The notes under the pieces are model-generated. The model made no database searches. It was not told the DNA's origin and saw nothing but the letters and a program-made list of their open reading frames with translations. From Gammaproteobacteria bacterium (lineage in GTDB: Bacteria; Pseudomonadota; Gammaproteobacteria; JAJPIJ01): a stretch of DNA of 64,000 nt. The stretch spans positions 1 through 64,000 of the forward strand of contig JAJVHZ010000065.1 of the NCBI GenBank assembly GCA_022072255.1, read 5' to 3'. Positions 1 through 64,000 of the stretch are shown one piece after another (position 1 is the first letter of the stretch; each line of letters begins with the position of its first letter). The position numbers were made by a program, and so were the translations under genes.

Positions 1-399
1 GAGTTGATCGCTGACCCGCGCTACGCCACAGCCGAGGCCCGTTCGCGGCATAGCGAAGAGGTGGTGGCGCTGCTCGACGAAGCGATCGGCGCCAGAGATA
101 TGGCCGAGTGGGACGCAATCTTCCGCCGGCAGGGAGTGATCTGGGGGCCGATTCCGACGATGGAGCAAGTGACCGCCGATCCACAAATGACGGCTAACGG
201 CGTCTTCGCGGAGATCGCTCATCCGCAGCTCGGCCCCATTCCGACCGTCAGCAGCCCGCTCAACGTGCAAGGCGCCGTCAAGGAGGATCCCCGCGTGGCG
301 CCGGAAGTCGGCCAGCATTCACGCGAGATCCTGCGTGCCCTGGGCTACACGGACGCCGCCGTCGAAGAGTTGATTTTGCGCGGTTGCGTGAAGGCCTGA
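1..399 (+). CDS. CaiB/BaiF-type CoA-transferase, C-terminal part
   Basis: The frame is open from the first base of the window to a TGA at 399, so only the last 132 codons of a longer gene are present. The segment matches the C-terminal domain of family III CoA-transferases: a stretch like 'EWDAIFRRQGVIWGPI' followed by a proline-rich loop and an ending in which the protein 'GQHSREILRALGY' motif is typical of the family (compare the complete homologue at 52489). These enzymes move CoA between carboxylic acids in the cytoplasm. The substrate cannot be read from this fragment. Downstream lies a decayed gene fragment on the opposite strand. Confidence 0.85.
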   Translation, partial: ELIADPRYATAEARSRHSEEVVALLDEAIGARDMAEWDAIFRRQGVIWGPIPTMEQVTADPQMTANGVFAEIAHPQLGPIPTVSSPLNVQGAVKEDPRVAPEVGQHSREILRALGYTDAAVEELILRGCVKA

Positions 400-419
400 T
401 TGCAGGCGTCGCTTATCCG

Positions 420-745
420 TCAAACTGGCGCCGGCGCGGTAAATTGCGCTTCCTCGGTCGAGCCGGTCAGCACGGTGGTGGACGCCTCGCCACCGCGGAT
501 TGCAAGCTTGCGCCAGGCTCGGCGCGCCGCTCCAGTTCGAGTTCCGCGCCGCCGCGCCCGCGTAAAGATGGCCGTCAAGCCGGCTTCGATTGTGACCGCG
601 CAACCGCGCTTGTGGCCGGCGTAGCTGAATTCGCCTTTGAGCGCCGCGATTATATTGCGCGTCGCGCATCAGATTGGGCCAGTTGTTGGCCATCGAACCT
701 TCCATGTCTAGCGTCACACCGGGCGCGCCGCTGTTCAGCAATTTG
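420..745 (-). pseudogene. Decayed malate synthase-like fragment
   Basis: Reading the minus strand from about 741 gives LNSGAPGVTLDMEGSMANNW followed by PNLMRD, then after a one-base frame change IAALKGEF and a later segment ending in FTRARR. This order matches malate synthase, where an LNSGA-like segment, an acidic DxED-like motif, a W-N-x-x-x-G/D segment, a Q-N pair and an RxRGLH-like segment occur in the same order. Malate synthase condenses glyoxylate with acetyl-CoA. The piece is only about 110 codons long against more than 500 in the family. It is frameshifted and has stop codons just upstream, so it cannot encode an enzyme. The assignment rests on motif order seen by eye; another aldolase-like family is possible. 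Confidence 0.5.
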
Positions 746-768
746 AATCAAACATCCGAGCCGCCACC

Positions 769-2028
769 TCACGCGAGAACCTGCCGCACGCCGGCTAATG
801 CGCCATTTTCAAAATGAAGCAATATGCGCGTTGGGCGGTCATTCGCAAGCATAAGTTGATCAATCTGTTTCATTGCGTTATGGCACTGTTGAGCCTTTTG
901 CGTCAGCGCCTGCACGGTCGAATCGCACTTGCTGGTAAGGCTATTTCTTCGCTCCACCAGGGTACTCTCGCGGTTCCAGAATGAATAGACCTCGGAAATT
1001 TCGCCTTTGATTTTCTCCTCGCAATACGGTCCCAACGACTGAATCGAGACAACCGATTCTTGAATGTTTATGCGGCGCGCCGACTTTAGTTGTGAATCGC
1101 CAGGAAAGAGCGAGAGAACGTGCCAGGCGGCAATTCTGGTTTTTAGGCATAAGCCTATGTCATCGGCCAGCAATTCGAGTTCATGAAGTTTGTTGGCAAT
1201 ATCGGTCGTCAAGCTCTCAGTGCCAAACATTTCCACATGTTTGACTCTCATATCGGCCTTCTGCCGGTACTCCGTCATGAGATGTTCTTGAATCTCAAGT
1301 AAATCACGTTCGCAAACTTCCAACTGATTTCTCGCTGCGTCTGGAAAGTCTCCACCTTGAATCGCCTGATAGACCTCTTCGAGGTAAGCGCAGGTTGCGC
1401 GAATCCGCGACTTTCGCTGATTGTCGAGGAATTGAGATATTGCCTGAATGCCGCCCTTGATTTCGTCGAGCTTTATGCTGATATCCGCAAGATGCTTCTG
1501 CGCGACAACGACAGAGGCGATCTGCCAGATTGCCACAGCGTTTACCATATTCTGGAGATTTGACGCCTCATATAACCGAGCGTTCTGCGTTATTCGGTTT
1601 GAAGTCATCATGAATGCGCGTAAGCCGTTTCCATCAGCAGCACGAACGAGGTCACCATTGATAACTACTTCCATCAAGCGTTTTCCGCCTGCTTCTCCCA
1701 CCACCAGAAGTGACGGCAGAGACTGACACAACTGGCTCAGCCGGCCGATGGAAGTGGAAATGCTGTTTTGAGTATCTAATGGCGTCGCGATTTCGTAATC
1801 CCTGGTTGATGACAGCGCCTCAATCGTCACAACTGGTTGATCCGGGTTGGCGCCAATGACTATTCGTTTAGGCAGTTCCTCTTCGAGCGTATTTACTTTC
1901 GGCTGCGATACAACACTCACTTGCGCGATCGGTCGTTTGTTTCGCTTGCGCGAAATTATCAACAGCATTATCGCCAACAGAGCCAATATCCCGAGAAGCG
2001 CGACCAACCCCGCCCAAGCAATTTGCAT
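769..2028 (-). CDS. Membrane-anchored protein of unknown function
   Basis: I do not recognise the family. The ATG at 2028 is preferred over one at 2079 because AGAAGGGA lies just upstream; this gives about 419 residues. Residues 1-28 are a hydrophobic segment starting MQIAWAGLVALLGILALLA and followed by RKRNKR, typical of a single-pass protein with an N-terminal anchor and a cytoplasmic body. The body is mostly helical, with charged heptad-like stretches around residues 180-330 that suggest a coiled coil. It follows a DUF499 remnant by about 58 bases on the same strand, so it may have belonged to the same transcription unit. No enzymatic motif is visible. Confidence 0.7.
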   Translation of the reverse strand: MQIAWAGLVALLGILALLAIMLLIISRKRNKRPIAQVSVVSQPKVNTLEEELPKRIVIGANPDQPVVTIEALSSTRDYEIATPLDTQNSISTSIGRLSQLCQSLPSLLVVGEAGGKRLMEVVINGDLVRAADGNGLRAFMMTSNRITQNARLYEASNLQNMVNAVAIWQIASVVVAQKHLADISIKLDEIKGGIQAISQFLDNQRKSRIRATCAYLEEVYQAIQGGDFPDAARNQLEVCERDLLEIQEHLMTEYRQKADMRVKHVEMFGTESLTTDIANKLHELELLADDIGLCLKTRIAAWHVLSLFPGDSQLKSARRINIQESVVSIQSLGPYCEEKIKGEISEVYSFWNRESTLVERRNSLTSKCDSTVQALTQKAQQCHNAMKQIDQLMLANDRPTRILLHFENGALAGVRQVLA

Positions 2029-2086
2029 ATCATTTCCCTTCTTCGACCCCTTGACCCTTGCCACTTTGCATAGACACACGGTCTTG

Positions 2087-3023
2087 CTATTCCACCTCGA
2101 ATCCCTGACTGTTGAATTTCAGTGTCCGGCTGTTTTCCGTCACTGTGCGAACGACGTGATCGGGCGCTCCGCTCGGAATCTCGGCTTCGATCTCAAGCGT
2201 GATTTTCACGTTTGCGCCGACCAGGCCGACCAGATGCGCAATTACTTCGTCAGCGATGCGACCGGCGTCGCGGCCCACGCGCGCCGGGTCTAACGTGACG
2301 CTGCCGTGAAACCGCCTGGGCGTTGGCGTTGGCGTCGGCACGGGCTTCTGTGTGGGAGGATTTACAACTGTCGAGCTTCCAGTCGTCACTCCGGGCGTTT
2401 GGGTGATTTCCGCGCCGCCTGTTGTGTTGGTGACGACGCCGGGCGCCGGAGCAGTCTCGGCCTCGATCTGTCTTTGCGCGACTTCGGGTTGCACCAGCAA
2501 TCCCGACGAGTTCTCCCCGGAGATTTCAACGTGTCTTCCCGCGCGCAATCCCACATAACGGTGCGCGGCTTCTTCAAAACTGTCGGCGTAGGCGAAAGAC
2601 TCCTGCGGCCACAGCATCAGTCCCAATCCATCCCGGATGGCCAACAGCAACACTTCAGGATTTTTCAGCCGGGGCAGATAAACGTATCGCGCGAAATCCT
2701 CAATCAGTTGTTTGATCGCTACGTGGTCGCCGCGCCAGAGCGGAATCCTGTTCGCTGTTGGCCGCCGTCAAGAGGGATAGTGACACGGCCCGCGGATCCA
2801 CATCCCCTGCCAGCGTTTGCCAGATATCAAGAAAACCAGCCGCTAGAATACGGTAATGAGCGTGTGAGATGCTTTGTATTATCCGGGCTTTCGATGAGGG
2901 CCAATCATTCAAGTCGCAGTCGCCGATTGACCTGGCAAGAAGCTGAATGGTTTGCAACGGCAAGCTCTTCGCCAGCTTTATCGCTTCACCTGCAATTACT
3001 ATCTGTCCGGTTTCCTGCGGCAT
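2087..3023 (-). pseudogene. DUF499 (COG1483) ATPase, frameshifted C-terminal remnant
   Basis: Two frames together match only the C-terminal third of DUF499 proteins, large AAA+ type ATPases of about 1,000-1,100 residues found in DNA-modification defence loci. The first frame (3023 to about 2737) contains GFLDIWQTLAGDVDPRAVSL and ends its match at NSEQDSA. After a frame change near 2737 the reading continues LWRGDHVAIKQLIEDFARYV and runs to RRFHGSVTLDPARVGRDAGR near the end. The ATP-binding N-terminal part is absent, and a TGA lies in frame just before the first ATG. The proline/threonine-rich linker near 2330 separates the last small domain. The gene is probably dead; the short last domain (2653-2087) could still be translated alone. 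Confidence 0.75.
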
Positions 3024-3062
3024 ATTTCACCTGAGATTCAGGGCCTATAAACTCCATGCTCT

Positions 3063-5150
3063 TCAAGAAAGAAAGGGGCTGGGCTGTCCCCAACAAGTCA
3101 CAATCAGCATATCTCTGGCGCGTGTCGCCGCAACAAACAGCAGCGACCGCTCGCGGTCTTCATGTTCGCCCCTGGCTACTGGATCTGATTCGGCCGAAGA
3201 CAATTTCAGCGGAATGGAGCCAGCGTTAACCCCTGCCAGAATCATCACCGGGAACTCCAGTCCCTTAACTCGGTGCATCGTTGCCAGTCGGACGCCCTTG
3301 CCCTCCTGGTTCTTATCCAACAGCGTGTGCGCGATGCCCATGTCTTTGAGAATCGGCTGGTAATTTTCTCGAAGCAATTTGTTCGTTCTTGCTACCAGGC
3401 AAATGTCTTCAAGCTGGCTTTGTTCAATCAGTTCTTTCAATCTCTGCCCGATGGCGCGCTGCTCTTCCTGAAGAGAGGGGCAGCGAATCACCTCAGGCTT
3501 GGAGCCGAACAGGCGTGAGATGTACCCTTGGGCGCTGACCTTCTGGTCATCCAGGTCGTCTATTTCTACGCCGTGTAACAAAGCCATTGCCCAATCGCGA
3601 ATCTGCTCGGTCGTTCGGTAATTGATCCTCAGTTGAGTCGAGCGTCCCTGGATATTGATGCCGCAATTACGCAAAGCCACTTTTACACCGTAAATCCTCT
3701 GGTGGGCGTCGCCCACCAGAAACAGTCCGTTCGGGCCTGGCGGCGAGATCGCTCGAATCAACTTCCACTCTTCCGCATGAAAGTCCTGAGCCTCATCCAC
3801 AATTACCGCGCGGTACGGCAGGGCGGGCTTCTTCCGCTCGATGAACCGCCGGGTCTGCCGGATGACGCTCAGCCAATCGTGTTTCCCTTGCGCGTTGAGA
3901 GAATTCAAGTAGTTTTCAAAAATCGCCCAGACCCGCGCTCTTTGCGGGCGGATGAGTGTCTGTCCCCGCCCTTTTCGTGAGACTTTGAGGTAATCGGCTT
4001 TGTCTTCGATTTCGTTCGCCCAGACTACCTGTTCCCATTCCTGTTTCAAAAAACCGACGTCGAACTCAAGATCTTCAGCGGTGATCACAGCGTCCTGCCA
4101 GAATTTATCCAATTCCTCATTCGTGGCGATCTTGAATTCGACGCCCTGCTTTTTCATAAATCGTACGGCCCAGGCGTGCAGATGCACTATCTCGATCCCT
4201 TCTCTTTCATCGCCGCAAAGATTCGCCAGGTTTTGCTCGACGTTCTGCGCCAGGTTGGCGGTATAGGTGGTAAACAGAATTCGGTCGTTCGGCTCAGAGC
4301 ACGATACTTTCGCCAGATGTCTGGCCCGATGCATCGCCACAACCGTCTTGCCGGTTCCCGCGCCTCCAATGATCTTCGCGGGGCCGTTGAAGTTTTTCGA
4401 AACAAGTTGCTCTTGAGTGGGATGCAGAAAGATTCGCCATTTCTCGAGCGGGGCGTCCAACATCGCATTCAATTCGTCATCAGTGTGGACAGTGACAAAA
4501 CGGCGCCGCGAATCGGGATGGTCCAGAGCCTTCGCCAAATCAGTGGTATCTACAGGCTCTTTTCCGGGTTGTGCGGAGACGGCTTTGCGCACCTCATCGG
4601 GCGGCATCTCTTCGGCAAGCCAGATCAAAGCTTCAGCCGCTTCGGCAGGTAAATGTTTGGCGAGGGCGTGCAATTCTTCTTTTTCTTGTACAGCCCGCAC
4701 CGCCGGCAACAGAACGCTCGGCACGGCGAACGAGAGCAATAATTCATCATCGAACTGCGCCAAGACGCCGGCGCGCTTGCCGCGACCAGTCTTCGGCTGA
4801 ACGGCTTCTTGAACCTGATTGACACTGACGACCTGCAATGCGCCAGTAACGGGATTGATCTCGAAGCTGCGATTTTCGGCCCAGGCCATCGCCTCGTCGT
4901 GGTTATCAACCCAGACCAGCACGTACACATCGCCCGCGTCAGGGTGGAGCACGACCGCGCGGTATTTTTGATCAATCCGCACCGTTCTCACTTTCGGGTC
5001 TTTTACGGAGTGAATCTTTTCGTAGTTGATCGCGGAGGAAGTGGGATCGGTCTTGAATTTCTCGGTGAACTCCCTGACCTTTTTCTGTTGGGCGCGGGGG
5101 ACGCGGGCGAATGCGTCAAGGAAATCGCTGGCTATGGCAACCGTTGGCAT
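3063..5150 (-). CDS. UvrD/Rep-type superfamily 1 helicase with N-terminal RelE/ParE-like domain
   Basis: The ATG at 5150 follows the drmB stop by five bases and has CGGAG nine bases upstream, giving 695 residues. Residues 1-100 resemble a RelE/ParE-like fold: a helix pair with RAQQKKVREFTEKF, then strands with KVRTVRIDQKYRAVVL and a closing segment WVDNHDEAMAWA. The helicase part has Walker A GGAGTGKT near residue 260, Walker B DEAQDF near 450 and motif VI LLFVAATRARD near 667. This is a DNA translocase/helicase with a toxin-like domain that may sense or cut RNA or regulate the motor; that role is inference. It sits where class 1 DISARM loci usually carry drmC and is probably co-transcribed with drmB. 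Confidence 0.85.
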   Translation of the reverse strand: MPTVAIASDFLDAFARVPRAQQKKVREFTEKFKTDPTSSAINYEKIHSVKDPKVRTVRIDQKYRAVVLHPDAGDVYVLVWVDNHDEAMAWAENRSFEINPVTGALQVVSVNQVQEAVQPKTGRGKRAGVLAQFDDELLLSFAVPSVLLPAVRAVQEKEELHALAKHLPAEAAEALIWLAEEMPPDEVRKAVSAQPGKEPVDTTDLAKALDHPDSRRRFVTVHTDDELNAMLDAPLEKWRIFLHPTQEQLVSKNFNGPAKIIGGAGTGKTVVAMHRARHLAKVSCSEPNDRILFTTYTANLAQNVEQNLANLCGDEREGIEIVHLHAWAVRFMKKQGVEFKIATNEELDKFWQDAVITAEDLEFDVGFLKQEWEQVVWANEIEDKADYLKVSRKGRGQTLIRPQRARVWAIFENYLNSLNAQGKHDWLSVIRQTRRFIERKKPALPYRAVIVDEAQDFHAEEWKLIRAISPPGPNGLFLVGDAHQRIYGVKVALRNCGINIQGRSTQLRINYRTTEQIRDWAMALLHGVEIDDLDDQKVSAQGYISRLFGSKPEVIRCPSLQEEQRAIGQRLKELIEQSQLEDICLVARTNKLLRENYQPILKDMGIAHTLLDKNQEGKGVRLATMHRVKGLEFPVMILAGVNAGSIPLKLSSAESDPVARGEHEDRERSLLFVAATRARDMLIVTCWGQPSPFLS

Positions 5151-5155
5151 TGTGT

Positions 5156-7372
5156 TTACTCCGTCAGCAATGTTTGAAGCTCCGACTTGCGTCTGGTCAG
5201 TTCGGCGGCGTTGAATACGCGCCAACCGCGTGACTCGAACGGCTCTCTGAACTCGTCGTTTTCCGGCAGCAGAACCGCGATCTTCTTACCCGGCCAGGCG
5301 AGTTCCGCCCCAGCGCAGACGCGCCCGCGTTCATCCTGCAATTCGTAGCCGACGACGGGCAATGGCATGCCGCTCTCGGCCCACGACTGGACGAAGTCCT
5401 TACAACTCTCGTCGCAATATTCGAGAACCTCCGCGAACTCCGGCGATAGGGGCTTCGGTTTCGGCGGCGACAAAGATTCATCGGTTCGCGCCGTGACGGT
5501 CTCTTGAGGAAGCGCTTCCGAGAATCCCTTGAAAAACGCAAACTCCGCGCGCTCCACAGTTGAGACCAGCGCCGTGCGGTCAAGGTATTTGTTGCCGCGC
5601 TCGCATGATGTTTCCGGTAGAAAAAGGCAGGCGTGGCAGGCCGCGCCGTGCAGGCGGTCTCCGTAAGGATGATGCTCGGCGCAGAGCGGATCCGAAGCGC
5701 ACAATCGAATCTCCTCAAGCGCCTGATCCAGGTGGCGGGCCAGTGTCTTCGGTTCCCCCAGGCTAACCAGACCTCCAAGCGTCCCTTCGCTGTCGGGCGC
5801 TGCGGTGTAAAGCAGTATCCCGGCCATCGGCTCCTCGTCGCCGTTCACCGCGCGCGAATAGATGCGCTCGCGGATGCTGGCGGCCGTGTATCCGCATTCC
5901 AGCGAAAATTGCCGGATCAGAGCGTGCGCCAGCGAATGCAGCAGGATGTACCGCATCGTCGGATAGTTCGCTTCCGGCTCCGGCAACCCGCGGCTCGCCC
6001 GCCAGCGTTTGTGCGCGCCGAAGAACTCGGCGTCCAGCGTCTTCACTCTTTTCAACCAGTCTTGAACGGCCTCTTCGGCGAAATGCAGGAAGATGCCCTC
6101 GCCGCGCACGTCGGATGTCGGCGCCCAGCGCGGCGGCGTCCGGCTGAGCGGCGCCCTGAACTCCTCGGGCAATTCGGCCATCCCGCTGTAATCGCCTGGC
6201 GATTCGATGCGCGTAAAACCAATCAGCGATTGAACCTCGCGCAATCGTTCGGCCAGCACCACCTTGCGCAGAATCTGCTGATAACCGTCCGGCGGTTTGA
6301 CTTCCTTCAGCTTGAAATCGCGGCTGTTCAGCTTCGGGTCCGGGTTCGAGAAGACCTTCCATTCAGGCTTGCGCAGATCGGAAGCGTCCTCGTCTTCCTG
6401 ATCCGATCCGCTCTTCTTCTTCTCGATCCCCTCCCAAATCTGCTCTTCGGAATAGGCCGACAAACCGTGCAGCAGTTTTCGTTTCAATTTCACTTCGCGG
6501 GCGCTTTCGCATTCTTCAAGCTCGGCCCAGTTCTGTTCGATCAACTGTCCGAGCTTGTCGGTCGTCGTTGGGAGAGATAAAGCCGACAGCATCAACGCGA
6601 ACCAACTGTTCGACGCTCCGAGCAAAATCCCACGTTGAAATTGTTTGCATTCCTTCTCGTCGAATTTCCGCAAATGCGGCCAGCGGCCCCGGCAGGACGG
6701 CAACTGCGACTGGCCGTCGGGACCGAACGCGTCGCTCATTCGCCGCTTCTTGTCGCATTTGACGCACTGAGCCTGAATGTCGGCGACCTCGCCCGACGCG
6801 CCGAGTTCATACAAACGCAACTCGTACCGGCAATCTGTCTTTCCCCGATGCACGTATTCGACCCAGGGAAAATCGTCCAGGTGGCCGCTCTCACACGCAA
6901 CCAGAAATCGCGCTGGGACTGCGGTGGGAGGCTTACCGGGCTTTTTGCAGTTTCGGTGAACGTACCGGCTGCGGTCTTTTCTGTAGTAATCGAGTTTCAA
7001 TTCAAACAGCCCCGATTGAATTGGCGCCAGCAAACGACAATACGGGCACAGCAGCCAGCGCGGGAACGGCGCGACCGGCACGCCAATGTTGGCCGTGTCG
7101 TCGAATGGGTTCGCCTGAAAGCCGGTTGATTCCGGCGTGACCGGCGGCGTCAGCAGCTTGACCACTTGCTGCCCCAATTCCTGCTGCACGGCGCGCAGCA
7201 AACGCGGCTCGTTGATTTCGCTCGCCCCTTGTTCGACCGGCCAATCGTCCAGCCCCATCACCATCACCGATAAATTCGGCAGTTCGACAACCGCGCCCAC
7301 GCCGAACGTGTGCAGCAACTGGCTGGGCCGCAACTCTCCCACTTTCTTCTTCTCACGGGCGATGCCTCTCAT
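5156..7372 (-). CDS. drmB: DISARM protein DrmB (DUF1998)
   Basis: A 738-residue protein with the opening typical of DrmB, LRPSQLLHTFGVGAVVELP. It has cysteine pairs that probably bind zinc (CPYC near residue 109, CVKC near 205) and a C-terminal DUF1998 block with a cysteine/histidine cluster around residues 557-590 (CAEHHPYGDRLHGAACHAC). DrmB forms a complex with the helicase DrmA that restrains phage DNA entry or replication in DISARM. Its ATG overlaps the drmA stop by four bases (ATGA), so the pair is translationally coupled. Length and domain order are normal for the family. No disruption is visible. Confidence 0.93.
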   Translation of the reverse strand: MRGIAREKKKVGELRPSQLLHTFGVGAVVELPNLSVMVMGLDDWPVEQGASEINEPRLLRAVQQELGQQVVKLLTPPVTPESTGFQANPFDDTANIGVPVAPFPRWLLCPYCRLLAPIQSGLFELKLDYYRKDRSRYVHRNCKKPGKPPTAVPARFLVACESGHLDDFPWVEYVHRGKTDCRYELRLYELGASGEVADIQAQCVKCDKKRRMSDAFGPDGQSQLPSCRGRWPHLRKFDEKECKQFQRGILLGASNSWFALMLSALSLPTTTDKLGQLIEQNWAELEECESAREVKLKRKLLHGLSAYSEEQIWEGIEKKKSGSDQEDEDASDLRKPEWKVFSNPDPKLNSRDFKLKEVKPPDGYQQILRKVVLAERLREVQSLIGFTRIESPGDYSGMAELPEEFRAPLSRTPPRWAPTSDVRGEGIFLHFAEEAVQDWLKRVKTLDAEFFGAHKRWRASRGLPEPEANYPTMRYILLHSLAHALIRQFSLECGYTAASIRERIYSRAVNGDEEPMAGILLYTAAPDSEGTLGGLVSLGEPKTLARHLDQALEEIRLCASDPLCAEHHPYGDRLHGAACHACLFLPETSCERGNKYLDRTALVSTVERAEFAFFKGFSEALPQETVTARTDESLSPPKPKPLSPEFAEVLEYCDESCKDFVQSWAESGMPLPVVGYELQDERGRVCAGAELAWPGKKIAVLLPENDEFREPFESRGWRVFNAAELTRRKSELQTLLTE

Positions 7373-10300
7373 TCGGCTCCCTCCTCGTCTGAATCGCCGC
7401 CCTCGATGTCTTCGCTGTCCTCGCTAACTGGCGCTTCGAAATCCGGGTCTTCATCCATCCCGCCGTCGTGGAAGATCAATCCGACCGTCGGCTCGACGTC
7501 ACGAAGCGAATTCAGGCAGGTGAAATCGTCCCACGGGTCAAGGCTAGGCCGGCGCAGCAAGCCCACCGTCAACCCGTCGCGCTCGCCGTCATAACCCAGC
7601 ACGCGCCCGCCGACGTTCTTCTGCGCTTCGGCCAGCCATTGATCCAACCGCTCGTTCAATTCGCCGCGCACGAGTTGTTCAACCTCCGGCCCGGCGCCGA
7701 CCAGATGCGCGCGGCGCGTGATGATTTCTATGGCCTCCTTGATGTACGGATGATTCCGCTCGATGCGGCTGGCGTGTTTGTTGGGGTTGAACTCCGAGCC
7801 TTGCAACCGCACGCAGGAGACCAGCAGCGCCGTCAATCCTCGGCTGATCGCGCCCAGCGCAAATGGCGTCACCGACAGCGCCTCGACGTGTTTGTAAAAT
7901 GTCGCGTGATAATGCTCGAAACTTTCGTAATGCGACAGGTCGCGCGGGCGCGCCCAGTTGCAGACGGTAATAACCAGTCCCGGAAATTTACGTCCGACGC
8001 GGCTTGTTGATTGAATGTATTCGGCCGTGGTCTTGGGCTGCCCGGCGACCACCATCAGCCCCAAACGCTGCACGTCCACGCCAACCGAGACCATGTTCGT
8101 CGCCAGCAGCACGTCGAGCGGCCGCTTCGGCAAATCCTTAAGCATGGCCGCCCCCTTCTTCTGCAATTCCTTCCGCTTGGCTTCCAGCAGCGGGTCGAAT
8201 CCCACTTCCAGATGATCCAGAACTTCCGGTATGTCGGTCGAGTCTTTGCGCGAGGTCAATTCGTCAACAGTGTAGATCGGGCGCCTCGACAGCCCGCGTT
8301 GATCCATCTTGCCCAATCGCGTGCGCACGTCGTCGTCCACCAATCGTCGCATCCCGCCCAGCTCGCGCATTGAGTTGAAATAACCGATCAGCGTCATCCA
8401 CGGATCAACTTCCGGGCCGTAGCCCTTCTTTTCGTAAAGCGTCTGCGAGGCCGAAAGCAGCGCGACGTACACGCGGATGAGCGCGACTTTCAATCTGCGC
8501 CCCGAAGCGCAAATGCCGATGTACCGCCGCCCCGGCGTATCTTCCGAAGGCGGGCGCTGGCGCGAGAAGAAGTTATCGCGCACGTCCAAACCCTGTGGCG
8601 GAAAGATGTTCACCTGTCGCAGAAACGTCGCGTAGACCTGGTCTCCCGCTTTACGGATTGTCGCGGTCGAGGCGATCACCTTCGGACGGACAACCTTGCC
8701 GTTCACCTCCCACGAACAGAGCTTGTCCACCGCCGTTTCGTACAGCCCGACCAGCGTGCCGAGCGGGCCGCTGATCAAATGCAATTCGTCCTGGATGATC
8801 AAATCGGGCGGCCGCAATTTTGAATGAGGCTTGGTCCTGGCCGCCGGATGGTTGTCCTTCTTCGGATGGGAATCGGAATCTTCTATCTCCGGCGAGCGGA
8901 AGCCGTGCCGGTCGCAGTAAGCTTCCACCTGGCCGAAGAGCATCTGCGTTTTTCCGTTCCACGGCATCTGCGCGAATTTATCCACCGTCGCGATCAGCAG
9001 CGTCGGCAATCGGCGATAAATTTCTTCGTCCACCACCAGCACGGGAATGCCTTCCAGCGGGGATTTCTTCGAACCGAAGTCGCATCGCCCCAGCGCATCG
9101 CCGCAAAACGTCACCGTCCGGCCACGCCCTTTTTTGTAACTCTCGACCTTGATGTCGCGGCCCGGATCAATCTTCGATCCGCACCACGGGCAGTTGGTCA
9201 ACTGCGCAGGCGAACCGCTGAGCTTGCCGCCCTTGAAACCGCCCTGTCCGTGCGCCAGTTGAATCGCTTCGTCGGCCTGATCGGTCGTGTTCGGGGTCGT
9301 CTTCTGCCCGACCCACAACCCGATGCGGAAAGGTTCCGTGCCCCACTTCTTCTCGTCCGTGCGCCGGATCACTTCGCAGGCGCAGATGAGCGCCGTCGCG
9401 CGCTGAAACTGCTGGATCGTCAGCAGCCGCAGCGTGTAGCGCATCAACACCGCAACGCCGTGCTGGCCTGACCGCCCGGCGACTTCGCCCTGCAATCGCC
9501 GCAACCCCATCGTGTAAGCCGACAGTCCCAGATACGCTTCGGTCTTTCCGCCGCCCGTCGGAAACCAGAGCAGGTCGGCCACCGCCTCGGTTTCGCCTGT
9601 GCGGTCAACGTGATTGAGCTTCGTGATGCCCGGCAGGTTCAGCAGCACGAACGCAAGCTGGAAAGGATACCAGGAGCGGTTTGGCGCAACGTCAATCGCT
9701 TTCAAATCGGCCCCTTCGCCGCGCCGCCTCCTCAGCGAGTAGATCGAACGAACGCGCTGCTGCCACATCGCCAGGTTCGCGAACCGGAACGCTTCCGCAG
9801 CCTTCTCGTCCGAGCAGATCAATTTCAACCCGGCCTCGATTCTGGCCAGCGCCGTGCGGCAACGCTCCAACGCGGCTTTGCCGGCTTCGCGATGCGGCTC
9901 CATCTCCGGCGCGTTCAATTCCGCCTCGCGCTCCTTGATCCACGCCTCATACGCCACCAGCAGCGGACGCAGCTTCCGATCGAAATCATCCGTCTTCGTC
10001 TCGCCCAGCTCTTTCATGTCCAGCGACAACCCGGCCAGCTTCGGGATTTCGGCGATGACGGGTGGCGTGGTTTTTGGGACTTCGTAAGCGGGCACGACCC
10101 TGGTCGAGACTCGCAGCGCGCGGTCGTAAACGCCTTCGGGAGATTCCGCGTGGATGCTTACTCCGTGGCCGACGCCGAATTGGACGCAGTGGCGGTAAAG
10201 CATCGCCAGTTCCCGCTCTTCGGCGTAAACGACCGGATCGCTTTTGCCCGGTTCGCGGCGGCGCGAATGCGGACGGAAGATCGGTTTGCCGTCGGGCGAC

Positions 10301-10923
10301 TCGACGATCAACTCCGGCTGGAACAGCCACGCCGTGTCGCGCAGCTTTTTCGGCTCGCTCTGCCCGTTGACCAGAAACAGCGTCACAATCCAGTAATGGT
10401 CGCGGCGGCGAATGACGCCCTGCACTTCGACTTCGTGAAATTCACCGTCGGGAACCCATCTGACTTTGCCCGTCTTCAACGGAATCGGTTCCGAAACGCC
10501 TTCGCGCTGGCTGCGCTTCCAGACCAGTTTGGGGTTGCCGGCTTCGGTGGTGAGCGTTTCGCTGACCACGCGGGCGTAATGGCCCCAGCGCGCGGTGATC
10601 TGGAACTCCGTCGCCTCGGCGTCTATGCAAAACGTCATGCCGAAAGACGAGGGGAACAGCGTTTTGGCCGTCGGCCCGGTGTATTCGGGGTTTCCCTCTT
10701 CAGCCGTGCCGCTTCCGCCCGCTGGCAGTTCATCGAACTCTTCGGGCGAAAGGTTTTGCTGAGTGGGCGCGAGCATCCCTACCAGGTAGCGGTCGCGCAC
10801 GCTCTGTTCGGTGACCTCTTCGGCAGGCCCGTCCGCAGGCCCCAGCAGGTCATTCAACACCATCTCTTCCAATTCGGCGCGAATCCGCATCGGCGAGGGA
10901 ATGCTTTGCAACAAGGTGGTCAT
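7369..10923 (-). CDS. drmA: DISARM helicase DrmA
   Basis: An 1184-residue superfamily 2 helicase. Visible motifs are Walker A FPTGGGKTEAYL near residue 452, a DELH Walker B (IIQDELHLISGPLG) near 708, SATIRKAG near 755, and motifs V/VI in ATNMVSVGVDVQRLGLM through STSRVGRKFPG near 970. A CPWCGSK cysteine pair and a later cysteine pair near residues 580-610 suggest a zinc-binding insertion. DrmA is the conserved DNA-translocating subunit of DISARM and works with DrmB. It is separated from the XisH-like gene upstream by about 115 bases and overlaps drmB downstream. The family is long and this copy looks intact. Confidence 0.93.
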   Translation of the reverse strand: MTTLLQSIPSPMRIRAELEEMVLNDLLGPADGPAEEVTEQSVRDRYLVGMLAPTQQNLSPEEFDELPAGGSGTAEEGNPEYTGPTAKTLFPSSFGMTFCIDAEATEFQITARWGHYARVVSETLTTEAGNPKLVWKRSQREGVSEPIPLKTGKVRWVPDGEFHEVEVQGVIRRRDHYWIVTLFLVNGQSEPKKLRDTAWLFQPELIVESPDGKPIFRPHSRRREPGKSDPVVYAEERELAMLYRHCVQFGVGHGVSIHAESPEGVYDRALRVSTRVVPAYEVPKTTPPVIAEIPKLAGLSLDMKELGETKTDDFDRKLRPLLVAYEAWIKEREAELNAPEMEPHREAGKAALERCRTALARIEAGLKLICSDEKAAEAFRFANLAMWQQRVRSIYSLRRRRGEGADLKAIDVAPNRSWYPFQLAFVLLNLPGITKLNHVDRTGETEAVADLLWFPTGGGKTEAYLGLSAYTMGLRRLQGEVAGRSGQHGVAVLMRYTLRLLTIQQFQRATALICACEVIRRTDEKKWGTEPFRIGLWVGQKTTPNTTDQADEAIQLAHGQGGFKGGKLSGSPAQLTNCPWCGSKIDPGRDIKVESYKKGRGRTVTFCGDALGRCDFGSKKSPLEGIPVLVVDEEIYRRLPTLLIATVDKFAQMPWNGKTQMLFGQVEAYCDRHGFRSPEIEDSDSHPKKDNHPAARTKPHSKLRPPDLIIQDELHLISGPLGTLVGLYETAVDKLCSWEVNGKVVRPKVIASTATIRKAGDQVYATFLRQVNIFPPQGLDVRDNFFSRQRPPSEDTPGRRYIGICASGRRLKVALIRVYVALLSASQTLYEKKGYGPEVDPWMTLIGYFNSMRELGGMRRLVDDDVRTRLGKMDQRGLSRRPIYTVDELTSRKDSTDIPEVLDHLEVGFDPLLEAKRKELQKKGAAMLKDLPKRPLDVLLATNMVSVGVDVQRLGLMVVAGQPKTTAEYIQSTSRVGRKFPGLVITVCNWARPRDLSHYESFEHYHATFYKHVEALSVTPFALGAISRGLTALLVSCVRLQGSEFNPNKHASRIERNHPYIKEAIEIITRRAHLVGAGPEVEQLVRGELNERLDQWLAEAQKNVGGRVLGYDGERDGLTVGLLRRPSLDPWDDFTCLNSLRDVEPTVGLIFHDGGMDEDPDFEAPVSEDSEDIEGGDSDEEGAE

Positions 10924-11038
10924 GGCGGTATCCGGGGATCGGATTCGAGCGGACGGTTGAGCATCCGGCTTTACATCGTTTTGTGGTTATGGCTCTGCTC
11001 CGGCGCATCGAAGCAAAGTCTGAGGATGGGGCAATCGT

Positions 11039-11458
11039 TTAAAGCCATCTCACGACCTCTTCATCGAGAGGGTCGAAAACAAGAATCCTGATCTTCTCTT
11101 TAGCGCGCAATTCTTCACCTTCCGGCGATTGGAAGATTGAGGCATAAACATCATCTCGAATCGCCAGAAACAACCTCCTGGGTGGTTCGTTTCCGCGCAG
11201 CGCATATTGATAGAGCATGAATTCACCAAGCGCGCTATACAAATCAACCATCTGAGACGGGCCGAGAAAACTCGTGACCGCGATGGCGATTCTCTCGGTG
11301 TCTTTTTCAGCGCCGATCAATCGTTCTCCTTCAGGATGAAGCGGCAGGTCCGTCCGCGGCCATCGAACATTCAGCGGGTCGTCGGTGATCCTCCAGCCGT
11401 CTTTTTCCAGCGCCCGTATGACAGCTTGACGAAAGATGTCTTTGCGATCACTCGCCAT
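11039..11458 (-). CDS. xisH: XisH-like protein (fdxN element excision controlling factor family), altered nuclease motif
   Basis: A 139-residue protein that fits XisH over its full length: ALEKDGWRITDDPL, ERLIGAEK, SFLGPSQMVDLYSALGEFML and the ending LVFDPLDEEVVRWL. XisH has a PD-(D/E)xK nuclease-like fold and was first linked to fdxN element excision in cyanobacteria; it usually sits beside xisI. In the family the core reads like IAVEIKSF, supplying the E-x-K residues. Here the matching segment is IAIAVTSF, so both catalytic positions appear lost. No xisI lies next to it. GAGGAGGTAGCG precedes the ATG, a strong ribosome site. Its role in the DISARM cargo block is unknown. Confidence 0.85.
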   Translation of the reverse strand: MASDRKDIFRQAVIRALEKDGWRITDDPLNVRWPRTDLPLHPEGERLIGAEKDTERIAIAVTSFLGPSQMVDLYSALGEFMLYQYALRGNEPPRRLFLAIRDDVYASIFQSPEGEELRAKEKIRILVFDPLDEEVVRWL

Positions 11459-11499
11459 ACGCTACCTCCTCTAGTCGAATCAATTCTAGTCAATCAACT

Positions 11500-12021
11500 T
11501 TATTCCTCACCAGCTTCGGCCAGGAATTTTTGGCGGACAGATTCCTTGAGATGAAAGCCAGTCTTCTCCAGGGTTTCATAAAAAGGATTGACGGCCGGAA
11601 TCGCTCCAACCTCTTTCATCATATTCAGCAGTTGCAACGTTCTGATGGCCGTAATCTGCATCACCTGCGCGCGTTTAAATCCCTTGGTTTCATCAATCAG
11701 CAAGTGCGCCTGCTTATAGTCCGCCTGAGCGATGGCCGCCGCCTCGCCTTCATCCAAATCCGCCTGCAGGATATTTTTGACCACCTCATCGGCTTCGGTG
11801 CAGACTTCAAAAAAGCGCCCCATTTCATTGATGAGCTTCTGCAACCGCCGTTTGCCCTTGTGTGGCGCTTTGAAGGCTTCTCGCTTGACTTCAGCGGGAA
11901 TCAGAATCTGTTTGTAAAACCACGGTAAATGTTCAACGACGCCGAGGCTGTCCAATCGAGTGAGCAATGTGTTGTCAATAACGGCAAGCGGCAGCCCACG
12001 GCCCCTTTTCCGATGAGCCAT
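11500..12021 (-). CDS. PIN-domain protein, DUF3368-like
   Basis: A 173-residue protein with the layout of DUF3368 PIN domains. An early acidic residue is in AVIDNTLLTRL, a second conserved acidic site in PAEVKREAF, a third in DEGEAAAIAQA and a fourth in HLLIDETKGFKRAQ. PIN domains are RNA-cleaving nucleases, and DUF3368 members often act as toxins beside a small UPF0175 antitoxin; no such partner is present here. Its ATG overlaps the stop of the TIR-like gene by one base (TAATG), so the two are probably made together. It may be an effector or regulator within the DISARM cargo. Confidence 0.8.
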   Translation of the reverse strand: MAHRKRGRGLPLAVIDNTLLTRLDSLGVVEHLPWFYKQILIPAEVKREAFKAPHKGKRRLQKLINEMGRFFEVCTEADEVVKNILQADLDEGEAAAIAQADYKQAHLLIDETKGFKRAQVMQITAIRTLQLLNMMKEVGAIPAVNPFYETLEKTGFHLKESVRQKFLAEAGEE

Positions 12022-12506
12022 TAGTTTTTATCACCCAGGAGTTCATTCAGCGCGACCATTCCAAGCGCAATGCCGGCGATCCAGCCAAGCGCGGTCAAAT
12101 CCTTCTTCTGTTGCTGTTGGCGGATCTGGTCGAGAACCGCCATCAGCCGATGCTCGTGCTGGTGGGGTATCAAAGGATTGAAGTACACGATTTGGCTTTC
12201 GGCTATGCCTTGAACCGGAACGCCCTGCTCGACGAAGGCAATAATCGGTTTGCTGTTTTGCGCCGCCGCGCCCAATTCGTGGTTGACCACATTCACTGAG
12301 GCTACTTGCGCGCCTCTGGTCAACAATCCGATGACCGCATCGCTTTGCTTGATCTTTTTAAGGGTATCCGTTGTCAACTCATCGTTGGCCGGCAGCGTGC
12401 GGTTGGGCAATAGAATCGCAATGTCGTAGGCCGCAGCCACCGCGCGCAGGCGCGCCGCAATCGTGGCGTCCACTGGTCCAAGCGCATAACTCAGGAAAAC
12501 TCTCAT
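12021..12506 (-). CDS. TIR-like protein with C-terminal hydrophobic segment
   Basis: The ATG at 12506 gives 161 residues beginning MRVFLSYALG, the first strand and loop of a TIR-type fold. A central DAVIGLLTRGAQ strand and a VNHELGAAAQNSKPIIAFVE helix-strand follow; the glutamate in NHEL occupies the position of the catalytic Glu of NAD-cleaving bacterial TIR domains. A short hydrophobic helix (LGWIAGIALGMVALNELL) near residues 139-157 may bind membrane. Bacterial TIR proteins are often abortive-infection effectors that consume NAD or make a signal. A related nucleotide-processing Rossmann-like domain is the alternative. It is coupled to the PIN gene by a one-base stop/start overlap. Confidence 0.7.
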   Translation of the reverse strand: MRVFLSYALGPVDATIAARLRAVAAAYDIAILLPNRTLPANDELTTDTLKKIKQSDAVIGLLTRGAQVASVNVVNHELGAAAQNSKPIIAFVEQGVPVQGIAESQIVYFNPLIPHQHEHRLMAVLDQIRQQQQKKDLTALGWIAGIALGMVALNELLGDKN

Positions 12507-12584
12507 ACTCAAATTTTATACTCTGTTCACTTGAAAAGGAATCGCCGGCAACCGGCGCAGCTTTAACCAATCCAAGCCCCGCGG

Positions 12585-12911
12585 TCACCTGGGCAGGATG
12601 TTGATCGCCTGAATTTTGGCGCGATATCTGGCGAACAGGTAGTGGATGAAATCACCGACGATCAGGTTGGGTTTGGCCGCGCCTCTGTTGACCACGCGGC
12701 AGAGTAGAATCTTCGATTTCGGATCCCAGTGAACATTGATCGCGCCTCGACGATCCGGGAGCGTGCTGTGAATCTTCGCCCAGCCGTTGTCACGGTGATT
12801 GCGCTTGTGTTCCGAAACCATGAAGTTGAATGTCTCGAGCTTGGCGTCACTCGTGATCTTCTGGCGAAGCGATTCCTTACTGGTCGTAATCACTTGTATC
12901 AGAATTTGCAT
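12585..12911 (-). CDS. Small protein of unknown function in DISARM cargo block
   Basis: A 108-residue protein preceded by a good ribosome site (AAAGGAAAGGTG before the ATG at 12911). I do not recognise it. It is basic, with a mixed alpha/beta pattern: an N-terminal strand MQILIQVIT, a middle region with NVHWDPKSKILLCRVVNRG that looks like a beta hairpin, and a C-terminal helix FIHYLFARYRAKIQAI. No signal peptide or membrane segment is seen. The coding frame fits its neighbours in strand and spacing, and the gene lies between the PC4-like gene and the TIR-like gene. It may be a nucleic-acid-binding accessory protein, but that is a guess. Confidence 0.65.
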   Translation of the reverse strand: MQILIQVITTSKESLRQKITSDAKLETFNFMVSEHKRNHRDNGWAKIHSTLPDRRGAINVHWDPKSKILLCRVVNRGAAKPNLIVGDFIHYLFARYRAKIQAINILPR

Positions 12912-12955
12912 GTCACCTTTCCTTTCTATTTTTACCAGCGCCGAGGCGTTACGCT

Positions 12956-13049
12956 TTCAGCTCCGTCAGGAGCGCAATGTTTATAGTCAGGGCGTTTTTG
13001 TTCTTCAGCTCCGTCAGGAGCGGCATATGTTAGATGTCGCTCCTGACAG
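12956..13049 (+). repeat. Short dispersed-type repeat: two direct copies and one inverted partial copy
   Basis: The 19-base unit TTCAGCTCCGTCAGGAGCG occurs at 12956-12974 and again at 13004-13022. Each holds a small palindrome, GCTCC-GTCA-GGAGC. A reverse partial copy, CGCTCCTGACAG, follows at 13038-13049. The three lie in the only larger gap of the cargo block, between the PC4-like gene and the small unknown gene. Units of this kind resemble REP or MITE-like dispersed elements, but their genome-wide abundance cannot be judged from this window. Confidence 0.6.
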
Positions 13050-13069
13050 ATTTGGTGAAATGGGTGGCG

Positions 13070-13516
13070 TCACAGGCTTTTTTCTGAGACCAATTGCTCG
13101 TGGGCAATGCGCAGGGCGTCAGCCAAGCTATCAACCAAGTCCAGCTTGAAGGTTACTCCCTTAGGAGAAGGCTTCTTGCCCTCGTCCGTTTCAGACTGGT
13201 ACCAAAGTCGCAGTTCGGCATAACGAGCCTTCCCAAATTCTCGGAACCCCACTTGAAGCTCGTCTCGTTTGGACTTTGAAATAGTCGCTACTGTCCCGAG
13301 TTCAGTGACTCCTTCCAGCAACTCGATACCGTCAATCACCTGCGGGAGCAACTCAGGCTTCACCATGACTCCCTTCTTTGTCGGGCGCCACTGATGATCG
13401 TCTCCCGACAAGAAGTGTTCGCGGACATCAACATACTGTCTATCTTGATATTCACGCAGGCAAACCCAAATCTCACTGGTTGCACTCTTTCTTATTTTCG
13501 CAATTGTGGCTTCCAT
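13070..13516 (-). CDS. Tandem PC4-like (p15/Sub1 type) nucleic-acid-binding protein
   Basis: The ATG at 13516 is favoured by GGAGGT ten bases upstream and gives 148 residues; a GTG at 13549 is possible. Two copies of a PC4-like domain are visible. The first reads EIWVCLREYQDRQYVDVREH, then WRPTKKGVMVKPELLPQVID. The second reads GFREFGKARYAELRLWYQSE, then KKPSPKGVTFKLDLVDSLAD. The 'strands, then P-x-x-KGV-x-x, then helix' pattern is characteristic of PC4-type single-stranded DNA-binding proteins. Two fused copies could form an intramolecular dimer. It sits directly downstream of the ParB-like gene with about 43 bases between, so the two are probably one transcription unit. Confidence 0.75.
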   Translation of the reverse strand: MEATIAKIRKSATSEIWVCLREYQDRQYVDVREHFLSGDDHQWRPTKKGVMVKPELLPQVIDGIELLEGVTELGTVATISKSKRDELQVGFREFGKARYAELRLWYQSETDEGKKPSPKGVTFKLDLVDSLADALRIAHEQLVSEKSL

Positions 13517-13559
13517 GAATGCATCTACCTCCATGTCAAGTTGGGGCACACTGCTTCAG

Positions 13560-14597
13560 TTACGACAGCTTGATTCCCGCGAAACTCTCTATTTTCCGAA
13601 GCGTCCGCGCAAGGCGACGAAGTTTCTCGAGCCGCGCTTCGTTACCGTCCTGCAACGCAGTGATTTCCTGAAGGGAAATCGTCTCAAGCTCGGCGCTCGC
13701 CTGGTCAATAGCGCTGTAAAGGTTCGATACCATGGAGGGATTAGCATCTTGCAGAAGCACACGAGCCGCTCGGATACCCTCCTTTTCAAACTTGTGCAGC
13801 GCGTCTGCATTCTCCAGGATGGCAGGTAGATCACGAACGTCCTTCGACTCCGGCAGCTTGCCATCGAATACCCACTGGCCAAAACGGCGCATGAAGTCCG
13901 GATCTCGCTCTGTCCAATCCCGCAGAGGCTTCTTCCTCATAAACTCTTCAAAATGGGAGAACCTGTTAATTCCCTGCGGATCTCCTGTTCGTTCCAAATA
14001 TGCTCTTGTTTCTTCAAACGCTGAGATCTTTTGCGATAGCTTCGAGCGTGACCAGCGAAGATGAGTGGAAAGGAAGTCATAAGTCTTGCCATGGACCTTG
14101 TTCATCTTCCACACATACTCCGCCTGGTCGAAAGCTCGCCATTCAATCTTACCGGCAATATGGAGTTCCCCAAGCAACAGACTGATCTGCTCTTCAGTAA
14201 CATTGGGGGGTAGAACGCGCACCCACACCTTAGAAAATCGGTCATCATCGGAATATTTCTTATGTAACTCGCGCATTACGACGGTTCGACAGTTACCCTC
14301 CACGACCGTGCTATCTACTCTAACGACCGGATCCTCAAGGAGACCTCCGTTCTGGTAAACACTCTGGTAAAGCGCCTTCACCTGATCAATATCCCATAGA
14401 ATCTTGTGGAGCTCTGCATCGTTGACTGTAGGCGCCTTCTTGTGCTGTCGCAGCAAATAGCCGAGTCGCTGATTGTTCGGGTCCAACCGGAGTTTTTCTA
14501 CCGGCCAGAGCTCGCGTTTGACAGAAAAGTCCGCATTGCCTAGCCGAAAAGTTAAAACGCTACCGTTATTTCCTGCCTGTTCAATTTGTTCTGCCAT
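13560..14597 (-). CDS. ParB/Srx-like domain protein
   Basis: GGAGGT seven bases before the ATG at 14597 sets the start and gives 345 residues; an ATG at 14675 lacks a ribosome site. The N-terminal half holds a ParB-type domain: LRLDPNNQRLGYLL, then YQNGGLLEDPVVRVDSTVVE, then the motif EGNCRTVVMREL, matching the GNHR signature of the ParB/Srx fold with Cys in place of His. ParB-type folds include CTP-binding partition proteins and nucleases. The C-terminal half is helical and may bind DNA or partners. Chromosome partition is unlikely given the context; a DNA-binding or nuclease role in the defence locus is more plausible. A palindrome lies about 85 bases upstream. Confidence 0.78.
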   Translation of the reverse strand: MAEQIEQAGNNGSVLTFRLGNADFSVKRELWPVEKLRLDPNNQRLGYLLRQHKKAPTVNDAELHKILWDIDQVKALYQSVYQNGGLLEDPVVRVDSTVVEGNCRTVVMRELHKKYSDDDRFSKVWVRVLPPNVTEEQISLLLGELHIAGKIEWRAFDQAEYVWKMNKVHGKTYDFLSTHLRWSRSKLSQKISAFEETRAYLERTGDPQGINRFSHFEEFMRKKPLRDWTERDPDFMRRFGQWVFDGKLPESKDVRDLPAILENADALHKFEKEGIRAARVLLQDANPSMVSNLYSAIDQASAELETISLQEITALQDGNEARLEKLRRLARTLRKIESFAGIKLS

Positions 14598-14680
14598 TGA
14601 ATTGACCTCCAATTTAATTTCGAGGCGTTTGATGACCTCGCGCAGGACTATATGCGCACCGCGATAGTCTGTCAACAGTT

Positions 14681-14704
14681 TTTTTAGTACCTGAGTACTA
14701 AAAA
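14681..14704. promoter_or_regulatory. Candidate operator: 10-bp inverted repeat
   Basis: TTTTTAGTAC-CTGA-GTACTAAAAA is a perfect 10-bp palindrome with a 4-base centre, 84 bases upstream of the ParB-like start. Its symmetry and place between drmMI and the cargo block suggest a dimeric repressor site controlling the cargo. On the minus strand it could also act as a weak terminator, but no long T tract follows. Confidence 0.5.
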
Positions 14705-14884
14705 TCCGCCACTAGACTAGCAGGAAGCACGGGCGAATTCCGGGGAAGCCGCAAACTCCTGACAACGGTCTAGACTCTGGTGCCGATTTATGCGACGAAC
14801 AACTTATTGTTGAACAATGGTTTAGTCTCCGTCTTATCACCCGTCCAGGGCCGACGAACTTTTTCATAAAGCGGATGCGCCGCT

Positions 14885-17800
14885 TCAATCTTCAAACAAG
14901 TCTTTCTGATCCGATGTGGCGAATAGCTCCGGCTGTCGCTTGACGCCGCCCGGCGCGGCTTTGCCGGTTCCTGATTTGCCCTTCGCGCTCTTTTTCGTCG
15001 CAGCCTTCTTCTTCGCGCCCTTCTCGTGCAGCCCTTCGGCCACCTCTTCGGCGTAGCGTTGGTGATTGAGTTCCAGCAAACGGTCGAGAACTTCGCGCCG
15101 CGCCGCTTCGCTGATCGTGAAGCGCACGCCCTGTTTCGTCTCGTGAAAATCGTGGTCGAGCCGCAAGTCCGTCCAGCCGTAGGCGCGGGCGACGGCCTCA
15201 TCCATCTCCTGGTGCAGTTCGCGCAGGCGGCCAATGTCGGTGGAAGATTCTTCGGGGTTGTGAAAGCGGTTGTAGGTTTTGGTCAAGCCTTCCTGACGCG
15301 CGAGCATGATGGATTGGCGGTGTATGTGGTATTGATCGCCAACCTCTTCAAGCATGTTTGTCGCTACCGGGAATGGAAATGTGTCAAATAAATCCGAAGG
15401 AGCATAGCGCAACGTAGCTCCCATTGTTGAGCAATAACGATAGGCCCAACTTACATGAGCTGCCGACTGCAACACAGCAAAAGAACCATACTTTTGTAGT
15501 CCAATTACAACGTGAGGTGCAGAATAGACCCACCCAGTTGGAACAAAATCGAAATTGACGTATTTGCTTGTAAAGCTATGAAAGAGAACTCGTGGCAGAT
15601 TTCTTATCTTTGCATAGCTTTCTAATCGCTTGTCCGAAAATTTCCAAAAGTCTGGTTCGTGTATTTGACCTGTCCTTGAATCAAAATAAGGTTTTACTCT
15701 AACTTCTAAAATGCGCAGACATTCGGGATATTCCGAGGCTTTCTCGTAATCCCAATCTCTAAAATTGATCACCCATCTTTTGGGTTCACGAATTGGGTCC
15801 GTGTTAAATTCCTGCCCCCCAAGAAATGGCTGAATCACATCAGTATTTTTTGGATTGCTTTGCAAAAGCTGCTCTACTTCAGGTCTCTCTAAAACGAACC
15901 CGACACACCCGGTAGTAGATCCCTTAAATGCTGCTCCTTCATTGGATTTAAGCTTATATGGATTCCCGGTGTTCCGGCCTATCTCCGTAAGTGCGGAAGA
16001 AATTTGTGAAGTAAGCTTACCATCGAGGCTAAAGACGCCGCTCCATTTATAACGTGTCATCCATACTAACGTTACAATTACGGATGCGGCACCATACCAA
16101 TTCACATTAGTGTTAGCCCGTATAAGGCTCAACCCTTCTCTTAAAAGCTGGTCTAATCCTAGTTGCCTAGTATCACCCTGAGAGATTGTATTTGTGGTGA
16201 TATAGCCAATAAATCCACTACTGTTTAATAGTGATCCACCTCTGAGTAAGAAGAATGCGCAAATATCTGCGTAACTTGCCTTCTGGCCATTAGCTATCTG
16301 CTCACCTATGTAACTTCGATAACCTTCACCACAAACTTTGTTAATATCTATCCCTTTTAGAAAAGGGGGATTCCCAACAAGCATATCGAACCCGTTCCGC
16401 TCAACAAAAACCTCAGGAAATTCAAGCGGCCAATGAAACGTCATCCGTCCATTTAGTACCTTTTCCGCAGCCTCTTTGAACTTCCCAATCTCTTTATTCT
16501 CGACGTAATAGTTTGCCTGAATCGCCGCGTTGTTCTGCCAATCCTCCTTTTGACGCGCATTGCCCGTGCGGAACTCGACCGCTACCAGCAAGTCTGCGGC
16601 GTAGCGCAACTGCGCCGTCTTCGCTTCGGCCTCGGCCAACAACTGCTGCTGGATTTCGGCGTCTTCAACGTGCTCTGCTGGTCGTGCTTCGATGCGTTTG
16701 CGCAAGGCGATTACTTCATCGGCTACTTTTTCAACAGCACTAGTGAAATAGCTCTTCTGCTTATTATCAAGATCGAGCGTGAAGTATCTGATCTGATCCA
16801 AGTGATGTATGCCAACAAGCGAATCGCCGGGGCGGACGGCGTGATCCAGAAAGGTGAACGGTTTGTCTTTGGCCAGCGTCAACAGCCACAGACTGAGCTT
16901 GGCCATCTCGACGGCCAGCGGATTTTTGTCCACGCCGTAAAGACAGCGCTGCGCGATGATGCGCTGGGCGTATGACATCCGCTCGTCGGTCTCTTGCGGA
17001 ATCAAGGCTTCATCGAGCGCGCCGGTGGCGACGGCGCCTTCGGGCGTAATGCGCGGCGCGCCGGGCTGTTCTTTCTCGATCTCTTCCCAGGCTTCGACCA
17101 GCCGTTCGGAAAGATAGCGGCACGCCTGCACCAGAAACGCGCCCGACCCGCAGGCCATATCGCAAATCTTCAGATCGAGCAGTTCGCGCGGCGAACGCAG
17201 CCGCCATTCCTCTTTCGGCTTGCCTTCCGCTGGGCCGACATAAACCAGCGGCTCCAGCGTGTATTGCACAATCGGTTCGGTCAGAGAGCGCGGCGTGTAA
17301 TGCGTGCCGCTGGAACGCCGGTCGGTTCCCTTGGTGACGTAAACGCTCCCCTGCGGAATGACGACGGGGCGGTCGAAGGAATCGTCGCGGACGAACGCGG
17401 CGAACGGGCGGACGCGTTTGAAGAGCGCTTCGTCGTTGCCGCACGCGGCGCGCATCCGGTTGATCTGGTCGGTTTCGAGTTCGGCTTCGAGCAACCGCCG
17501 CAATGCGTTTTCCGACTTGCCGGTCTGTTCGCGCAAAAACTTGATCAGTTCGTCGTCGCCCGACCCGCGCACGCGTTCCAATTCGCTGAGCGCGATCTCC
17601 GGCTCGTCGCCTTTCGTCCCGATGAGGCCCAGCACGGGCGTCGCCGCGCGTTTCGCTGTGTGATCGAGCAAGCCTTCGTAAACGTGGCCGATCTGTTCGA
17701 TGTCCAGTGCGCGGAAGCTCAACCGCCGCGCCTCGCCCTGCATCTCCAGGTATTGCAGCGAGCGCAGCAGGTGCAACACCGTGCGGTTGTTGATCGGCAG

Positions 17801-18961
17801 CGGTTGGGCGGGCGCCTCGCGCCATTTGGTTCCCTCGGCGCGGCCTTCCAGAAACGGGAAGCGGTCGGGATCGAAGAGTCGCCCGCCATACGCCGGCAGC
17901 TTCATTCGCTCGTGCTCGACGCCGCCGAATACGGCGCGAAATGTCGAGAGCAACCGCACCCACGCATCCAGCCGCCGCTCCAGAACCTCTTCGCCGTGCT
18001 GGTCGGCGGCCTCCTGCAATTGCGCGATCAAGGTCGAGACGGCGTAATGCTGGTCGTAGAGCGGATCGCCCAGCAGCAACAATCCCCGCTCTTCGGCGCA
18101 GAAGAGAAACACGAGGCGCATCATCACTGTCAGCGCCGATTCGTAGAGCACGGGTTCGGGCACGCGGGCCAGCAACGCGCGCCCGTTGTCCTGGTCGGCG
18201 CGGTCGAGCGATTGGATCAACACCTCGACGGCGCGGCGCACCTGATAACCGAGTTGATCTGTGACCTCTTGCTGATGTTTGGCGCTCTCACGCAGCATCG
18301 CATCAAGCGTCTCGTCATCCGGAACCGCGAAAAATCGCTTCACTCCGAGCAGGCTCGTGAAAGCCTGAAGCGTGATCTTCTCCTCCATCCACAAACTGGC
18401 GTACCACGAAGCGTAGCCGGTCGTTTCGCCGCGCGGCGCGTAAACCAACATCCAGCGTTCGCCGTTGGTGACCAGGCCCAGCTTCACATCCGAAGCGTGC
18501 AGCAACTCCATCATCCGCGTCGCTGGCGAAGCCTTCCAATGGCGTTCGGCGACGGGTTTCTCCAAATCCTGATCCGCCGGGTAGACCTGAATCAGCAATC
18601 GCGGCTGATGAGCGGGTTCGCCATCCGCCGGATTGCGGACAATGATGTCGGGCCGCAGCATCTCGCCGTGTTCCGAAACGGTGGCTTTGATGGTTTCGGG
18701 AATGGATTGGCCTTCGGCGAGGACTTCAGCAGGCAGCCCCAGCGTCTGTTCGAGCACGTATTTGATCCAGGCGCGATGGAGCGCGGGCTTGTCCGCATTC
18801 TCTTCCCACTCTTCAAACGCGAGGCGCAGGTTGCGGTAATGGTCAGGGTCGTGGGCGTCCAGGCCCTGAGGAAAGACCCGTTCGAGCACCGGCATCGTGA
18901 GGAACGGGCCGGAGACTTCGACGAGCGAGAGCCATTCTGCGTGGTGACGTTTGCTGGACAT
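14885..18961 (-). CDS. drmMI: DISARM class 1 DNA adenine methyltransferase DrmMI
   Basis: A 1358-residue protein with methylase motif I DMACGSGAFLVQ near residue 600 and catalytic NPPF near residue 860, the order of an Eco57I/type II-like N6-adenine methylase. The N-terminal 500 residues form the DrmMI-specific region; the C-terminus ends in a lysine-rich low-complexity tail (KKKAATKKSAKGKSG). Methylation of the host genome marks self in DISARM. Between roughly residues 820 and 1200, covering NPPF and the probable target-recognition part, the DNA is much richer in A+T than the flanks, suggesting replacement by recombination. The ATG has AGAGGAT upstream. drmD lies 157 bases upstream, beyond a long inverted repeat. 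Confidence 0.92.
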   Translation of the reverse strand: MSSKRHHAEWLSLVEVSGPFLTMPVLERVFPQGLDAHDPDHYRNLRLAFEEWEENADKPALHRAWIKYVLEQTLGLPAEVLAEGQSIPETIKATVSEHGEMLRPDIIVRNPADGEPAHQPRLLIQVYPADQDLEKPVAERHWKASPATRMMELLHASDVKLGLVTNGERWMLVYAPRGETTGYASWYASLWMEEKITLQAFTSLLGVKRFFAVPDDETLDAMLRESAKHQQEVTDQLGYQVRRAVEVLIQSLDRADQDNGRALLARVPEPVLYESALTVMMRLVFLFCAEERGLLLLGDPLYDQHYAVSTLIAQLQEAADQHGEEVLERRLDAWVRLLSTFRAVFGGVEHERMKLPAYGGRLFDPDRFPFLEGRAEGTKWREAPAQPLPINNRTVLHLLRSLQYLEMQGEARRLSFRALDIEQIGHVYEGLLDHTAKRAATPVLGLIGTKGDEPEIALSELERVRGSGDDELIKFLREQTGKSENALRRLLEAELETDQINRMRAACGNDEALFKRVRPFAAFVRDDSFDRPVVIPQGSVYVTKGTDRRSSGTHYTPRSLTEPIVQYTLEPLVYVGPAEGKPKEEWRLRSPRELLDLKICDMACGSGAFLVQACRYLSERLVEAWEEIEKEQPGAPRITPEGAVATGALDEALIPQETDERMSYAQRIIAQRCLYGVDKNPLAVEMAKLSLWLLTLAKDKPFTFLDHAVRPGDSLVGIHHLDQIRYFTLDLDNKQKSYFTSAVEKVADEVIALRKRIEARPAEHVEDAEIQQQLLAEAEAKTAQLRYAADLLVAVEFRTGNARQKEDWQNNAAIQANYYVENKEIGKFKEAAEKVLNGRMTFHWPLEFPEVFVERNGFDMLVGNPPFLKGIDINKVCGEGYRSYIGEQIANGQKASYADICAFFLLRGGSLLNSSGFIGYITTNTISQGDTRQLGLDQLLREGLSLIRANTNVNWYGAASVIVTLVWMTRYKWSGVFSLDGKLTSQISSALTEIGRNTGNPYKLKSNEGAAFKGSTTGCVGFVLERPEVEQLLQSNPKNTDVIQPFLGGQEFNTDPIREPKRWVINFRDWDYEKASEYPECLRILEVRVKPYFDSRTGQIHEPDFWKFSDKRLESYAKIRNLPRVLFHSFTSKYVNFDFVPTGWVYSAPHVVIGLQKYGSFAVLQSAAHVSWAYRYCSTMGATLRYAPSDLFDTFPFPVATNMLEEVGDQYHIHRQSIMLARQEGLTKTYNRFHNPEESSTDIGRLRELHQEMDEAVARAYGWTDLRLDHDFHETKQGVRFTISEAARREVLDRLLELNHQRYAEEVAEGLHEKGAKKKAATKKSAKGKSGTGKAAPGGVKRQPELFATSDQKDLFED

Positions 18962-19000
18962 TCCGATTCAATCCTCTTTCAACATTCCAGGTAGGGCAGA

Positions 19001-19093
19001 GAGATTACGGAACAAACGGAAATAACGGAACAGACGGAAAAATCTCCGGAATACTTCCGTTTGTTCCGTTATTTCCGTTTGTTCCGTAATCTC
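19001..19093. repeat. Long near-perfect inverted repeat (39-bp arms) between drmD and drmMI
   Basis: The left arm 19001-19039 and right arm 19055-19093 are reverse complements with one mismatch; the 15-base loop is 19040-19054. The arms are built from ACGGAACAA / ACGGAAATA-like units, as in GAGATTACGGAACAAACGG. A smaller inverted pair, GGTAGGG (18990-18996) and CCCTACC (19117-19123), encloses it and touches the drmD stop codon. Transcribed from drmD toward drmMI it would fold into a very stable hairpin. It could be a processing or attenuation structure or a dispersed palindromic element. Confidence 0.85.
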
Positions 19094-19118
19094 TTCCGTT
19101 TTCCCAAATATCAAAACC

Positions 19119-22100
19119 CTACCTTCCATATCTGCCCGCCAACATCTCCGGCACGAGATAGGTCACCGCCACTGGAAACATTCGCGGCTGCGGGTCGGCG
19201 AAACGGGCGCGGATGGCGGCCTGCTCGCGTTCGATCTCAGCCGGGATGGCGCGGACGCGGGCGCGCAACGCGTCGTAGTTGCGCTCGAACTGTTCTCGCT
19301 CGGCGGGCGCCAGGCCGGGCAGGAAGCTTTGAGTCAATTCCGGGTCGTCCAATTGCTCCTGAATCGAATTGAGCAGTTCGGTCATGATCGTTTTGATGTC
19401 GGCGGCCTCTTTTTCGGCGCGCACGGTCAGCGTCTTCTGCAAACTCTCGGCGCGCTCTTTCATGCGGGCTTCGAGCGCCAGCCGCAGCGATTCGGAATTC
19501 TTCGGCCACAATTTGATCAAATCCTGTTTGACCATTTCGGAAGGCTCGCGGTCGGTGGCGGCGCGCAGCGCGTCTTCCATCTCGCGCAGCGTATTGAATC
19601 GCGAGAATCGCCCGCCGATCAACTGGCCGCCGGCGGTGATGACTTCTTCGTGCAGCCGATGGCGGTCGCCGCCGATGACGACCAGGCGCGCGTGCGCGAT
19701 CATCGCCGGGTGGCGTAGCGCCGAATCAGGCGCGATGCGGGCGGCGATGCGATTCAAACGCTTGCTGCCTTCCAGCGACCAGACCTCGGCGCGCAACAAC
19801 CGCAGGCTCATTTGAACCAGGCGATGGTTGAGGTGAACGAGAACAACATCTTCGCGGCCCCGCGCCAAATTATGGTCGAAGGTGAACGGGCGGACTTGTT
19901 CCTTGAACAACGGGTGCGCCAGCCCGTCGGCGCACAGCCCCCAACTGCCCGACAACGCGGGCAGATGAAAGACAGGGCATTTGCGCTGATTGGGATCGGG
20001 CCAAACACCTTCGACTTCGGCCTGGATCAACGGCGGCTGATCGGCCAGCGCCAGCGCGACCTCTACGACCTTCTGAATATTTTCGGGCGACAGTCGCAGC
20101 TCGCGTTTGGTCTCGTGCAAACGATCCATCAATTCCCTGATCTGCTTCTGTAAGTCGCGCTCGAATTTGAAGAGCTTGCGCACTGGCTCGGCTTCGTCTT
20201 CGGCCCGGCGCGTATCCAGGCGGCTGCGGCGGCCCAGCATCGCTTCTTCGACCTGTTGAGCGATGACGGGGCCGACTTTGCCCAAATCTTCGCGGATCGT
20301 TTCGACCTTCCGCACGGCGCGCATCAGGAATTCCAGATCGGCTTCGAGATCGCCGACGGAGGTTTCGGCCAGGTTGCGCTCGCGCTCGCGGTAGCCCTTG
20401 CCGACGAAGTGATGGATCAGCACCTGCTTGGCCTTTTGTCCGTGGCGGTCTACGCGGCCATTGCGCTGTTCCAGGCGGTTGGGATTCCAGGGGATTTCGT
20501 AATGAATCAGCCGCGAGCAGTGATTTTGCAGGTCAATGCCTTCGCTGGCGGCGTCGGTGGCAAGCAGGATGCGCACGGGACTTTGTTCGGGATCGGTCTG
20601 GAACGCGGCCTTGATCTCTTCGCGCTTGTCGGCGTCCATCCCGCCGAACATCGTCATCAGCCGGTCGCCGCCGGTCAGCCCCTCGGCGGCCAGAACCGAG
20701 TAGAGCCAATTCTGCGTCGCGCGGTATTCGGTGAAGATGATGACGCGGTTGTTCGACCATTTGCCGCCGGGCCGAATGTTTTCGTGTAGCCAGGCGACGA
20801 GAGTTTTGGCTTTGGCGTCGAGATGCGCCGAGGCGGACTCCGCCCAGGTCTTCATCTGTTTGAGCAGGGCGGCTTCTTCGCCGGAGAGTTCCTGAAACAG
20901 CAGGCTCGCCGAATCAACCGCATCGTCGGTGGCGTCCTCTGCTTCGTCGTCAATCCAGTATTCCTCTTCGACGCGATCAATCTGTCGCTGCAAGACGCCG
21001 GGTGTGGGCTTGGCGGCGGATTTGCGGCGTTTGGAATTCTTGATCGTCTTTTCGTGTTGATCGAGCGTGCGCGCGAAAGCGGCGGGGCTGGAGAAGAGCC
21101 GCTTTTTGAGCGTCTTCAGAACGAATTCGGTGGCGACGCGCTGGGCAGTGTCTGAAGCTTTCGCGCTTCGCAGTTTTGCGTATTCGCGCAGCGCCGCGTG
21201 TATCTGGCGCTCTTCGGCCGGGTAATCCACTTCAAGAGATTCAATTGATCGCGTCGCAAAACGGGGATTGCCGAAATCATCCACGGCGAGGGCGGGATCG
21301 GATTTCAGCCGCCGAACCATCACGGCATCCAACTGTTTCCTGTCGGGCGACGTGCCGCGCGCGAACCGCTGATTGTCGAGCAGCTCCAGCAGCGCCGAGA
21401 AACTCTCCGGATAGCCGTTGTGTGGCGTGGCGGTCAAAAAGAGTTTGTGTTCGAAGTGCGGGGCGAGCAATCGGATGGCCTCGGTGCGTAAAGAATCTGT
21501 CGCGTATTTGCCGCGTCCTGACGGAGCGCAGTTGTGCGCTTCGTCCACGATCAGCGCGTCGTAGCGTCGCGGGTAGACCGATTCACCCTCCGACGGCAGC
21601 GTCTCTTTGAAAAGCCGCAGCGGGCGTTCGCGCTTGAGGAAATCAATCGAGGTGATGAGGCGCGGAAAATGCGACCAGGGGTTGACGTGGATTCCGCGCT
21701 TGCGACGCAGGTCTTTCAGCAGATCGCTGTCAACGATGCGGAAATCGAGACCGAATTTGTCGCGCATCTGGTCGCGCCATTGCATCTGCAACGAGGCTGG
21801 GCAGACGACCAGAACCCGCCGCGCGCGATGCCGGATGATGAGTTCGAGGATCGTCATTCCGGCTTCAATGGTCTTGCCGAGTCCGACGTCGTCGGCGATG
21901 AGCAAACTGACGCGCGGCATCTGGATGGCGCGGAAGACCGGATCGAGTTGGTAATCTTCGATGGAGATGCCCGACCTGAACGGCGATTGGATCGAGCGGA
22001 TGTCGGCGGTCGAAGCGGCGCCCCAACGCACCGCGTCGAGAAATGCGTCCAGCCTGTCAGGAGAATCGAAGCCGGTCGGTTCAGGCAAAGCGACTCGCTC

Positions 22101-22325
22101 AATGACCGACGCGCCAGGTTCCAGTTCCCAGATCACTTGCAACTCTTCTCCCAACGCGTCGTCTTCGACGGATGAGAGCGTGACCAGATGCTGGGCGCCG
22201 TTGGACAGAGTTTTCACCGGGGTCAGGGGCAGAGCGCTTTTGGCGATTTCACTGACAATGTACCTGCGCTGCCTGATGTTCACGAGTTGGCCTTGTTCCG
22301 GCGGTCTGGTTGTAGCAAAAGCCAT
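19119..22325 (-). CDS. drmD: DISARM class 1 SNF2-family helicase DrmD
   Basis: The ATG at 22325 has a GTGGGAG ribosome site; a start at 22394 is possible but lacks one. The 1068-residue protein has the SNF2 order of motifs: Walker A-containing LIADDVGLGKTIEAGMTILE near residue 145, CPASLQMQWRDQM, DEAH in LIVDEAHNCAPSG near 259, FLTATPHNGY, then C-terminal IIFTEYRATQNWL and EQRNGRVDRHGQ near 620. The C-terminal third is helical and charged, with possible coiled coils. DrmD is the class 1 marker of DISARM and is thought to act on DNA with the DrmA-DrmB complex. It is first in the operon; drmMI follows after the inverted repeat. Confidence 0.92.
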   Translation of the reverse strand: MAFATTRPPEQGQLVNIRQRRYIVSEIAKSALPLTPVKTLSNGAQHLVTLSSVEDDALGEELQVIWELEPGASVIERVALPEPTGFDSPDRLDAFLDAVRWGAASTADIRSIQSPFRSGISIEDYQLDPVFRAIQMPRVSLLIADDVGLGKTIEAGMTILELIIRHRARRVLVVCPASLQMQWRDQMRDKFGLDFRIVDSDLLKDLRRKRGIHVNPWSHFPRLITSIDFLKRERPLRLFKETLPSEGESVYPRRYDALIVDEAHNCAPSGRGKYATDSLRTEAIRLLAPHFEHKLFLTATPHNGYPESFSALLELLDNQRFARGTSPDRKQLDAVMVRRLKSDPALAVDDFGNPRFATRSIESLEVDYPAEERQIHAALREYAKLRSAKASDTAQRVATEFVLKTLKKRLFSSPAAFARTLDQHEKTIKNSKRRKSAAKPTPGVLQRQIDRVEEEYWIDDEAEDATDDAVDSASLLFQELSGEEAALLKQMKTWAESASAHLDAKAKTLVAWLHENIRPGGKWSNNRVIIFTEYRATQNWLYSVLAAEGLTGGDRLMTMFGGMDADKREEIKAAFQTDPEQSPVRILLATDAASEGIDLQNHCSRLIHYEIPWNPNRLEQRNGRVDRHGQKAKQVLIHHFVGKGYRERERNLAETSVGDLEADLEFLMRAVRKVETIREDLGKVGPVIAQQVEEAMLGRRSRLDTRRAEDEAEPVRKLFKFERDLQKQIRELMDRLHETKRELRLSPENIQKVVEVALALADQPPLIQAEVEGVWPDPNQRKCPVFHLPALSGSWGLCADGLAHPLFKEQVRPFTFDHNLARGREDVVLVHLNHRLVQMSLRLLRAEVWSLEGSKRLNRIAARIAPDSALRHPAMIAHARLVVIGGDRHRLHEEVITAGGQLIGGRFSRFNTLREMEDALRAATDREPSEMVKQDLIKLWPKNSESLRLALEARMKERAESLQKTLTVRAEKEAADIKTIMTELLNSIQEQLDDPELTQSFLPGLAPAEREQFERNYDALRARVRAIPAEIEREQAAIRARFADPQPRMFPVAVTYLVPEMLAGRYGR

Positions 22326-22815
22326 GCGGACTCCCACTGTGTCTTGATTGGCTGAATTTCTTTTGTTGGGCACGAGATCAATAAATCGGAGCAATTAATG
22401 AGGTCGGCGGTATGATAAACAAAAATTGGAGTGATTTGCCAGAAGATTATTGGAAAGCTCCTTTGCGGAAAAGAAGTGTTCTTTCGGTAGGCGTCGTGCA
22501 TTTGAGAAAAACTGTACCTGGTCTGATGATCCCTCCCAATCAATCGCGAGATGTGGTAATAATCGGCCGAACTGGCTGTCCTTCCAATCAAAAAGTACGC
22601 GACCGACATTGCCAAAGACGACGAGATGCCTCGAACCAATCTCGTCGAAATTGAGAGTCTGATCGAGCAGATTCAGGGAACGAATCTGAATCCGTGAGCC
22701 AAAAAGAAAATCGAGTGACTGTCAATGACTGTCCTGAACCTGGTGAAGTGCGAATTGAAATTGCCGGATAGCGCTTGCCCATAGTATTTGCGCCCTGCCA
22801 TCAATAGGAAATTTT
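22326..22815. other. Intergenic region with a short unclassified reading frame
   Basis: This gap separates the leftward drmD from the rightward ARPP-1 pseudogene and must hold divergent promoters; a TTGCCG/CATAGTAT pair near 22760-22790 is a weak candidate for the right-hand gene. A plus-strand frame at 22563-22697 reads like real protein near its end (RTNLVEIESLIEQIQ) but has two stops directly upstream and no partner. It may be a remnant of an unidentified gene, possibly the N-terminal part of a transposase; I cannot confirm this. Nothing else convincing is seen. Confidence 0.5.
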
Positions 22816-23767
22816 ATGCTCGCTGAAAACTACACCGTATCGCAGCCCTATGCCTGCCATAACCTCACCATCTTTCTGATTCACGGAGAGGAGAAGCTGC
22901 CTGACGCCCGGTTCCTGACCTTATAAGAGGCGTTGGAGCAAGAGAAATTGATCGTCCACGAGACCGAGGATGTCAATGAACGGGCGATTGAAAATTTGTC
23001 GTTCGAGGAGGTTTACCTGCAAGCGGGCGACATCGTCAAAGGCGGGTTGCAGGATCGCGTCTTCACCTATGAGGTGATCGTATCGGCGCAATCAGGGAAT
23101 TCCGGTTGGGGCGTTCTGCCTGGAGCAGGGCCGATGGCATCAACGCGAGGATGAGGCGGGAGGAGAGGAGTCGGCGGTCAGGTTTCAATCGGCGGAACGC
23201 CGCCCGCATTCCAAGGATCTGAAGATCGCCGCGTTCGTCCATCAATCGCAAGGTGAAGTGTGGGACAAGGTGTCGGAGGCTCAGGACAAGCTGACCGCGA
23301 GATTGGGCGCGCAGGTGAGGGCGGAGCGTTCGGCGACCAGCCTGCAACTGACGCTGGAGAACGAGCGGGTTGATCGAACCGTCGAGAAATACATGCGTGA
23401 ATTGTCGGCGTTGATTGACGGCGCTGATGGGAACGTGATCGGCTATGCGTTCGCGATCAACGGCAAGGTCAACAGCGCCGACATCTACGCGACGGGCGAT
23501 CTGTTCAGAAAGCTCTGGCTGAAGCTGTTGAAAGCGAGCGCGGTCGAAGCTCTGGCCGAATTCGAGGAAGGAAAGAGCTTCGCTCCAGTGACTGGCGAAC
23601 AGGTCAAGGTATATCTTGAAGACGCAACGCGCGACAAGGCCGTCGAGCGACAGGTGACGCCGCGCACCCGCGTAGTGACGCAGGAGACGGATAAAACGAT
23701 CCTGCAGGACACCTGCGATCAGGAGCGGAGCGGGATGTGGGTTCACCGAAGCTGCCTGGTTAAATGA
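22816..23767 (+). pseudogene. ARPP-1 domain protein, interrupted by a stop codon and a frameshift
   Basis: The reading from ATG 22816 begins MLAENYTVSQPYACHNLTIF and matches ARPP-1 (ARG and Rhodanese-Phosphatase-superfamily-associated protein). A TAA interrupts it at 22924-22926, after which the same frame continues ALEQEKLIVHETEDVNE. Near 23098 one base seems lost; in the next frame the match resumes IPVGAFCLEQGRWHQRE and continues to the end at 23767, through LKLLKASAVEALAEFEE. Full length would be about 317 residues. ARPP-1 is predicted to belong to nucleotide- or ADP-ribose-based conflict systems and often neighbours an ADP-ribosylglycohydrolase, as here (next ATG two bases after the stop). 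Two lesions make it probably non-functional unless they are assembly errors. Confidence 0.75.
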
Positions 23768-23768
23768 A

Positions 23769-24866
23769 ATGAACGAGATGATTGGCAAAATAGGTCGGAA
23801 GCCGTCGGCGCATATTGCTGGCTGTCTGTTGGGCGGCGCAGTGGGCGACGCGTTGGGAGCGGCGGTCGAGTTCGACACCATTCACGTGATCCGCCACAAA
23901 TACGGATCAGAAGGGATCAGGGATTACGACACCGCTTACGGCCGGCGCGGGGCAATTACCGATGACACGCAGATGACGCTCTTCACCGCAGAAGGATTGT
24001 TGCGCGCCATCACGAGGCAGCGCAACAAAGGCATTTGCCATCCCGCGTCCGTGATTCATCACGCCTACATCCGATGGTTGCACACGCAAGGTGACCGGAG
24101 CCGGTCGCGTGTCGCACAAGACAAGCCAGAGGGTATGGATGACTGGTTGATCGGAGTGAAGGGGCTGCACAGCCGCCGCGCTCCGGGGAATACTTGTTTG
24201 TCGGCGCTGCGCGGCGAGGAGATGGGCGGGATGCAGCGGCCATTGAATAACAGCAAGGGTTGTGGCGGCGTAATGCGTGTGGCGCCGATTGGCCTGGTGG
24301 CCGAAGATGAAGGGCATGCCTATAGTCTCGGCTGCGAAGCTGCGGCCATCACGCACGGCCATCCATCAGGCTATAACTCAGCCGGTTGTTTCGCGGCGAT
24401 CATTTGGCTCCTGGCTGAGGGGCAGTCATTATCCGAAGCTATTGAATTGACACTGAGACAACTTGAAAAGGCGGAAAACGAAGATCACGAGGAATGCGCG
24501 GCGGCCATCCGGCAAGCCGTGGCGCTGTGGCGGAACCTCGATCTGGCGCCGTCGCCTGAAGCCATTGAGCGGATGGGCGGCGGCTGGGTGGGCGAAGAGG
24601 CTCTGGCCATCTCACTTTACTGCGCGCTGGTTGCGCAAGACGACTTCGCGCGCGGCGTTTTGCTGTCGGTTAATCACAGCGGCGACAGTGACAGCACAGG
24701 AGCGATCACCGGAAACATTCTCGGTCTGATGCTTGGCGTCGAAGCCATCCCTGAAAAATGGCTGGCCGAACTGGAACTACGCGCGGAGATAGCGGCAGTG
24801 GCTGATGATCTGTTCAGGCAGTTCGAGGATACTGATGTTTGGTCGGAACGCTTTCCTGGATGGTAA
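23769..24866 (+). CDS. ADP-ribosylglycohydrolase family protein (ARG/DraG-like)
   Basis: A 365-residue protein with the family's metal-binding signatures: [19 protein letters not shown] near residue 20, [16 protein letters not shown] near 65, [17 protein letters not shown] in the middle and [19 protein letters not shown] near residue 300. The aspartates in TDDT and SGDSDST bind two magnesium ions in this family, which removes ADP-ribose from proteins or small molecules. The motifs are complete. It directly follows the broken ARPP-1 gene and was probably translationally coupled to it. With ARPP-1 lost it may act alone. The start is tied to the preceding stop two bases away. Confidence 0.9.
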
Positions 24867-24928
24867 GCCCGCGGTTCGAGTCGAATAACCGGATTCCAAT
24901 ATGTCCGCAAATATGTACGCAAAGCGAA

Positions 24929-24951
24929 ACGGGCGTCATTAAGACGCCCGT
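24929..24951 (-). terminator. Rho-independent terminator of tRNA-Pro
   Basis: ACGGGCGTC and GACGCCCGT form a 9-bp stem with a five-base loop. On the minus strand it lies about 20 bases after the tRNA 3' end and is followed by TTTCGCTTT. The opposite strand lacks a T tract, so it mainly serves the tRNA. Confidence 0.75.
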
Positions 24952-24970
24952 AAACTATTGAGTCTAAAAG

Positions 24971-25046
<76 letters not shown>

Positions 25047-25133
25047 TATTTCACAAACACAATCTCAGAAAGCTCGCTCAATCTCCGACGCTGGGTTGAA
25101 ATGATGATTGATCAAGTCGCGTTCTCAAGCGGG

Positions 25134-25631
25134 CTAATTAGTAACATCGCGGTTGAGGGTTGTCAATAACTCCTCCGCCATCAATCGTAAGCGTTGAATC
25201 GTTTCGCGTGACAGCCGCGACGCCAGCGGAGATGTAGGTATGACGGCTGGTTGTGTCGGAGGCTGTGTCGGAGGTTCTTGTGGTGGCTCTGTCGGAGGTG
25301 GAGGGCCGAAATCGCTTGCGGTCGCGCCGGGTGGGACAATCTTCAACCGCGTCGCTCCGCCGCGCGCTTCGCTCGATAGTTTGCGCTTGGCGCCCGCGAT
25401 AGTGAAACCTTCTTCGTAGAGCAGTTCCTTGATGCGCAGCGCCATTTCTACATCCTTGCGGCGGTAAGTTCGTTGGCCTGATCTGTTCTTTTGTGGTTGC
25501 AGTGTCGGAAACTCGGTCTCCCAGTAGCGCAGCACGTGCGCCTGCACGCCAACAATTTCGCAGACCTCGCCGATCTTGAAGAAGAGTTTGTCGGGGATTG
25601 GCGGGGCCGGTTGTTGCTGCTGCATAACCAT
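25134..25631 (-). CDS. MerR-family transcriptional regulator
   Basis: A 165-residue protein with an N-terminal MerR winged helix-turn-helix: [20 protein letters not shown], then [15 protein letters not shown] and [19 protein letters not shown] at residues 14-75. The C-terminal half is a proline-rich, probably disordered stretch ([18 protein letters not shown]) and a short terminal helix, with no effector-binding cysteines. This short type commonly follows ihfA and precedes tRNA-Pro, as here. The gene lies 72 bases after ihfA on the same strand. The ligand or signal cannot be read from the sequence. Confidence 0.85.
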
Positions 25632-25703
25632 AAGACCGTGAGATAAATTTGTGAGGAATCGAAACCGCTTTGCTCTCGGAAATCAGCCAGGCTGAGTTTG
25701 AAC

Positions 25704-25973
25704 TCAGACCGATTTGATCGCGCGCGCCGGGCGAAAGACGAGCGCGCGTCTCGCGGGTAAATCAATTGACGCGCCAGTCGCAGGGTTGCGTCCACGCCTC
25801 GGCTGGCGTTCAACTATTTCCAGAGTCCCAAAACCAACGATGTGAATTCGGTCGCCGTCGAGCAGTTGTTTCTTGATGGTCGCGAAGATCACATCAATCA
25901 CGCGCTGGCACTCCTGGAGCGAAATTCCGCCGTGTCGTTCATAGACCGCACGCGCTATATCAGCCTTTGTCAT
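25704..25973 (-). CDS. ihfA: Integration host factor/HU family protein, IHF alpha type
   Basis: The ATG at 25973, after AAGGACG, gives 89 residues starting [16 protein letters not shown]. The DNA-bending arm is visible as [20 protein letters not shown], followed by the conserved end [17 protein letters not shown] and HU bend DNA and shape transcription, replication and recombination. The position beside a MerR-like gene and tRNA-Pro supports IHF alpha rather than HU. Its presence next to a tRNA is notable because many integrases need IHF. Confidence 0.88.
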
Positions 25974-26148
25974 GGTCACGTCCTTTGCGAAAAAATACCT
26001 GATAACGCTTCGCAAATGACTTTGCGCGTTGATTTTTTTGCGAGCGAGCCAATGTTACGGCCTGCTTTGCGAAAGTGTCAACGATCTTCTTGAAGTTCGG
26101 GTCGAAGATCAGGCGGAAGACGAATCAATCACCGGCCAATCAGATTGA

Positions 26149-27021
26149 TCAGTTCATTTTGGGAATCTGAAAGCGGGAGCGGAGCACAACAATCTGAGTC
26201 TTATCCGGGTCTTCCTCGTCTTGATTGACGGTAATGATGATCATCGGCGAGCCGGGGACCTGAAAGATCACACTCTCGTCGCTTTCGTCTTTGTTATTGA
26301 TTATCGGATCGCCGACCTGCTTTTTATAAAAATCCCTGACCTTGCTGACACTATCGCTGGTGGTCATCCTGGCAAACTCGTTGCCGAGAACCGCGCTTGA
26401 ACCTTTGACCTCCGCATTGGGGTATTTGTAGCGATCCATGCCTGCGGGCAATCCTCCAGGAGCCGGGGGCGGGGGCGGAGGTTGAGGTACGGCTGCGCCC
26501 GCGTCTTCAGCGGCGCGGTTGGCTTCCTCGGCGGCGCGAGCGGCTTCTTCTTTCGCGCGCTCAAGCTCTGCTTGAATTTGCTCACGAACCCGCGCTTCTA
26601 TTTCTTCAGACGAAGGCATGAAAACTTCGGCGCGTTGTTTGGCGCGGATCGCCGAAATGACCATCACGCCGATCCCGCCGCTGACCAGCACGACGCATAG
26701 CAGCGTGATCAAGACCCACTTCCACGCGCCGGATTTTTTCGGCTCAGGATATTGATAATTCGCCGGATAGTTCGGATAGTTTTGCGCCATCGGCGCGCGG
26801 TGGAGCGAAGATGTGTCGGGTACCTGATCGTTACGACGGGCGTCTTGCGCAAATTGGGATTGGTACGGCGCGTCGTATGAGTTGGATGATGGTTGCGGAG
26901 CGTACTGTCGCGTCGTGGCCGAAGTCGCTTCGTTTTCGGCAAAAAGCGGCGCGCCGCATTGGCGGCAAAAACGCGCCGGACGATCTGAATCATATCCGCA
27001 TCGCTGGCATGGTTGCTGCAT
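26149..27021 (-). CDS. Zinc-ribbon single-pass membrane protein
   Basis: A 290-residue protein. Residues 4-24 form a zinc ribbon with two CxxC pairs (CQRCG, CRQCG). A disordered, Gln/Pro/Asn-rich stretch follows to about residue 100, then a transmembrane helix [20 protein letters not shown]. After it comes a charged Glu/Ala-rich coiled coil ([20 protein letters not shown]) and a proline run, then a folded C-terminal domain of about 100 residues with [20 protein letters not shown], likely extracytoplasmic. The layout fits bacterial zinc-ribbon envelope sensors, but the function is unknown. It is transcribed away from the hydrolase gene. Confidence 0.75.
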
Positions 27022-27093
27022 AATGGCGCCTCGAAACTTTCACTGGTTTTTGTTCTTGTGCACTTGCGCGCCACATCATCACGCAGTAAAGAG

Positions 27094-28209
27094 ATGAACG
27101 CAAGCGATTGTTTTGAAACGCGCCACCTGGTTTTCATAGCAGCTTTTGAAATGTCCCTAACTGAATTATTACCCCAATCAAAAATAGAGCCTCTTGAAGA
27201 TTTCGCGCGGCGATTGCTTCTTCGCCCTTTCATCGCGCCGCTGCCGCTTCGCAACGGCCACGCGATGACGATCATCGGGACACAGCGCCCGCGCGGATTT
27301 TCCATTTTCAAACATCCATTCGAGCGCCGCGAATTTCAGACGGAACCCGCCACACGAGTCGTCGCATATTGCCACTGGCAGGCGGAACGGAGAGAGCGTC
27401 CGACGGCGATGGTCATTCATGGGCTGGAAGGTTCGTCGGAAGGAAATTACGTGCTCGGCGTTGCGAGCAAGGCGTTCGACGCGGGCTTCAATGTGTTGCG
27501 TTACAACGTGCGCGGTTGTGGCGGGACGGGGCGCCTCTCCCCGAAGCTTTATCACTCTGGCCTGACTGTTGATCTGCATCACGTGACGCGCGAATTGATC
27601 GAACGCGACCGGCTGCCCGAGTTGTTTCTGATCGGCTTTTCGATGGGCGGCAACCAGTCGCTGAAATTCGCGGGCGAACTCGGCGATGGCGCGCCGCCTG
27701 AATTGAAAGGCGTCTGCGCGATCAGCCCGCCGATTTGTCTGGAATCGTGCGCGCACGCGATTGCCCGGCGCGAAAACTGGATTTACGAAATCAGGTTTTT
27801 GAGAAGCCTGCGCCGGACGATGATCGAAAAAGACCGCCTCTTTCCCGGCGTCTACGACCTCAGCCGGATGCGCGAGGTTCGACATCTGTGGGATTGGGAC
27901 GAGATGTTTCAACATCACAATGGGTTCAATGGAGCGCAGGATTATTACGCAAAAGCAAGCTCGCTTCCGTTCATCGAGCGCGTTCGCGTTCCGACTTTGA
28001 TCATTCACGCGAAGGATGATCCGTTCATTCCCTTCGAGCCTTTCACCGACAAACGGATCGCTGAGAATCCGCATGTGCTGCTTGTTGCGCCGAGACACGG
28101 AGGACACGTAGCGTTTTGCGGAGTGCGGCAGGCGGATGAAAACCGCGCCTGGGCCGAGAACCGCGCGGTGGAGTTTTGCAATTTGCTTTCGCGCGCGACG
28201 CGTGGCTGA
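27094..28209 (+). CDS. Alpha/beta hydrolase, YheT-like
   Basis: The start is uncertain: ATGs lie at 27013, 27094 and 27151, and none has a strong ribosome site; 27094 is chosen because 27013 overlaps the divergent gene. Visible features are [20 protein letters not shown] near the N-terminus, the strand [15 protein letters not shown], an oxyanion-region motif [10 protein letters not shown], the nucleophile elbow GFSMGGNQS (serine) and the acid/base segment [14 protein letters not shown] with a later GGHVAF histidine. This is the catalytic layout of the YheT family of cytoplasmic esterases. The substrate is unknown. It ends 35 bases before the CNNM-like gene and may be co-transcribed with it. 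Confidence 0.88.
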
Positions 28210-28243
28210 TTGCCGGTCGCTACGATATAATTCCGCGCCTTCT

Positions 28244-29596
28244 ATGTTATGGGTTTCCCTCAAAATACTTGCTGTCCTGATCCTGGTGCTCGCGAACGGC
28301 TTCTTTGTCGCTGTGGAGTTTGCGCTGGTCAGCGTCCGCCGCTCGAAGATTGAGACTCTGGCGGCTGCGGGCAAAAGCGGAGCCAGGTCGGTATTGCGCG
28401 CTTTGGATCGTCTCGATGCGATGCTCTCGGCCAGCCAGTTCGGCATCACCATCGCCAGTCTCGCGCTCGGCGCGGTCGGCGAATCCACGCTCGCCCATCT
28501 GCTTGAACCGATCTTGTCGGACATTCTCCCGCCGAGATTATCGGTTTTGATCGCGCATTCGATTGCCGTCGCCATCGCGCTGGCCGTGATCACGTACCTG
28601 CATCTGGTTCTGGGCGAATATGCGCCGAAGGCTCTGGCGATTGAAAAAGCTGAGCCTATAGCTATGGCGACGGCGCGTTGGATGGAACTGTTCTACAAAA
28701 CCTTCAAGCCATTCATCTGGCTGATCAACGTTTCCGGCATCAAGTTCCTCAAACTCTTTGGAGTTGATTTCAGGCCGGGCCATCACACCGTCTACACCGA
28801 GGAAGAGCTTCGCCACCTAATCAACCTGAGCCATCAGTCGGGCCATTTGCAACAGGAAGAGACGAAGCTGATTCATAACGTCTTCGAATTCGCAGACCTG
28901 ACCGCGCGCGAAATCATGATCCCGCGCATCGAGGTCGTGGCGCTCGAACAACGCGCCAGTTTTGAAGACGTCGTGCGCCAGTTTCAGGCGTCGGGTTATT
29001 CGCGGTTGCCTGTTTACAGCGGAAATTTCGATGAAATAGTCGGCGTATTGCACAGCAAGGACGTGATGCCGTTCCTGCTCAAGAAGCATGAATTCGATCT
29101 GGAAAAAGTCATGCGCCAGCCGGCCTTCATTCCCGACACGGCGCGGCTTGGCGACGTGTTGCAGCATCTGCAAAAGAGCAGCGTGCATCTGGCGATAGTC
29201 GTTGACGAACACAGCGGCGTCGAAGGCATTTTGACGCTCGAAGATTTGCTGGAAGAGATTGTCGGCGAGATTCAGGACGAACACGACGAAGCGTTGATCG
29301 CCAAGCTCAGCCAGAGCAGCGAAGGCGTCTTCAGCATTGACGCCGGAATGACCATCCGCGAAGCCAATCGCAAATTCGATCTCAAACTGCCCGAATCTGA
29401 CGATTACACGACGGTCGCCGGGTTTCTGATCGCGCGCGCCGGACGGTTGCTCAATCAGGGCGACACGGTCGAACACAACGCGACGCGCTTCACAGTCGAA
29501 CGCGTCGCGCGACGCCGCATCACGCGAGTCAGGATGGAACATCAATCCAAAGAAGTCGCGGTTGACGCCGATGCGTCAGTGGATGCGCGCAAGTAA
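28244..29596 (+). CDS. CNNM/HlyC/CorC-family membrane protein with CBS pair
   Basis: From ATG 28244 the 450-residue protein has the CNNM transmembrane domain in residues 1-190 ([19 protein letters not shown] and [17 protein letters not shown]), then two CBS domains ([17 protein letters not shown] and [19 protein letters not shown]) and a C-terminal CorC/HlyC domain ([18 protein letters not shown]). The family is linked to magnesium or other cation handling at the inner membrane; older 'haemolysin' names are misleading. Motifs and length are complete. A strong bidirectional terminator follows, shared with the opposing TonB-dependent receptor gene. Confidence 0.92.
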
Positions 29597-29646
29597 GGCG
29601 CGGTTGAGATTGGCGGACGGTTTGAAATACAGCCGCAATCAAAAAC

Positions 29647-29677
29647 AAAAGCGGAGGCCACAGCGGCCTCCGCTTTT
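29647..29677. terminator. Bidirectional terminator between CNNM-like and TonB-receptor genes
   Basis: AAAAGCGGAGGCC and GGCCTCCGCTTTT pair over 13 bp with a 5-base loop; both strands end in a T run. The two flanking genes converge here. Confidence 0.9.
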
Positions 29678-29706
29678 CAGTTTTCAGGCTTTCAGCTTCC
29701 CGGTTT

Positions 29707-32700
29707 TTAGAACTGGAGGCGCAAGCCGATCTGCACTTGCCGCTCGCGGTAGAGCGTGCCTCCCGCTTCGGTGATCGAGCCGAAAGCGTTGTTGAACACG
29801 AGCGCGCCGCTGCTCAGGTTGTACATCGTGCTATTGATTCCGGTGATATGCGTGGCGTTGGGCAGATTGAATACTTCGCCCAGGAATTCCACATTCACCT
29901 TCTCTTTGATGTAGAAGCGGCGAGACAGGCGCAGATCAAGGTTCTTCACCGTCGGGCCGGTAAAGGCGTTGCGTTCAAGCAAGCCCACCAGACGGTTCTG
30001 TCCGCCCGACCGGTTCAGACTGCCCGCGCCGCCGTTGCTGCCCGACACCGAACCATCGTACGGAAGCCCGGTGTAGATTTGGTAGATCGGCGCGATTGAC
30101 CAGCCATCCGCCAATGCGTTGAGAACGCTGTTGCCCGTCTTCACGCGCGGCGCATAAACCATGCTGGCCACAAATTTGTGACGGCGGTCGAAATTCGAAC
30201 GTCCGCGGTCCGCTCCCGTGTCGAAGACGTTGTATGGAGCGTTGTTCGTTGTGAAGGTGATTGATTGCTGCAATGTGTCGGTCGCCTTCGACAACGTGTA
30301 ACTGGCCTGGAACTGCAAGCCTCCTGATAATCGGCGATTAGCCTGCAGAACGAACGCGTTGTATTCGGACTTCACCTTGCTGGCGATTTCGGTGAGCTGC
30401 GCGTAGGTGGTCAACGGACGCGTTGTCGCGAAGACCGGAATCGTCAATGACTTCCCATTGAACGGCCCGCCATTGATAGCAAAGGTCTGCGTGGCTGTTG
30501 GCGCCGTCAGGTTGCGGTCATAGAAGGTGGGCAACCTGCGCCCGATGCTGCCCAGATACGAGGCAGATACGGTCGTATCCCGCCCTACCTGACGCTCGAT
30601 GATCAAGTCGAACTGGTGAATCTCCGGATTGCCGAAATCTTTGGCGAAGAATTGGATCGCGCCCGTTCCGGCGGGCGCGGAAGCCAGCACGTTCGGGAAG
30701 ATCGGAGCGGTTGACGTTGCCCCCGAAAGGCTGATCTGGCTTTGTCCCGCCGGGTTGCCGGTGTTGACCAGAGCGTTGTAGATGGTGGAATTGATCAGGC
30801 GCCCGTAATACAGACCATATCCGCCGCGAATCGAAGTTTTGCCATCGCCGAAAACATCTGCGGCAAAGCCGACGCGCGGCCCGAAGTTATTCTTGTCATT
30901 CGGCATGAACGAAGTCGCCTCCTTCACTGTCCGGCCGATGTTCGGAATAACATCTGTGGAGGCGTTCGGGATTTGAGGATCCGGCAACGCCTGATATTCG
31001 TAACGCAGGCCCAGGTTGATGGTCACGCGCGGCAGGAATTTCCAATCGTATTGCGCGTAGAAGTTATAGTCGGTCGTCGTCAACTCCGCCCCTTGAGGCC
31101 CGAAGCCCTGATTGAAGTTGCTGGTGTAGCATTTGCCGCGCGTGCGCGTGCTGTTGACGCAAGTGACAGTTGCGGCCAGCGGCGTCTTCCAGTTGACGTA
31201 GTCAATAATGAAGTCATTGATGTTGTTGTAAGAGTAAGCGCCGCTCTCGTTGCGCAGGTTGAGCAGAACGTCGTTGACGCGATTGATATCCACACCGAAT
31301 TTCAGCGTGCTTGCTCCCAGCGAAACAGTCACGTTGTCGGTGAATTGCTGGCGCTTCTCTTCCGGATACTTCGGACGTTCCAGGAATGTCGGCTTGCCGA
31401 ATTCGAGGCCGTTGGTCAGGAAGACGTCAGGCGCGCTGCCGTTGAGAGCGGTGCGCGGTTCGCCGGGCAGCGGCGTCTGGCTGACCTGATATTCCAGATC
31501 GCGCGCGATCTGGACGCGGAATTCATTGACGATGTTCGAGGACAACGTTGACATCAAACGCGCCGTGCCCCAGTCAACCTTGACGAAATCGTCGCCGAAG
31601 CTGGCGCGGCCGCGCGTGTTGGTCGCTTGTGTCTGAATGCCCGCCGGAGAATCCCAGCGCAGACGATTGTAGTTGATCGAGAATGTATTCTTGCTGTTCA
31701 CCTGCCAGTCAATTTTGGGCAGGAGGAGCAGTTGATCGCCTTTGCGCGGAACCGTGCCGGTCAGAGAATTGAGAAAGGCCAGCGTGTCGTCAATCTGCTG
31801 GTTGGTCAAATTGCGCGGAGCGGCTGTCAGGGCCGTGCGGTTGACAGTGTTCAGGTATGTCGGGCTGGAAAAGATGCCCAACCCGGGGAAATTGCGTTTC
31901 TGTTGATCGTAGCTGAAGAAGAAGAACAGCTTGTCCTTCTTGATTGGCCCGCCAAGCGTGCCGCCGAACTGGTGGCGCACATCTTCGGGCTTGATGCCGA
32001 CGACCGTCGAGACGCCGTTATTCAACACTGATCGGAAGGCCAGAGGGTTGCGCGCGCCCCACTCATTGTTGCGCTGGAAATAGAATGCGTCGCCGTGGAG
32101 TTCGTTGGTTCCGCTCTTGGTCACGGCGTTGGTCACGCCGCCCGCCGCGCGGCCATACTCGGCGGAGTAGTTCGACGTGTTGACCTGGAACTCGCGGATC
32201 GCCGATTGGCTGATCGAATAACTGATGCGGGTGCGGCCACGCTCTTCGCCGAAGAACGCCTGGTTGTTATCGCCGCCGTCCACCGTGTTGTTGTTCAGCA
32301 GGCCCGATATGCCGCGGAAACTGAGCAGGCCGAAGCTGCCGTCGGGCACTACGCTGGGCGTCAGGATGACGAAGTTCGACCAGCGGCGCCCATTGATCGG
32401 CAATTCATTGATGGCGGTTTGGTTGATGTTGGAGGTGAATTCTTTGGATTCGGTATTGACCGCTCCGGCGCTGGCGACGATGTCTACGGTGGCCTCAGCC
32501 GCGCCGACGCGCAATCCGGCGTCAACGCTGGTCAGGCGTCCGACCTCGACCACCAGCCGATCCCGCTTGTATTCGGAAAATCCGGGGGCGGAGATGGTCA
32601 CGCTGTAGACGCCCGGTTGAAGGTTGCTGAAGCGGAAGCGTCCGGAGCCGTCTGTGGTCGCGGTCTCCACTTTATTCGTGTCCAGGCTGCGCAGTGTGAC

Positions 32701-32859
32701 GGTCGCGTTCGGCACTGCCGCGCTGTTCGGATCGCTGACGCTGCCTCCGACCCCACCTGTTACTGCCGATTGAGCCAGCGCCAGGCTTCCGACGCACGTA
32801 AGCATGAGCGCGAAAATGGTGGCCAGGCAGGCCAAACGAACAGGGTTGATTTTGAACAT
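29707..32859 (-). CDS. Oar-like TonB-dependent outer-membrane receptor
   Basis: A 1050-residue protein with a signal peptide (residues 1-29, ending SLALAQ). A carboxypeptidase regulatory-like domain spans about 35-115 (VPNATVTLRSLDTNK and GRFRFSNLQPGVYSVTISAP). A plug region includes TESKEFTSNINQTAINELPI and YSAEYGRAAGGVTNAVTKSG. A long beta-barrel follows, rich in alternating aromatic strands such as NINLGLRYEYQALPDPQ, and the chain ends in RLQF, a typical outer-membrane C-terminal phenylalanine. This long type is very common in Acidobacteriota and is thought to take up large ligands such as glycans or peptides. GAGGCAGAC precedes the ATG. No neighbouring transport genes indicate a substrate. 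Confidence 0.92.
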   Translation of the reverse strand: MFKINPVRLACLATIFALMLTCVGSLALAQSAVTGGVGGSVSDPNSAAVPNATVTLRSLDTNKVETATTDGSGRFRFSNLQPGVYSVTISAPGFSEYKRDRLVVEVGRLTSVDAGLRVGAAEATVDIVASAGAVNTESKEFTSNINQTAINELPINGRRWSNFVILTPSVVPDGSFGLLSFRGISGLLNNNTVDGGDNNQAFFGEERGRTRISYSISQSAIREFQVNTSNYSAEYGRAAGGVTNAVTKSGTNELHGDAFYFQRNNEWGARNPLAFRSVLNNGVSTVVGIKPEDVRHQFGGTLGGPIKKDKLFFFFSYDQQKRNFPGLGIFSSPTYLNTVNRTALTAAPRNLTNQQIDDTLAFLNSLTGTVPRKGDQLLLLPKIDWQVNSKNTFSINYNRLRWDSPAGIQTQATNTRGRASFGDDFVKVDWGTARLMSTLSSNIVNEFRVQIARDLEYQVSQTPLPGEPRTALNGSAPDVFLTNGLEFGKPTFLERPKYPEEKRQQFTDNVTVSLGASTLKFGVDINRVNDVLLNLRNESGAYSYNNINDFIIDYVNWKTPLAATVTCVNSTRTRGKCYTSNFNQGFGPQGAELTTTDYNFYAQYDWKFLPRVTINLGLRYEYQALPDPQIPNASTDVIPNIGRTVKEATSFMPNDKNNFGPRVGFAADVFGDGKTSIRGGYGLYYGRLINSTIYNALVNTGNPAGQSQISLSGATSTAPIFPNVLASAPAGTGAIQFFAKDFGNPEIHQFDLIIERQVGRDTTVSASYLGSIGRRLPTFYDRNLTAPTATQTFAINGGPFNGKSLTIPVFATTRPLTTYAQLTEIASKVKSEYNAFVLQANRRLSGGLQFQASYTLSKATDTLQQSITFTTNNAPYNVFDTGADRGRSNFDRRHKFVASMVYAPRVKTGNSVLNALADGWSIAPIYQIYTGLPYDGSVSGSNGGAGSLNRSGGQNRLVGLLERNAFTGPTVKNLDLRLSRRFYIKEKVNVEFLGEVFNLPNATHITGINSTMYNLSSGALVFNNAFGSITEAGGTLYRERQVQIGLRLQF

Positions 32860-33207
32860 ATGTCTGCCTCACTTGTTAAGGAAAAGGGGACGAGTGTCCC
32901 GGCAAAAGATTTCGGACGAACGCCAGCCAAACGCCACGCATACGTCTCGAGTAGTCGCGAAAGCCGTTCAGATTTTCATCCCTGCTGGAGCCGACGGTCG
33001 GAAGTCGTTCGCGTATTCTTTTGTACGCTTTTCGTTTGGGCGGGCTGGAAAGCGCGATAGGAAAACCGCCTTGCCGCCAAAACTCAGTGAAGTCGTATTA
33101 CGAATAATCAGCCTTGTTGAATCAGGCCGTCAGGGTAAATCAGCATAAAAACAAGGTCAAGTTAATTGAGTGTCAAGAGACCTGGGCTTCTGATCCGCCG
33201 CCGCGCC
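32860..33207. other. Intergenic region upstream of the TonB-receptor gene
   Basis: About 350 bases without a convincing gene lie between the TonB-receptor start and the stop of the SH3 lipoprotein gene. It must hold the receptor's promoter. I see no strong hairpin or repeat. Confidence 0.6.
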
Positions 33208-34239
33208 TCATTTCGCCGTGTTATTTTTGGACGGCTTCGTGACTTTGACCTTGCCGCCTTCGAGCATCTCGACTGTATAGGTCAGCTTTTGCTCCTGTCC
33301 ATTTTTATCAACTGCGATCAGTTGAAAGTGGCCGCGGGTGCCATTCATCTTCATCGTGACGGGAAAGCGCCCCGCGATATCTTCACGGAACGGTGTGGAG
33401 TAATCGCGCGATTGCGGATCGTAAGCCAGAACTTTCACCCGGTCGAAATCAACGCCTTCGTCGCCGCCGAAGTTTTTGCGCTCCATCACCAGGAAATGAT
33501 CGCCCGATTTGCTGTCTTCGCCCGTCACGGTTCCGATTTTCTGCCAGCCTGTGATCCTGCGCCCGGTCGAAACGAAATAGACGATTTCGGGCGGGACTTC
33601 CAGTTCTACCGATCCGCCATAAATCCATCCGGCGGGCAGCACCGCGTAATCCTTCAGCCGCACTTCGTACCAGTTGTCATATTTGACGTTGTTATCCGAA
33701 TCTTCTTTCGTTTCGCCTTTATTGTCACCCTTGTTGTCAGTCGTTGCGGGGCGAGGTTTGCGTTCGCGCGCGACGATTTCGAGCGCGGTTCCCAGAGGCA
33801 GCAGCGTCGCCACGTTGTCGTCATCGCTGCGGTCAGGCGCGAGGCGCAGCTTCAATGTCGCCTTCGATCTGCCAATGGCCTGCGTGGGGATGTCTTTGAT
33901 CTCATCGGCGATCTTGCGCGACTTTTCCACGATCTCCTGCTTGACCAGATAGCGCGACTCGACCCAGCCTGATTCGCCGTTCGGCCCTTTCACTTTCGAC
34001 CAGTTGTCGCCGTCTTCGTCGTTCTCGCGGTCAGTGACCATGACCTGATCGCCGCTCTTCAACTCGCCGACTACGCGGGCGGCCTGAGCCGTCGAACTCT
34101 TCAGCCTTATCTTTTCAGGCACGATGAACGCTTTTTCGCTGAGCGACGAGCCTTCAGAGCAGGAGATCAGGAAGGCGGCGGGTAAAAAAATTACGGCAAA
34201 GCGAAAGTAGAGCCGAACGCAACCGAGAAACCACTTCAT
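33208..34239 (-). CDS. SH3-domain lipoprotein
   Basis: A 343-residue protein. Residues 1-27 form a lipoprotein signal with lipobox LISC, so the mature form should be membrane-attached. Two bacterial SH3-like domains follow: one near residues 42-100 (IRLKSSTAQAARVVGELKSG and WSKVKGPNGESGWVESRYL), the second around 125-215 (LRLAPDRSDDDNVATLLPLG through NWYEVRL and AGWIYGGSVEL). A lysine/asparagine-rich linker (TDNKGDNKGETKEDSDNNVK) interrupts the second. The C-terminal 120 residues form another beta-rich domain. Such proteins often bind peptidoglycan or envelope partners; here the function is not known. Confidence 0.82.
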   Translation of the reverse strand: MKWFLGCVRLYFRFAVIFLPAAFLISCSEGSSLSEKAFIVPEKIRLKSSTAQAARVVGELKSGDQVMVTDRENDEDGDNWSKVKGPNGESGWVESRYLVKQEIVEKSRKIADEIKDIPTQAIGRSKATLKLRLAPDRSDDDNVATLLPLGTALEIVARERKPRPATTDNKGDNKGETKEDSDNNVKYDNWYEVRLKDYAVLPAGWIYGGSVELEVPPEIVYFVSTGRRITGWQKIGTVTGEDSKSGDHFLVMERKNFGGDEGVDFDRVKVLAYDPQSRDYSTPFREDIAGRFPVTMKMNGTRGHFQLIAVDKNGQEQKLTYTVEMLEGGKVKVTKPSKNNTAK

Positions 34240-34499
34240 TGCTTTCCCTCGAAATAGGAACTTGAGATTCTTCAGTAAGGATTCTAGTAAGCAGCGTGAA
34301 GTTTACAGGAAGAGAATCAAAAGGCACAGCGATTCCCGGCTTGGAAAAATCAACAGGGATGAATGAGATTGGATTGGCTGAAAAACTTGGGAGTGGAGTC
34401 GTCATCGCGTGGCTTAATCCCAGCGAAAGCCCAGAAGCCGGGGGTATTCCTGCAATGACGCGACCGCTCCCAAGATCGTGATGAATCGGCAAATGGCGG

Positions 34500-34541
34500 G
34501 ATTCAAGGGGAGACGAAGCTCGCTTCATCTCCCCTTGAATC
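34500..34541. terminator. Terminator-like hairpin after the VCG-repeat protein gene
   Basis: GATTCAAGGGGAGA and TCTCCCCTTGAATC, with GAAGC/GCTTC inside, form a stem of about 20 bp with a two-base loop and one wobble pair. There is no long T tract. A second, weaker inverted pair (CTTGGGAG near 34388, CTCCCAAG near 34465) lies to its left. No gene is seen in 34240-34563. Confidence 0.65.
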
Positions 34542-34563
34542 GCTTCTTAATCAACCTCGCCGT

Positions 34564-36804
34564 TTAGCAGCGCGCGTTGAGCAGAGCCAGTATTTGCGCA
34601 ATCGGAATCATGTCCGCCGTGCGATTTTGTCTGATCGCCAATTGCGCCTGCATATACAGCGTGTCGAGCAGTGAGTCCGGGGACAGCGTTACGCCGTTGC
34701 TCAGTGTGACGGGTTGGAATTGGACGCCGGAACATCTGAGCGGACTCCAGAACGTGTTGAAGACCACCGGCGACGCTGTTCCGCCCGCAAAAGCCAGACT
34801 CAATTGTGTCGCGACGAATTGCTGGTTGATCTGACCCAGCGGTCCTCCGCCTCCCTGCAGCGCGATGCGAATCTGATCCTTGCTGCGCTGGATGCTGACG
34901 GGGTTGTTGAAATTGACGCCGCCGATCAGAATCGAGCCGTTCGGCAGATAATCGAGCCTGAGCAGGAAGAACGACGAATCGCGGTAGCAGATCGTATCGC
35001 ATTTGATCGGCATTGGTGGCGGCGTCGGCGTAGGCGTCGGATCCGGCGTCGGCGTAGGCGACGGAGTTGGAGTCGGCGACGGAGTTGGAGTCGGAGTTGG
35101 AGTCGGCGATGGAGTCGGAGTCGGAGTCGGAGTCGGCTGCAGGAAGCAGCCGTTGCAAACTACGCCACAGACCGCTCCGGTCGGAAACATGCCGTTACCG
35201 CCGGTTTGCATTCCTGATCCCTCGGTCAAACCGCCCATACGTTTAACCACGACATATTGCGGCACGAACGTGGTCATTCCCACGCCGCCCATTCGCTTGA
35301 TGTCAACGCCCATCTGGAAACATCCGTTGAGCGGCGAGTTCGGGTTCATCGAGAAAATAAGCGTCAGTTGCGGAGACCGGACTCCGCTCGTCCCCGCCGG
35401 ACTCAGCAATGGGATGAAATAACCGGCGCCGAACGGGCCATTTCCGTTCATCAGCAAAGTGATGTCAGGATGTAACTGATTGAGCATCAGCCCGCCGTTT
35501 TGCACCGTGAACATCGCCAGAACGTGATGGTTGGTTCCGTTGGGATTCTCAGTGAAGAGCGTGACCATGTCGCCTTCGGTTTCGCCTTTGGTCGCAATCT
35601 CGAAAACTACGTCCCAGAAGCTGTCCGTGCAGGAGACCGCATGCAGCGTGGTGTTTTGTCCCATCGCCGTGACCCCCTGAGGCTTGGTCCCAAGGAAAGC
35701 TGGATTGCCGAATGTCACCGGGTTGACGTTGAAGACTGCGCCATTGGCCGCGCTCGATGACACGGTGAATACTATCGGTTTCGGCAGCAGGAATGTGTCG
35801 TCCTGGTCGTCAACGGCGCCGTGCACTATCAGAGGCGCTGTGAATTGCAGACAGCCGGCGTCGCCTCCGGTAGCGGAACTGCCCGCGGAAATGTGGCCGC
35901 CACTGAGCGCCAGCGGCGAAATACAGACATTAGATCCAATCGCGATGTTGTTCTGGCCGGGGATGGCCACGCCGGGGGCGATTGGAAGGGTCACGCCACC
36001 AATCGTGATCGAGCCTGCCACGCCACCCAACGCCTGCTGGAAGGCCGTTACAATGCCGCAAACCTTCGAGGCTCCGCCCGGATTAGCGGCGATGGAGCTG
36101 GGCGTGATCAACTGGCCGTTCACATCGAGGATGCCTTGCAGACACACATTCGATCCGGGAGCCGTGTTCCCGATACCGACGCCGGCGCCGATGGTGAAAT
36201 TCAAACCGCCTACGGAGAGTGATCCGGCGGAATTACTGGTGGCGGCTTGAAAACCGGAAACGCCCCCGCAAGCCAGAATCGGCGAAACCGTGTTCACCTG
36301 AATGGCGCTGGGGCTGGTGATCTGGCCCGCGCCGTTGAGCGTGGCGGTCAAACACATGTTCGACCCGACCGAGATCAGCATTTGATTGGCGATTGTCTTG
36401 CCCGCAGCGATGGCGTAACTGGACGAGCCGATTGAAATGGCGCCCTGAGTTTGAAAAGTGGAGGGCGTGAAACTGTTGATTCCCCCGCAGACGCTTACTG
36501 TCGCGCCGGCGACCTTGCTGGGAGGAATGATTTGATTGCTGCCATTAAAAGTCAGATCAAGGCAGACACTGGCTCCGAATTGCAAAATGGCCTGACCGCC
36601 GATGGTGGCGCCGGGCGCAATCGCATAGGTCGTTGCGTCTATTCTGAGTGAACCTGCGGTGGTCGCTGTAGCAGGGGTGAAGTTTAGTACCTGACCGCAA
36701 ACTGCGACCGTCGTGTTTGCTGATACCAGGGAAGGCGCCCATTTGGCGATGACCGCAAGGCCGACCGCCAAACATAATGTGAGTAGAGTGGTTTTCATTT
36801 TCAT
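34564..36804 (-). CDS. Secreted VCG-repeat protein with Pro-Thr linker
   Basis: The ATG at 36804, with CAGGAGAT upstream, gives 746 residues and a signal peptide (MKMKTTLLTLCLAVGLAVIA). Four tandem units of about 70 residues follow. Each starts with a Cys-Gly pair (VCGQVLNFTPATATTAGSLR, VCGGINSFTPSTFQTQGAIS, ACGGVSGFQAATSNSAGSLS, VCGIVTAFQQALGGVAGSIT) and carries a second cysteine later, so each may hold a disulfide. Around residues 570-620 is a proline-threonine linker of roughly 25 PT/PS pairs, and a C-terminal domain ends in NARC. I do not recognise the family. It is probably exported; a surface or adhesion role is inference. A terminator-like hairpin follows its stop. Confidence 0.75.
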   Translation of the reverse strand: MKMKTTLLTLCLAVGLAVIAKWAPSLVSANTTVAVCGQVLNFTPATATTAGSLRIDATTYAIAPGATIGGQAILQFGASVCLDLTFNGSNQIIPPSKVAGATVSVCGGINSFTPSTFQTQGAISIGSSSYAIAAGKTIANQMLISVGSNMCLTATLNGAGQITSPSAIQVNTVSPILACGGVSGFQAATSNSAGSLSVGGLNFTIGAGVGIGNTAPGSNVCLQGILDVNGQLITPSSIAANPGGASKVCGIVTAFQQALGGVAGSITIGGVTLPIAPGVAIPGQNNIAIGSNVCISPLALSGGHISAGSSATGGDAGCLQFTAPLIVHGAVDDQDDTFLLPKPIVFTVSSSAANGAVFNVNPVTFGNPAFLGTKPQGVTAMGQNTTLHAVSCTDSFWDVVFEIATKGETEGDMVTLFTENPNGTNHHVLAMFTVQNGGLMLNQLHPDITLLMNGNGPFGAGYFIPLLSPAGTSGVRSPQLTLIFSMNPNSPLNGCFQMGVDIKRMGGVGMTTFVPQYVVVKRMGGLTEGSGMQTGGNGMFPTGAVCGVVCNGCFLQPTPTPTPTPSPTPTPTPTPSPTPTPSPTPTPDPTPTPTPPPMPIKCDTICYRDSSFFLLRLDYLPNGSILIGGVNFNNPVSIQRSKDQIRIALQGGGGPLGQINQQFVATQLSLAFAGGTASPVVFNTFWSPLRCSGVQFQPVTLSNGVTLSPDSLLDTLYMQAQLAIRQNRTADMIPIAQILALLNARC
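35029..35142. repeat. Hexanucleotide microsatellite encoding the Pro-Thr linker
   Basis: Imperfect copies of GGAGTC, GGCGTC and GGAGTT run for more than 110 bases, read on the minus strand as Pro-Thr/Pro-Ser codons. Because the unit is six bases, gain or loss of copies keeps the frame and would change linker length among strains. Confidence 0.85.
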
Positions 36805-37936
36805 TGAACTATCTCCTGAGCTTTTGCCCAATAGTTGACCTGATAGTTATGCACGGAATCGAACCTGTTGTTTAAATTGTTAATTGCCGTTTTGCGTTTG
36901 TTGTCCAATGACCGTTTCACCGAAGGGAGCCAGAGTGGTGAAATGCCCATCAATGATCGAGAGCGCAGACACCCATCCCGACCTACTTTAAATGTAGATA
37001 AAACCGGAATGCCGGAAGAGACCTGGATGATCGTTGTTCCAGTGACCGCGCTGGCGCTTGCGCCAGTGTTGTGCCAGTGATTGTGCCGGTGACTACTTGG
37101 ATATTGCGAGCCACTCTGACGCAATTTCGCCGATTGAAGTTGGCTACCTGATTACAAAGTCTTACCCGATGCTGTCCCGACGTTGTGTTAAGTAACCGAA
37201 ACTTCTTTGACCAGTTCCCAAGCTTCTGGCCAGCTCAAAGCCGTATCTGAAGGCGCCAGTGATCCGCACTTGTTGTTGGGGCGTGTATTTTGAAGGACCT
37301 ATCAGGACTGATCAGCAGTCTTGAGTCGGACCGTATGCGGCAACCTTTTTCAAAAGACCGGCGCCTGAGCCAAACCCAAGACCAACACTTATAAGGCAGA
37401 TGAGCTTCACTGAGAATTTTGCCTGTGTGAGGGACTCATCTGGCGCGGTAGTCTACGCGGTTTCCTCTTAATCGTCCACAACTTTTGCGGCTTCGGATTT
37501 AAATTTAATCTGCGTCTATCGTTCGCATATTTCAGTCAGTAAAGACAAAACCTGCGAGCCAAAAAGTAGTTTCTGATTGACGCTCGAAAGCGGACATCGT
37601 AGACTCTGCCGCGTCGGAAACGACTTCCTCACATCGGGCAGGCTGCCAACCTCACGATTCGACTTGATCGCGAATTTGTTTGAAGCCCTGATCCACTTCG
37701 ATCTGCTGGGTAGCCGCCACGAATGCTAACGAACTGAAATTCCTGGGACCAGTATTTCCATTTTCCCGTGCAATTCGCACGCAACCGCAGGTCGTCTTTG
37801 ATCTGGTGGTTTTGCGCGGGCGCTCCGGGCGCTTGTCCGAAAACATTCAACTCTGTTTTATTTCGAGCTTAGAGACTCGATTGACGGCTGCGCATGAACC
37901 AGCCGCGCATGGTCTTTACATAGAGGAGATATTTGT
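36805..37936. other. 1.1-kb region without a convincing gene
   Basis: The gap lies between divergent genes for two large secreted proteins and must hold both promoters. It contains a perfect palindrome CTGGCGC-TT-GCGCCAG (37051-37066) inside a run of GCCAGTG-like units spaced about 11 bases apart (about 37040-37090), and an inverted pair CAGATGAG/CTCATCTG at 37397-37442. Short frames near 37629-37850 do not resemble known proteins. No riboswitch core was recognised. Confidence 0.55.
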
Positions 37937-40900
37937 ATGTCGCCATCAGGCAAATCAAATCACGATGAAAGTATGAGCACCTCACCGAATTTATCGCGCG
38001 ACAGTTTTTCCTGTTTCAATATGGCCATCAGCCCGGAGCATAGACAACGATTTACCTGGGCGTTTTTTTTGATCGCTTTTCTGGCAGCTTTCAGCCTTTC
38101 GAGCTTGCGCAGTCTGTCACCAACAGGACGCGCGGCGTCCGGCGCGATCACAGGCGTCGTTTTCCAGGATTTCAACTCGAATGGCGTGCGCGACATCAAC
38201 CCGGTCATCGCCAATGACGGCGCGGGCAATATCGGACTCGCGTCCGACCGAGGCGTGCAGGGAGTCAGCGTCACGGCTTATGATCCGAGCGGCGCGGTCG
38301 CCGGTTCAAGCGTTAGCGGCGCCGACGGAAGCTATTCGTTGACAGCCACAGGCTCAGGCCCATATCGCATCGAGTTCTCAAACATTCCCGCCGGATTTCA
38401 ACCCGGCCCACACACCGCCGGAGCGACCGGAGTAGATGGATCAGGCACGACCGTTCAATTCGTCGCTGACGGCAATTCATCGAATATCAACCTGGCGCTC
38501 GTCGTTCCTCAGGAGTATTGCCAAAACAATCCGGTTCTGGTCACAAGTTGTTACGTTGGCGGCCCGCAGAACGTGGACGGCCCGGTCATTATTTCGTTCC
38601 CTTACTCGGCGGGAACTACGCGCGACGGTGGCGCCGGCCCGTTCACCGATTATGACGCTCCGATGAAAGGCATGCTCGCCAACGCGAATCAAACCGGGCC
38701 GACCTGGGGCCTGGCCTACTCACGTTCGGGAAAGAGTCTTTACGCCGCCGCGTTCATGAAAAAGCACTCTGGCTTCGGGCCGGACGGCACAGGCGCGATT
38801 TATAAAATTGACCGAACGAATCCAGCCAGTCCCGTCGTCTCGACCTTCGCCAACCTCAACACAATCTTCGGAGCCGGCGCCGCAGGTAACGATCCGCATA
38901 ACCAGAACGATTTTGATCGGGACAACGGCGACGCGGCATGGGACGCCGTCGGCAAAGTCTCGCTCGGCGGACTGGCGATTTCGGATGACGAGACCAAACT
39001 CTACGCGATGAATCTCGCTTCGCGGCAATTGCTCGAAATTCCGACGAACGTCGCTCCGACATCCGCCAACATCCGCGCTCGCAATGTTCCAGCGAATCCT
39101 CCCGGATGCTCGAACACAAACGATGTCAGGCCGTTCGCCGTCACCTATTATCAAAACAAAATCTACGTCGGGATGGTCTGCTCGGCTGAAAGCACGATTT
39201 CGCAGAGCGCGCCGGATGGCGACGCGAGTAAGCTGCGAGCTTATGTCTACTCGGTTGATCACGCTTCGCTGGATTTCAGCGCGGCGCCTGTTTTTCAGAT
39301 CGGCCTCGATTACCCGCGCCGCTGCACCGACAGCGCGCAGCAGGGGCCGGGCAATTGTTTCTCGTCCGCCTGGCGCGCCTGGTCGCCGGTTTACAAAAAC
39401 ATCGGAACGGAAGGCCGAGCGATCTATCCGCAACCCTGGCTGACCGGCATCGCGTTCGACCGTGGAAATATGATCCTGGGCATTCGTGACCGCGCTGGCG
39501 ATCAGTTCGGCGTCGAATCGCTGGATAACCCGGCGGACAACAATCGCTATTACGGCGTGACTGCGGGCGACATCCTTCGCGCTTGCGGCAGCCCCGGGTC
39601 TGGCTGGACGATGGAGAGCAACGGGCGTTGCGGCGGCTTCGGCTCAGCGCCGCAAAACAGCGGACAGGGGCCGGGCGGCGCCGAATATTATTTCCGCGAA
39701 GACGGTCCGCCTTTTCACGATGAAGTTTCCGTCGGCGGCGTTCTGGTTCTTCCCGGCTATCCCGATGTGGCCTTGACGATATTCGACCCGGTTCCGGTCT
39801 TCGAGTTGAGCACGCTCTTTGACGGCGGCGTTCGCTGGATGAGCAACGCGACAGGCGGCTACACCAAAAGCTATCGTGTTTACGACGGCGCGCGCGCTTT
39901 CAATGGGCCGTTCGGCAAGGCGAACGGGCTGGGCGATCTTGAACCGATGTGCGACGCCGCGCCGATTGAAATCGGCAACCGCATCTGGCGCGATCTGGAC
40001 GGCGACGGAATTCAGGACGCCAATGAACCAGGCGTCGCTGGCGTGACTGTGCAGCTTACGGCTCCCGATGGAACCGTTTTGGCGACCGCCGTGACCGACG
40101 CCAATGGCAATTACTATTTCTCGTCAGCAATGGGCGCGAACACGGCAAGCTCGATCTTCGGAATTTCAGGGCTGAAGCCGAACACCACCGGTTACAAGGT
40201 CAGGCTCGGCAACCCGGCGGATTTCACAGGCAACGGGCCGCTGGCGAACCACAATCTTTCGCCAGTGGACGCTGGCGGCGCTTCGCAGGATCAGCGCGAT
40301 TCCGACGCGATGTTGATGAACGGTTCGCCCGTCGTGCCTTTCAACACTGGCGGTCCCGGCGCGAACAATCACACATACGATTTCGGTTTCGTCCCGCCGG
40401 TTCAGCCGCCTGCGATCAACTGTCCGATCAACATGACGGCGGTGGCGACGAGCGTGAACGGCGCGATTGTGACTTATCCGACGCCGACCGCGACGAACGG
40501 CGCGACGGTGACTTGCGCTCCCCCATCCGGCTCAACGTTCCCGGTTGGCGTGACGACGGTGACTTGCACAGCGACCAATTCGGTAGGCAGCGCTTCCTGC
40601 AGCTTCACCGTGACGATCAATCCGCAAGCGTCGCAGAACGCCGATCTCGCCATCGTGAAGACTGACAACCAAACGATCTACACGCCTGGCGGATTGCTGG
40701 TTTACTCGATCACAGTTACCAACAACGGGCCTGCCGCTGTGACGAACGCAAAGGTCACGGACAAAATGCCGATCGCGCTGACGAACGAGACGTGGGCTTG
40801 CCAGATCACCGCGCAGGGGAACGGCCCCGGAACCAGCGCTTGCGGCGCGGCCATCGGCGTTGGCGACATCAACACTACTGTATCGTTGCGTGCGGGAGGA

Positions 40901-41953
40901 GTCGCTACCTACACGTTGCGCGCCCGCGTTTCAGCCAACGCCACAGGCAATCTGGTCAACACCGCCACTGTGACGCCGCCTGCGGGCGTGACCGATCCGA
41001 ATCCCGCCAACAACAGTTCGACCGACACCGACGTGAAGCTCAATCCCAACCCGCCGCCGCCAGGTCCCGTCGGCCCCGGAACGCCACTGCCCGGCTGGTC
41101 GGTGTTGATTTACCCGGTTTACACGTCAAGTCCGACAAACCCGGTGGCTGAAAACACGCGGATCAACCTGACCAACACCTCCACCACGCAGAACGCCTGC
41201 GTCCATCTCTTCTTCGTTGACGGCGCTTCCTGCTCGGTCGCGGACGCCTTCGTCTGCTTAACGCCAAGTCAGACCGCCAGCTTCCTGACCTCAGACCTCG
41301 ATCCGGGCACGATGGGTTACGTCGTCGCGGTCGCGGTTGATTGCGTCACCGGATGCCCGACCAACCTCAACACGCTGATCGGCGACGAGTACGTTAAGTT
41401 CAACAGCGGTTTCCAGGGCAATCTCAAAGCCGAATGCATCGCCGCGATCAGCCTGCCATCGTGCGATACGAACTCAGCAACGGCTGCGCTGAATTTCGAC
41501 GGCGTGACTTACAGCCAACTCCCGCGCGTCCTCGCGCTCGACAATATTCAGAGCGCGCGCGACGACAATTCAACGCTGCTCGTGCTCGACCGCATCGGCG
41601 GCAATCTGGCGACAGGCGTCGGCACGCTGGGTTCGATCTTCGGCATCCTATACGACGACGCCGAGAACGCCTTCAGCTTCACCTTCACCGGCAATGCGTG
41701 TCAGATCAAACAGACGCTGTCGAATAACTTCCCGCGCACCGCGCCGCGTCTCGATACATTGATTCCATCGGGACGCAGCGGGTGGATGAAACTCTGGCCC
41801 GCGTCCGAAATGGCCGTCATCGGCGCAATGTTCAATCACAATCCGAACGCGGCGTCGAGTAGTTCGGCGTATGGAGGCGCGCACGGCTTGCACGCGCTGA
41901 GACTGCAACCGAGCGCCGGCTTCACAATTCCGGTATTCCCGCCGAGTTGTTAG
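37937..41953 (+). CDS. Large secreted protein with SdrD B-like, HYR-like and DUF11 domains
   Basis: AGGAGAT precedes the ATG at 37937; the product has 1338 residues. A hydrophobic segment near residues 36-56 ([19 protein letters not shown]) is the export signal, after an unusually long N-terminus. A prealbumin-like SdrD B repeat lies near 68-190 ([16 protein letters not shown]), and another near 670-790 ([20 protein letters not shown]). Between them is a cysteine-containing region of about 450 residues that may form a beta-propeller ([20 protein letters not shown]). A HYR-like domain ([20 protein letters not shown]) and a DUF11 domain ([20 protein letters not shown]) follow, then a C-terminal domain of about 300 residues. 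It is probably a cell-surface or released adhesin-like protein. A terminator hairpin follows. Confidence 0.85.
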
Positions 41954-41970
41954 ACAGGTTTGAAATCAGA

Positions 41971-42017
41971 ACGGGCAATTTCCTGCGGTCAGAAGTTTTG
42001 CGCAGGAAATTGCCCGT
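41971..42017 (+). terminator. Strong hairpin after the large surface-protein gene
   Basis: ACGGGCAATTTCCTGCG pairs perfectly over 17 bp with CGCAGGAAATTGCCCGT around a 13-base loop, 18 bases after the stop codon. No T tract follows, so it may be a bidirectional stop or an mRNA-protecting hairpin. Confidence 0.7.
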
Positions 42018-42036
42018 CGGGAAAATGGCGGTTTAT

Positions 42037-42078
42037 CCCTTTCCCCTCACTTCCCTTTCCCCTCACTTCCCTTTCCTG
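42037..42078. repeat. Short tandem repeat at a gene 3' end
   Basis: The 16-base unit CCCTTTCCCCTCACTT occurs twice and a third partial copy follows. It spans the stop codon of the gene at 42063, so the duplication extended the 3' end of that gene. Confidence 0.7.
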
Positions 42079-42761
42079 ATCATCTGCAACAACCGCTCCG
42101 CGTGATTGCGCGCGATCAGCGGCACACCCTCGTCCAGCTTGATGGTTTTCAGGATCGGCTCGAAGCGTCGCGGATCGGCGATGTGATTGGACTTCAATTC
42201 GCTTTCCAGAAACCGCAACTGCGCGGGCGTCGAGATCGGATCATTCTGGAGCACAGCTTCGAGTTCAAAGACTCTGGTTTCCTGCGTGACGATGTTGCGG
42301 AAGATTTCGCTCAACCGGTTCATGCTCTGGTTGTCGGTGTAGTTGAATTTGACCGTCCGCTCTTTCCCCGCCCGCGAATAAGTGATCGTCATGTTTCCCA
42401 GATGCGAGAAGTCTTTTTTGTGCTGGTAATTCTCGCTGCTTGCCAGAAAGTTCAGATCGTCGAAGAGCAGTTGAAGTTGCGAAAGCACCTCCGAAGAGAG
42501 CGCGAGTTTATTGACGATTTCATCGCTGTCCTTGCGCTGAAATCGGAACTTGCCCTGCCCGGAGCCGTCGAAGTCCAATTCCTGAACCGGCGTCGTGAAG
42601 CGCGGATTTTCAAAGAGGTAGTGGAAGTGAGCGCCCGCGCCCGCATCGCGCGAATTGCTGGTCAAAGCCTGGCTGATCTCGATGCTCGTTTGCGAAAACA
42701 CCGGGGTTTTGAATGTGAAGAGCAGGATTGCGGTGAAGAGTGCGAGTGTAAGATTGCGCAT
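42063..42761 (-). CDS. Secreted protein of unknown function
   Basis: A 232-residue protein with a clear signal peptide ([20 protein letters not shown], cleavage near VFSQ). The mature part has a beta-rich half ([20 protein letters not shown] and [20 protein letters not shown]) and a helical half ending in basic residues. I do not recognise the family. It lies 69 bases downstream of the M1-peptidase-like gene on the same strand and is probably co-expressed with it in the periplasm. Its last codons fall in a 16-base tandem repeat. Confidence 0.72.
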
Positions 42762-42830
42762 GATGAAACTGCATAACGCCAGGTTGAATCAGGTGGGACA
42801 ATTCGGCAAATTGTCCCACCGCAACCCAAT

Positions 42831-44975
42831 CTAGTTTGTTTGGCTCTCGCCCGTCTGCTGGCCGGTCTTCTTCTTCCCGAAAGGTTCGGACAGGAAGTTT
42901 TGCGCCGTCGCCTGGGCGTTGTCGTAATTGCTGCCGTTGCTGATCGCCTTGTTGTATTCGCCTATGGCGCGTTCGCGCTGGCCGATGGCGTCCCACGAAT
43001 TTCCGCGATAGATGTATGACCAGACTTCGATCCAATCGGGCCGCAAATTTCCATTCAACGCCTGGTCGAACGCGTCGAGCGCCTTGTTCCAGTTGCGCTG
43101 GCCCATGTAGAGCAATCCCAGGTTGTACCAGGCCCACGAATTGCCGCGATTGAGTTTGATCGCAGCCTGGAACTGCTGCTCGGCTTCGATGTATTCCTGC
43201 TCGCGGAAATGCTCGATACCGCGCCGCACGATCACGCCCTGGCGCAACTCCTCGGAGCTGTGAAGCACTTTCGAATCGGGGTCAACGATCACCTCGATCG
43301 GTTTGCTCTTGGTCGAGAGGTCGAAATCAGCCGATGTGCCCTTCATCAGCAATGTCTGCCGCTCGGCGCCGGCTTCAGTGCGCAGGATGATGTCAACCGG
43401 CATCTCGAACGTATCCAAATCCTGTTTGACGGTCCCGGGCACGCGGAAGCCGTCTTTGGTGCGGAGCATTCGATATTCCGAACGGAATTCAGGCACGCCA
43501 GTCGAATCAACCCACTGGCCGAAGAAGAAGCGCAAATCACGCCCGGCGGTTTTGGTGGCGAACGCCTCGAAATCGTCGAGCGTGACGTTCCTGCCGTCGT
43601 TCTTGACGTAGTAATCGCGCATCATCTTGTCGAACTTATCTTCACCCAGCAACTGGCGCAGCATATTGAAGACCAGCGCGCCTTTGTAAAAGACCACCGA
43701 GCGGAAAGCCGGAGTTTGATCATCGAGTTGTTTCGGCGCGTTGCGGATCGAAGCCGATTGCTCGAACGCCAGAGCCTTCTCCAACTCGGCTTGAATGGTC
43801 TGCTGGAAAAGCGTTTCGTTCGCGTTGTCTTTGACGTAAAGCAGCGTGCTGAATTCGGCCAGCCCCTGTGACAGCCACGTGTCGTCGAACGATTTCAAAC
43901 CGACCGCCTGCCCCCACCATTGATAAGCCACTTCGCGCGCCAGTTTCTCGTCAATCCCCGAAGTCAGCGCGCGTGGAGAAACGAACATCACGCCCGGCCC
44001 GGAGTAAGTCTCCAACGTCTCTTCGTCGGTTTCGGCGACGACCAGACGATTGCCGAACGCGTAGCGACCGAATTTTGACGAGTAATATTCGAGGTGTTTG
44101 CCGATGACTTCCGAAGCGTGATCGGCCCACTTCTCGTCGCCAGCTTTGACGTAGAAATCAACCGCGAACCCGCCGTGATTCGACGTGCGGACGATGTATT
44201 TCGCGGCGGCGAAATTGCCCGGCAACACGGGCTTCGAACAGGTGAAAAACCAGGTTGTGAATTCTTCCTTCGTCTTTTGATCGGCTATCGGAATGGGAGC
44301 TACCGGCTGTTCGCTGTAACCGGCGACCAGCACGCCTTTCGGGACTTTGATGTTGATGGCGTAAGTTGCGCGGTCGGCGGCGTATTCGTGAAATGGGAAC
44401 CAGCGCGCGGCATAGAAGAGATAGGAGCCTTGATCGCCGACATAGGCCAGCCGGGCGTTCGAGATCGGCCCGCCCTGCGATGATTCCAGCGCGCCTTCGT
44501 ATTCGAAAACCAGCGTGACCGGCTGCCCGGCGGGAACCACGCTGCCCAGATCAACGCGGACGTTCATGTTCTCGCGATTGTCCTGAATGAACTGAAGCTC
44601 GCCCGGAGCGGATTGCGCGGGTTGCGCGGTCGCGGCTGCCCCTTTCGGTTTTTGCGCCACCGGCTTGAGATTCTGCCCGCGAGTGGCGGGAGCGACAGCA
44701 GCGGTCGTTGTAGCCGTCACAGGCGCATCAGCGCGCGTGATACGGCTGATCGTGAGCGAACCGTTCATTTCAAAGACGGCTGACCTGGTGTCGGCCTGCG
44801 GAACAAACCGCACTTCGGCGCGAGCCTTCAGCAACTGCGCCGACGGAATCAACTCGGCGTCAATCTTGTAATGCTGAACATCGAAATCGGTTGCGCCCTT
44901 CTGCGCCGAAACCACGCCAGCGGCCAGCGCGAAGGCCATAAACGTAAACATCCCAAGCAAAAATATTTTTTTCAT
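42831..44975 (-). CDS. M1-peptidase-like protein lacking the zinc site, with TPR repeats
   Basis: The ATG at 44975 gives 714 residues with a signal peptide ([20 protein letters not shown]). An N-terminal beta domain and a central gluzincin-like domain match M1 aminopeptidases, but the HExxH site reads REVAYQWWG near residue 345, and the later NEG-x-AE glutamate ligand is replaced in WLSQGLAEF. The substrate motif GAMEN is also absent ([10 protein letters not shown]). It is therefore probably not a zinc peptidase and may bind peptides or proteins. Two TPR units lie near residues 590-690 ([20 protein letters not shown]). A low-complexity Ala/Thr segment at 95-135 separates N-terminal strands. 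It may act with the secreted protein just downstream. Confidence 0.85.
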
Positions 44976-45234
44976 CTTGTTTGCCCCCACTTCTATTTCT
45001 CTTCTCAACCGCGCGTGTTGTTTGTTGATTTGCGTGGATTATAGCATCACAACGCTCTTTTGAAAGGCGGGCCTGATCGCATAATCACCCTGCCTTCGAA
45101 GCTAATGACGGCTGAACGATGAACATCGGCTCACTTGCAGTTTTCATAGCGGTTGATGTGGCATAATGCGCGCGCCGGCCCGATGCGCCCCGATCCAATG
45201 ATCCTGATCCAATGAAAAGACACCGCTAAGGTAA

Positions 45235-45741
45235 ATGGCATTGAAGAAGCTGCTGAAGTTCCACAAATACGCGTTCGACTGGGAAAACTACCTGCTGCTG
45301 GCGCGAGCCATCCGCGCCGCCTCGCTGGCGCGTAAAAGCCTGTCGGGAAACGCAGCCTCGCCCAGTCTCGCCTCATCTCTGAACGCCGTAAATCAGATGT
45401 ATCTCTCGCCGCAACCCGGTTGGAAGATTTCCGATCCCGAAAAGATCGCGCTCTTCGCAAGCTTCGTGGTCAGCGTCCCAGTCGCCTGGGGCAAGTGTGT
45501 TCAGCAATCCCTGATCGCTTATCGGCTGCTCAACGGCTACGGCATCCCGGCGAAGATTTGCTTCGGCGTCAATCGCGATGAATCGAGCGACGATGGCCAC
45601 GCCTGGGTAATCAGGCTGAGCGATCCGCAGCAAGCTCTCGGCGAAAAGTCCGATCCGCGCGAAAGATTCAAACTTGTCTACACATCACCGCTGCCCGACC
45701 AAAGCGTTTTTCGACGGGACGCTAACTCTCCCCTATCTTGA
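45235..45741 (+). CDS. Lasso-peptide B2-like transglutaminase (solitary)
   Basis: A 168-residue protein with AAGGTAA before the ATG. The C-terminal half matches the transglutaminase-like B2 domain of lasso-peptide maturation enzymes: a cysteine in [20 protein letters not shown], a following [15 protein letters not shown] with the histidine, and a nearby aspartate, forming a Cys-His-Asp triad. In lasso clusters B2 cleaves the precursor's leader. No precursor, B1 or C gene lies nearby, so it is probably a stand-alone relative with an unknown substrate. The N-terminal 60 residues are helical and basic. Its last 20 bases overlap the 3' end of the opposing HtrA gene. Confidence 0.8.
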
Positions 45742-47221
45742 TCGCGGCGAATCTGATGGCGCGCTGGTACGGACTGGTAAAACGAATCACCAGAGTGTCG
45801 CCTTTGCGTAGCTGCGCGGTGACTTTCTGGAAATCCGCGAGGCTGTGAATCGGCTGGCGATTGGCTTCGAGGATGACCTGTCCTGGCGAAAGACGTGAAT
45901 CGGCGGCGGGGCCTAGCGGATCAACTTCTGAGACGATCACACCGCCCGCAATTTCATCGCTCAGCCTGCCGACGCGCAAATCGCGCAGGACTTCGGGAGT
46001 ATTTTCCCGCACGGAGAAACCTAGTGAAAGTCCGGTGTTCTGGCCGCTGATGTGCCCGCTCTTTTCTGACGCCAGGCGAACCTGGGGCGAACTGGCGGCG
46101 GCGTCTTCAGGGCGGCGATCCAGAGTCGGATAAAATTTCATCTGCTGCCCGCCGCGAACAATCGCAATCTCAACCTGCTGCTGAGGCGCGGCGCTCGACA
46201 CCTGGATGAAGAAGTCATCGGTTTGCCGGATCGAGCGCCCGTTGAAATGCGTGATCACGTCGTAAGGCTGAATGCCAGCGCGCGCCGCCGGGAGATTGTT
46301 CGAGACATCAGCGACAACGATCCCTTGAACATCGCCAAGATTAAGCCCGTCCCGAAGTTCCGGCGTCAAAGCGGCCGGGGTCAATCCCAGATAGCCGCGT
46401 TCGACAAAGCCGTGAGCGCGCAATTGCTCGACAACGCGTTTGACCACGTTGATCGGCACGGCGAAGCTGATGCCGCGCCCGTCGCTGCGGATCACCGTGT
46501 TGACGCCGACCACTTCGCCGCGCCGGTTGAGCAGCGGCCCGCCAGAGTTGCCGCGATTGATGGCGGCGTCGGTTTGAATGAAATCCTCGAATGGTTCGGC
46601 TTCGTAAACTTTCCGGCCCTTCGCGCTGACGATGCCCGCAGTGACCGAGCGTTCGTATTCGAGCGGGTTGCCGATGGCGATCACCGGATCGCCCACGCGG
46701 ACAGCGTCGGAATCTCCCATGCTGAGCGGTTCCAGTCCGGTCGCTTCGATTTTGAGCAGGGCCAGATCGGTAGCCCGGTCAAATCCGACCACCGTAGCGG
46801 CGTGAGTTCGCCCGTCGAGCAGTTTGACGCGGACACGGTCGGCGTTTGCGATCACGTGCTGATTGGTGACGATCAAACCTTCGGGATCAACGATGAATCC
46901 GGCGCCTGTGCCTCGTTGCACGCGGGTTTCAGCAGACCCATTTCCGCCAGGACTGCCTGAAGGGACTTCGTCCGCTCGAAGCGCTCGCGTCGCCAGTATC
47001 GTCACCACGCTCTGGTTTGCCTCAGCCACGACATCGGCGTTCGAGCCGCTGAGACCGCTGCGGGCAAAGCTTCCCTTTCCTCCCGGCTGGCCTCCGAATA
47101 AAAACGACTGAAAAACGCGCGGGCGGATAAACGACGCGATGACCAAAACCAGCGCGGTAGCCCCAACCACCAGCGCGCACAAAAAAGCAAAGAAAAGTCC
47201 ACGTTTCATAAAAGCTCGCAT
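45722..47221 (-). CDS. HtrA/DegP-like serine protease with two PDZ domains
   Basis: The ATG at 47221 has GGAAAG six bases upstream and gives 499 residues; a start at 47263 is possible. An N-terminal membrane helix ([20 protein letters not shown]) anchors it. The protease domain shows the full triad: His in [13 protein letters not shown], Asp in [13 protein letters not shown] and Ser in [22 protein letters not shown]1 starts near [20 protein letters not shown] and PDZ2 near [19 protein letters not shown]. HtrA proteases degrade or refold damaged envelope proteins. The gene overlaps the transglutaminase gene tail to tail by 20 bases. Confidence 0.92.
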
Positions 47222-47355
47222 GAAGTCTTTCCGACAAACTGCGCCTGTTTTTTTAGTAGGCATTCACCCGCCTGAACGCGCGGGCGTCACTTTCGGAAAT
47301 ATGCAGGCCAAGATGCCTGCGGTGGGGGTAAGGGTTGGTTACCCGGTTATTCTGG

Positions 47356-49206
47356 TTATTTTCTGATCTGCTTTTCGCTGATGATGCGCCAGCCGCGCGC
47401 TTCATGGCGCAATGTGATCAAACCGCGCGCCCGGCCTACGATCTTTTTGCGATTACGTTTGAGAACCCATTGCCGGTCGAAGGTCACATCAGCTTCCTGC
47501 GCGCCGTTCACCTGTCTCAAATGAATTTGCGAAGGTTGCGTGAATTTCAATGAATAGGAATCGAACCCGCCGAGGATTCGCCGCTTGCGCGATCCGACTT
47601 CCGCGCGGGTCAGCTTTCCATCACGAAAATATTCAACCCGGTCTGCGTAAAAACTCAGGTGCTTCCCCCAATCGCCGCGAACAGCCGCATTCACCCAATC
47701 GGAGTAGACCGACTTCACTTCGCGCGCCGCCGCGGTTTGCCATTCTGGTTTTGCTTCGTCTTTGACGAACGACGCCGGCGTAGTTTTAGCGCCGCCCGAT
47801 TCAGGCCGCTTCACGCCATCTTGAACGCTCCCGTTTGCGGAGTTTGCAGGCCCCGCGCCCCCGGAACTTTCGACCCGATTGGGGTTTGCCGCATTCGCCC
47901 CCAGGGCATCAGCCGGACCCTGATTTTGGGATGATGCGGCGGACTGATCAGCCTCGGCTCGCCATTCGCTCAGCCAAAGGTAGCTGAAGAAACCTAACAA
48001 CGCCAAGACCGCAATCACCACCGCTACATTAAATCTCGTCCTCGGTTGCCGTTCGATCAGCAATGTCGGCGGCCTGCCTTCCATTTCCCCAACCGGCTCC
48101 CCAATGGTCTCTCCGGCGGAAGTCGGCAAATTGAACAAGCCCCGGTCGAGGCGCGATCTCGGTTGAACGCCGGTAATCTCATCAGAGATGAACACTGGCC
48201 TGCGAGGACGCGTTTCGACCGTTTCGTCGAACTCTTCCACAACTTCTTCAATCTGGCGCTGTGAAGATCTCACTGCGGCGGAGAGGCATTCGGCGAATTG
48301 GGTAGCCGATGAAAACCGGTGATTCGGATTTTTTGCCAGCGCGCGCAAAACGACCTGCTCCAGTTCTCCGCTCAATCCCGCGCGGAACCGGCTGAGCGGC
48401 GCGGGCGGCTCCTGCAAATGGCGCAGCAGAACCGCTGATGTGTTCTGGCTTGCAAACGGAGTTCGCCCGGTGAGCATTTCGTAAAGGATCACACCCAGGC
48501 TGTAAATGTCCGAGCGCGCGTCAACCATCTGCCCGGTGCATTGTTCAGGCGAAATGTAATTGGGCGTGCCGATGATAGTATTTTCGTCGGTGATGCCCAG
48601 CACTCCCGGCTCGCGGTCTTTCAGCTTCGCAATGCCGAAATCGAGCACGAGAACGCGTTCCACAGCGTCAACCGTCGTTTCGATCATGACGTTGTCGGGC
48701 TTGAGATCGCGGTGAATGATGCCGTGACGGTGAGCGGCTTCGATGCCAGCGCAGACTTGCGACAGGATGGCGACCGCCCGGTCAGGCCGCATCTGGCCGT
48801 TCCTCGCCGCGCAGGTTCGCAGTTCCTCGCGCAGGCTGCGGCCTTCGATCATCTCCATCACCAGATATGCGCCGCCATTGGGCAGGAATCCGAAATCGTA
48901 AATGGCGACGATGTTCGGGTGTTTCAACTTCGCGGCTGCGCGGGCTTCGCGATTGAACCGTTCGGCGATAACGCGGTCGGCCAGGAATTCGGCGCGCAAA
49001 ATCTTGATGGCGACAGGCCGTTCGAGCTGCTGATGAATCGCGCGATAAACCGATCCCATACCGCCGTGCGCAATCAACTGTTCCAGACGGTATTTGCCGT
49101 CAATGACGACAGGAAGCTGTTCGACAAGAAATGTGGCGGTCTGATCGAAGAGGCAATATTCCGCGCCGTCTCCGAAACAACGATGGCAAACCTGACAATA
49201 CCGCAT
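47356..49206 (-). CDS. Ser/Thr protein kinase with zinc-ribbon start and NTF2-like C-terminus
   Basis: A 616-residue protein with GGAGGAGGGACG before the ATG. It begins with a cysteine-rich zinc-ribbon-like stretch (MRYCQVCHRCFGDGAEYCLF). The kinase domain is complete: glycine loop HGGMGSVYRA, lysine VAIKILRAEF, catalytic HRDLKPDNVM, DFGIAKL and an SPE motif in TPNYISPEQCTG. A proline/arginine-rich linker leads to a transmembrane helix (VAVVIAVLALLGFFSYLWLS) near residue 400. The periplasmic part ends in a SnoaL/NTF2-like domain (VKSVYSDWVNAAVRGDWGKH to the end). It is a membrane receptor-type kinase of the kind abundant in Acidobacteriota; its signal is unknown. Confidence 0.9.
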   Translation of the reverse strand: MRYCQVCHRCFGDGAEYCLFDQTATFLVEQLPVVIDGKYRLEQLIAHGGMGSVYRAIHQQLERPVAIKILRAEFLADRVIAERFNREARAAAKLKHPNIVAIYDFGFLPNGGAYLVMEMIEGRSLREELRTCAARNGQMRPDRAVAILSQVCAGIEAAHRHGIIHRDLKPDNVMIETTVDAVERVLVLDFGIAKLKDREPGVLGITDENTIIGTPNYISPEQCTGQMVDARSDIYSLGVILYEMLTGRTPFASQNTSAVLLRHLQEPPAPLSRFRAGLSGELEQVVLRALAKNPNHRFSSATQFAECLSAAVRSSQRQIEEVVEEFDETVETRPRRPVFISDEITGVQPRSRLDRGLFNLPTSAGETIGEPVGEMEGRPPTLLIERQPRTRFNVAVVIAVLALLGFFSYLWLSEWRAEADQSAASSQNQGPADALGANAANPNRVESSGGAGPANSANGSVQDGVKRPESGGAKTTPASFVKDEAKPEWQTAAAREVKSVYSDWVNAAVRGDWGKHLSFYADRVEYFRDGKLTRAEVGSRKRRILGGFDSYSLKFTQPSQIHLRQVNGAQEADVTFDRQWVLKRNRKKIVGRARGLITLRHEARGWRIISEKQIRK

Positions 49207-49537
49207 CGTCCCTCCTCCTGCGTTTTCAGGGAAGAACTTTATGAATGCAGGGCCGCTCGCATCGGCCTCAACCTGTTTTGAGGGTTATCAAACGATCTTA
49301 CGAACCAGTAAGGGAGTGCAATGGTTTTAACTTGTCGGGATGCGCCGGGGGAACGCGCTCGCAGAATACTAAAGCGGGTTAAGCGTTACAAGTGGAGTTT
49401 TTAAACCGCCGATGAGCATTACATTTTCATCACTGCCTGCGCATGAACTTGCGTTTCATTGACAGGGTTAAGGGCATTACTTATAGTCCAACGCGGCTCC
49501 AGGCTTTTTGACCGTGAGTAATAAAACAACAACAGTT
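49207..49537. other. Intergenic region between divergent genes
   Basis: About 330 bases separate the leftward kinase gene from the rightward double-cysteine-motif gene. Both promoters must lie here. I see no repeat, hairpin or small gene I can support. Confidence 0.6.
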
Positions 49538-49960
49538 ATGCAGTCAGAGCGACTTCAGGCGCAGCCGAGCGCGGCTACCAGCCTTAAGCAGTCATTGCCG
49601 CGCTACAGCGGGCCGCCTTGCTGCGGCACAGGATGCGCCGTCTGCGTGCTCGATTATTGGGAGCCGGATGAATTTGAGAGCCTTGCGCCGGAAACAGGCG
49701 GCGCCGGTTACGATCACGGTCAAGAGAATCACCCCTGCAATATTACAAACGAAAACACGCAACCAGACTTGCTTCCGAGCGCGCCAGATAATCTTCCGAT
49801 TTGTTGCGGCACAGGATGCGCGGTTTGCGTGCTCGACTACCCTGAGTATTTTTCAGAACAGAAGTCCGAATCGGAAACGCTGGCGATGCTCGAAGCCTTT
49901 GAGCAGGCCGAGCGGCAGGTCGAACGGATGATCGCCAGTCAGGGCGGTGATTCGCAGTAA
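49538..49960 (+). CDS. Small protein with two Oxidored-like cysteine motifs
   Basis: The ATG at 49538 gives 140 residues; GTG at 49514 is an alternative and neither has a strong ribosome site. Two near-identical motifs are visible: PPCCGTGCAVCVLDYWEPDE near residue 27 and ICCGTGCAVCVLDYPEYFSE near residue 98. These match the oxidoreductase-like N-terminal domain (PF09791 type, consensus like CCGSGCxxCVWD), usually present once in short bacterial proteins and in some eukaryotic proteins. The four cysteines per copy may bind metal. The helix at the end is charged (ALEQ/EAFEQAERQVERM). A duplicated form is unusual; the function is unknown. Confidence 0.72.
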   Translation: MQSERLQAQPSAATSLKQSLPRYSGPPCCGTGCAVCVLDYWEPDEFESLAPETGGAGYDHGQENHPCNITNENTQPDLLPSAPDNLPICCGTGCAVCVLDYPEYFSEQKSESETLAMLEAFEQAERQVERMIASQGGDSQ

Positions 49961-50090
49961 TCAAGCTTTACCACTCCTTGCGTCGTTACCTTTCGCGCAA
50001 TACCGAAATTTCTCTCCTGGAGCGCGGCTCACCCCGGCCTGCGCTCCCGGATATTCGCGCAACTAAACCTGAACCAGTTGGAGGTTTTGC

Positions 50091-52103
50091 ATGGCAGAAG
50101 AAACAGTGGTTGAGAAAAAATTCAAACCATACATTTCAGACGAACAAGTCTTGCCGGAGTTTACGCTCAAAGCCATCGTTCTCGGAGCGATCTTCGGAAT
50201 CATCTTCGGCGCGTCTACGGTCTATCTGGCGCTCAAAGCCGGACTGACGGTCTCCGCCTCGATTCCGATTGCGGTGCTGGCCATCGCGGTTTTCAAACGC
50301 ATCGGCAGATCAACCATTCTCGAAAACAACATCGTGCAGACCATCGGCTCGGCGGGCGAATCGGTGGCTTCGGGCGTGGCCTTCACCATTCCCGCCTTGA
50401 TCTTTCTGGCGAGCGGCGAAGAGTTCTTCACCTATTTCAACATCTTCACGCTGGCGCTGGTCGGCGGAACGCTCGGCGTGCTGTTTATGGTTCCGCTGCG
50501 CCGTTCGCTGATCGTCAAAGAGCACGGCACGTTACCTTATCCCGAAGGCACGGCCTGCGCGGAAGTGCTCGTGGCCGGAGAAAGAGGCGGGTCGTTCGCG
50601 GGCAAGGTTTTCGCCGGACTCGGGATCGCGTTCGCATACAAATCGCTGATGAGCATCTTCGGCCTTTGGAAAGAAACGCCGACCGCTCAGGCAGCGCACG
50701 GTTCGAGCTTTCCGAACGCGAGCGTGAGCGCCGAAATCACGCCGGAATATCTGGGCGTCGGTTACATCATCGGGCCGCGCATCGCAGGCGTGCTGGTGGC
50801 CGGAGGCGTGCTCTCTTATCTCGTCCTGATTCCGCTGATCACTTTCATCGGCGACGCGCTGCCGGGCGTTCTCAAACCGGGCGTCGGCGGCAAGCTGATT
50901 TCGCAAATGTCGCCGTCGGAAATTCGTCTTGGCTACGTTCGCTACATCGGCGCCGGAGCGGTGGCCGCCGCCGGATTGATCACGCTGATCCGAACCCTGC
51001 CAACAATCGTCTCCGCGTTCAGGGAGAGTTTTAAAAGCCTGAGCGATATGAAGTCCGGCGGAGCGGTGTCGCGCACAGATCGAGAAATCCCGATCACCTA
51101 TGTGATCATCGGCTCGCTGGCCCTGGTTGTCGTTGTTGCGCTCCTTCCCCAGCTTCCGCATACCACAGTCGCCGGAAAATTGTTGATGGGCGTGATGGTG
51201 GTCGTCTTCGGCTTCTTTTTCGTCACGGTCAGTTCACGCATCACCGGCATCATCGGCAATTCGTCAAATCCGATCTCCGGTATGACAATCGCGACGTTGA
51301 TGGCGACGTGCCTGATCTTCGTAAGCCTCGGATGGAACGGAGATAGTTATCAGGCGCTGGCGCTGGCCGTCGGCGGTCTGGTCTGCATCGCGGCGGCGAT
51401 TGCAGGCGCAACCAGCCAGGATTTGAAAACAGGATACATCGTCGGCGCGACGCCGATTTATCAGCAGATCGGATTGATTATCGGCGTCGTGGTCTCCACT
51501 TTCGTCATCGGTTTGACCATACAGGCGCTGGATACCTCAATGCAATTTCAAAACATCACGCACGCCATCGGTTCGGAAAAATTGCCCGCGCCGCAGGCGA
51601 CGTTGATGGCCACGATCATCAAAGGTCTGTTGGCGCGCGACCTGCCCTGGGGCCTGGTCTTCGTCGGCATGTTCATCTCGGTTGTGGTTGAGTTGTGCGG
51701 CGTGCGCTCGCTGTCATTCGCGGTCGGCGCGTATCTGCCGCTTTCGACGACGGCCCCAATCTTCGTCGGCGGGCTGATGAGAGCGCTGGCGGATAAGATG
51801 ACTGGCGCCAATAGCGACGGCCACGGAGAATCCGAAGTCAGTTCCGGCATGCTTTACAGCACAGGACTCGTCGCCGGAGGATCGCTGACCGGAGTTTTGA
51901 TCGCTCTGCTCAACGGCGTTGAAAAAGACGTGATAGTGGATGGCGCGGTGAAAAAGATCTCGCTCATTCAATACGTTTTGGACAAGGTCGGCGTCCACGG
52001 CTGGGAGAGGCTTGGCGCAGGCGCCGATCTGATCGGCATCGCCTTCTTCGCCGGACTCTGCTTTTTGCTTTTGAGAGCGGCGAGGCAGAGAATCGAGGCG
52101 TGA
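50091..52103 (+). CDS. OPT-family oligopeptide transporter
   Basis: A 670-residue membrane protein with GGAGG before the ATG. It begins with a short basic segment (VEKKFKPYISDEQVLPEFTL) and then about 15 hydrophobic helices, including IFGIIFGASTVYLALKAGLT, RSLIVKEHGTLPYPEGTACA and SSNPISGMTIATLMATCLIF. The NPISGMTIATL signature and PYPEGTACAEVL loop are typical of the prokaryotic OPT family, which imports short peptides or metal-chelate complexes by proton symport. Length is normal. A hairpin terminator follows, so it is probably a single-gene unit. Confidence 0.92.
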   Translation: MAEETVVEKKFKPYISDEQVLPEFTLKAIVLGAIFGIIFGASTVYLALKAGLTVSASIPIAVLAIAVFKRIGRSTILENNIVQTIGSAGESVASGVAFTIPALIFLASGEEFFTYFNIFTLALVGGTLGVLFMVPLRRSLIVKEHGTLPYPEGTACAEVLVAGERGGSFAGKVFAGLGIAFAYKSLMSIFGLWKETPTAQAAHGSSFPNASVSAEITPEYLGVGYIIGPRIAGVLVAGGVLSYLVLIPLITFIGDALPGVLKPGVGGKLISQMSPSEIRLGYVRYIGAGAVAAAGLITLIRTLPTIVSAFRESFKSLSDMKSGGAVSRTDREIPITYVIIGSLALVVVVALLPQLPHTTVAGKLLMGVMVVVFGFFFVTVSSRITGIIGNSSNPISGMTIATLMATCLIFVSLGWNGDSYQALALAVGGLVCIAAAIAGATSQDLKTGYIVGATPIYQQIGLIIGVVVSTFVIGLTIQALDTSMQFQNITHAIGSEKLPAPQATLMATIIKGLLARDLPWGLVFVGMFISVVVELCGVRSLSFAVGAYLPLSTTAPIFVGGLMRALADKMTGANSDGHGESEVSSGMLYSTGLVAGGSLTGVLIALLNGVEKDVIVDGAVKKISLIQYVLDKVGVHGWERLGAGADLIGIAFFAGLCFLLLRAARQRIEA

Positions 52104-52111
52104 AACTTCGA

Positions 52112-52145
52112 CTGGAGAGCCGGGGCCATTGCGCCGGCTCTCCAG
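52112..52145 (+). terminator. Terminator-like hairpin after the OPT gene
   Basis: CTGGAGAGCCGG and CCGGCTCTCCAG pair perfectly over 12 bp around a 10-base loop, nine bases after the OPT stop. A T tract is short. Confidence 0.75.
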
Positions 52146-52177
52146 TTGTAGAATTGCGGTAGAAGAGAGAGGTAGTT

Positions 52178-52489
52178 ATGTCTACGGCAATTCACGAAGA
52201 TTTAGCCATAAACCTTCCCGCCGACTTGCAGGAAAACATCGCCCGCACAAGGGAAATGGCGAAATACGCCCCGCCGATCACGATCAACCCACAACGAATG
52301 AACGGCACGCCGGTCATCGGCATTCAACGTATTCCGGTGGTTTCCCTGATTGATCACCTAATGGGCGGCTATACGGTGGAGGAGTTTCTCGACTCTTTCC
52401 CCGGCACAGACCGCGACAAAGTGATGGCGATTCTGCAAATGATCAAGGATAAGCTGGCGGAAGGATGGATGGCGGAAGAGGTTAATTAA
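52178..52489 (+). CDS. DUF433 protein
   Basis: A 103-residue protein with GAGAGGTAG before the ATG. It has a helix-turn-helix-like DUF433 core: [20 protein letters not shown], then the helix [23 protein letters not shown]433 proteins often act as DNA-binding antitoxins beside a DUF5615 PIN-like toxin. No such toxin is adjacent; instead the stop overlaps the start of the CaiB-type CoA-transferase (TAATG), so it is co-translated with a metabolic gene. It may be a regulator of that gene or an orphan antitoxin. Confidence 0.8.
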
Positions 52490-53673
52490 TGAACCCACCA
52501 CTCGCAGGAATCAGAGTTCTGGATTTTGGCCGCTACATCGCCGGGCCGTATTGCGCGATGCTGCTCGCCGATTTCGGAGCCGAGGTCATCCGCATCGAAC
52601 GGCGCGACGGTGGCGAAGACCGCTACGTCGCGCCGATCACTGCGGCAGGCGAAGGCCCTTTATTCATCGGCCTCAACCGCAACAAGAAAAGCGTCACGCT
52701 CGATCCCTCGCATCCCGACAGCCGCGAAATCAAACGACGATTGATCGCCGGCGCCGATGTAGTCATCGCCAACCTGCCGCCGGATGTCCTGCGCAAACTC
52801 GAACTCGATTACGATTCGCTCAAGGCAATCAAACCCGACATCATCCTGACACAAATTTCGGCTTTCGGATTCGGCGGCCCGTACGCAAACCGCGTGGGCT
52901 TCGATCCGGTGGTTCAGGCGATGTCAGGCGCGATGAGCGTCACAGGCTTTCCAGGCGCGCCCATCCGCAGCGTGGTTCCATTTGAAGATTTCGGCACGGC
53001 GCTGCACGCGGCGTTCGGCACGATGGCCGCGCTCTACGAAAAACAGAAGACCGGACGCGGCCAGATTGTCGAGGCTTCCCTGCTCGCAACCGGCGTGACG
53101 TTTATGCAAACGCTGCTCGCCGAACATTACGTCGCGGGCGTCGAACGCCGACAGCAAGGCAACACGGCCTTCCACGTCGCCCCGTCCGACGTTTATCAAA
53201 CCCAAGACGGCTGGATCATCGTTCACGTAATCGGCAATCCGATGTTCCGGCGCTGGGCGAAACTGGTCGGACGCGCCGATCTGATTGACGATCCGCGCTG
53301 CGCCGACGACATCACGCGCGCCAACAATCACGAAATCATCACCGAAGCGATGAATTCGTGGGCTTCAAACCGAACGACCGAAGAGGCGATGCGAGAGTTG
53401 GAAGAAGCTCGCGTGCCCTGCGGCAAAGTTTATGAGCTGAGCGAAGTCTTCGACGACCCGCAGGTTCAAGCGCGAGAGTTGATCAAGTTTGTCGAATATC
53501 CAGGCGCCCCGAAGCCAACGCCCGTGCCCAATACGCCCGTGCGCTTGTCTGAAACTCCGGGCGAAGTCAGACGGCGCGCGCCGATGTTGGGCGAGCATAC
53601 GGATGAGGTTTTGCGGGAGTTGGGATTCGGAGCCAGTGAGATTGCGGCCTTTCGGGAGGCAGGCATAGTTTAA
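52489..53673 (+). CDS. CaiB/BaiF-family CoA-transferase
   Basis: A complete 394-residue family III CoA-transferase, starting with the typical [20 protein letters not shown]. The catalytic-aspartate segment is [20 protein letters not shown] near residue 142, followed by [20 protein letters not shown] and the C-terminal block [20 protein letters not shown]. It transfers CoA between acyl groups in the cytoplasm; the acyl partner (for example carnitine, formate or another dicarboxylate) is not clear. It overlaps the DUF433 gene by one base. It is distinct from the partial paralogue at the window start. Confidence 0.9.
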
Positions 53674-53695
53674 CGCCTGCCCCGCGTGATCCGGC

Positions 53696-55474
53696 TCATT
53701 TGAAATTGACTGTTACGATATTTGAAATAGGTTCACTCTTGATTGACAAATGCAGGTCTAACTCACCGCTACCAGCCAAACTTCGGGTAAGCGACACATT
53801 GATCTGATCCAGCCCGACAAACTCGCCTTGCGCTCCTGCGTAATCAGGACGAATCGTCGGCCCTCGAGAAAATACCGCTTCGATGTTTTCAAGCCCGCTG
53901 TGATTGCGCACTCCTGTTCCGAACAAAATCAGATAGACGCGATCCGTCTCCGCCCCAAGATCAATTGGCTTCGGCACAAACTGATTCTGCGCGGAATCAA
54001 ACTGCATGATGGATTCGTACTGTGATGAGCCATCCGCTTTGACGCGCAATGCCAACGCCGCCGGAACGCCCGCGCCGCTCATGTTCGCAGTGAACAGGGC
54101 CGGAGCGACCGCCCCGACCTCGACACTCCCAACTCTGATAGCGTTCCCGTTTGAAGTGATTGTTATTTGCGCCGTTCCTTTTGCTGTCCCAGGAGGAACA
54201 TGGAAATTGATTTGCTTCGGAGAGACGAAAAGCAGTGGCGCGATTCGTTCGGCGCCATCGCGATCACGAACTTTCACGCTTATTCCCGCAAGCTCTGTCG
54301 GCAACGGAATGGTTGTCGCCACCTCAGTCGTCGTGGAAAAATCCAGCCCGAACGCGGACGCCAGGCTGTCACTCGCAATTAAATTCCCGTAGCTGGCTGC
54401 TGAGAGAACCGCCATCCCCGGACTCGAAAACCCCTTCCTGACGTAAAGATGGACTTGGATTCCATTAGGCGCGCCTTGTGGTAAACCAACAAAAAGGCTG
54501 TCGGAAGCAGCTACAACGGGGCCGACAGGCGGAGGGAAGGGACCGATACGCTGAGGGTTTGCGGTATAAAGCCAGGTTCCGCCTAAATCAGCCGAGAAAC
54601 TCACGTTGTAGTATATCGCTGAAGGACTGGCTGGGATTTTCTCCGTGATAAATAGATTCGTGCCGCTAGACGTCAGCCCTGTCAAAGTTCCATCGCCTGT
54701 TATGCCTTTTGGCGGTCGTCGAACCTGTGTCCAAACCTGCCCCAGATCATCAGAACGCCAAAGCCCATCGCTCCTGGCGGCAAACACGCTCTGCCTGATG
54801 GCGACCATCGAAAACACGCTTGAGATGTTGATCGGCGCCCAGCTCTGACCGTTATCCGTCGAGCGATATATGCTTCCGTTGATCAAGGCAAAGACATTCG
54901 CTCCGGCAACGGCCAGCGAGGAGCAGTTGTCAACAGCAGGCAGCCCATTTCTGACCTCGACCCAGTTCTGCCCAAGATCGGTTGAGCGATAGATGGCCGG
55001 AGCGTTGGTTGCGTCATCAACTTTGTCTGCGCCTGCGAACAAACTTGTTCCGTTAAAAGCCAATGCCAGCGCCGAGCGAGTTTTGACTGATGAGCCAACC
55101 ATGTACGTCAACCCGTTATTGACCGCGACCCAACTCTTTCCTTTATCGTTCGAGCGATAGACGCCGGCATCGGCGCCTACGTACCAGTTTGCCCCAACCG
55201 CGACAAACGATCTAACGCGCGCGTTTTCGATCCCGGTGTTCGATGGAACCCAGGTACGCCCGTCATCATCCGTGCGGTAAACGCCGGAGCCTTCCGTTCC
55301 CGCAAAGAGCGTTGAGCCGTCATTGAACATCACCTTGATTCCACTCGGCGGAGACGCGACCTCTGTCCAGAATGGGAATGTTGACTGCGCGGAAACTATG
55401 GATCGGTGATGAGAGAGATTCGTGATAATCGTGACCGAGAGGCACACGAACAGAAAGAGCCTTATGACCTTCAT
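53696..55474 (-). CDS. BNR/Ycf48-like beta-propeller protein with TIGR03437-type C-terminus
   Basis: A 592-residue exported protein (signal peptide LFLFVCLSVTIITNLS). Residues 45-300 hold repeating BNR/asp-box units such as GVYRTDDDGRTWVPSNTGIE, GVYRSNDKGKSWVAVNNGLT and SIYRSTDNGQSWAPINI. The last 230 residues match the Solibacter-type C-terminal domain TIGR03437: FVSPKQINFHVPPGTAKGTA, VGAVAPALFTANMSGAGVP and LILFGTGVRNHSG. This domain is a good lineage marker for Acidobacteriota. The protein is probably a surface protein with a carbohydrate- or protein-binding propeller; enzyme activity is not indicated. Confidence 0.85.
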   Translation of the reverse strand: MKVIRLFLFVCLSVTIITNLSHHRSIVSAQSTFPFWTEVASPPSGIKVMFNDGSTLFAGTEGSGVYRTDDDGRTWVPSNTGIENARVRSFVAVGANWYVGADAGVYRSNDKGKSWVAVNNGLTYMVGSSVKTRSALALAFNGTSLFAGADKVDDATNAPAIYRSTDLGQNWVEVRNGLPAVDNCSSLAVAGANVFALINGSIYRSTDNGQSWAPINISSVFSMVAIRQSVFAARSDGLWRSDDLGQVWTQVRRPPKGITGDGTLTGLTSSGTNLFITEKIPASPSAIYYNVSFSADLGGTWLYTANPQRIGPFPPPVGPVVAASDSLFVGLPQGAPNGIQVHLYVRKGFSSPGMAVLSAASYGNLIASDSLASAFGLDFSTTTEVATTIPLPTELAGISVKVRDRDGAERIAPLLFVSPKQINFHVPPGTAKGTAQITITSNGNAIRVGSVEVGAVAPALFTANMSGAGVPAALALRVKADGSSQYESIMQFDSAQNQFVPKPIDLGAETDRVYLILFGTGVRNHSGLENIEAVFSRGPTIRPDYAGAQGEFVGLDQINVSLTRSLAGSGELDLHLSIKSEPISNIVTVNFK

Positions 55475-55533
55475 GATTCAACTCCTTGAGAAAAGAGGGG
55501 CCGAAGATGGATGGGGGCAAAGCGGGTTAGTAA

Positions 55534-56280
55534 CTACTCTTCAAAAATCTGCGTGGGCGTGATCCGCAAAAATTCCAGCCCCGGCGCAGGCAAAATCTGA
55601 TCGCCTTTGATCTGTTCGCAAACAGTGTATGCGCCGTCGCGCGGTTCCGTGTGCGCCCAGACGCTCTGGTCGCGGCGATCAATCACCCAGTAAGCCGGGA
55701 TTTCCAGCGCCGCGTAAATTGCCTGTTTAAGCTCCAGATCGCGTTTAATGTGTTTGCGCTTCGAGAAAGAGAGGACTTCGACAATCAGCAGCGCGGGCGG
55801 GCGGCGATCTGTGTCAAAGTAGTCGTTGTAATAAACCGAAGCGTCAGGACAAACAATGTCCGGCCCTGACCCGTCAGGTTGTCTGAAGCTGTCGGGAACA
55901 TCGAAGTAACCGGTTGAACCTCCGATGGAACAATCCAGGGCTTTGATTTGTCTGACTTCCTCAGCCAGCAGAGTGATAATCCGGCCTGCGATCTTCTGAT
56001 GCTCTTTGTCGGGGGGCGGCATCATCATAATTTCTCCATCAATCAATTCGATCCGATGATCGGGAAACTCTTCCGCCACTCTCTCGAAATCCGCAATCGA
56101 GATAGACTGAAGCGGCGACCGCTTGTTGACGGTGATTTCGCCGTCAATCAACTCGAGTTCGTAATCAGACAGAAGATATCTGATCTTCCTGAATTCGGGG
56201 ATTGTAAAGTAGTCGCGTTGCGCGGGCGGTATTTCGGCCTGTCTCTCTTTCTTTTCGAGTTCTTCAATGCTGGTAGCCAT
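55534..56280 (-). CDS. Uma2-family (DUF820) restriction endonuclease-like protein
   Basis: A 248-residue protein with GAGGTGAAAC before the ATG. It matches the Uma2 nuclease fold: RIELIDGEIMMMPPPDKEHQ, the acidic motif GPDIVCPDASVYY, LLIVEVLSFS and LKQAIYAALEIPAYWVIDRR, ending with the D/E-x-K-type catalytic core. An extra N-terminal copy of the domain start (FRKIRYLLSDYELELIDGEI) precedes it, as if partly duplicated. Uma2 proteins occur in multiple copies in many bacteria and are thought to be DNA nucleases of unknown role. Motifs are complete. Confidence 0.82.
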   Translation of the reverse strand: MATSIEELEKKERQAEIPPAQRDYFTIPEFRKIRYLLSDYELELIDGEITVNKRSPLQSISIADFERVAEEFPDHRIELIDGEIMMMPPPDKEHQKIAGRIITLLAEEVRQIKALDCSIGGSTGYFDVPDSFRQPDGSGPDIVCPDASVYYNDYFDTDRRPPALLIVEVLSFSKRKHIKRDLELKQAIYAALEIPAYWVIDRRDQSVWAHTEPRDGAYTVCEQIKGDQILPAPGLEFLRITPTQIFEE

Positions 56281-56331
56281 GTTTCACCTCGATGTTTGAA
56301 ATCCGCCGCAATTATACGCCCGCCAATTCGA

Positions 56332-56928
56332 CTATGTCTCACTCATCTCGATCCACTTCACCACGCCTTCGAGCGGTTGAAACTTGCCTATCATCTCGAA
56401 CAACTCATCAATGCTCGATGAAGCGACGAAAAGATCACGGTAACGTGGCAGGACGAATCCTTCCTCGACTGCCCGGTCAATCATCTGAAGCATCGGGTCG
56501 TAATAACCGGCGACGTTGAGCAAGCCGACCGGCTTCTGGTGAATGCCGAGTTGCCCCCAGGTGATGGTTTCCATCAATTCTTCAAATGTGCCGAAGCCTC
56601 CGGGCAGAGCGATGAACGCGTCGGAGAGTTCGGCCATAATCGCTTTGCGTTCGTGCATGGTGTTGACGACGCGCATCTCGATGTCGGGATGCGCGCGCTC
56701 TTTCGTGGCCAGCGCGTAAGGGATGACGCCGATCACTTTGCCTCTGGCTTCGATCACGGCGTCGGCTACCGCGCCCATGATTCCGATTCCGCCGCCACCG
56801 TAGACGAGGTTGATTCCGCGCGCGGCCATCTCGCGGCCCAACGTCCTCGCCTGTTCGACATAAACTTCGCGCGATCCCGCATACGAACCGCAAAAGACAC
56901 AAACTCGTTCCAGCTTTCTCTTTGACAT
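56332..56928 (-). CDS. LOG-family protein (TIGR00730, cytokinin riboside monophosphate phosphoribohydrolase-like)
   Basis: The ATG at 56928 has GGAAG nine bases upstream and gives 198 residues; a longer start at 57054 is less likely. The Rossmann-like fold shows RVCVFCGSYAGSREVY, GGGGIGIMGAVADAVI and the catalytic motif PGGFGTFEELMETITWGQLG, diagnostic for LOG proteins, which cleave nucleoside 5'-monophosphates to base and ribose phosphate. In bacteria the physiological role is uncertain. All residues of the PGGxGTxxE motif are present. Confidence 0.92.
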   Translation of the reverse strand: MSKRKLERVCVFCGSYAGSREVYVEQARTLGREMAARGINLVYGGGGIGIMGAVADAVIEARGKVIGVIPYALATKERAHPDIEMRVVNTMHERKAIMAELSDAFIALPGGFGTFEELMETITWGQLGIHQKPVGLLNVAGYYDPMLQMIDRAVEEGFVLPRYRDLFVASSSIDELFEMIGKFQPLEGVVKWIEMSET

Positions 56929-57082
56929 CGAAACTACTTCCTTTTCCTTTCTGGGAGCGACGCTTCGAGCCTCCGCTCCGGGTACTTCTTGACGCGCCAA
57001 TGCTCCAAACCTAGAATCGCCGCGCATTACCGCAGTCAATTCATCAACGAACAATACTTATCAACATTCGGGAGGTCTGTCT

Positions 57083-58546
57083 ATGATCACGCGCCGCTTC
57101 CTGCTCTGCCTCTTCGCTCTGGTCCTGACGCTCGGCAATATCCATCACTCCGCGAACGCGACCAACAACTCAACCGATGATCGTGACGAGATGCTTCGCA
57201 AGATAGACGAACGCGCGGATCATTTCGGCGGCCTGTCGCGCCGCATCTGGGAGTTCGCCGAGGTCGGTTACAAAGAGAAGCAAAGTTCCGACCTGTTGAA
57301 ATCGGAACTCCGCGCCGCGGGTTTTCAGATTCAGGAGAACGTCGCGGAAATTCCGACGGCGTTCGTGGCCAGTTACGGCAGCGGCAAACCGATCATCGGC
57401 ATCCTCGGCGAATTCGACGCCTTGCCGGGGCTTTCGCAGGAATCAATTCCCGAAAAGAAAGCTCTCGTGGCGGGCGCGCCCGGACACGGTTGCGGCCACA
57501 ATCTATTCGGCGTCGCTTCGGCGTTCGCAGCGATCACGGTCAAAGATTATCTGATGGAGAGGAGATTGCCGGGCACGATCAGATTTTACGGGACGCCTGC
57601 CGAAGAAGGCGGGGCCGGCAAAGTCTACATGGCGCGGGCGGGTGTTTTCAACGACTGCGATGTGATTCTGGCCTGGCATCCGGGCGACGCCAACAGCGCG
57701 AGTTTGAAATCGTCGCTGGCCAACATTTCAGCGAAGTTTAGATTTTACGGTCAGGCGGCGCACGCCGCAGCCGCGCCTGACAAAGGCCGTTCATCGCTTG
57801 ACGCCGTGATGTTGATGGCGCACGCGGTTGATATGATGCGCGAGCACGTGCCGCAAACAACTCGCATTCATTACATCATCACCAACGGCGGCGGCGCGCC
57901 GAACGTCGTGCCCGACTATGCGGAAATTTATATGTACGCCCGCCAGCCGAGCATGCCGATTCTCGACAACGTCTGGTCGCGCATCGTCAAATGCGCCGAA
58001 GCCGGCGCGCTCGCCACCGAAACGCGAATGGAGATGGAACTGGTAGCCAGCGTTTACAACGAACTGCCGAACGAGCCGCTGGCGAAACTGGTTGATAAGA
58101 ACCTGCGGCGAGTCGGCGGAGTGAAGTACACGACTGAAGAGCAGGCATTCGCGGAAAAACTTCGGCAGACGTTCCCGCTCGACGGCGCCTTGCCGTTGGG
58201 AAGCCAGGAGCATACGCAGCAGATGGAAAGCGGCGTCAGCTCAGGTTCGACCGATGTCAGCGATGTCAGTTGGATTGTGCCGACGACGGAGTTTCGAGCG
58301 GCCACTTACGTTCCCGGCACGCCCGGCCATAGTTGGCAATCAGCCGCGTGCTCCGGCTACAGCATCGGCCGCAAGGGAATGGTTGTCGCAGCGAAGACGC
58401 TGGCGTTGTCAGCGGTTGATCTGATGCAGGATGCGAAACTGATCGAGGCGGCGCGAGCCGACTTCAACAAACGCCGAGCCGGACACGAATACCGTTCGCG
58501 TATCCCGATCAATCAAAAGCCGCCGCTGAACTATCGAGACAAGTAA
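57083..58546 (+). CDS. M20 amidohydrolase, AbgB-like, with signal peptide
   Basis: GGGAGGT precedes the ATG. The 487-residue protein has a signal peptide (LLCLFALVLTLGNIHHSANA). Metal-binding M20 features are visible: GILGEFDALPGLSQ, GHGCGHNLFGVASAFAA, TPAEEGGAGKVYMARAG and AAHAAAAPDKGRSSLDAVML, with the C-terminal SSGSTDVSDVSWIVPTTEF. It resembles AbgB subunits that hydrolyse p-aminobenzoyl-glutamate or related amides. The signal peptide suggests a periplasmic enzyme, unusual for AbgB. The true substrate is not known. Confidence 0.88.
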   Translation: MITRRFLLCLFALVLTLGNIHHSANATNNSTDDRDEMLRKIDERADHFGGLSRRIWEFAEVGYKEKQSSDLLKSELRAAGFQIQENVAEIPTAFVASYGSGKPIIGILGEFDALPGLSQESIPEKKALVAGAPGHGCGHNLFGVASAFAAITVKDYLMERRLPGTIRFYGTPAEEGGAGKVYMARAGVFNDCDVILAWHPGDANSASLKSSLANISAKFRFYGQAAHAAAAPDKGRSSLDAVMLMAHAVDMMREHVPQTTRIHYIITNGGGAPNVVPDYAEIYMYARQPSMPILDNVWSRIVKCAEAGALATETRMEMELVASVYNELPNEPLAKLVDKNLRRVGGVKYTTEEQAFAEKLRQTFPLDGALPLGSQEHTQQMESGVSSGSTDVSDVSWIVPTTEFRAATYVPGTPGHSWQSAACSGYSIGRKGMVVAAKTLALSAVDLMQDAKLIEAARADFNKRRAGHEYRSRIPINQKPPLNYRDK

Positions 58547-58946
58547 TGTAGCTTTCAAACCCCTGAAAACAGGCCCTGCGGAAGCAACAAAGACTTGGGA
58601 AAGATTAATTAGAAACTTGAGGCATGTTTTACTGACTGTGAGTATAATGCGCCCACTTAAAGCATTGCTCGTTACTTCATCTGATCATCGGTTGAATGCA
58701 AGACGCGGATCATCGCCGTCAGACGAGCGCTCACGTTGATAGATTGAATAAATAAAGCGCTGGATATGCAGTACCGATTATTTCATCACTCACTATCGAA
58801 CGACACTGAGTCGCCCCTGATCCATTGAATGCCACTGTTATTGCGCATGCCGCACAAAGATTGGCAGGAGGCTCTCTGGCCGTACCGTACCAGGAGCCGA
58901 AATCGCATTTCAGGGCAAGGTAGCTTTACGGTAAGGAGAAATAACG
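58547..58946. other. Intergenic region upstream of the M48 peptidase gene
   Basis: About 400 bases without a convincing gene. A ribosome site GGTAAGGAG lies just before the M48 start. The promoter must lie here, but I cannot name it with confidence. Confidence 0.6.
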
Positions 58947-60092
<1,146 letters not shown>

Positions 60093-60118
60093 CTCCTCCT
60101 TTCGTTGAGAGTCCTGAA

Positions 60119-60148
60119 GGCAAGGCCGTTCGCGGTCTTGCCTTTTTT
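60119..60148 (+). terminator. Rho-independent terminator after the M48 gene
   Basis: GGCAAGGCCG pairs with CGGTCTTGCC around a TTCG tetraloop, directly followed by six T. It is a textbook terminator. Confidence 0.93.
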
Positions 60149-60418
60149 GTTGGTTGTTGGGGTTCAGGCATTACCGCTTCAATTACCGACCGCCGACCGC
60201 CGTTGAATTACATCAGCCCTGAGTGTAACATTGCCGCCGCTTCGTAAGAGGTCAGTCATCATTGACCATCTGAAACGACAATCAACTGCTCAACGTTCAA
60301 TTCAAATTCAAAACGCGACTGACGGGCGGTTCTCCGCGCAATATCCACTTCCCATACGGCGCCTGTTCTCTCGCTCCAACACACGGCCTCAAATGGCCGA
60401 AGCTCTGGGAGGAGCCGC

Positions 60419-60901
60419 GTGAAAATCAATCTTTCCATCAACGGCCAGAAACACGAAGCCGATGTCGAGCCTCGATTGTTGCTGGTTCATTTCATACGCG
60501 ATCTGGCGGGACTGACCGGGACGCACGTCGGCTGCGAAACATCCATTTGCGGCGCCTGCACGATCCTGATGAATGGCAAAGCCGTCAAATCCTGCGCCAT
60601 TCTCGCCGTTCAAGCCGACGGCGCCGAAATCACCACCATCGAAGGTCTGGCGACAAACGGTCAATTGCATCCCGTGCAGGAAGGCTTCTGGGAATGTCAC
60701 GGCCTGCAATGCGGTTACTGCACGCCTGGAATGATTATGTCCGCTTGCGGATTGCTCAAAGAAAATCCGAACCCAACGGAGGATCAAATCCGTCACGGGC
60801 TGGAAGGCAATCTCTGCCGCTGCACCGGCTATCAGAACATCGTTGATTCGGTGAAATACGCGGCCAACAAGATAAAGGCTCAGACGGCAAAAGCCGATTG
60901 A
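60419..60901 (+). CDS. [2Fe-2S] small subunit of CO dehydrogenase/xanthine dehydrogenase-family enzyme
   Basis: A GTG start at 60419 with GGGAGGAG upstream gives 160 residues. Two iron-sulfur motifs are complete: [20 protein letters not shown] near residue 41 and [20 protein letters not shown] near 98, followed by [20 protein letters not shown]. It passes electrons from the molybdenum centre of the large subunit. It lies 14 bases before the large-subunit gene. The region 60149-60418 upstream holds no gene and probably the promoter. Confidence 0.93.
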
Positions 60902-60915
60902 GAGGAGGAGAGGCA

Positions 60916-63234
60916 ATGTCATTCCTGGCAAAATACATCGGACAAAAAGTAAAACGCACAGAAGACCCGCGCCTGGTTCAGGGCATTGGCCACTACGTTG
61001 ACGACATCGAACTCGCCGGAACGCTCAGCGTCGTCATCCTGCGCAGCCCCTACGCCCACGCGAAAATCAATTCGATCAATGTTGACGCGGCTAAAAAGGC
61101 GCCGGGCGTCGTCGCCGTCTACACCGGCAAAGATATAGAAGGCAAAGTCGGCCTGATCCCCTGCGCCGCTGCCGCGCCCGATATGAAAAAGCCCGATTAT
61201 CCCGCGCTGGCGCTGGGCAAGGTCGCTTACGTCGGCCAGCCAGTAGCCGCCGTTGTCGCGTCGGACAAATACAAAGCGCGCGACGCGGTTGACCTGATCG
61301 AAGTGGATTACGAACCACTCGAAGCCGTGACCGACATCGAGGCGGCGGCGCGACCCGATTCGCCGGTCATTCACGAAGAACTCGGCACGAATGTCGGCTG
61401 GCTTTATCAGGCCGGATCGGGCGACATTGACGCGGCGTTCGCGCAAGCGGACAAGGTTGTTTCGCTCAAACTCGTTCACCAGCGGCTGATCCCCACGGCG
61501 ATGGAGCCGCGCGGCGTGCTGGCGCAATACTTCCCCGGCGAGAAGCAGTTGAACGTCTGGTCTTCGACGCAGATTCCGCACCTGCTGCGCACGACGTTGG
61601 CCGCAATGCTCGGCGTGCCTGAAAACCGCCTGCGCGTCATCGCGCCCGAAGTCGGCGGCGGCTTCGGCAGCAAGCTCAATGTCTACGCCGAAGAGGCGCT
61701 GCTCGGCTGGATTGCGATGCAGCTTGGCCGCCCCGTCAAATGGATCGAGACGCGCCGCGAAAATATGATGGCGACGATTCACGGCCGCGGGCAGACCGGC
61801 ACGGTCGAAGTCGCCGTCAAAAACGACGGGACGCTGCTGGGGCTGCGCTACAACGTGATCTACGACCTCGGCGCGTACCTGCAACTTCTGACGCCGGCCA
61901 TCCCAACGCTCACCGGGCTGATGCTCTCGGGCTGTTACAAGATTCCCGCCATTCAACTCAATTGCACGCAGGTCTACACGAACAAGATGGCGACGGACGC
62001 TTATCGCGGCGCGGGCCGGCCCGAAGCCACCTACCTGGTCGAGCGCGTGATGAATCGAGTCGCGGACGAACTGGGGATGGACCCGGTCGAGTTGCGACGC
62101 AAGAATTTCCCGAAGCCCGAAGAGTTCCCCTTCGCTACTGCGGCGGGATTGGTTTACGACACCGGCGATTACGCGAAGGCGCTCAACAAGGCGCTGGAAA
62201 TCGCCGACTACAAGAAGCTGCGCGATGAGCAGGCGAAGGCTCGCGCCGAAGGCCGGCTGGTCGGCGTAGGCGTTTCGACTTACGTGGAGATCTGCGCGGT
62301 CGGCCCGTCGGTGATGCTGCCCAGCGGCGGTTGGGACAGCGCGACGGTGCGCGTCGAACCCAGCGGCAAGGTGACGGTGCTGACAGGCGTCTCGCCGCAC
62401 GGGCAGGGCGAAGAGACCGCCTTCGCGCAAATCGTCGGCGACATGCTCGGCGTAGACATGAATGACGTGCTGGTCGTTCACGGCGACACCGACCGCGTGC
62501 AATACGGCATCGGCACGTTCGGCTCGCGCGGCCTGGCCATCGGTGGCACGGCTGTGGCGGTGGCGACTGATAAGATAGTCGGGAAGGCCAAGCGACTGGC
62601 CGCGCACATGCTCCAGACCGACGAAAACAGCCTGACTTTCGAGAACGGCAAGTTCGTCGGCGCGCCAGACGACAAATCAATGACGATTCAAGAAGTCGCC
62701 TTCCATGCGTATCAGGCTCACAACATTCCGCCCGACTTCGAGCCTGGCCTGGTGGCGAGCTACTTCTTCGAGCCTAAGAACTGCACCTTCCCCTTCGGCG
62801 CGCACATCTGCGTCGCGGAAGTGGACAAGGAGACGGGCGAGGTGAAAATCCTTCGCTACGTGGCGGTGGACGACTGCGGCAAGCAGATCAATCCGCTGCT
62901 GGTAGCCGGGCAGGTTCACGGCGGCATCGCGCAGGGGATGGCCCAGGCGCTGTTTGAAGAAGCCGTCTACGACGAAAACGGCCAGTTGCTGACCGGCGAG
63001 TTGATGGATTACGCCTTCCCGAAGGCGCATCAACTGCCGCGTTACGAACTCGATCACACCGAGACGCCGACCGATGTCAACCCGCTCGGCGCGAAAGGCG
63101 TGGGCGAGGCCGGAACCATCGGTTCGACTCCCGCCGTCGCAAACGCCGTGATTGACGCGCTCGCGCCGCTAGGCGTCAAACACGTTGATCTGCCGCTGCG
63201 GCCTGAAAAGCTCTGGCGGCTGATGAACAACTAA
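60916..63234 (+). CDS. Molybdopterin-binding large subunit, form II CoxL/xanthine dehydrogenase type
   Basis: AGGAGGAGAGG precedes the ATG at 60916; the product has 772 residues. Molybdopterin signatures include VGGGFGSKLNVYAEEALLGW near residue 260, PHGQGEETAFAQIVGDMLGV, and GAKGVGEAGTIGSTPAVANA near the end. The active-site loop reads AYRGAGRPEATYLVERVMNR, the form II pattern, instead of the CSFR loop of true aerobic CO dehydrogenase. It may therefore oxidise purines, aldehydes or another small substrate rather than CO. The FAD subunit gene is not next to it. A peroxidase gene follows. Confidence 0.92.
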   Translation: MSFLAKYIGQKVKRTEDPRLVQGIGHYVDDIELAGTLSVVILRSPYAHAKINSINVDAAKKAPGVVAVYTGKDIEGKVGLIPCAAAAPDMKKPDYPALALGKVAYVGQPVAAVVASDKYKARDAVDLIEVDYEPLEAVTDIEAAARPDSPVIHEELGTNVGWLYQAGSGDIDAAFAQADKVVSLKLVHQRLIPTAMEPRGVLAQYFPGEKQLNVWSSTQIPHLLRTTLAAMLGVPENRLRVIAPEVGGGFGSKLNVYAEEALLGWIAMQLGRPVKWIETRRENMMATIHGRGQTGTVEVAVKNDGTLLGLRYNVIYDLGAYLQLLTPAIPTLTGLMLSGCYKIPAIQLNCTQVYTNKMATDAYRGAGRPEATYLVERVMNRVADELGMDPVELRRKNFPKPEEFPFATAAGLVYDTGDYAKALNKALEIADYKKLRDEQAKARAEGRLVGVGVSTYVEICAVGPSVMLPSGGWDSATVRVEPSGKVTVLTGVSPHGQGEETAFAQIVGDMLGVDMNDVLVVHGDTDRVQYGIGTFGSRGLAIGGTAVAVATDKIVGKAKRLAAHMLQTDENSLTFENGKFVGAPDDKSMTIQEVAFHAYQAHNIPPDFEPGLVASYFFEPKNCTFPFGAHICVAEVDKETGEVKILRYVAVDDCGKQINPLLVAGQVHGGIAQGMAQALFEEAVYDENGQLLTGELMDYAFPKAHQLPRYELDHTETPTDVNPLGAKGVGEAGTIGSTPAVANAVIDALAPLGVKHVDLPLRPEKLWRLMNN

Positions 63235-63263
63235 CAACTCAGCCCGAACTTTTGGAGGTAATC

Positions 63264-64000
63264 ATGGCCAACAATTTATCGAGTAGTTCGCCCGCTCCCG
63301 CACAGGAAAAAACATCCCGCCCGCTGCATCACGGCGTGATGCGCGGCCTCGATTCAACGGCAGGGTCGCCAATGTTCGAAGGGCGATTCGGACGGATGTT
63401 CCGTTCACTACCAGCCGCGAAATTCTTCACCGAAGACCTCGACGCGCTGGCTACAGAGATGACCGCCGCTCCCGAAGACGAAGTGACGCCGGAGACCGAA
63501 GCCGATGCGGAAGAGAGCAGCGTAATCTCCGCCGGGTTCACTTACCTCGGACAGTTCATTGATCACGACATCACGTTCGATCCGATGAGCAGCCTGCAAA
63601 AACAGAATGACCCGGATCAACTCGTTGATTTCCGCACGCCGCGCTTCGATCTGGATTCTCTTTACGGGCGCGGCCCCGCCGATCAGCCTTATCTGTACGA
63701 AGACGACGGCCTTCATTTCAAACTCGGACGCCGCTTGACCGGCGCTGAAAGCTTCGACCCGAACGCGCGCGATTTGCCGCGCCACCAGTCCGAAACCAGC
63801 CGCGCCCGCGCGCTCACCGGCGATCCTCGCAACGACGAGAACGTGATCGTCGCGCAACTGCACGCGGTCTTCCTGCGATTTCACAACTCGATGGTTGATT
63901 TTCTCGGGCCGAACGTTTCATTCGATGAGATTCAGCGGCAGGTGCGCTGGCATTATCAATGGGTGGTGCTGCACGATTTCCTGCCGACGATTGTCGGCCA
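63264..64000 (+). CDS. Animal-type haem peroxidase, N-terminal part
   Basis: TTTGGAGGT lies a few bases before the ATG at 63264. The frame stays open to the window end, giving 245 codons of a longer gene. The distal haem site is visible as TYLGQFIDHDITFDP (distal His with the Gln-x-x-x-Asp pattern), followed by DPRNDENVIVAQLHAVFLRF with the helix around RFHNSMVDF, typical of the peroxidase-cyclooxygenase superfamily. No signal peptide is seen. It lies 29 bases after the large-subunit gene and may be co-transcribed. Confidence 0.9.
   Translation, partial: MANNLSSSSPAPAQEKTSRPLHHGVMRGLDSTAGSPMFEGRFGRMFRSLPAAKFFTEDLDALATEMTAAPEDEVTPETEADAEESSVISAGFTYLGQFIDHDITFDPMSSLQKQNDPDQLVDFRTPRFDLDSLYGRGPADQPYLYEDDGLHFKLGRRLTGAESFDPNARDLPRHQSETSRARALTGDPRNDENVIVAQLHAVFLRFHNSMVDFLGPNVSFDEIQRQVRWHYQWVVLHDFLPTIVG

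Follow-up and report, generated by a model that had tools for sequence, protein, structure and literature searches.

Genes of the locus

The window, a 64,000-nt stretch of DNA whose first base is the start of its contig (C20), carries drmD, drmMI, drmA and drmB, which profile searches place in the order of class 1 DISARM; these genes and all other features described here lie on the minus strand. drmD (19119–22394, first in-frame ATG at 22325) encodes an SNF2-like helicase with Walker A and DEAH motifs that scores 1417 bits against PADLOC DrmD (PDLC02621) and 1347 bits against NCBIfam DISARM_DrmD (NF038317, cut-off 610), and matches HmaA in PADLOC only as a weaker relative. drmMI (14885–18961) encodes a PglX/MmeI-like adenine methyltransferase with NPPF and GSGAF motifs (PADLOC DrmMI, PDLC02643, 1791 bits); the runner-up PADLOC kind, a type IIG enzyme, reaches 1232 bits, and NCBIfam gives PglX matches alone, far under the cut-off. 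The YprA-like helicase gene drmA (7369–10923; PADLOC PDLC02567, 1132 bits) retains Walker A and DELH motifs, and its closest relative among the best 80 of 172 DrmA relatives, at locus L012, is 67% identical over the best segment. The neighbouring, separate gene drmB occupies 5156–7372 and scores 711 bits against NCBIfam DrmB_fam (NF038324, cut-off 240).

The core of DrmB, residues 1–614 (5531–7372), was delimited with NF038324 and an alignment of the window protein with DrmB from 51 of 66 relatives. It ends roughly where DrmB of most relatives stop, and 86 positions are invariant across the 52 aligned proteins, the window's included. An AF2 model of DrmB matches DrmB in the DrmAB structure (7s9v_B) with a TM score of 0.89 on target. 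All four drm genes, together with the helicase gene armD described below, are full-length, with helicase and methylase motifs intact. A first-pass annotation had proposed a class 1 DISARM locus with drmD, drmMI, drmA and drmB in order on one strand; the PADLOC and NCBIfam profiles agree, and the sequence matches, with the SNF2 helicase and methyltransferase upstream of drmA and drmB, support this membership.

The 3′ end of the operon departs from this pattern. The DrmC phospholipase D (PLD) nuclease gene that follows drmB in class 1 DISARM is represented by a stump alone, at 2700–3023, just outside the interval 3063–22325 to which the first-pass annotation referred; its statement that drmC is missing holds for a complete gene, none having been found at the locus, but simple absence is rejected. 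The remnant keeps the N-terminal ~92 of the ~265 residues of an intact DrmC, followed by 15 non-homologous codons, and has no HKD motif. It matches positions 14–92 of 270 in PADLOC PDLC02605 (E 4e-5) and positions 11–92 of 269 in a locally built DrmC profile (E 3.6e-11), and is 42% identical over 77 aa to the intact DrmC of L012. In the rest of the assembly, which is 95% complete, PDLC02605 has matches at E up to 1 on only two further contigs; the frames concerned, of 402 and 493 aa, match the PLD family as well. The stump adjoins a second broken gene, at 2087–2758, which encodes the C-terminal ~212 residues of the AAA+/DUF499 protein HmaC (PDLC00662 positions 729–940 of 941, E 6e-41; the HmaC of L171 is 49% identical over 220 aa).

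Among the best 80 of 172 DrmA relatives, 55 of 66 testable loci have DrmC near drmB. This census rests on a profile of 46 DrmC sequences taken from these very loci and leaves out 14 of the 80, in which the drmB end is missing or fewer than 1,000 bases follow drmB; we prefer it to an earlier ORF-rule count of 45 of 66. We do not take the missing full DrmC to exclude class 1 membership, because a passage of PMC9142583 reports DrmC as dispensable and often missing, and 11 of the 66 relatives also lack it.

Between drmMI and drmA lies a gap of ~4 kb with six ORFs of 108–371 aa. The first (13560–14675, 371 aa) looks ParB-like by eye alone and has a weak match to PADLOC PDC-M38A (E 3e-14) that spans 203 aa of a 715-position profile. 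It is followed by a PC4-like gene (13070–13549, 159 aa; PF02229 in two stretches, E 1e-18), of a family that we take to bind single-stranded DNA, and by a 108-aa frame (12585–12911) with no match in PADLOC, Pfam or NCBIfam. The fourth product (12021–12512, 163 aa) resembles TIR or nucleoside deoxyribosyltransferase proteins under the cut-off (PF13676, E 1e-4). The fifth (11500–12021, 173 aa) is a DUF3368 protein, presumably PIN-type (PF11848 over the cut-off; PADLOC PDC-S70, E 6e-25), and the sixth (11039–11458, 139 aa) is XisH (PF08814, E 8e-38). With just 115 bases between the XisH gene and drmA, the ORF list has no xisI gene behind it.

The small genes had been called foreign-looking and the core interrupted. 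The six-gene, ~4-kb block is there as described, but foreignness finds weak support, the GC of the slot genes (0.51–0.56) touching that of the four drm genes (0.56–0.615). Nor is the interruption a peculiarity: more than 1 kb separates drmMI from drmA in 33 of the 44 related loci that have both genes (from the best 80 of 172 relatives), and we rejected the block as an anomaly. The content of these slots is varied and mostly differs from that of the window. At E 1e-4, none of the first five slot genes finds a match in the 80 loci, and XisH matches in two, within the slot in L022 and outside it in L024; DUF3368 also occurs on one slot protein of L013. Of the 96 ORFs of at least 110 aa in these slots, the family scan covered 77, leaving out 13 UvrD helicases and ORFs below 125 aa, and the comparison of contents draws on the first 25 of 45 Pfam families. 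Those UvrD helicases, of ~700 aa, recur as passengers in class 1 DISARM: they are present in 13 of the 33 filled slots and bear a RelE/ParE-like head wherever this could be judged. No publication on a RelE–UvrD protein in the DISARM slot stood out among the top-ranked literature matches.

The C-terminal domain of DrmB and the adjoining helicase

Two features absent from the first-pass account emerged from homology searches: an extension of DrmB and the kinship of the next gene with armD. The extension, 124 residues in frame at the C terminus of DrmB (5156–5530), shares homology with the terminal domain of ArmC and with the tail of ZorE. It aligns with a plasmid ArmC in tblastn (36% identity over 99 aa, E 4e-8), and a profile of 15 ArmC tails, built with the window excluded, finds the window DrmB at E 2e-23 (81 bits). 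At the 80 related loci (best 80 of 172 DrmA relatives) the same profile left every ORF unmatched, and none of their DrmB carries the tail. Across 1,048 genomes from four phyla the tail is present in 18, on 14 ArmC-type frames, 3 ZorE frames and the single DrmB of the window.

Against PADLOC ZorE2 the tail scores 51.5 bits (E 2e-14), with the match confined to the last ~80 positions (284–366 of 375); the label 'HNH endonuclease' that PADLOC attaches to it was rejected on this ground, as these positions probably follow the HNH part. PMC13192584 describes a C-terminal extension of ZorE after the HNH part and reports that 53 of 59 leaves of Druantia III-associated ZorE have a nuclease-like region at the C terminus, to which the DrmB domain probably corresponds. 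The DrmB tail and the ArmC terminal domain are possibly PD-(D/E)xK-like (Vsr-type), perhaps a degenerate nuclease: models have the α-β-β-β-α-β core order at low confidence, and the best structural match is VRR_NUC (Z 5.1), with unrelated UEV domains ranking close (VIA). At E 0.001, Foldseek returned no hit for the tail-only model. Pfam had no match to the tail of the window DrmB and at best E 0.08–0.17 for single other tails, and a PDB sequence search with the tails reached E 0.13–0.19 at best.

Directly behind the extension lies armD (3063–5150), encoding a 695-aa protein with a UvrD/GajB-like helicase, Walker A and Walker B included, and a putative RelE-like head, which Pfam does not match and which we assign by homology to ArmD. 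The protein is 43% identical over its full length to the ArmD of an Escherichia coli plasmid and of Pseudanabaena ARMADA type II. In a tree of the 39 of 52 helicases with at least 640 aa, it groups with ARMADA II ArmD (11 rows, support 99/98), on a long branch (0.97) and with a placement within the ARMADA clade of only 87/77, and the DISARM slot helicases form a separate group (100/100). Cyanobacterial slot helicases were considered as its source and rejected (25–31% identity, separate clade), and a scan of viral contigs for ArmD returned two stretches, neither a relative.

The succession of tail and armD repeats that of ARMADA. In seven ARMADA II loci (L121–L127) the tail ends ArmC and ArmD comes directly next; L128 and L129, two ARMADA-like loci that also have ArmD, give weak profile matches for their ArmC tails (E 5e-4 and 4e-6). 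Among the matches listed, 19 of 20 plasmid records with the tail are also among the 20 with ArmD. The two parts are nevertheless separable: none of the three ZorE-tail genomes belongs to the 20 that matched ArmD, and RelE–UvrD-type helicases occur without the tail in L131–L140.

Earlier speculation that the cargo or the helicase replaces drmC is not borne out by the relatives, nor is ArmD a clear DrmC substitute on this comparison: of the 17 relatives that combine a UvrD-type match upstream of drmA with 1 kb or more of sequence after drmB, 15 keep DrmC. The companion idea, that the helicase extends the system, survives in sharper form, as an ArmD-like protein encoded behind a DrmB fused to an ArmC C-terminal domain.

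Origin of the arrangement

We think it probable that a class 1 DISARM operon acquired a piece of an ARMADA II operon, comprising the 3′ end of armC and the whole of armD, at the boundary between drmB and drmC. The window arrangement looks derived, since in L012 drmB and an intact drmC are adjacent. The armC 3′ end, coding for the terminal domain, would have been joined in frame to the end of drmB, with armD next. A separate deletion would have joined drmC at codon ~92 to hmaC at position ~729, and DrmC would thereby have lost its active site and an adjacent Hma system most of its extent. If the operon is expressed and active, methylation by DrmMI would mark self DNA, and DrmA–DrmB, with DrmD as a further motor, would load onto the ends of phage DNA that lacks the modification. 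Cooperating with DrmAB, the grafted tail would bind or position a DNA intermediate, on which ArmD, an SF1 helicase with its RelE-like head, would act as the downstream arm now that DrmC is gone. Against this account stands the occurrence of the arrangement in one genome only.

More tentatively, the ArmC terminal domain may be a portable coupling domain through which, in ArmC, Zorya II ZorE and DrmB alike, a YprA-type helicase is linked with a partner effector. In that case the window would hold a working hybrid of DISARM and ARMADA in which ArmD has taken over the downstream step of the lost DrmC, and L084, where DrmB has a different C-terminal extension, a NERD–UvrD helicase adjoins and no DrmC is near, would be a second, independent swap.

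The two broken genes side by side at the 3′ end also fit a decaying defence island, in which the armC tail and armD are in-frame debris of another, deleted system, drmC is truncated, Hma is a stump and the operon is no working unit. Nor is the island fixed within the genus and family, as the three of their genomes that were searched contain no match to DrmB; a search for the empty site in them gave only ~80-base matches at the tRNA. We regard decay as rather unlikely, given five full-length genes with intact motifs, a graft that is improbable as debris, being in frame, closely spaced and in the order of ARMADA, and the tolerance of DrmC loss that the cited passage reports. Unlikely, too, is a class 1 DISARM of the ordinary kind whose cargo is independent of it, with armD as an accessory gene and no role for the tail in DISARM. 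Accessory genes are known (a passage of PMC10270631 mentions ~70 ShdA homologues in DISARM-like operons), and the drmMI–drmA slot holds varied genes in most relatives examined; the tail, however, is covalently part of DrmB, repeats the ARMADA order together with armD, and is on no DrmB of the 80 related loci.

A ZorE gene of Zorya II as donor of the tail, with armD arriving separately, would account for the window tail outscoring the plasmid ArmC tail (33.5 bits) on the ZorE2 profile, but we consider it improbable: armD follows the tail directly, as in ARMADA II, and the ArmC-only profile ranks the window above ZorE (37–50 bits). Although the genome is a fragmented draft of 128 contigs, a false assembly is very improbable, because the graft is bounded on both sides by parts of a single DISARM operon (drmB and the drmC stump), at gene boundaries and in frame, which would take two exact false joins, and the GC3 of the tail (0.72) is near that of the DrmB core (0.74), though that of armD is lower (0.64).

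ARMADA parts acquired by a DISARM operon, as we favour, suggest that defence systems swap working parts. Earlier work, drawing on separate families, had put ARMADA forward as linking DISARM with Druantia; a DISARM operon with an ArmC end and ArmD would show parts moving between systems as pieces of operons. The operon is also a natural construct for the role of the poorly understood ArmC/ZorE terminal domain, and bears on which effector follows DrmAB when DrmC is absent. No publication on a DISARM–ARMADA chimera stood out among the top-ranked literature matches.

Comparison with known defence systems

With class 1 DISARM the locus shares full-length drmD, drmMI, drmA and drmB in the usual order; it differs in the ArmC-type C-terminal domain of DrmB, in the armD that follows and in a drmC stump without the catalytic motif. 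To Hma it is linked by the C-terminal HmaC remnant, and L171 has an intact DISARM–Hma tandem, but the window operon is without HmaA and HmaB and ~728 positions of HmaC are gone. The likeness to Zorya II ZorE is a C-terminal domain homologous by profile, which in the window sits on DrmB, without the HNH part of ZorE, in an operon whose genes are those of DISARM rather than Zorya.

At the 3′ end it resembles ARMADA type II (PMC12458937), in which the ArmC terminal domain is likewise directly followed by ArmD with its RelE-like and UvrD parts. Unlike that system, the window has no ArmA, ArmB or full ArmC; DrmD and DrmMI serve as motor and methylase, and drmD and drmMI score 219 and 96 bits against the Pseudanabaena ARMADA II locus (L122). 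In ARMADA II a single chain of ~2,100 aa, ArmC, combines the YprA helicase with C-terminal nuclease domains, whereas in the window this helicase is divided between DrmA and DrmB, with the terminal domain of ArmC carried by DrmB.

The DISARM genes and the remnant of drmC

Four genes on the minus strand, drmD (19119–22394), drmMI (14885–18961), drmA (7369–10923) and drmB (5156–7372, 738 aa), follow the class 1 DISARM order, as the first-pass annotation had proposed for 3063–22325. All four are assigned by PADLOC; NCBIfam places drmD and drmB above its cut-off and offers for drmMI only PglX models, far below it. DrmD and DrmA carry Walker A and DExH motifs, and DrmMI an NPPF motif. This is a genuine class 1 DISARM locus whose drmC is broken.

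The first-pass annotation called drmC missing. A complete gene is indeed absent, but profiles and alignment find an N-terminal remnant just outside the annotated interval, at 2700–3023 (minus strand). This open reading frame (ORF) matches positions 14–92 of 270 of profile PDLC02605 (E 4e-5) and 11–92 of 269 of a locally built DrmC profile (E 3.6e-11), and is 42% identical across 77 aa to DrmC from a related locus, L012. DrmC of relatives mostly has 260–275 residues with an HKD motif near residue 205; the window ORF stops at residue 107, without the motif. The C-terminal part of hmaC, from the Hma system (HmaA–HmaB–HmaC), begins at about base 2737 and runs down from there (PDLC00662 positions 729–940 of 941, E 6e-41; 49% identity over 220 aa to intact HmaC). 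The drmC homology gives way to that of hmaC within about 10 bases, a junction that we read as a deletion. DISARM and Hma are able to stand side by side, as seen in a cyanobacterial locus (L171:96–13328, same genome as L068) where drmB is directly followed by hmaA, hmaB and hmaC, with no DrmC found near this tandem. HmaC was found in 4 of 11 genomes behind related loci. Elsewhere in the window's own genome, PDLC02605 matches two loci on other contigs, in frames of 402 and 493 aa that also match the PLD family. Behind the hmaC remnant, 769–2079 (minus strand) encodes a 436-aa protein of no known family with a hydrophobic N-terminus.

The contig starts inside a CoA-transferase family III gene, whose C-terminal part occupies 1–399 (plus strand); the defence island therefore seems to stop short of the contig's edge. 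Next to this gene end lies a 140-aa ORF without a Pfam family (319–741, minus strand), possibly a degraded gene. About 2.6 kb upstream of drmD, a tRNA-Pro gene (24970–25044, minus strand) adjoins an ADP-ribosylglycohydrolase gene and is a possible island border; a search for the empty site in kin genomes returned only tRNA matches. None of three genomes of the same genus or family has DrmB, and the island is thus not common to the nearest kin sampled.

Cargo between drmMI and drmA

The six-gene insert between drmMI and drmA, which the first-pass annotation singled out as foreign-looking, is present, but its kind is ordinary. Among its ORFs (371, 159, 108, 163, 173 and 139 aa), the PC4, DUF3368 and XisH families were recognised, besides weak TIR-like and PDC-M38A matches; the GC content of the six, 0.51–0.56, does not exceed that of the drm genes (0.56–0.615). 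A DrmA scan gave 80 related loci (the best 80 of 172), and drmMI and drmA could be placed in this order in 44 of them: the distance exceeds 1 kb in 33 and is below 500 bases in 11, so most of these relatives have a filled slot. In 13 of the 33 loci with a filled slot, the cargo includes a 696–728-aa helicase; these UvrD-type proteins of about 700 aa lie upstream of drmA, for example in L013, L017, L019, L031, L049 and L087. Two of the 13 were searched for head domains in Pfam, giving a ParE-like match (PF05016) in L013 and none in L049; RelE/ParE-like heads in others were judged by eye. Other cargo is varied—GmrSD, AAA_15, Uma2, DUF3368, XisH, ApeA, TIR and others—with each family in at most 4 of 77 scanned slot proteins, among the matches listed. 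Accessory genes within DISARM operons are known, as described for ShdA (PMC10270631).

The DrmB tail and armD

Unlike the slot insert, the graft at drmB is not ordinary. DrmB of measured relatives mostly extends no more than about 20 residues past the conserved core; the window protein carries 124 extra C-terminal residues. This tail matches the C-terminus of a plasmid 'DEAD/DEAH box helicase' (36% over 99 aa, E 4e-8; 21 records), aligning with residues 2001–2095 of a 2,113-residue plasmid ArmC. The neighbouring armD (3063–5150, minus strand) shares 43% identity along its entire length with a plasmid 'ATP-dependent helicase' (64 plasmid records at E 1e-20). Nineteen of the 20 tail records listed also appear among the 20 armD-type plasmid records listed, and the two genes adjoin in the regions examined. 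Bell et al. (preprint PMC12458937) describe this arrangement for ARMADA II, in which a methylase is followed by ArmC (about 2,110 aa) and ArmD in turn. The same ArmC-tail/ArmD order occurs in four same-phylum genomes (L124–L127); in L128 and L129, the ArmC end matches the tail profile weakly (E 5e-4 and 4e-6). In one ARMADA II locus (L162:12425–16708), armD is split into two pieces separated by about 2.2 kb, and armC lies in two frames.

In a tree of 39 sequences, the window helicase groups with ARMADA ArmD (11 rows, L128 and L129 included, support 99/98), on a long branch (0.97) of the kind whose position the tree program warns is unsure. DISARM slot helicases form a separate group (19 rows, 100/100), and nine other UvrD-type relatives also stand apart from the window helicase. 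Since the window helicase reaches 46% identity at best, a recent donor is not apparent. We infer that such helicases probably came together with DISARM on two or more occasions, one in the slot and one, in this locus, behind drmB.

A profile made solely of 15 ArmC tails detects the DrmB of the window (E 2e-23) and three ZorE frames of Zorya II (E 1e-9 to 2e-13), and nothing among six-frame ORFs of at least 80 aa from the best 80 of 172 related loci. Searches of 299, 292, 226 and 231 genomes from four phyla found the tail in 8, 7, 3 and 0, the last zero being weak because that search had no positive control. The carriers are this DrmB, 14 ArmC-type frames and three ZorE frames, two of which were scanned and are full-length ZorE. 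Twelve of the 14 ArmC-type frames have an ArmD match within the same fetched stretch; the other two, in genomes G763 and G708, were called on frame length only. The 53 plasmid DrmB records share none of the listed tail records (20 of 21).

The tail sits at the place equivalent to the ArmC end, which is reported often, though not always, to carry inactivated EEP and Vsr-type nuclease domains (PMC12458937), and matches the ZorE profile end (E 2e-14); it appears to be the same domain as the ZorE C-terminal region. Low-confidence models give helices, three strands, a helix and a strand, with VRR_NUC as the best structural match (Z 5.1), followed by TnsA, TSEN and unrelated UEV domains (Z 4.1–4.3). 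In alignments read by eye, the second strand keeps one acidic residue (Glu690 in DrmB, Asp in plasmid ArmC) and the third (KIAVLL) is without the acidic and lysine pair expected of an active site, so we predict, with modest confidence, a domain that binds rather than cuts. The pocket reported by the ZorE authors calls for caution on a binding-only reading.

Possible function and relation to ARMADA

We consider the structural claim on the locus, as distinct from that of a working hybrid, very probable; rival explanations can overlap, so their odds do not add to one. In a working hybrid, the DISARM front end DrmAB–DrmD–DrmMI would be retained, ArmD would serve as the downstream arm and the DrmB tail might link to it. 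PMC9142583 proposes unmodified 5′-overhang DNA as the DrmAB trigger and describes DrmC as dispensable and often missing; for ARMADA II, PMC12458937 reports all four genes, ArmD among them, as needed. Two observations count against the proposal. First, the tail and ArmD are each found without the other elsewhere, taking both searches to cover the same 299 genomes. Second, of the 17 testable relatives (among the best 80 of 172 loci) in which a UvrD-type match lies upstream of drmA, 15 keep DrmC. A possible independent, partial parallel is L084:3822–7931, where a DrmB with an unrelated 184-residue C-terminal extension precedes a NERD–UvrD helicase, with no DrmC near DrmB.

ARMADA differs in its ArmA, ArmB and ArmC helicase, which are not present in the window operon; the operon is therefore a DISARM variant and not ARMADA.

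Follow-up and report, generated by a model that had tools for sequence, protein, structure and literature searches.

A long and nearly perfect palindrome separates drmD from drmMI in a DISARM operon, and raises the question of whether this structure serves the operon or is a mobile sequence that came to rest within it. A preliminary description of this DNA had put forward both readings, after noting an inverted repeat with one mismatch at 19001-19093, between drmD and drmMI, that was expected to fold into a very stable hairpin. We analyzed the palindrome within its window, i.e. the whole 64,000-nt stretch of DNA under study, along with related sequences in other genomes.

A stable palindrome in the drmD-drmMI spacer

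The repeat is real, its position as first noted lies within one base at each end of the 40-nt arms, and matches for both neighboring genes bear out its placement in a DISARM island that also includes DrmA and DrmB. The features of the locus are as follows:

18962..19118, minus strand: drmD-drmMI spacer of 157 nt with the palindrome inside (an overlapping ATGA in homologous operons)
19119..22394, minus strand: drmD, the upstream gene (NF038317, 1347 bits), with its stop codon 24 nt before the palindrome
14885..18961, minus strand: drmMI, the downstream gene (PDLC02643, 1791 bits), with its start 38 nt behind the palindrome
19000..19039, no strand: left arm, AGAGATT followed by the words ACGGAACAA, ACGGAAATA, ACGGAACAG and ACGGAA, with a 9-nt period
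19040..19054, no strand: loop of 15 nt, the place of the GxxExxY gene in full elements
19055..19094, no strand: right arm, TTCCGTTTG TTCCGTTAT TTCCGTTTG TTCCGTAAT CTCT, with one mismatch to the left arm

An inverted-repeat search identified this palindrome (40-nt arms, 98% complementary, one mismatch, 15-nt loop) as the strongest in the 64-kb window, with arms made of tandem 9-nt words ACGGAANNN (ACGGAA-NNN at 9-nt spacing). The expectation of a very stable hairpin was confirmed, with predicted RNA folding energies of -72.0 kcal/mol on the minus strand and -75.4 on the plus strand, as compared to about -27 kcal/mol for dinucleotide shuffles (z -13.4 and -13.6, respectively; 0 of 200 shuffles as good). 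No T-run was found behind the 40-bp stem, and only small inner stems match the intrinsic-terminator pattern, so that we rejected an intrinsic terminator; no Rfam family was found at the palindrome. Separately, an 8-bp inverted repeat lies outside the palindrome (18989-18996, AGGTAGGG; 19117-19124, CCCTACCT), the right copy of which overlaps the drmD stop, and which may be due to chance. Other strong short inverted repeats in the window are located at 41971-42017 and 34500-34541 (17 nt perfect; 20 nt at 95%).

Related copies and the host of the contig

The bin to which the window belongs includes three copies of the palindrome, namely the window copy, one on contig C124 between a rluD-like and a trxB-like gene, and one on contig C77 at purB/purS, where the purB frame ends inside a palindrome arm (all four gene names being ones we presume from the protein sequences). 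The three contigs bearing these copies stand apart from the remainder of the bin. The window contig has a GC content of 57%, compared to 64-70% in most sampled contigs of the same assembly, and the tetranucleotide profiles of the window contig, C77 and C124 correlate much more closely with the Acidobacteria metagenome-assembled genome (MAG) Bin_42R (r 0.95-0.98) than with core contigs C1, C2, C7 and C28 (r 0.56-0.68). Part of C77 also matches Bin_42R at 99% identity over 5.6 kb. Taken together, composition, this match, and the presence of all three copies on these contigs indicate that the window contig almost certainly belongs to an Acidobacteria genome close to Bin_42R and was misbinned; statements on the kinship of the bin thus do not apply to the window. 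C77 carries in addition a second, GC-rich palindrome (AGCGGAACCGCGCGCG...CGCGCGCGGTTCCGC; L320:14440-14618), in whose place ~870 bp of different sequence are found in the 99% identical contig of Bin_42R.

Much larger sets of copies were obtained from Bin_42R (at least 46) and from MAG ACE_ACI1 (at least 55), counted by hand from the match lists as distinct places. One Bin_42R copy (L059) is 96% identical to the C124 copy over 104 bp, with the alignment ending at the element edges and unrelated flanks on either side, and loop sequences are shared among copies within ACE_ACI1. A pattern scan with one genome per species yielded at least 118 stretches, and the matches listed include Acidobacteria, Verrucomicrobia, Kiritimatiellae, Planctomycetota, Pseudomonadota, Methanosarcina, and others. 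In the genome of Methanosarcina spelaei, the palindrome is present whereas a PF13366 gene is not. The two arms of one copy agree at 93% of positions versus 72% for arms of different copies, a comparison which is only supporting since copies were chosen for being palindromic. Searched as text in the open-access literature, the word sequences returned no mention.

At the purB-purS place occupied by the C77 copy, a search by DNA for an empty site in same-genus genomes gave no match because the contig is misbinned. The same place has a single half arm in ACE_ACI1 and none in a Blastocatellia MAG; this half arm, in the orthologous spacer (L333), is perhaps a remnant left after loss of the other arm.

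GxxExxY genes, split arms, and landing places

Bin_42R and ACE_ACI1 each include a locus (L214 and L204, respectively) in which AGAGATAACGGAA... arms, the same as those of the local solo copies, enclose a gene encoding a GxxExxY protein (for L214, TIGR04256, 1.4e-38, and PF13366 PDDEXK_3, 1.1e-37). The window arms have 38 of 41 positions in common with the left arm of L214 and 36 of 41 with the right one, and the solo copy behind purB on C77 has 35 nt exactly in common with its left arm. The window copy has no GxxExxY gene inside, only the 15-nt loop, and its bin lacks any PF13366 gene, hence we filed it as a solo derivative instead of a full element. Compared with the inner ends of full elements, which bears on an origin by internal deletion, the loops of solo copies gave no match.

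This arrangement extends well beyond these two MAGs. Inverted arms (arm score of at least 14) bracket 40 of 55 GxxExxY loci, versus 5 of 600 random positions and, as a control within the same loci, 1 of 102 positions elsewhere. When genomes were chosen by taxonomy alone, 24 of 29 GxxExxY loci were bracketed; about a quarter of the genes are without arms at the threshold of 14. Word arms were also present at all four GxxExxY loci on viral contigs, one of them scoring weakly, at 13. The arm period at GxxExxY loci is mostly 9 nt, with identity averaging 0.51 at lag 9 as compared to ~0.26 at most other lags. Two loci are arranged differently: in Gemmatirosa kalamazoonensis the gene lies between two complete palindromes (L416:1290-1377 and 1881-1969), not split arms, and a Kiritimatiellae gene (L209) lies amid long palindromes arranged in tandem and lacking 9-nt words (CGGATTTGTTCGCCGCTAACGCGGCTCAC).

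Arm words and protein phylogeny are closely associated. A tree was built from 35 GxxExxY proteins with CxxAA-word arms (13) or CxxAG-word arms (22), three of these labels being assigned manually and loci with different or indistinct words being excluded. A single change separates the two types on this tree, a value as low as which none of 500 shuffles reached (branch support 100/98). Bin_42R carries both types, each GxxExxY gene with its own arms. The fact that arm words follow the protein tree, and that the two types are kept apart within a single genome, indicates that the arms and their gene move together as a unit. The proteins have invariant residues E31, Y34, E81 and K83 (L214 numbering) and nearly invariant D71, Q95 and Y99, which we take to resemble a PD-(D/E)XK nuclease of the RecB/Cas4 sort. 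An AlphaFold model of a viral GxxExxY protein, built from three sequences, had a pLDDT of 47.8, too low to confirm a nuclease fold, and a PDB sequence search identified no relative. Protein searches gave no match in phage records and 8 records for plasmids. In the open-access literature, a source covering few subscription papers or preprints, we found almost nothing on GxxExxY, although the family is widespread; one passage names it, only as a neighboring domain.

The position of copies relative to genes was evaluated with a gene caller trained on the Bin_42R and ACE_ACI1 loci, the sole placement analysis we relied on. The 78 palindromes of these two Acidobacteria MAGs are located between tandem (47), convergent (24) or divergent (4) genes or at a contig edge (3), and never inside genes. 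The median distance between palindrome edge and gene 3' end is 6 nt, with 76 of 95 such ends at 30 nt or less and 27 overlapping the palindrome; for gene 5' ends the median is 83 nt, and 0 of 55 overlap. On a mixed set of loci, naive longest-ORF calls gave 22 convergent and 5 divergent placements, and a cruder per-locus model gave no bias (11 vs 9). The window copy, 24 nt behind the drmD stop, fits this placement behind stop codons. Among finished genomes, that of Bacteroides finegoldii has a full element beginning 1 nt past the stop codon of radA, a junction that in Parabacteroides distasonis is a spacer of 13 bp. Another full element begins 6 nt behind fabD in Sphingomonas parapaucimobilis, with plain fabD-fabG junctions in S. 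paeninsulae and S. meliloti. The GxxExxY gene is on the strand of its neighbors in six annotated records. An empty site for the window copy is provided by three homologous DISARM operons (L287, L288 and L290) in which drmD overlaps the next gene by ATGA, with no gap and no palindrome; in the first two, this next gene was taken as drmMI by eye from its N-terminus. No target-site duplication is visible at the compared empty sites, and none could be read there because all of these sites have diverged.

Competing explanations and known systems

These results suggest that the window palindrome is probably a gene-less, non-autonomous (solo) copy of the GxxExxY hairpin element, inserted behind drmD. 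This matches the suggestion, made in the preliminary description, of a mobile palindrome that landed here, for which dozens of copies at unrelated genes speak. The other suggestion made there, control of relative drmMI and drmD output, is unsupported. A hairpin that evolved as a DISARM-specific RNA switch would fit a very stable stem in an operon spacer; however, the same copies at unrelated genes argue against it, as do homologous DISARM junctions, at which the genes overlap and no palindrome is present. A search of the genome for further copies had been set beforehand as a way to refute a DISARM role, and what it returned (purB/purS, rluD/trxB, and many more) does so in substance. With no palindrome kept at the three homologous drmD junctions, we rejected DISARM-specific regulation as already largely refuted, and consider it the least probable of the readings weighed here. 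Hardly more credible is a REP-type element mobilized by a RAYT, a Y1 HUH transposase. The palindromes are interspersed behind genes, RAYT genes occur in the same genomes, and REPs too are mostly downstream of coding regions (PMC3733652), but RAYT loci carry other, non-periodic palindromes, a conserved GTAG/CGTC tag is lacking, and the stem measures 40 bp compared to 5-13 bp in REPs (PMC3733652). None of ~30 Y1 loci in these genomes has a word palindrome, and RAYT was rejected as the mobilizer.

Two further explanations were weighed. Hairpins might be built in place by replication errors, through template switching between short repeats, instead of being copied from site to site. The words are indeed simple, and the arms agree better within than between copies (0.93 vs 0.72); yet near-identical 104-bp copies with the same loop and unrelated flanks occur in two assemblies, and several ACE_ACI1 copies have loop sequences in common, which makes this origin very unlikely. 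We give somewhat more weight, while still regarding it as unlikely, to a domesticated 3'-end hairpin, either a bidirectional terminator or an mRNA stabilizer, that spread through its usefulness and whose loops were invaded by the GxxExxY gene as a passenger. This would account for the strong placement at gene 3' ends, the filling of the space between convergent stops, and the genomes that have palindromes and no GxxExxY gene. The absence of a T-run behind the stem argues against it, as does the fact that arm words follow the clade of the GxxExxY protein, even inside a single genome; a passenger would have no need of such a match.

Among known systems, the closest functional analogies for a solo GxxExxY hairpin would be REP/RAYT (PMC3733652) and the intervening sequence of 23S rRNA (IVS; PMC4990558). 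REPs are short interspersed palindromes with stems of 5-13 bp, found mostly downstream of genes, and in REP/REPIN and RAYT (TnpA-REP) systems, as here, gene-less copies outnumber a single partner gene and probably form transcribed hairpins (PMC3733652). Unlike in these systems, the stem here is 40 bp of 9-nt words, the partner is a PDDEXK_3-family GxxExxY protein instead of a Y1 HUH transposase, and no conserved GTAG/CGTC tag was found across copies; since tag, stem length and partner gene all differ, membership in REP/RAYT fails. As a separate observation, four RAYT (Y1) genes of Bin_42R and ACE_ACI1 (L183, L192, L195 and L197) adjoin REP-like palindromes of their own, which are non-periodic. 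The 23S rRNA IVS, described as selfish and removed from the transcript by RNase III, has a long stem and a loop that is empty or holds one small ORF for S23p, a four-helix-bundle protein (PMC4990558). The same design is seen here, although at intergenic sites behind stop codons, with 9-nt words, and with GxxExxY. As in MITEs or short IS with terminal inverted repeats, gene-less copies share their ends with a gene-bearing form; the repeats here are instead short-word arrays, solo copies are near-perfect hairpins, the partner is GxxExxY with no DDE transposase seen, and no target duplication is visible at the (diverged) empty sites.

A parallel to the IVS exists in the same genomes, where 19 of 29 loci encoding PF05635 (four-helix-bundle / 23S_rRNA_IVP; L226-L255) lie between inverted arms made of 7-nt words, with an identity of 0.71 at lag 7 and words such as GTGATGG, GGTAGAC, GAGTGGG and AAAAGGC, and are likewise intergenic. 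This suggests that GxxExxY and PF05635 represent two related lifestyles that differ in word length. Cyanobacterial STRR heptanucleotide repeats are intergenic arrays of a short, 7-nt word, and, as a lead only, would resemble the PF05635-linked arms rather than the window element.

Under the reading we prefer, insertion of a GxxExxY hairpin element, the full element consists of an inverted arm of 9-nt words, a gene of ~120-130 codons for a nuclease-like, PDDEXK_3-family GxxExxY protein, and the complementary arm. Copies occupy the narrow gap just past a stop codon, which in this case is that of drmD. The nuclease would recognize the arms and move solo copies in trans. Such trans mobilization is the likeliest mechanism, with a chance that we judge slightly better than even. 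Because a stem of such strength lies in the operon transcript, an incidental effect on drmD and drmMI expression is possible; as with REP hairpins or the RNase III-cut 23S IVS, the hairpin may change how stable the mRNA is or how it is processed, purely as a by-product of its insertion.

More broadly, the association between GxxExxY genes and word arms suggests a class of tiny mobile elements, so far little described, in many bacteria and some archaea. We see about an even chance that this is a class of minimal elements, distributed across many bacterial phyla and some archaea, whose single small PDDEXK_3-family nuclease reads a clade-specific 9-nt word in the hairpin arms and inserts hairpins behind stop codons, with four-helix-bundle (23S IVS-type) proteins forming a parallel 7-nt-word class. 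The tie made here, between GxxExxY and a palindrome of defined word, with a defined landing place and gene-less copies, would bring together an orphan nuclease-like family and a widespread intergenic repeat as a single system open to testing. A further lesson is that very stable hairpins between the genes of an operon, defense operons included, can be debris of mobile elements instead of regulatory devices.
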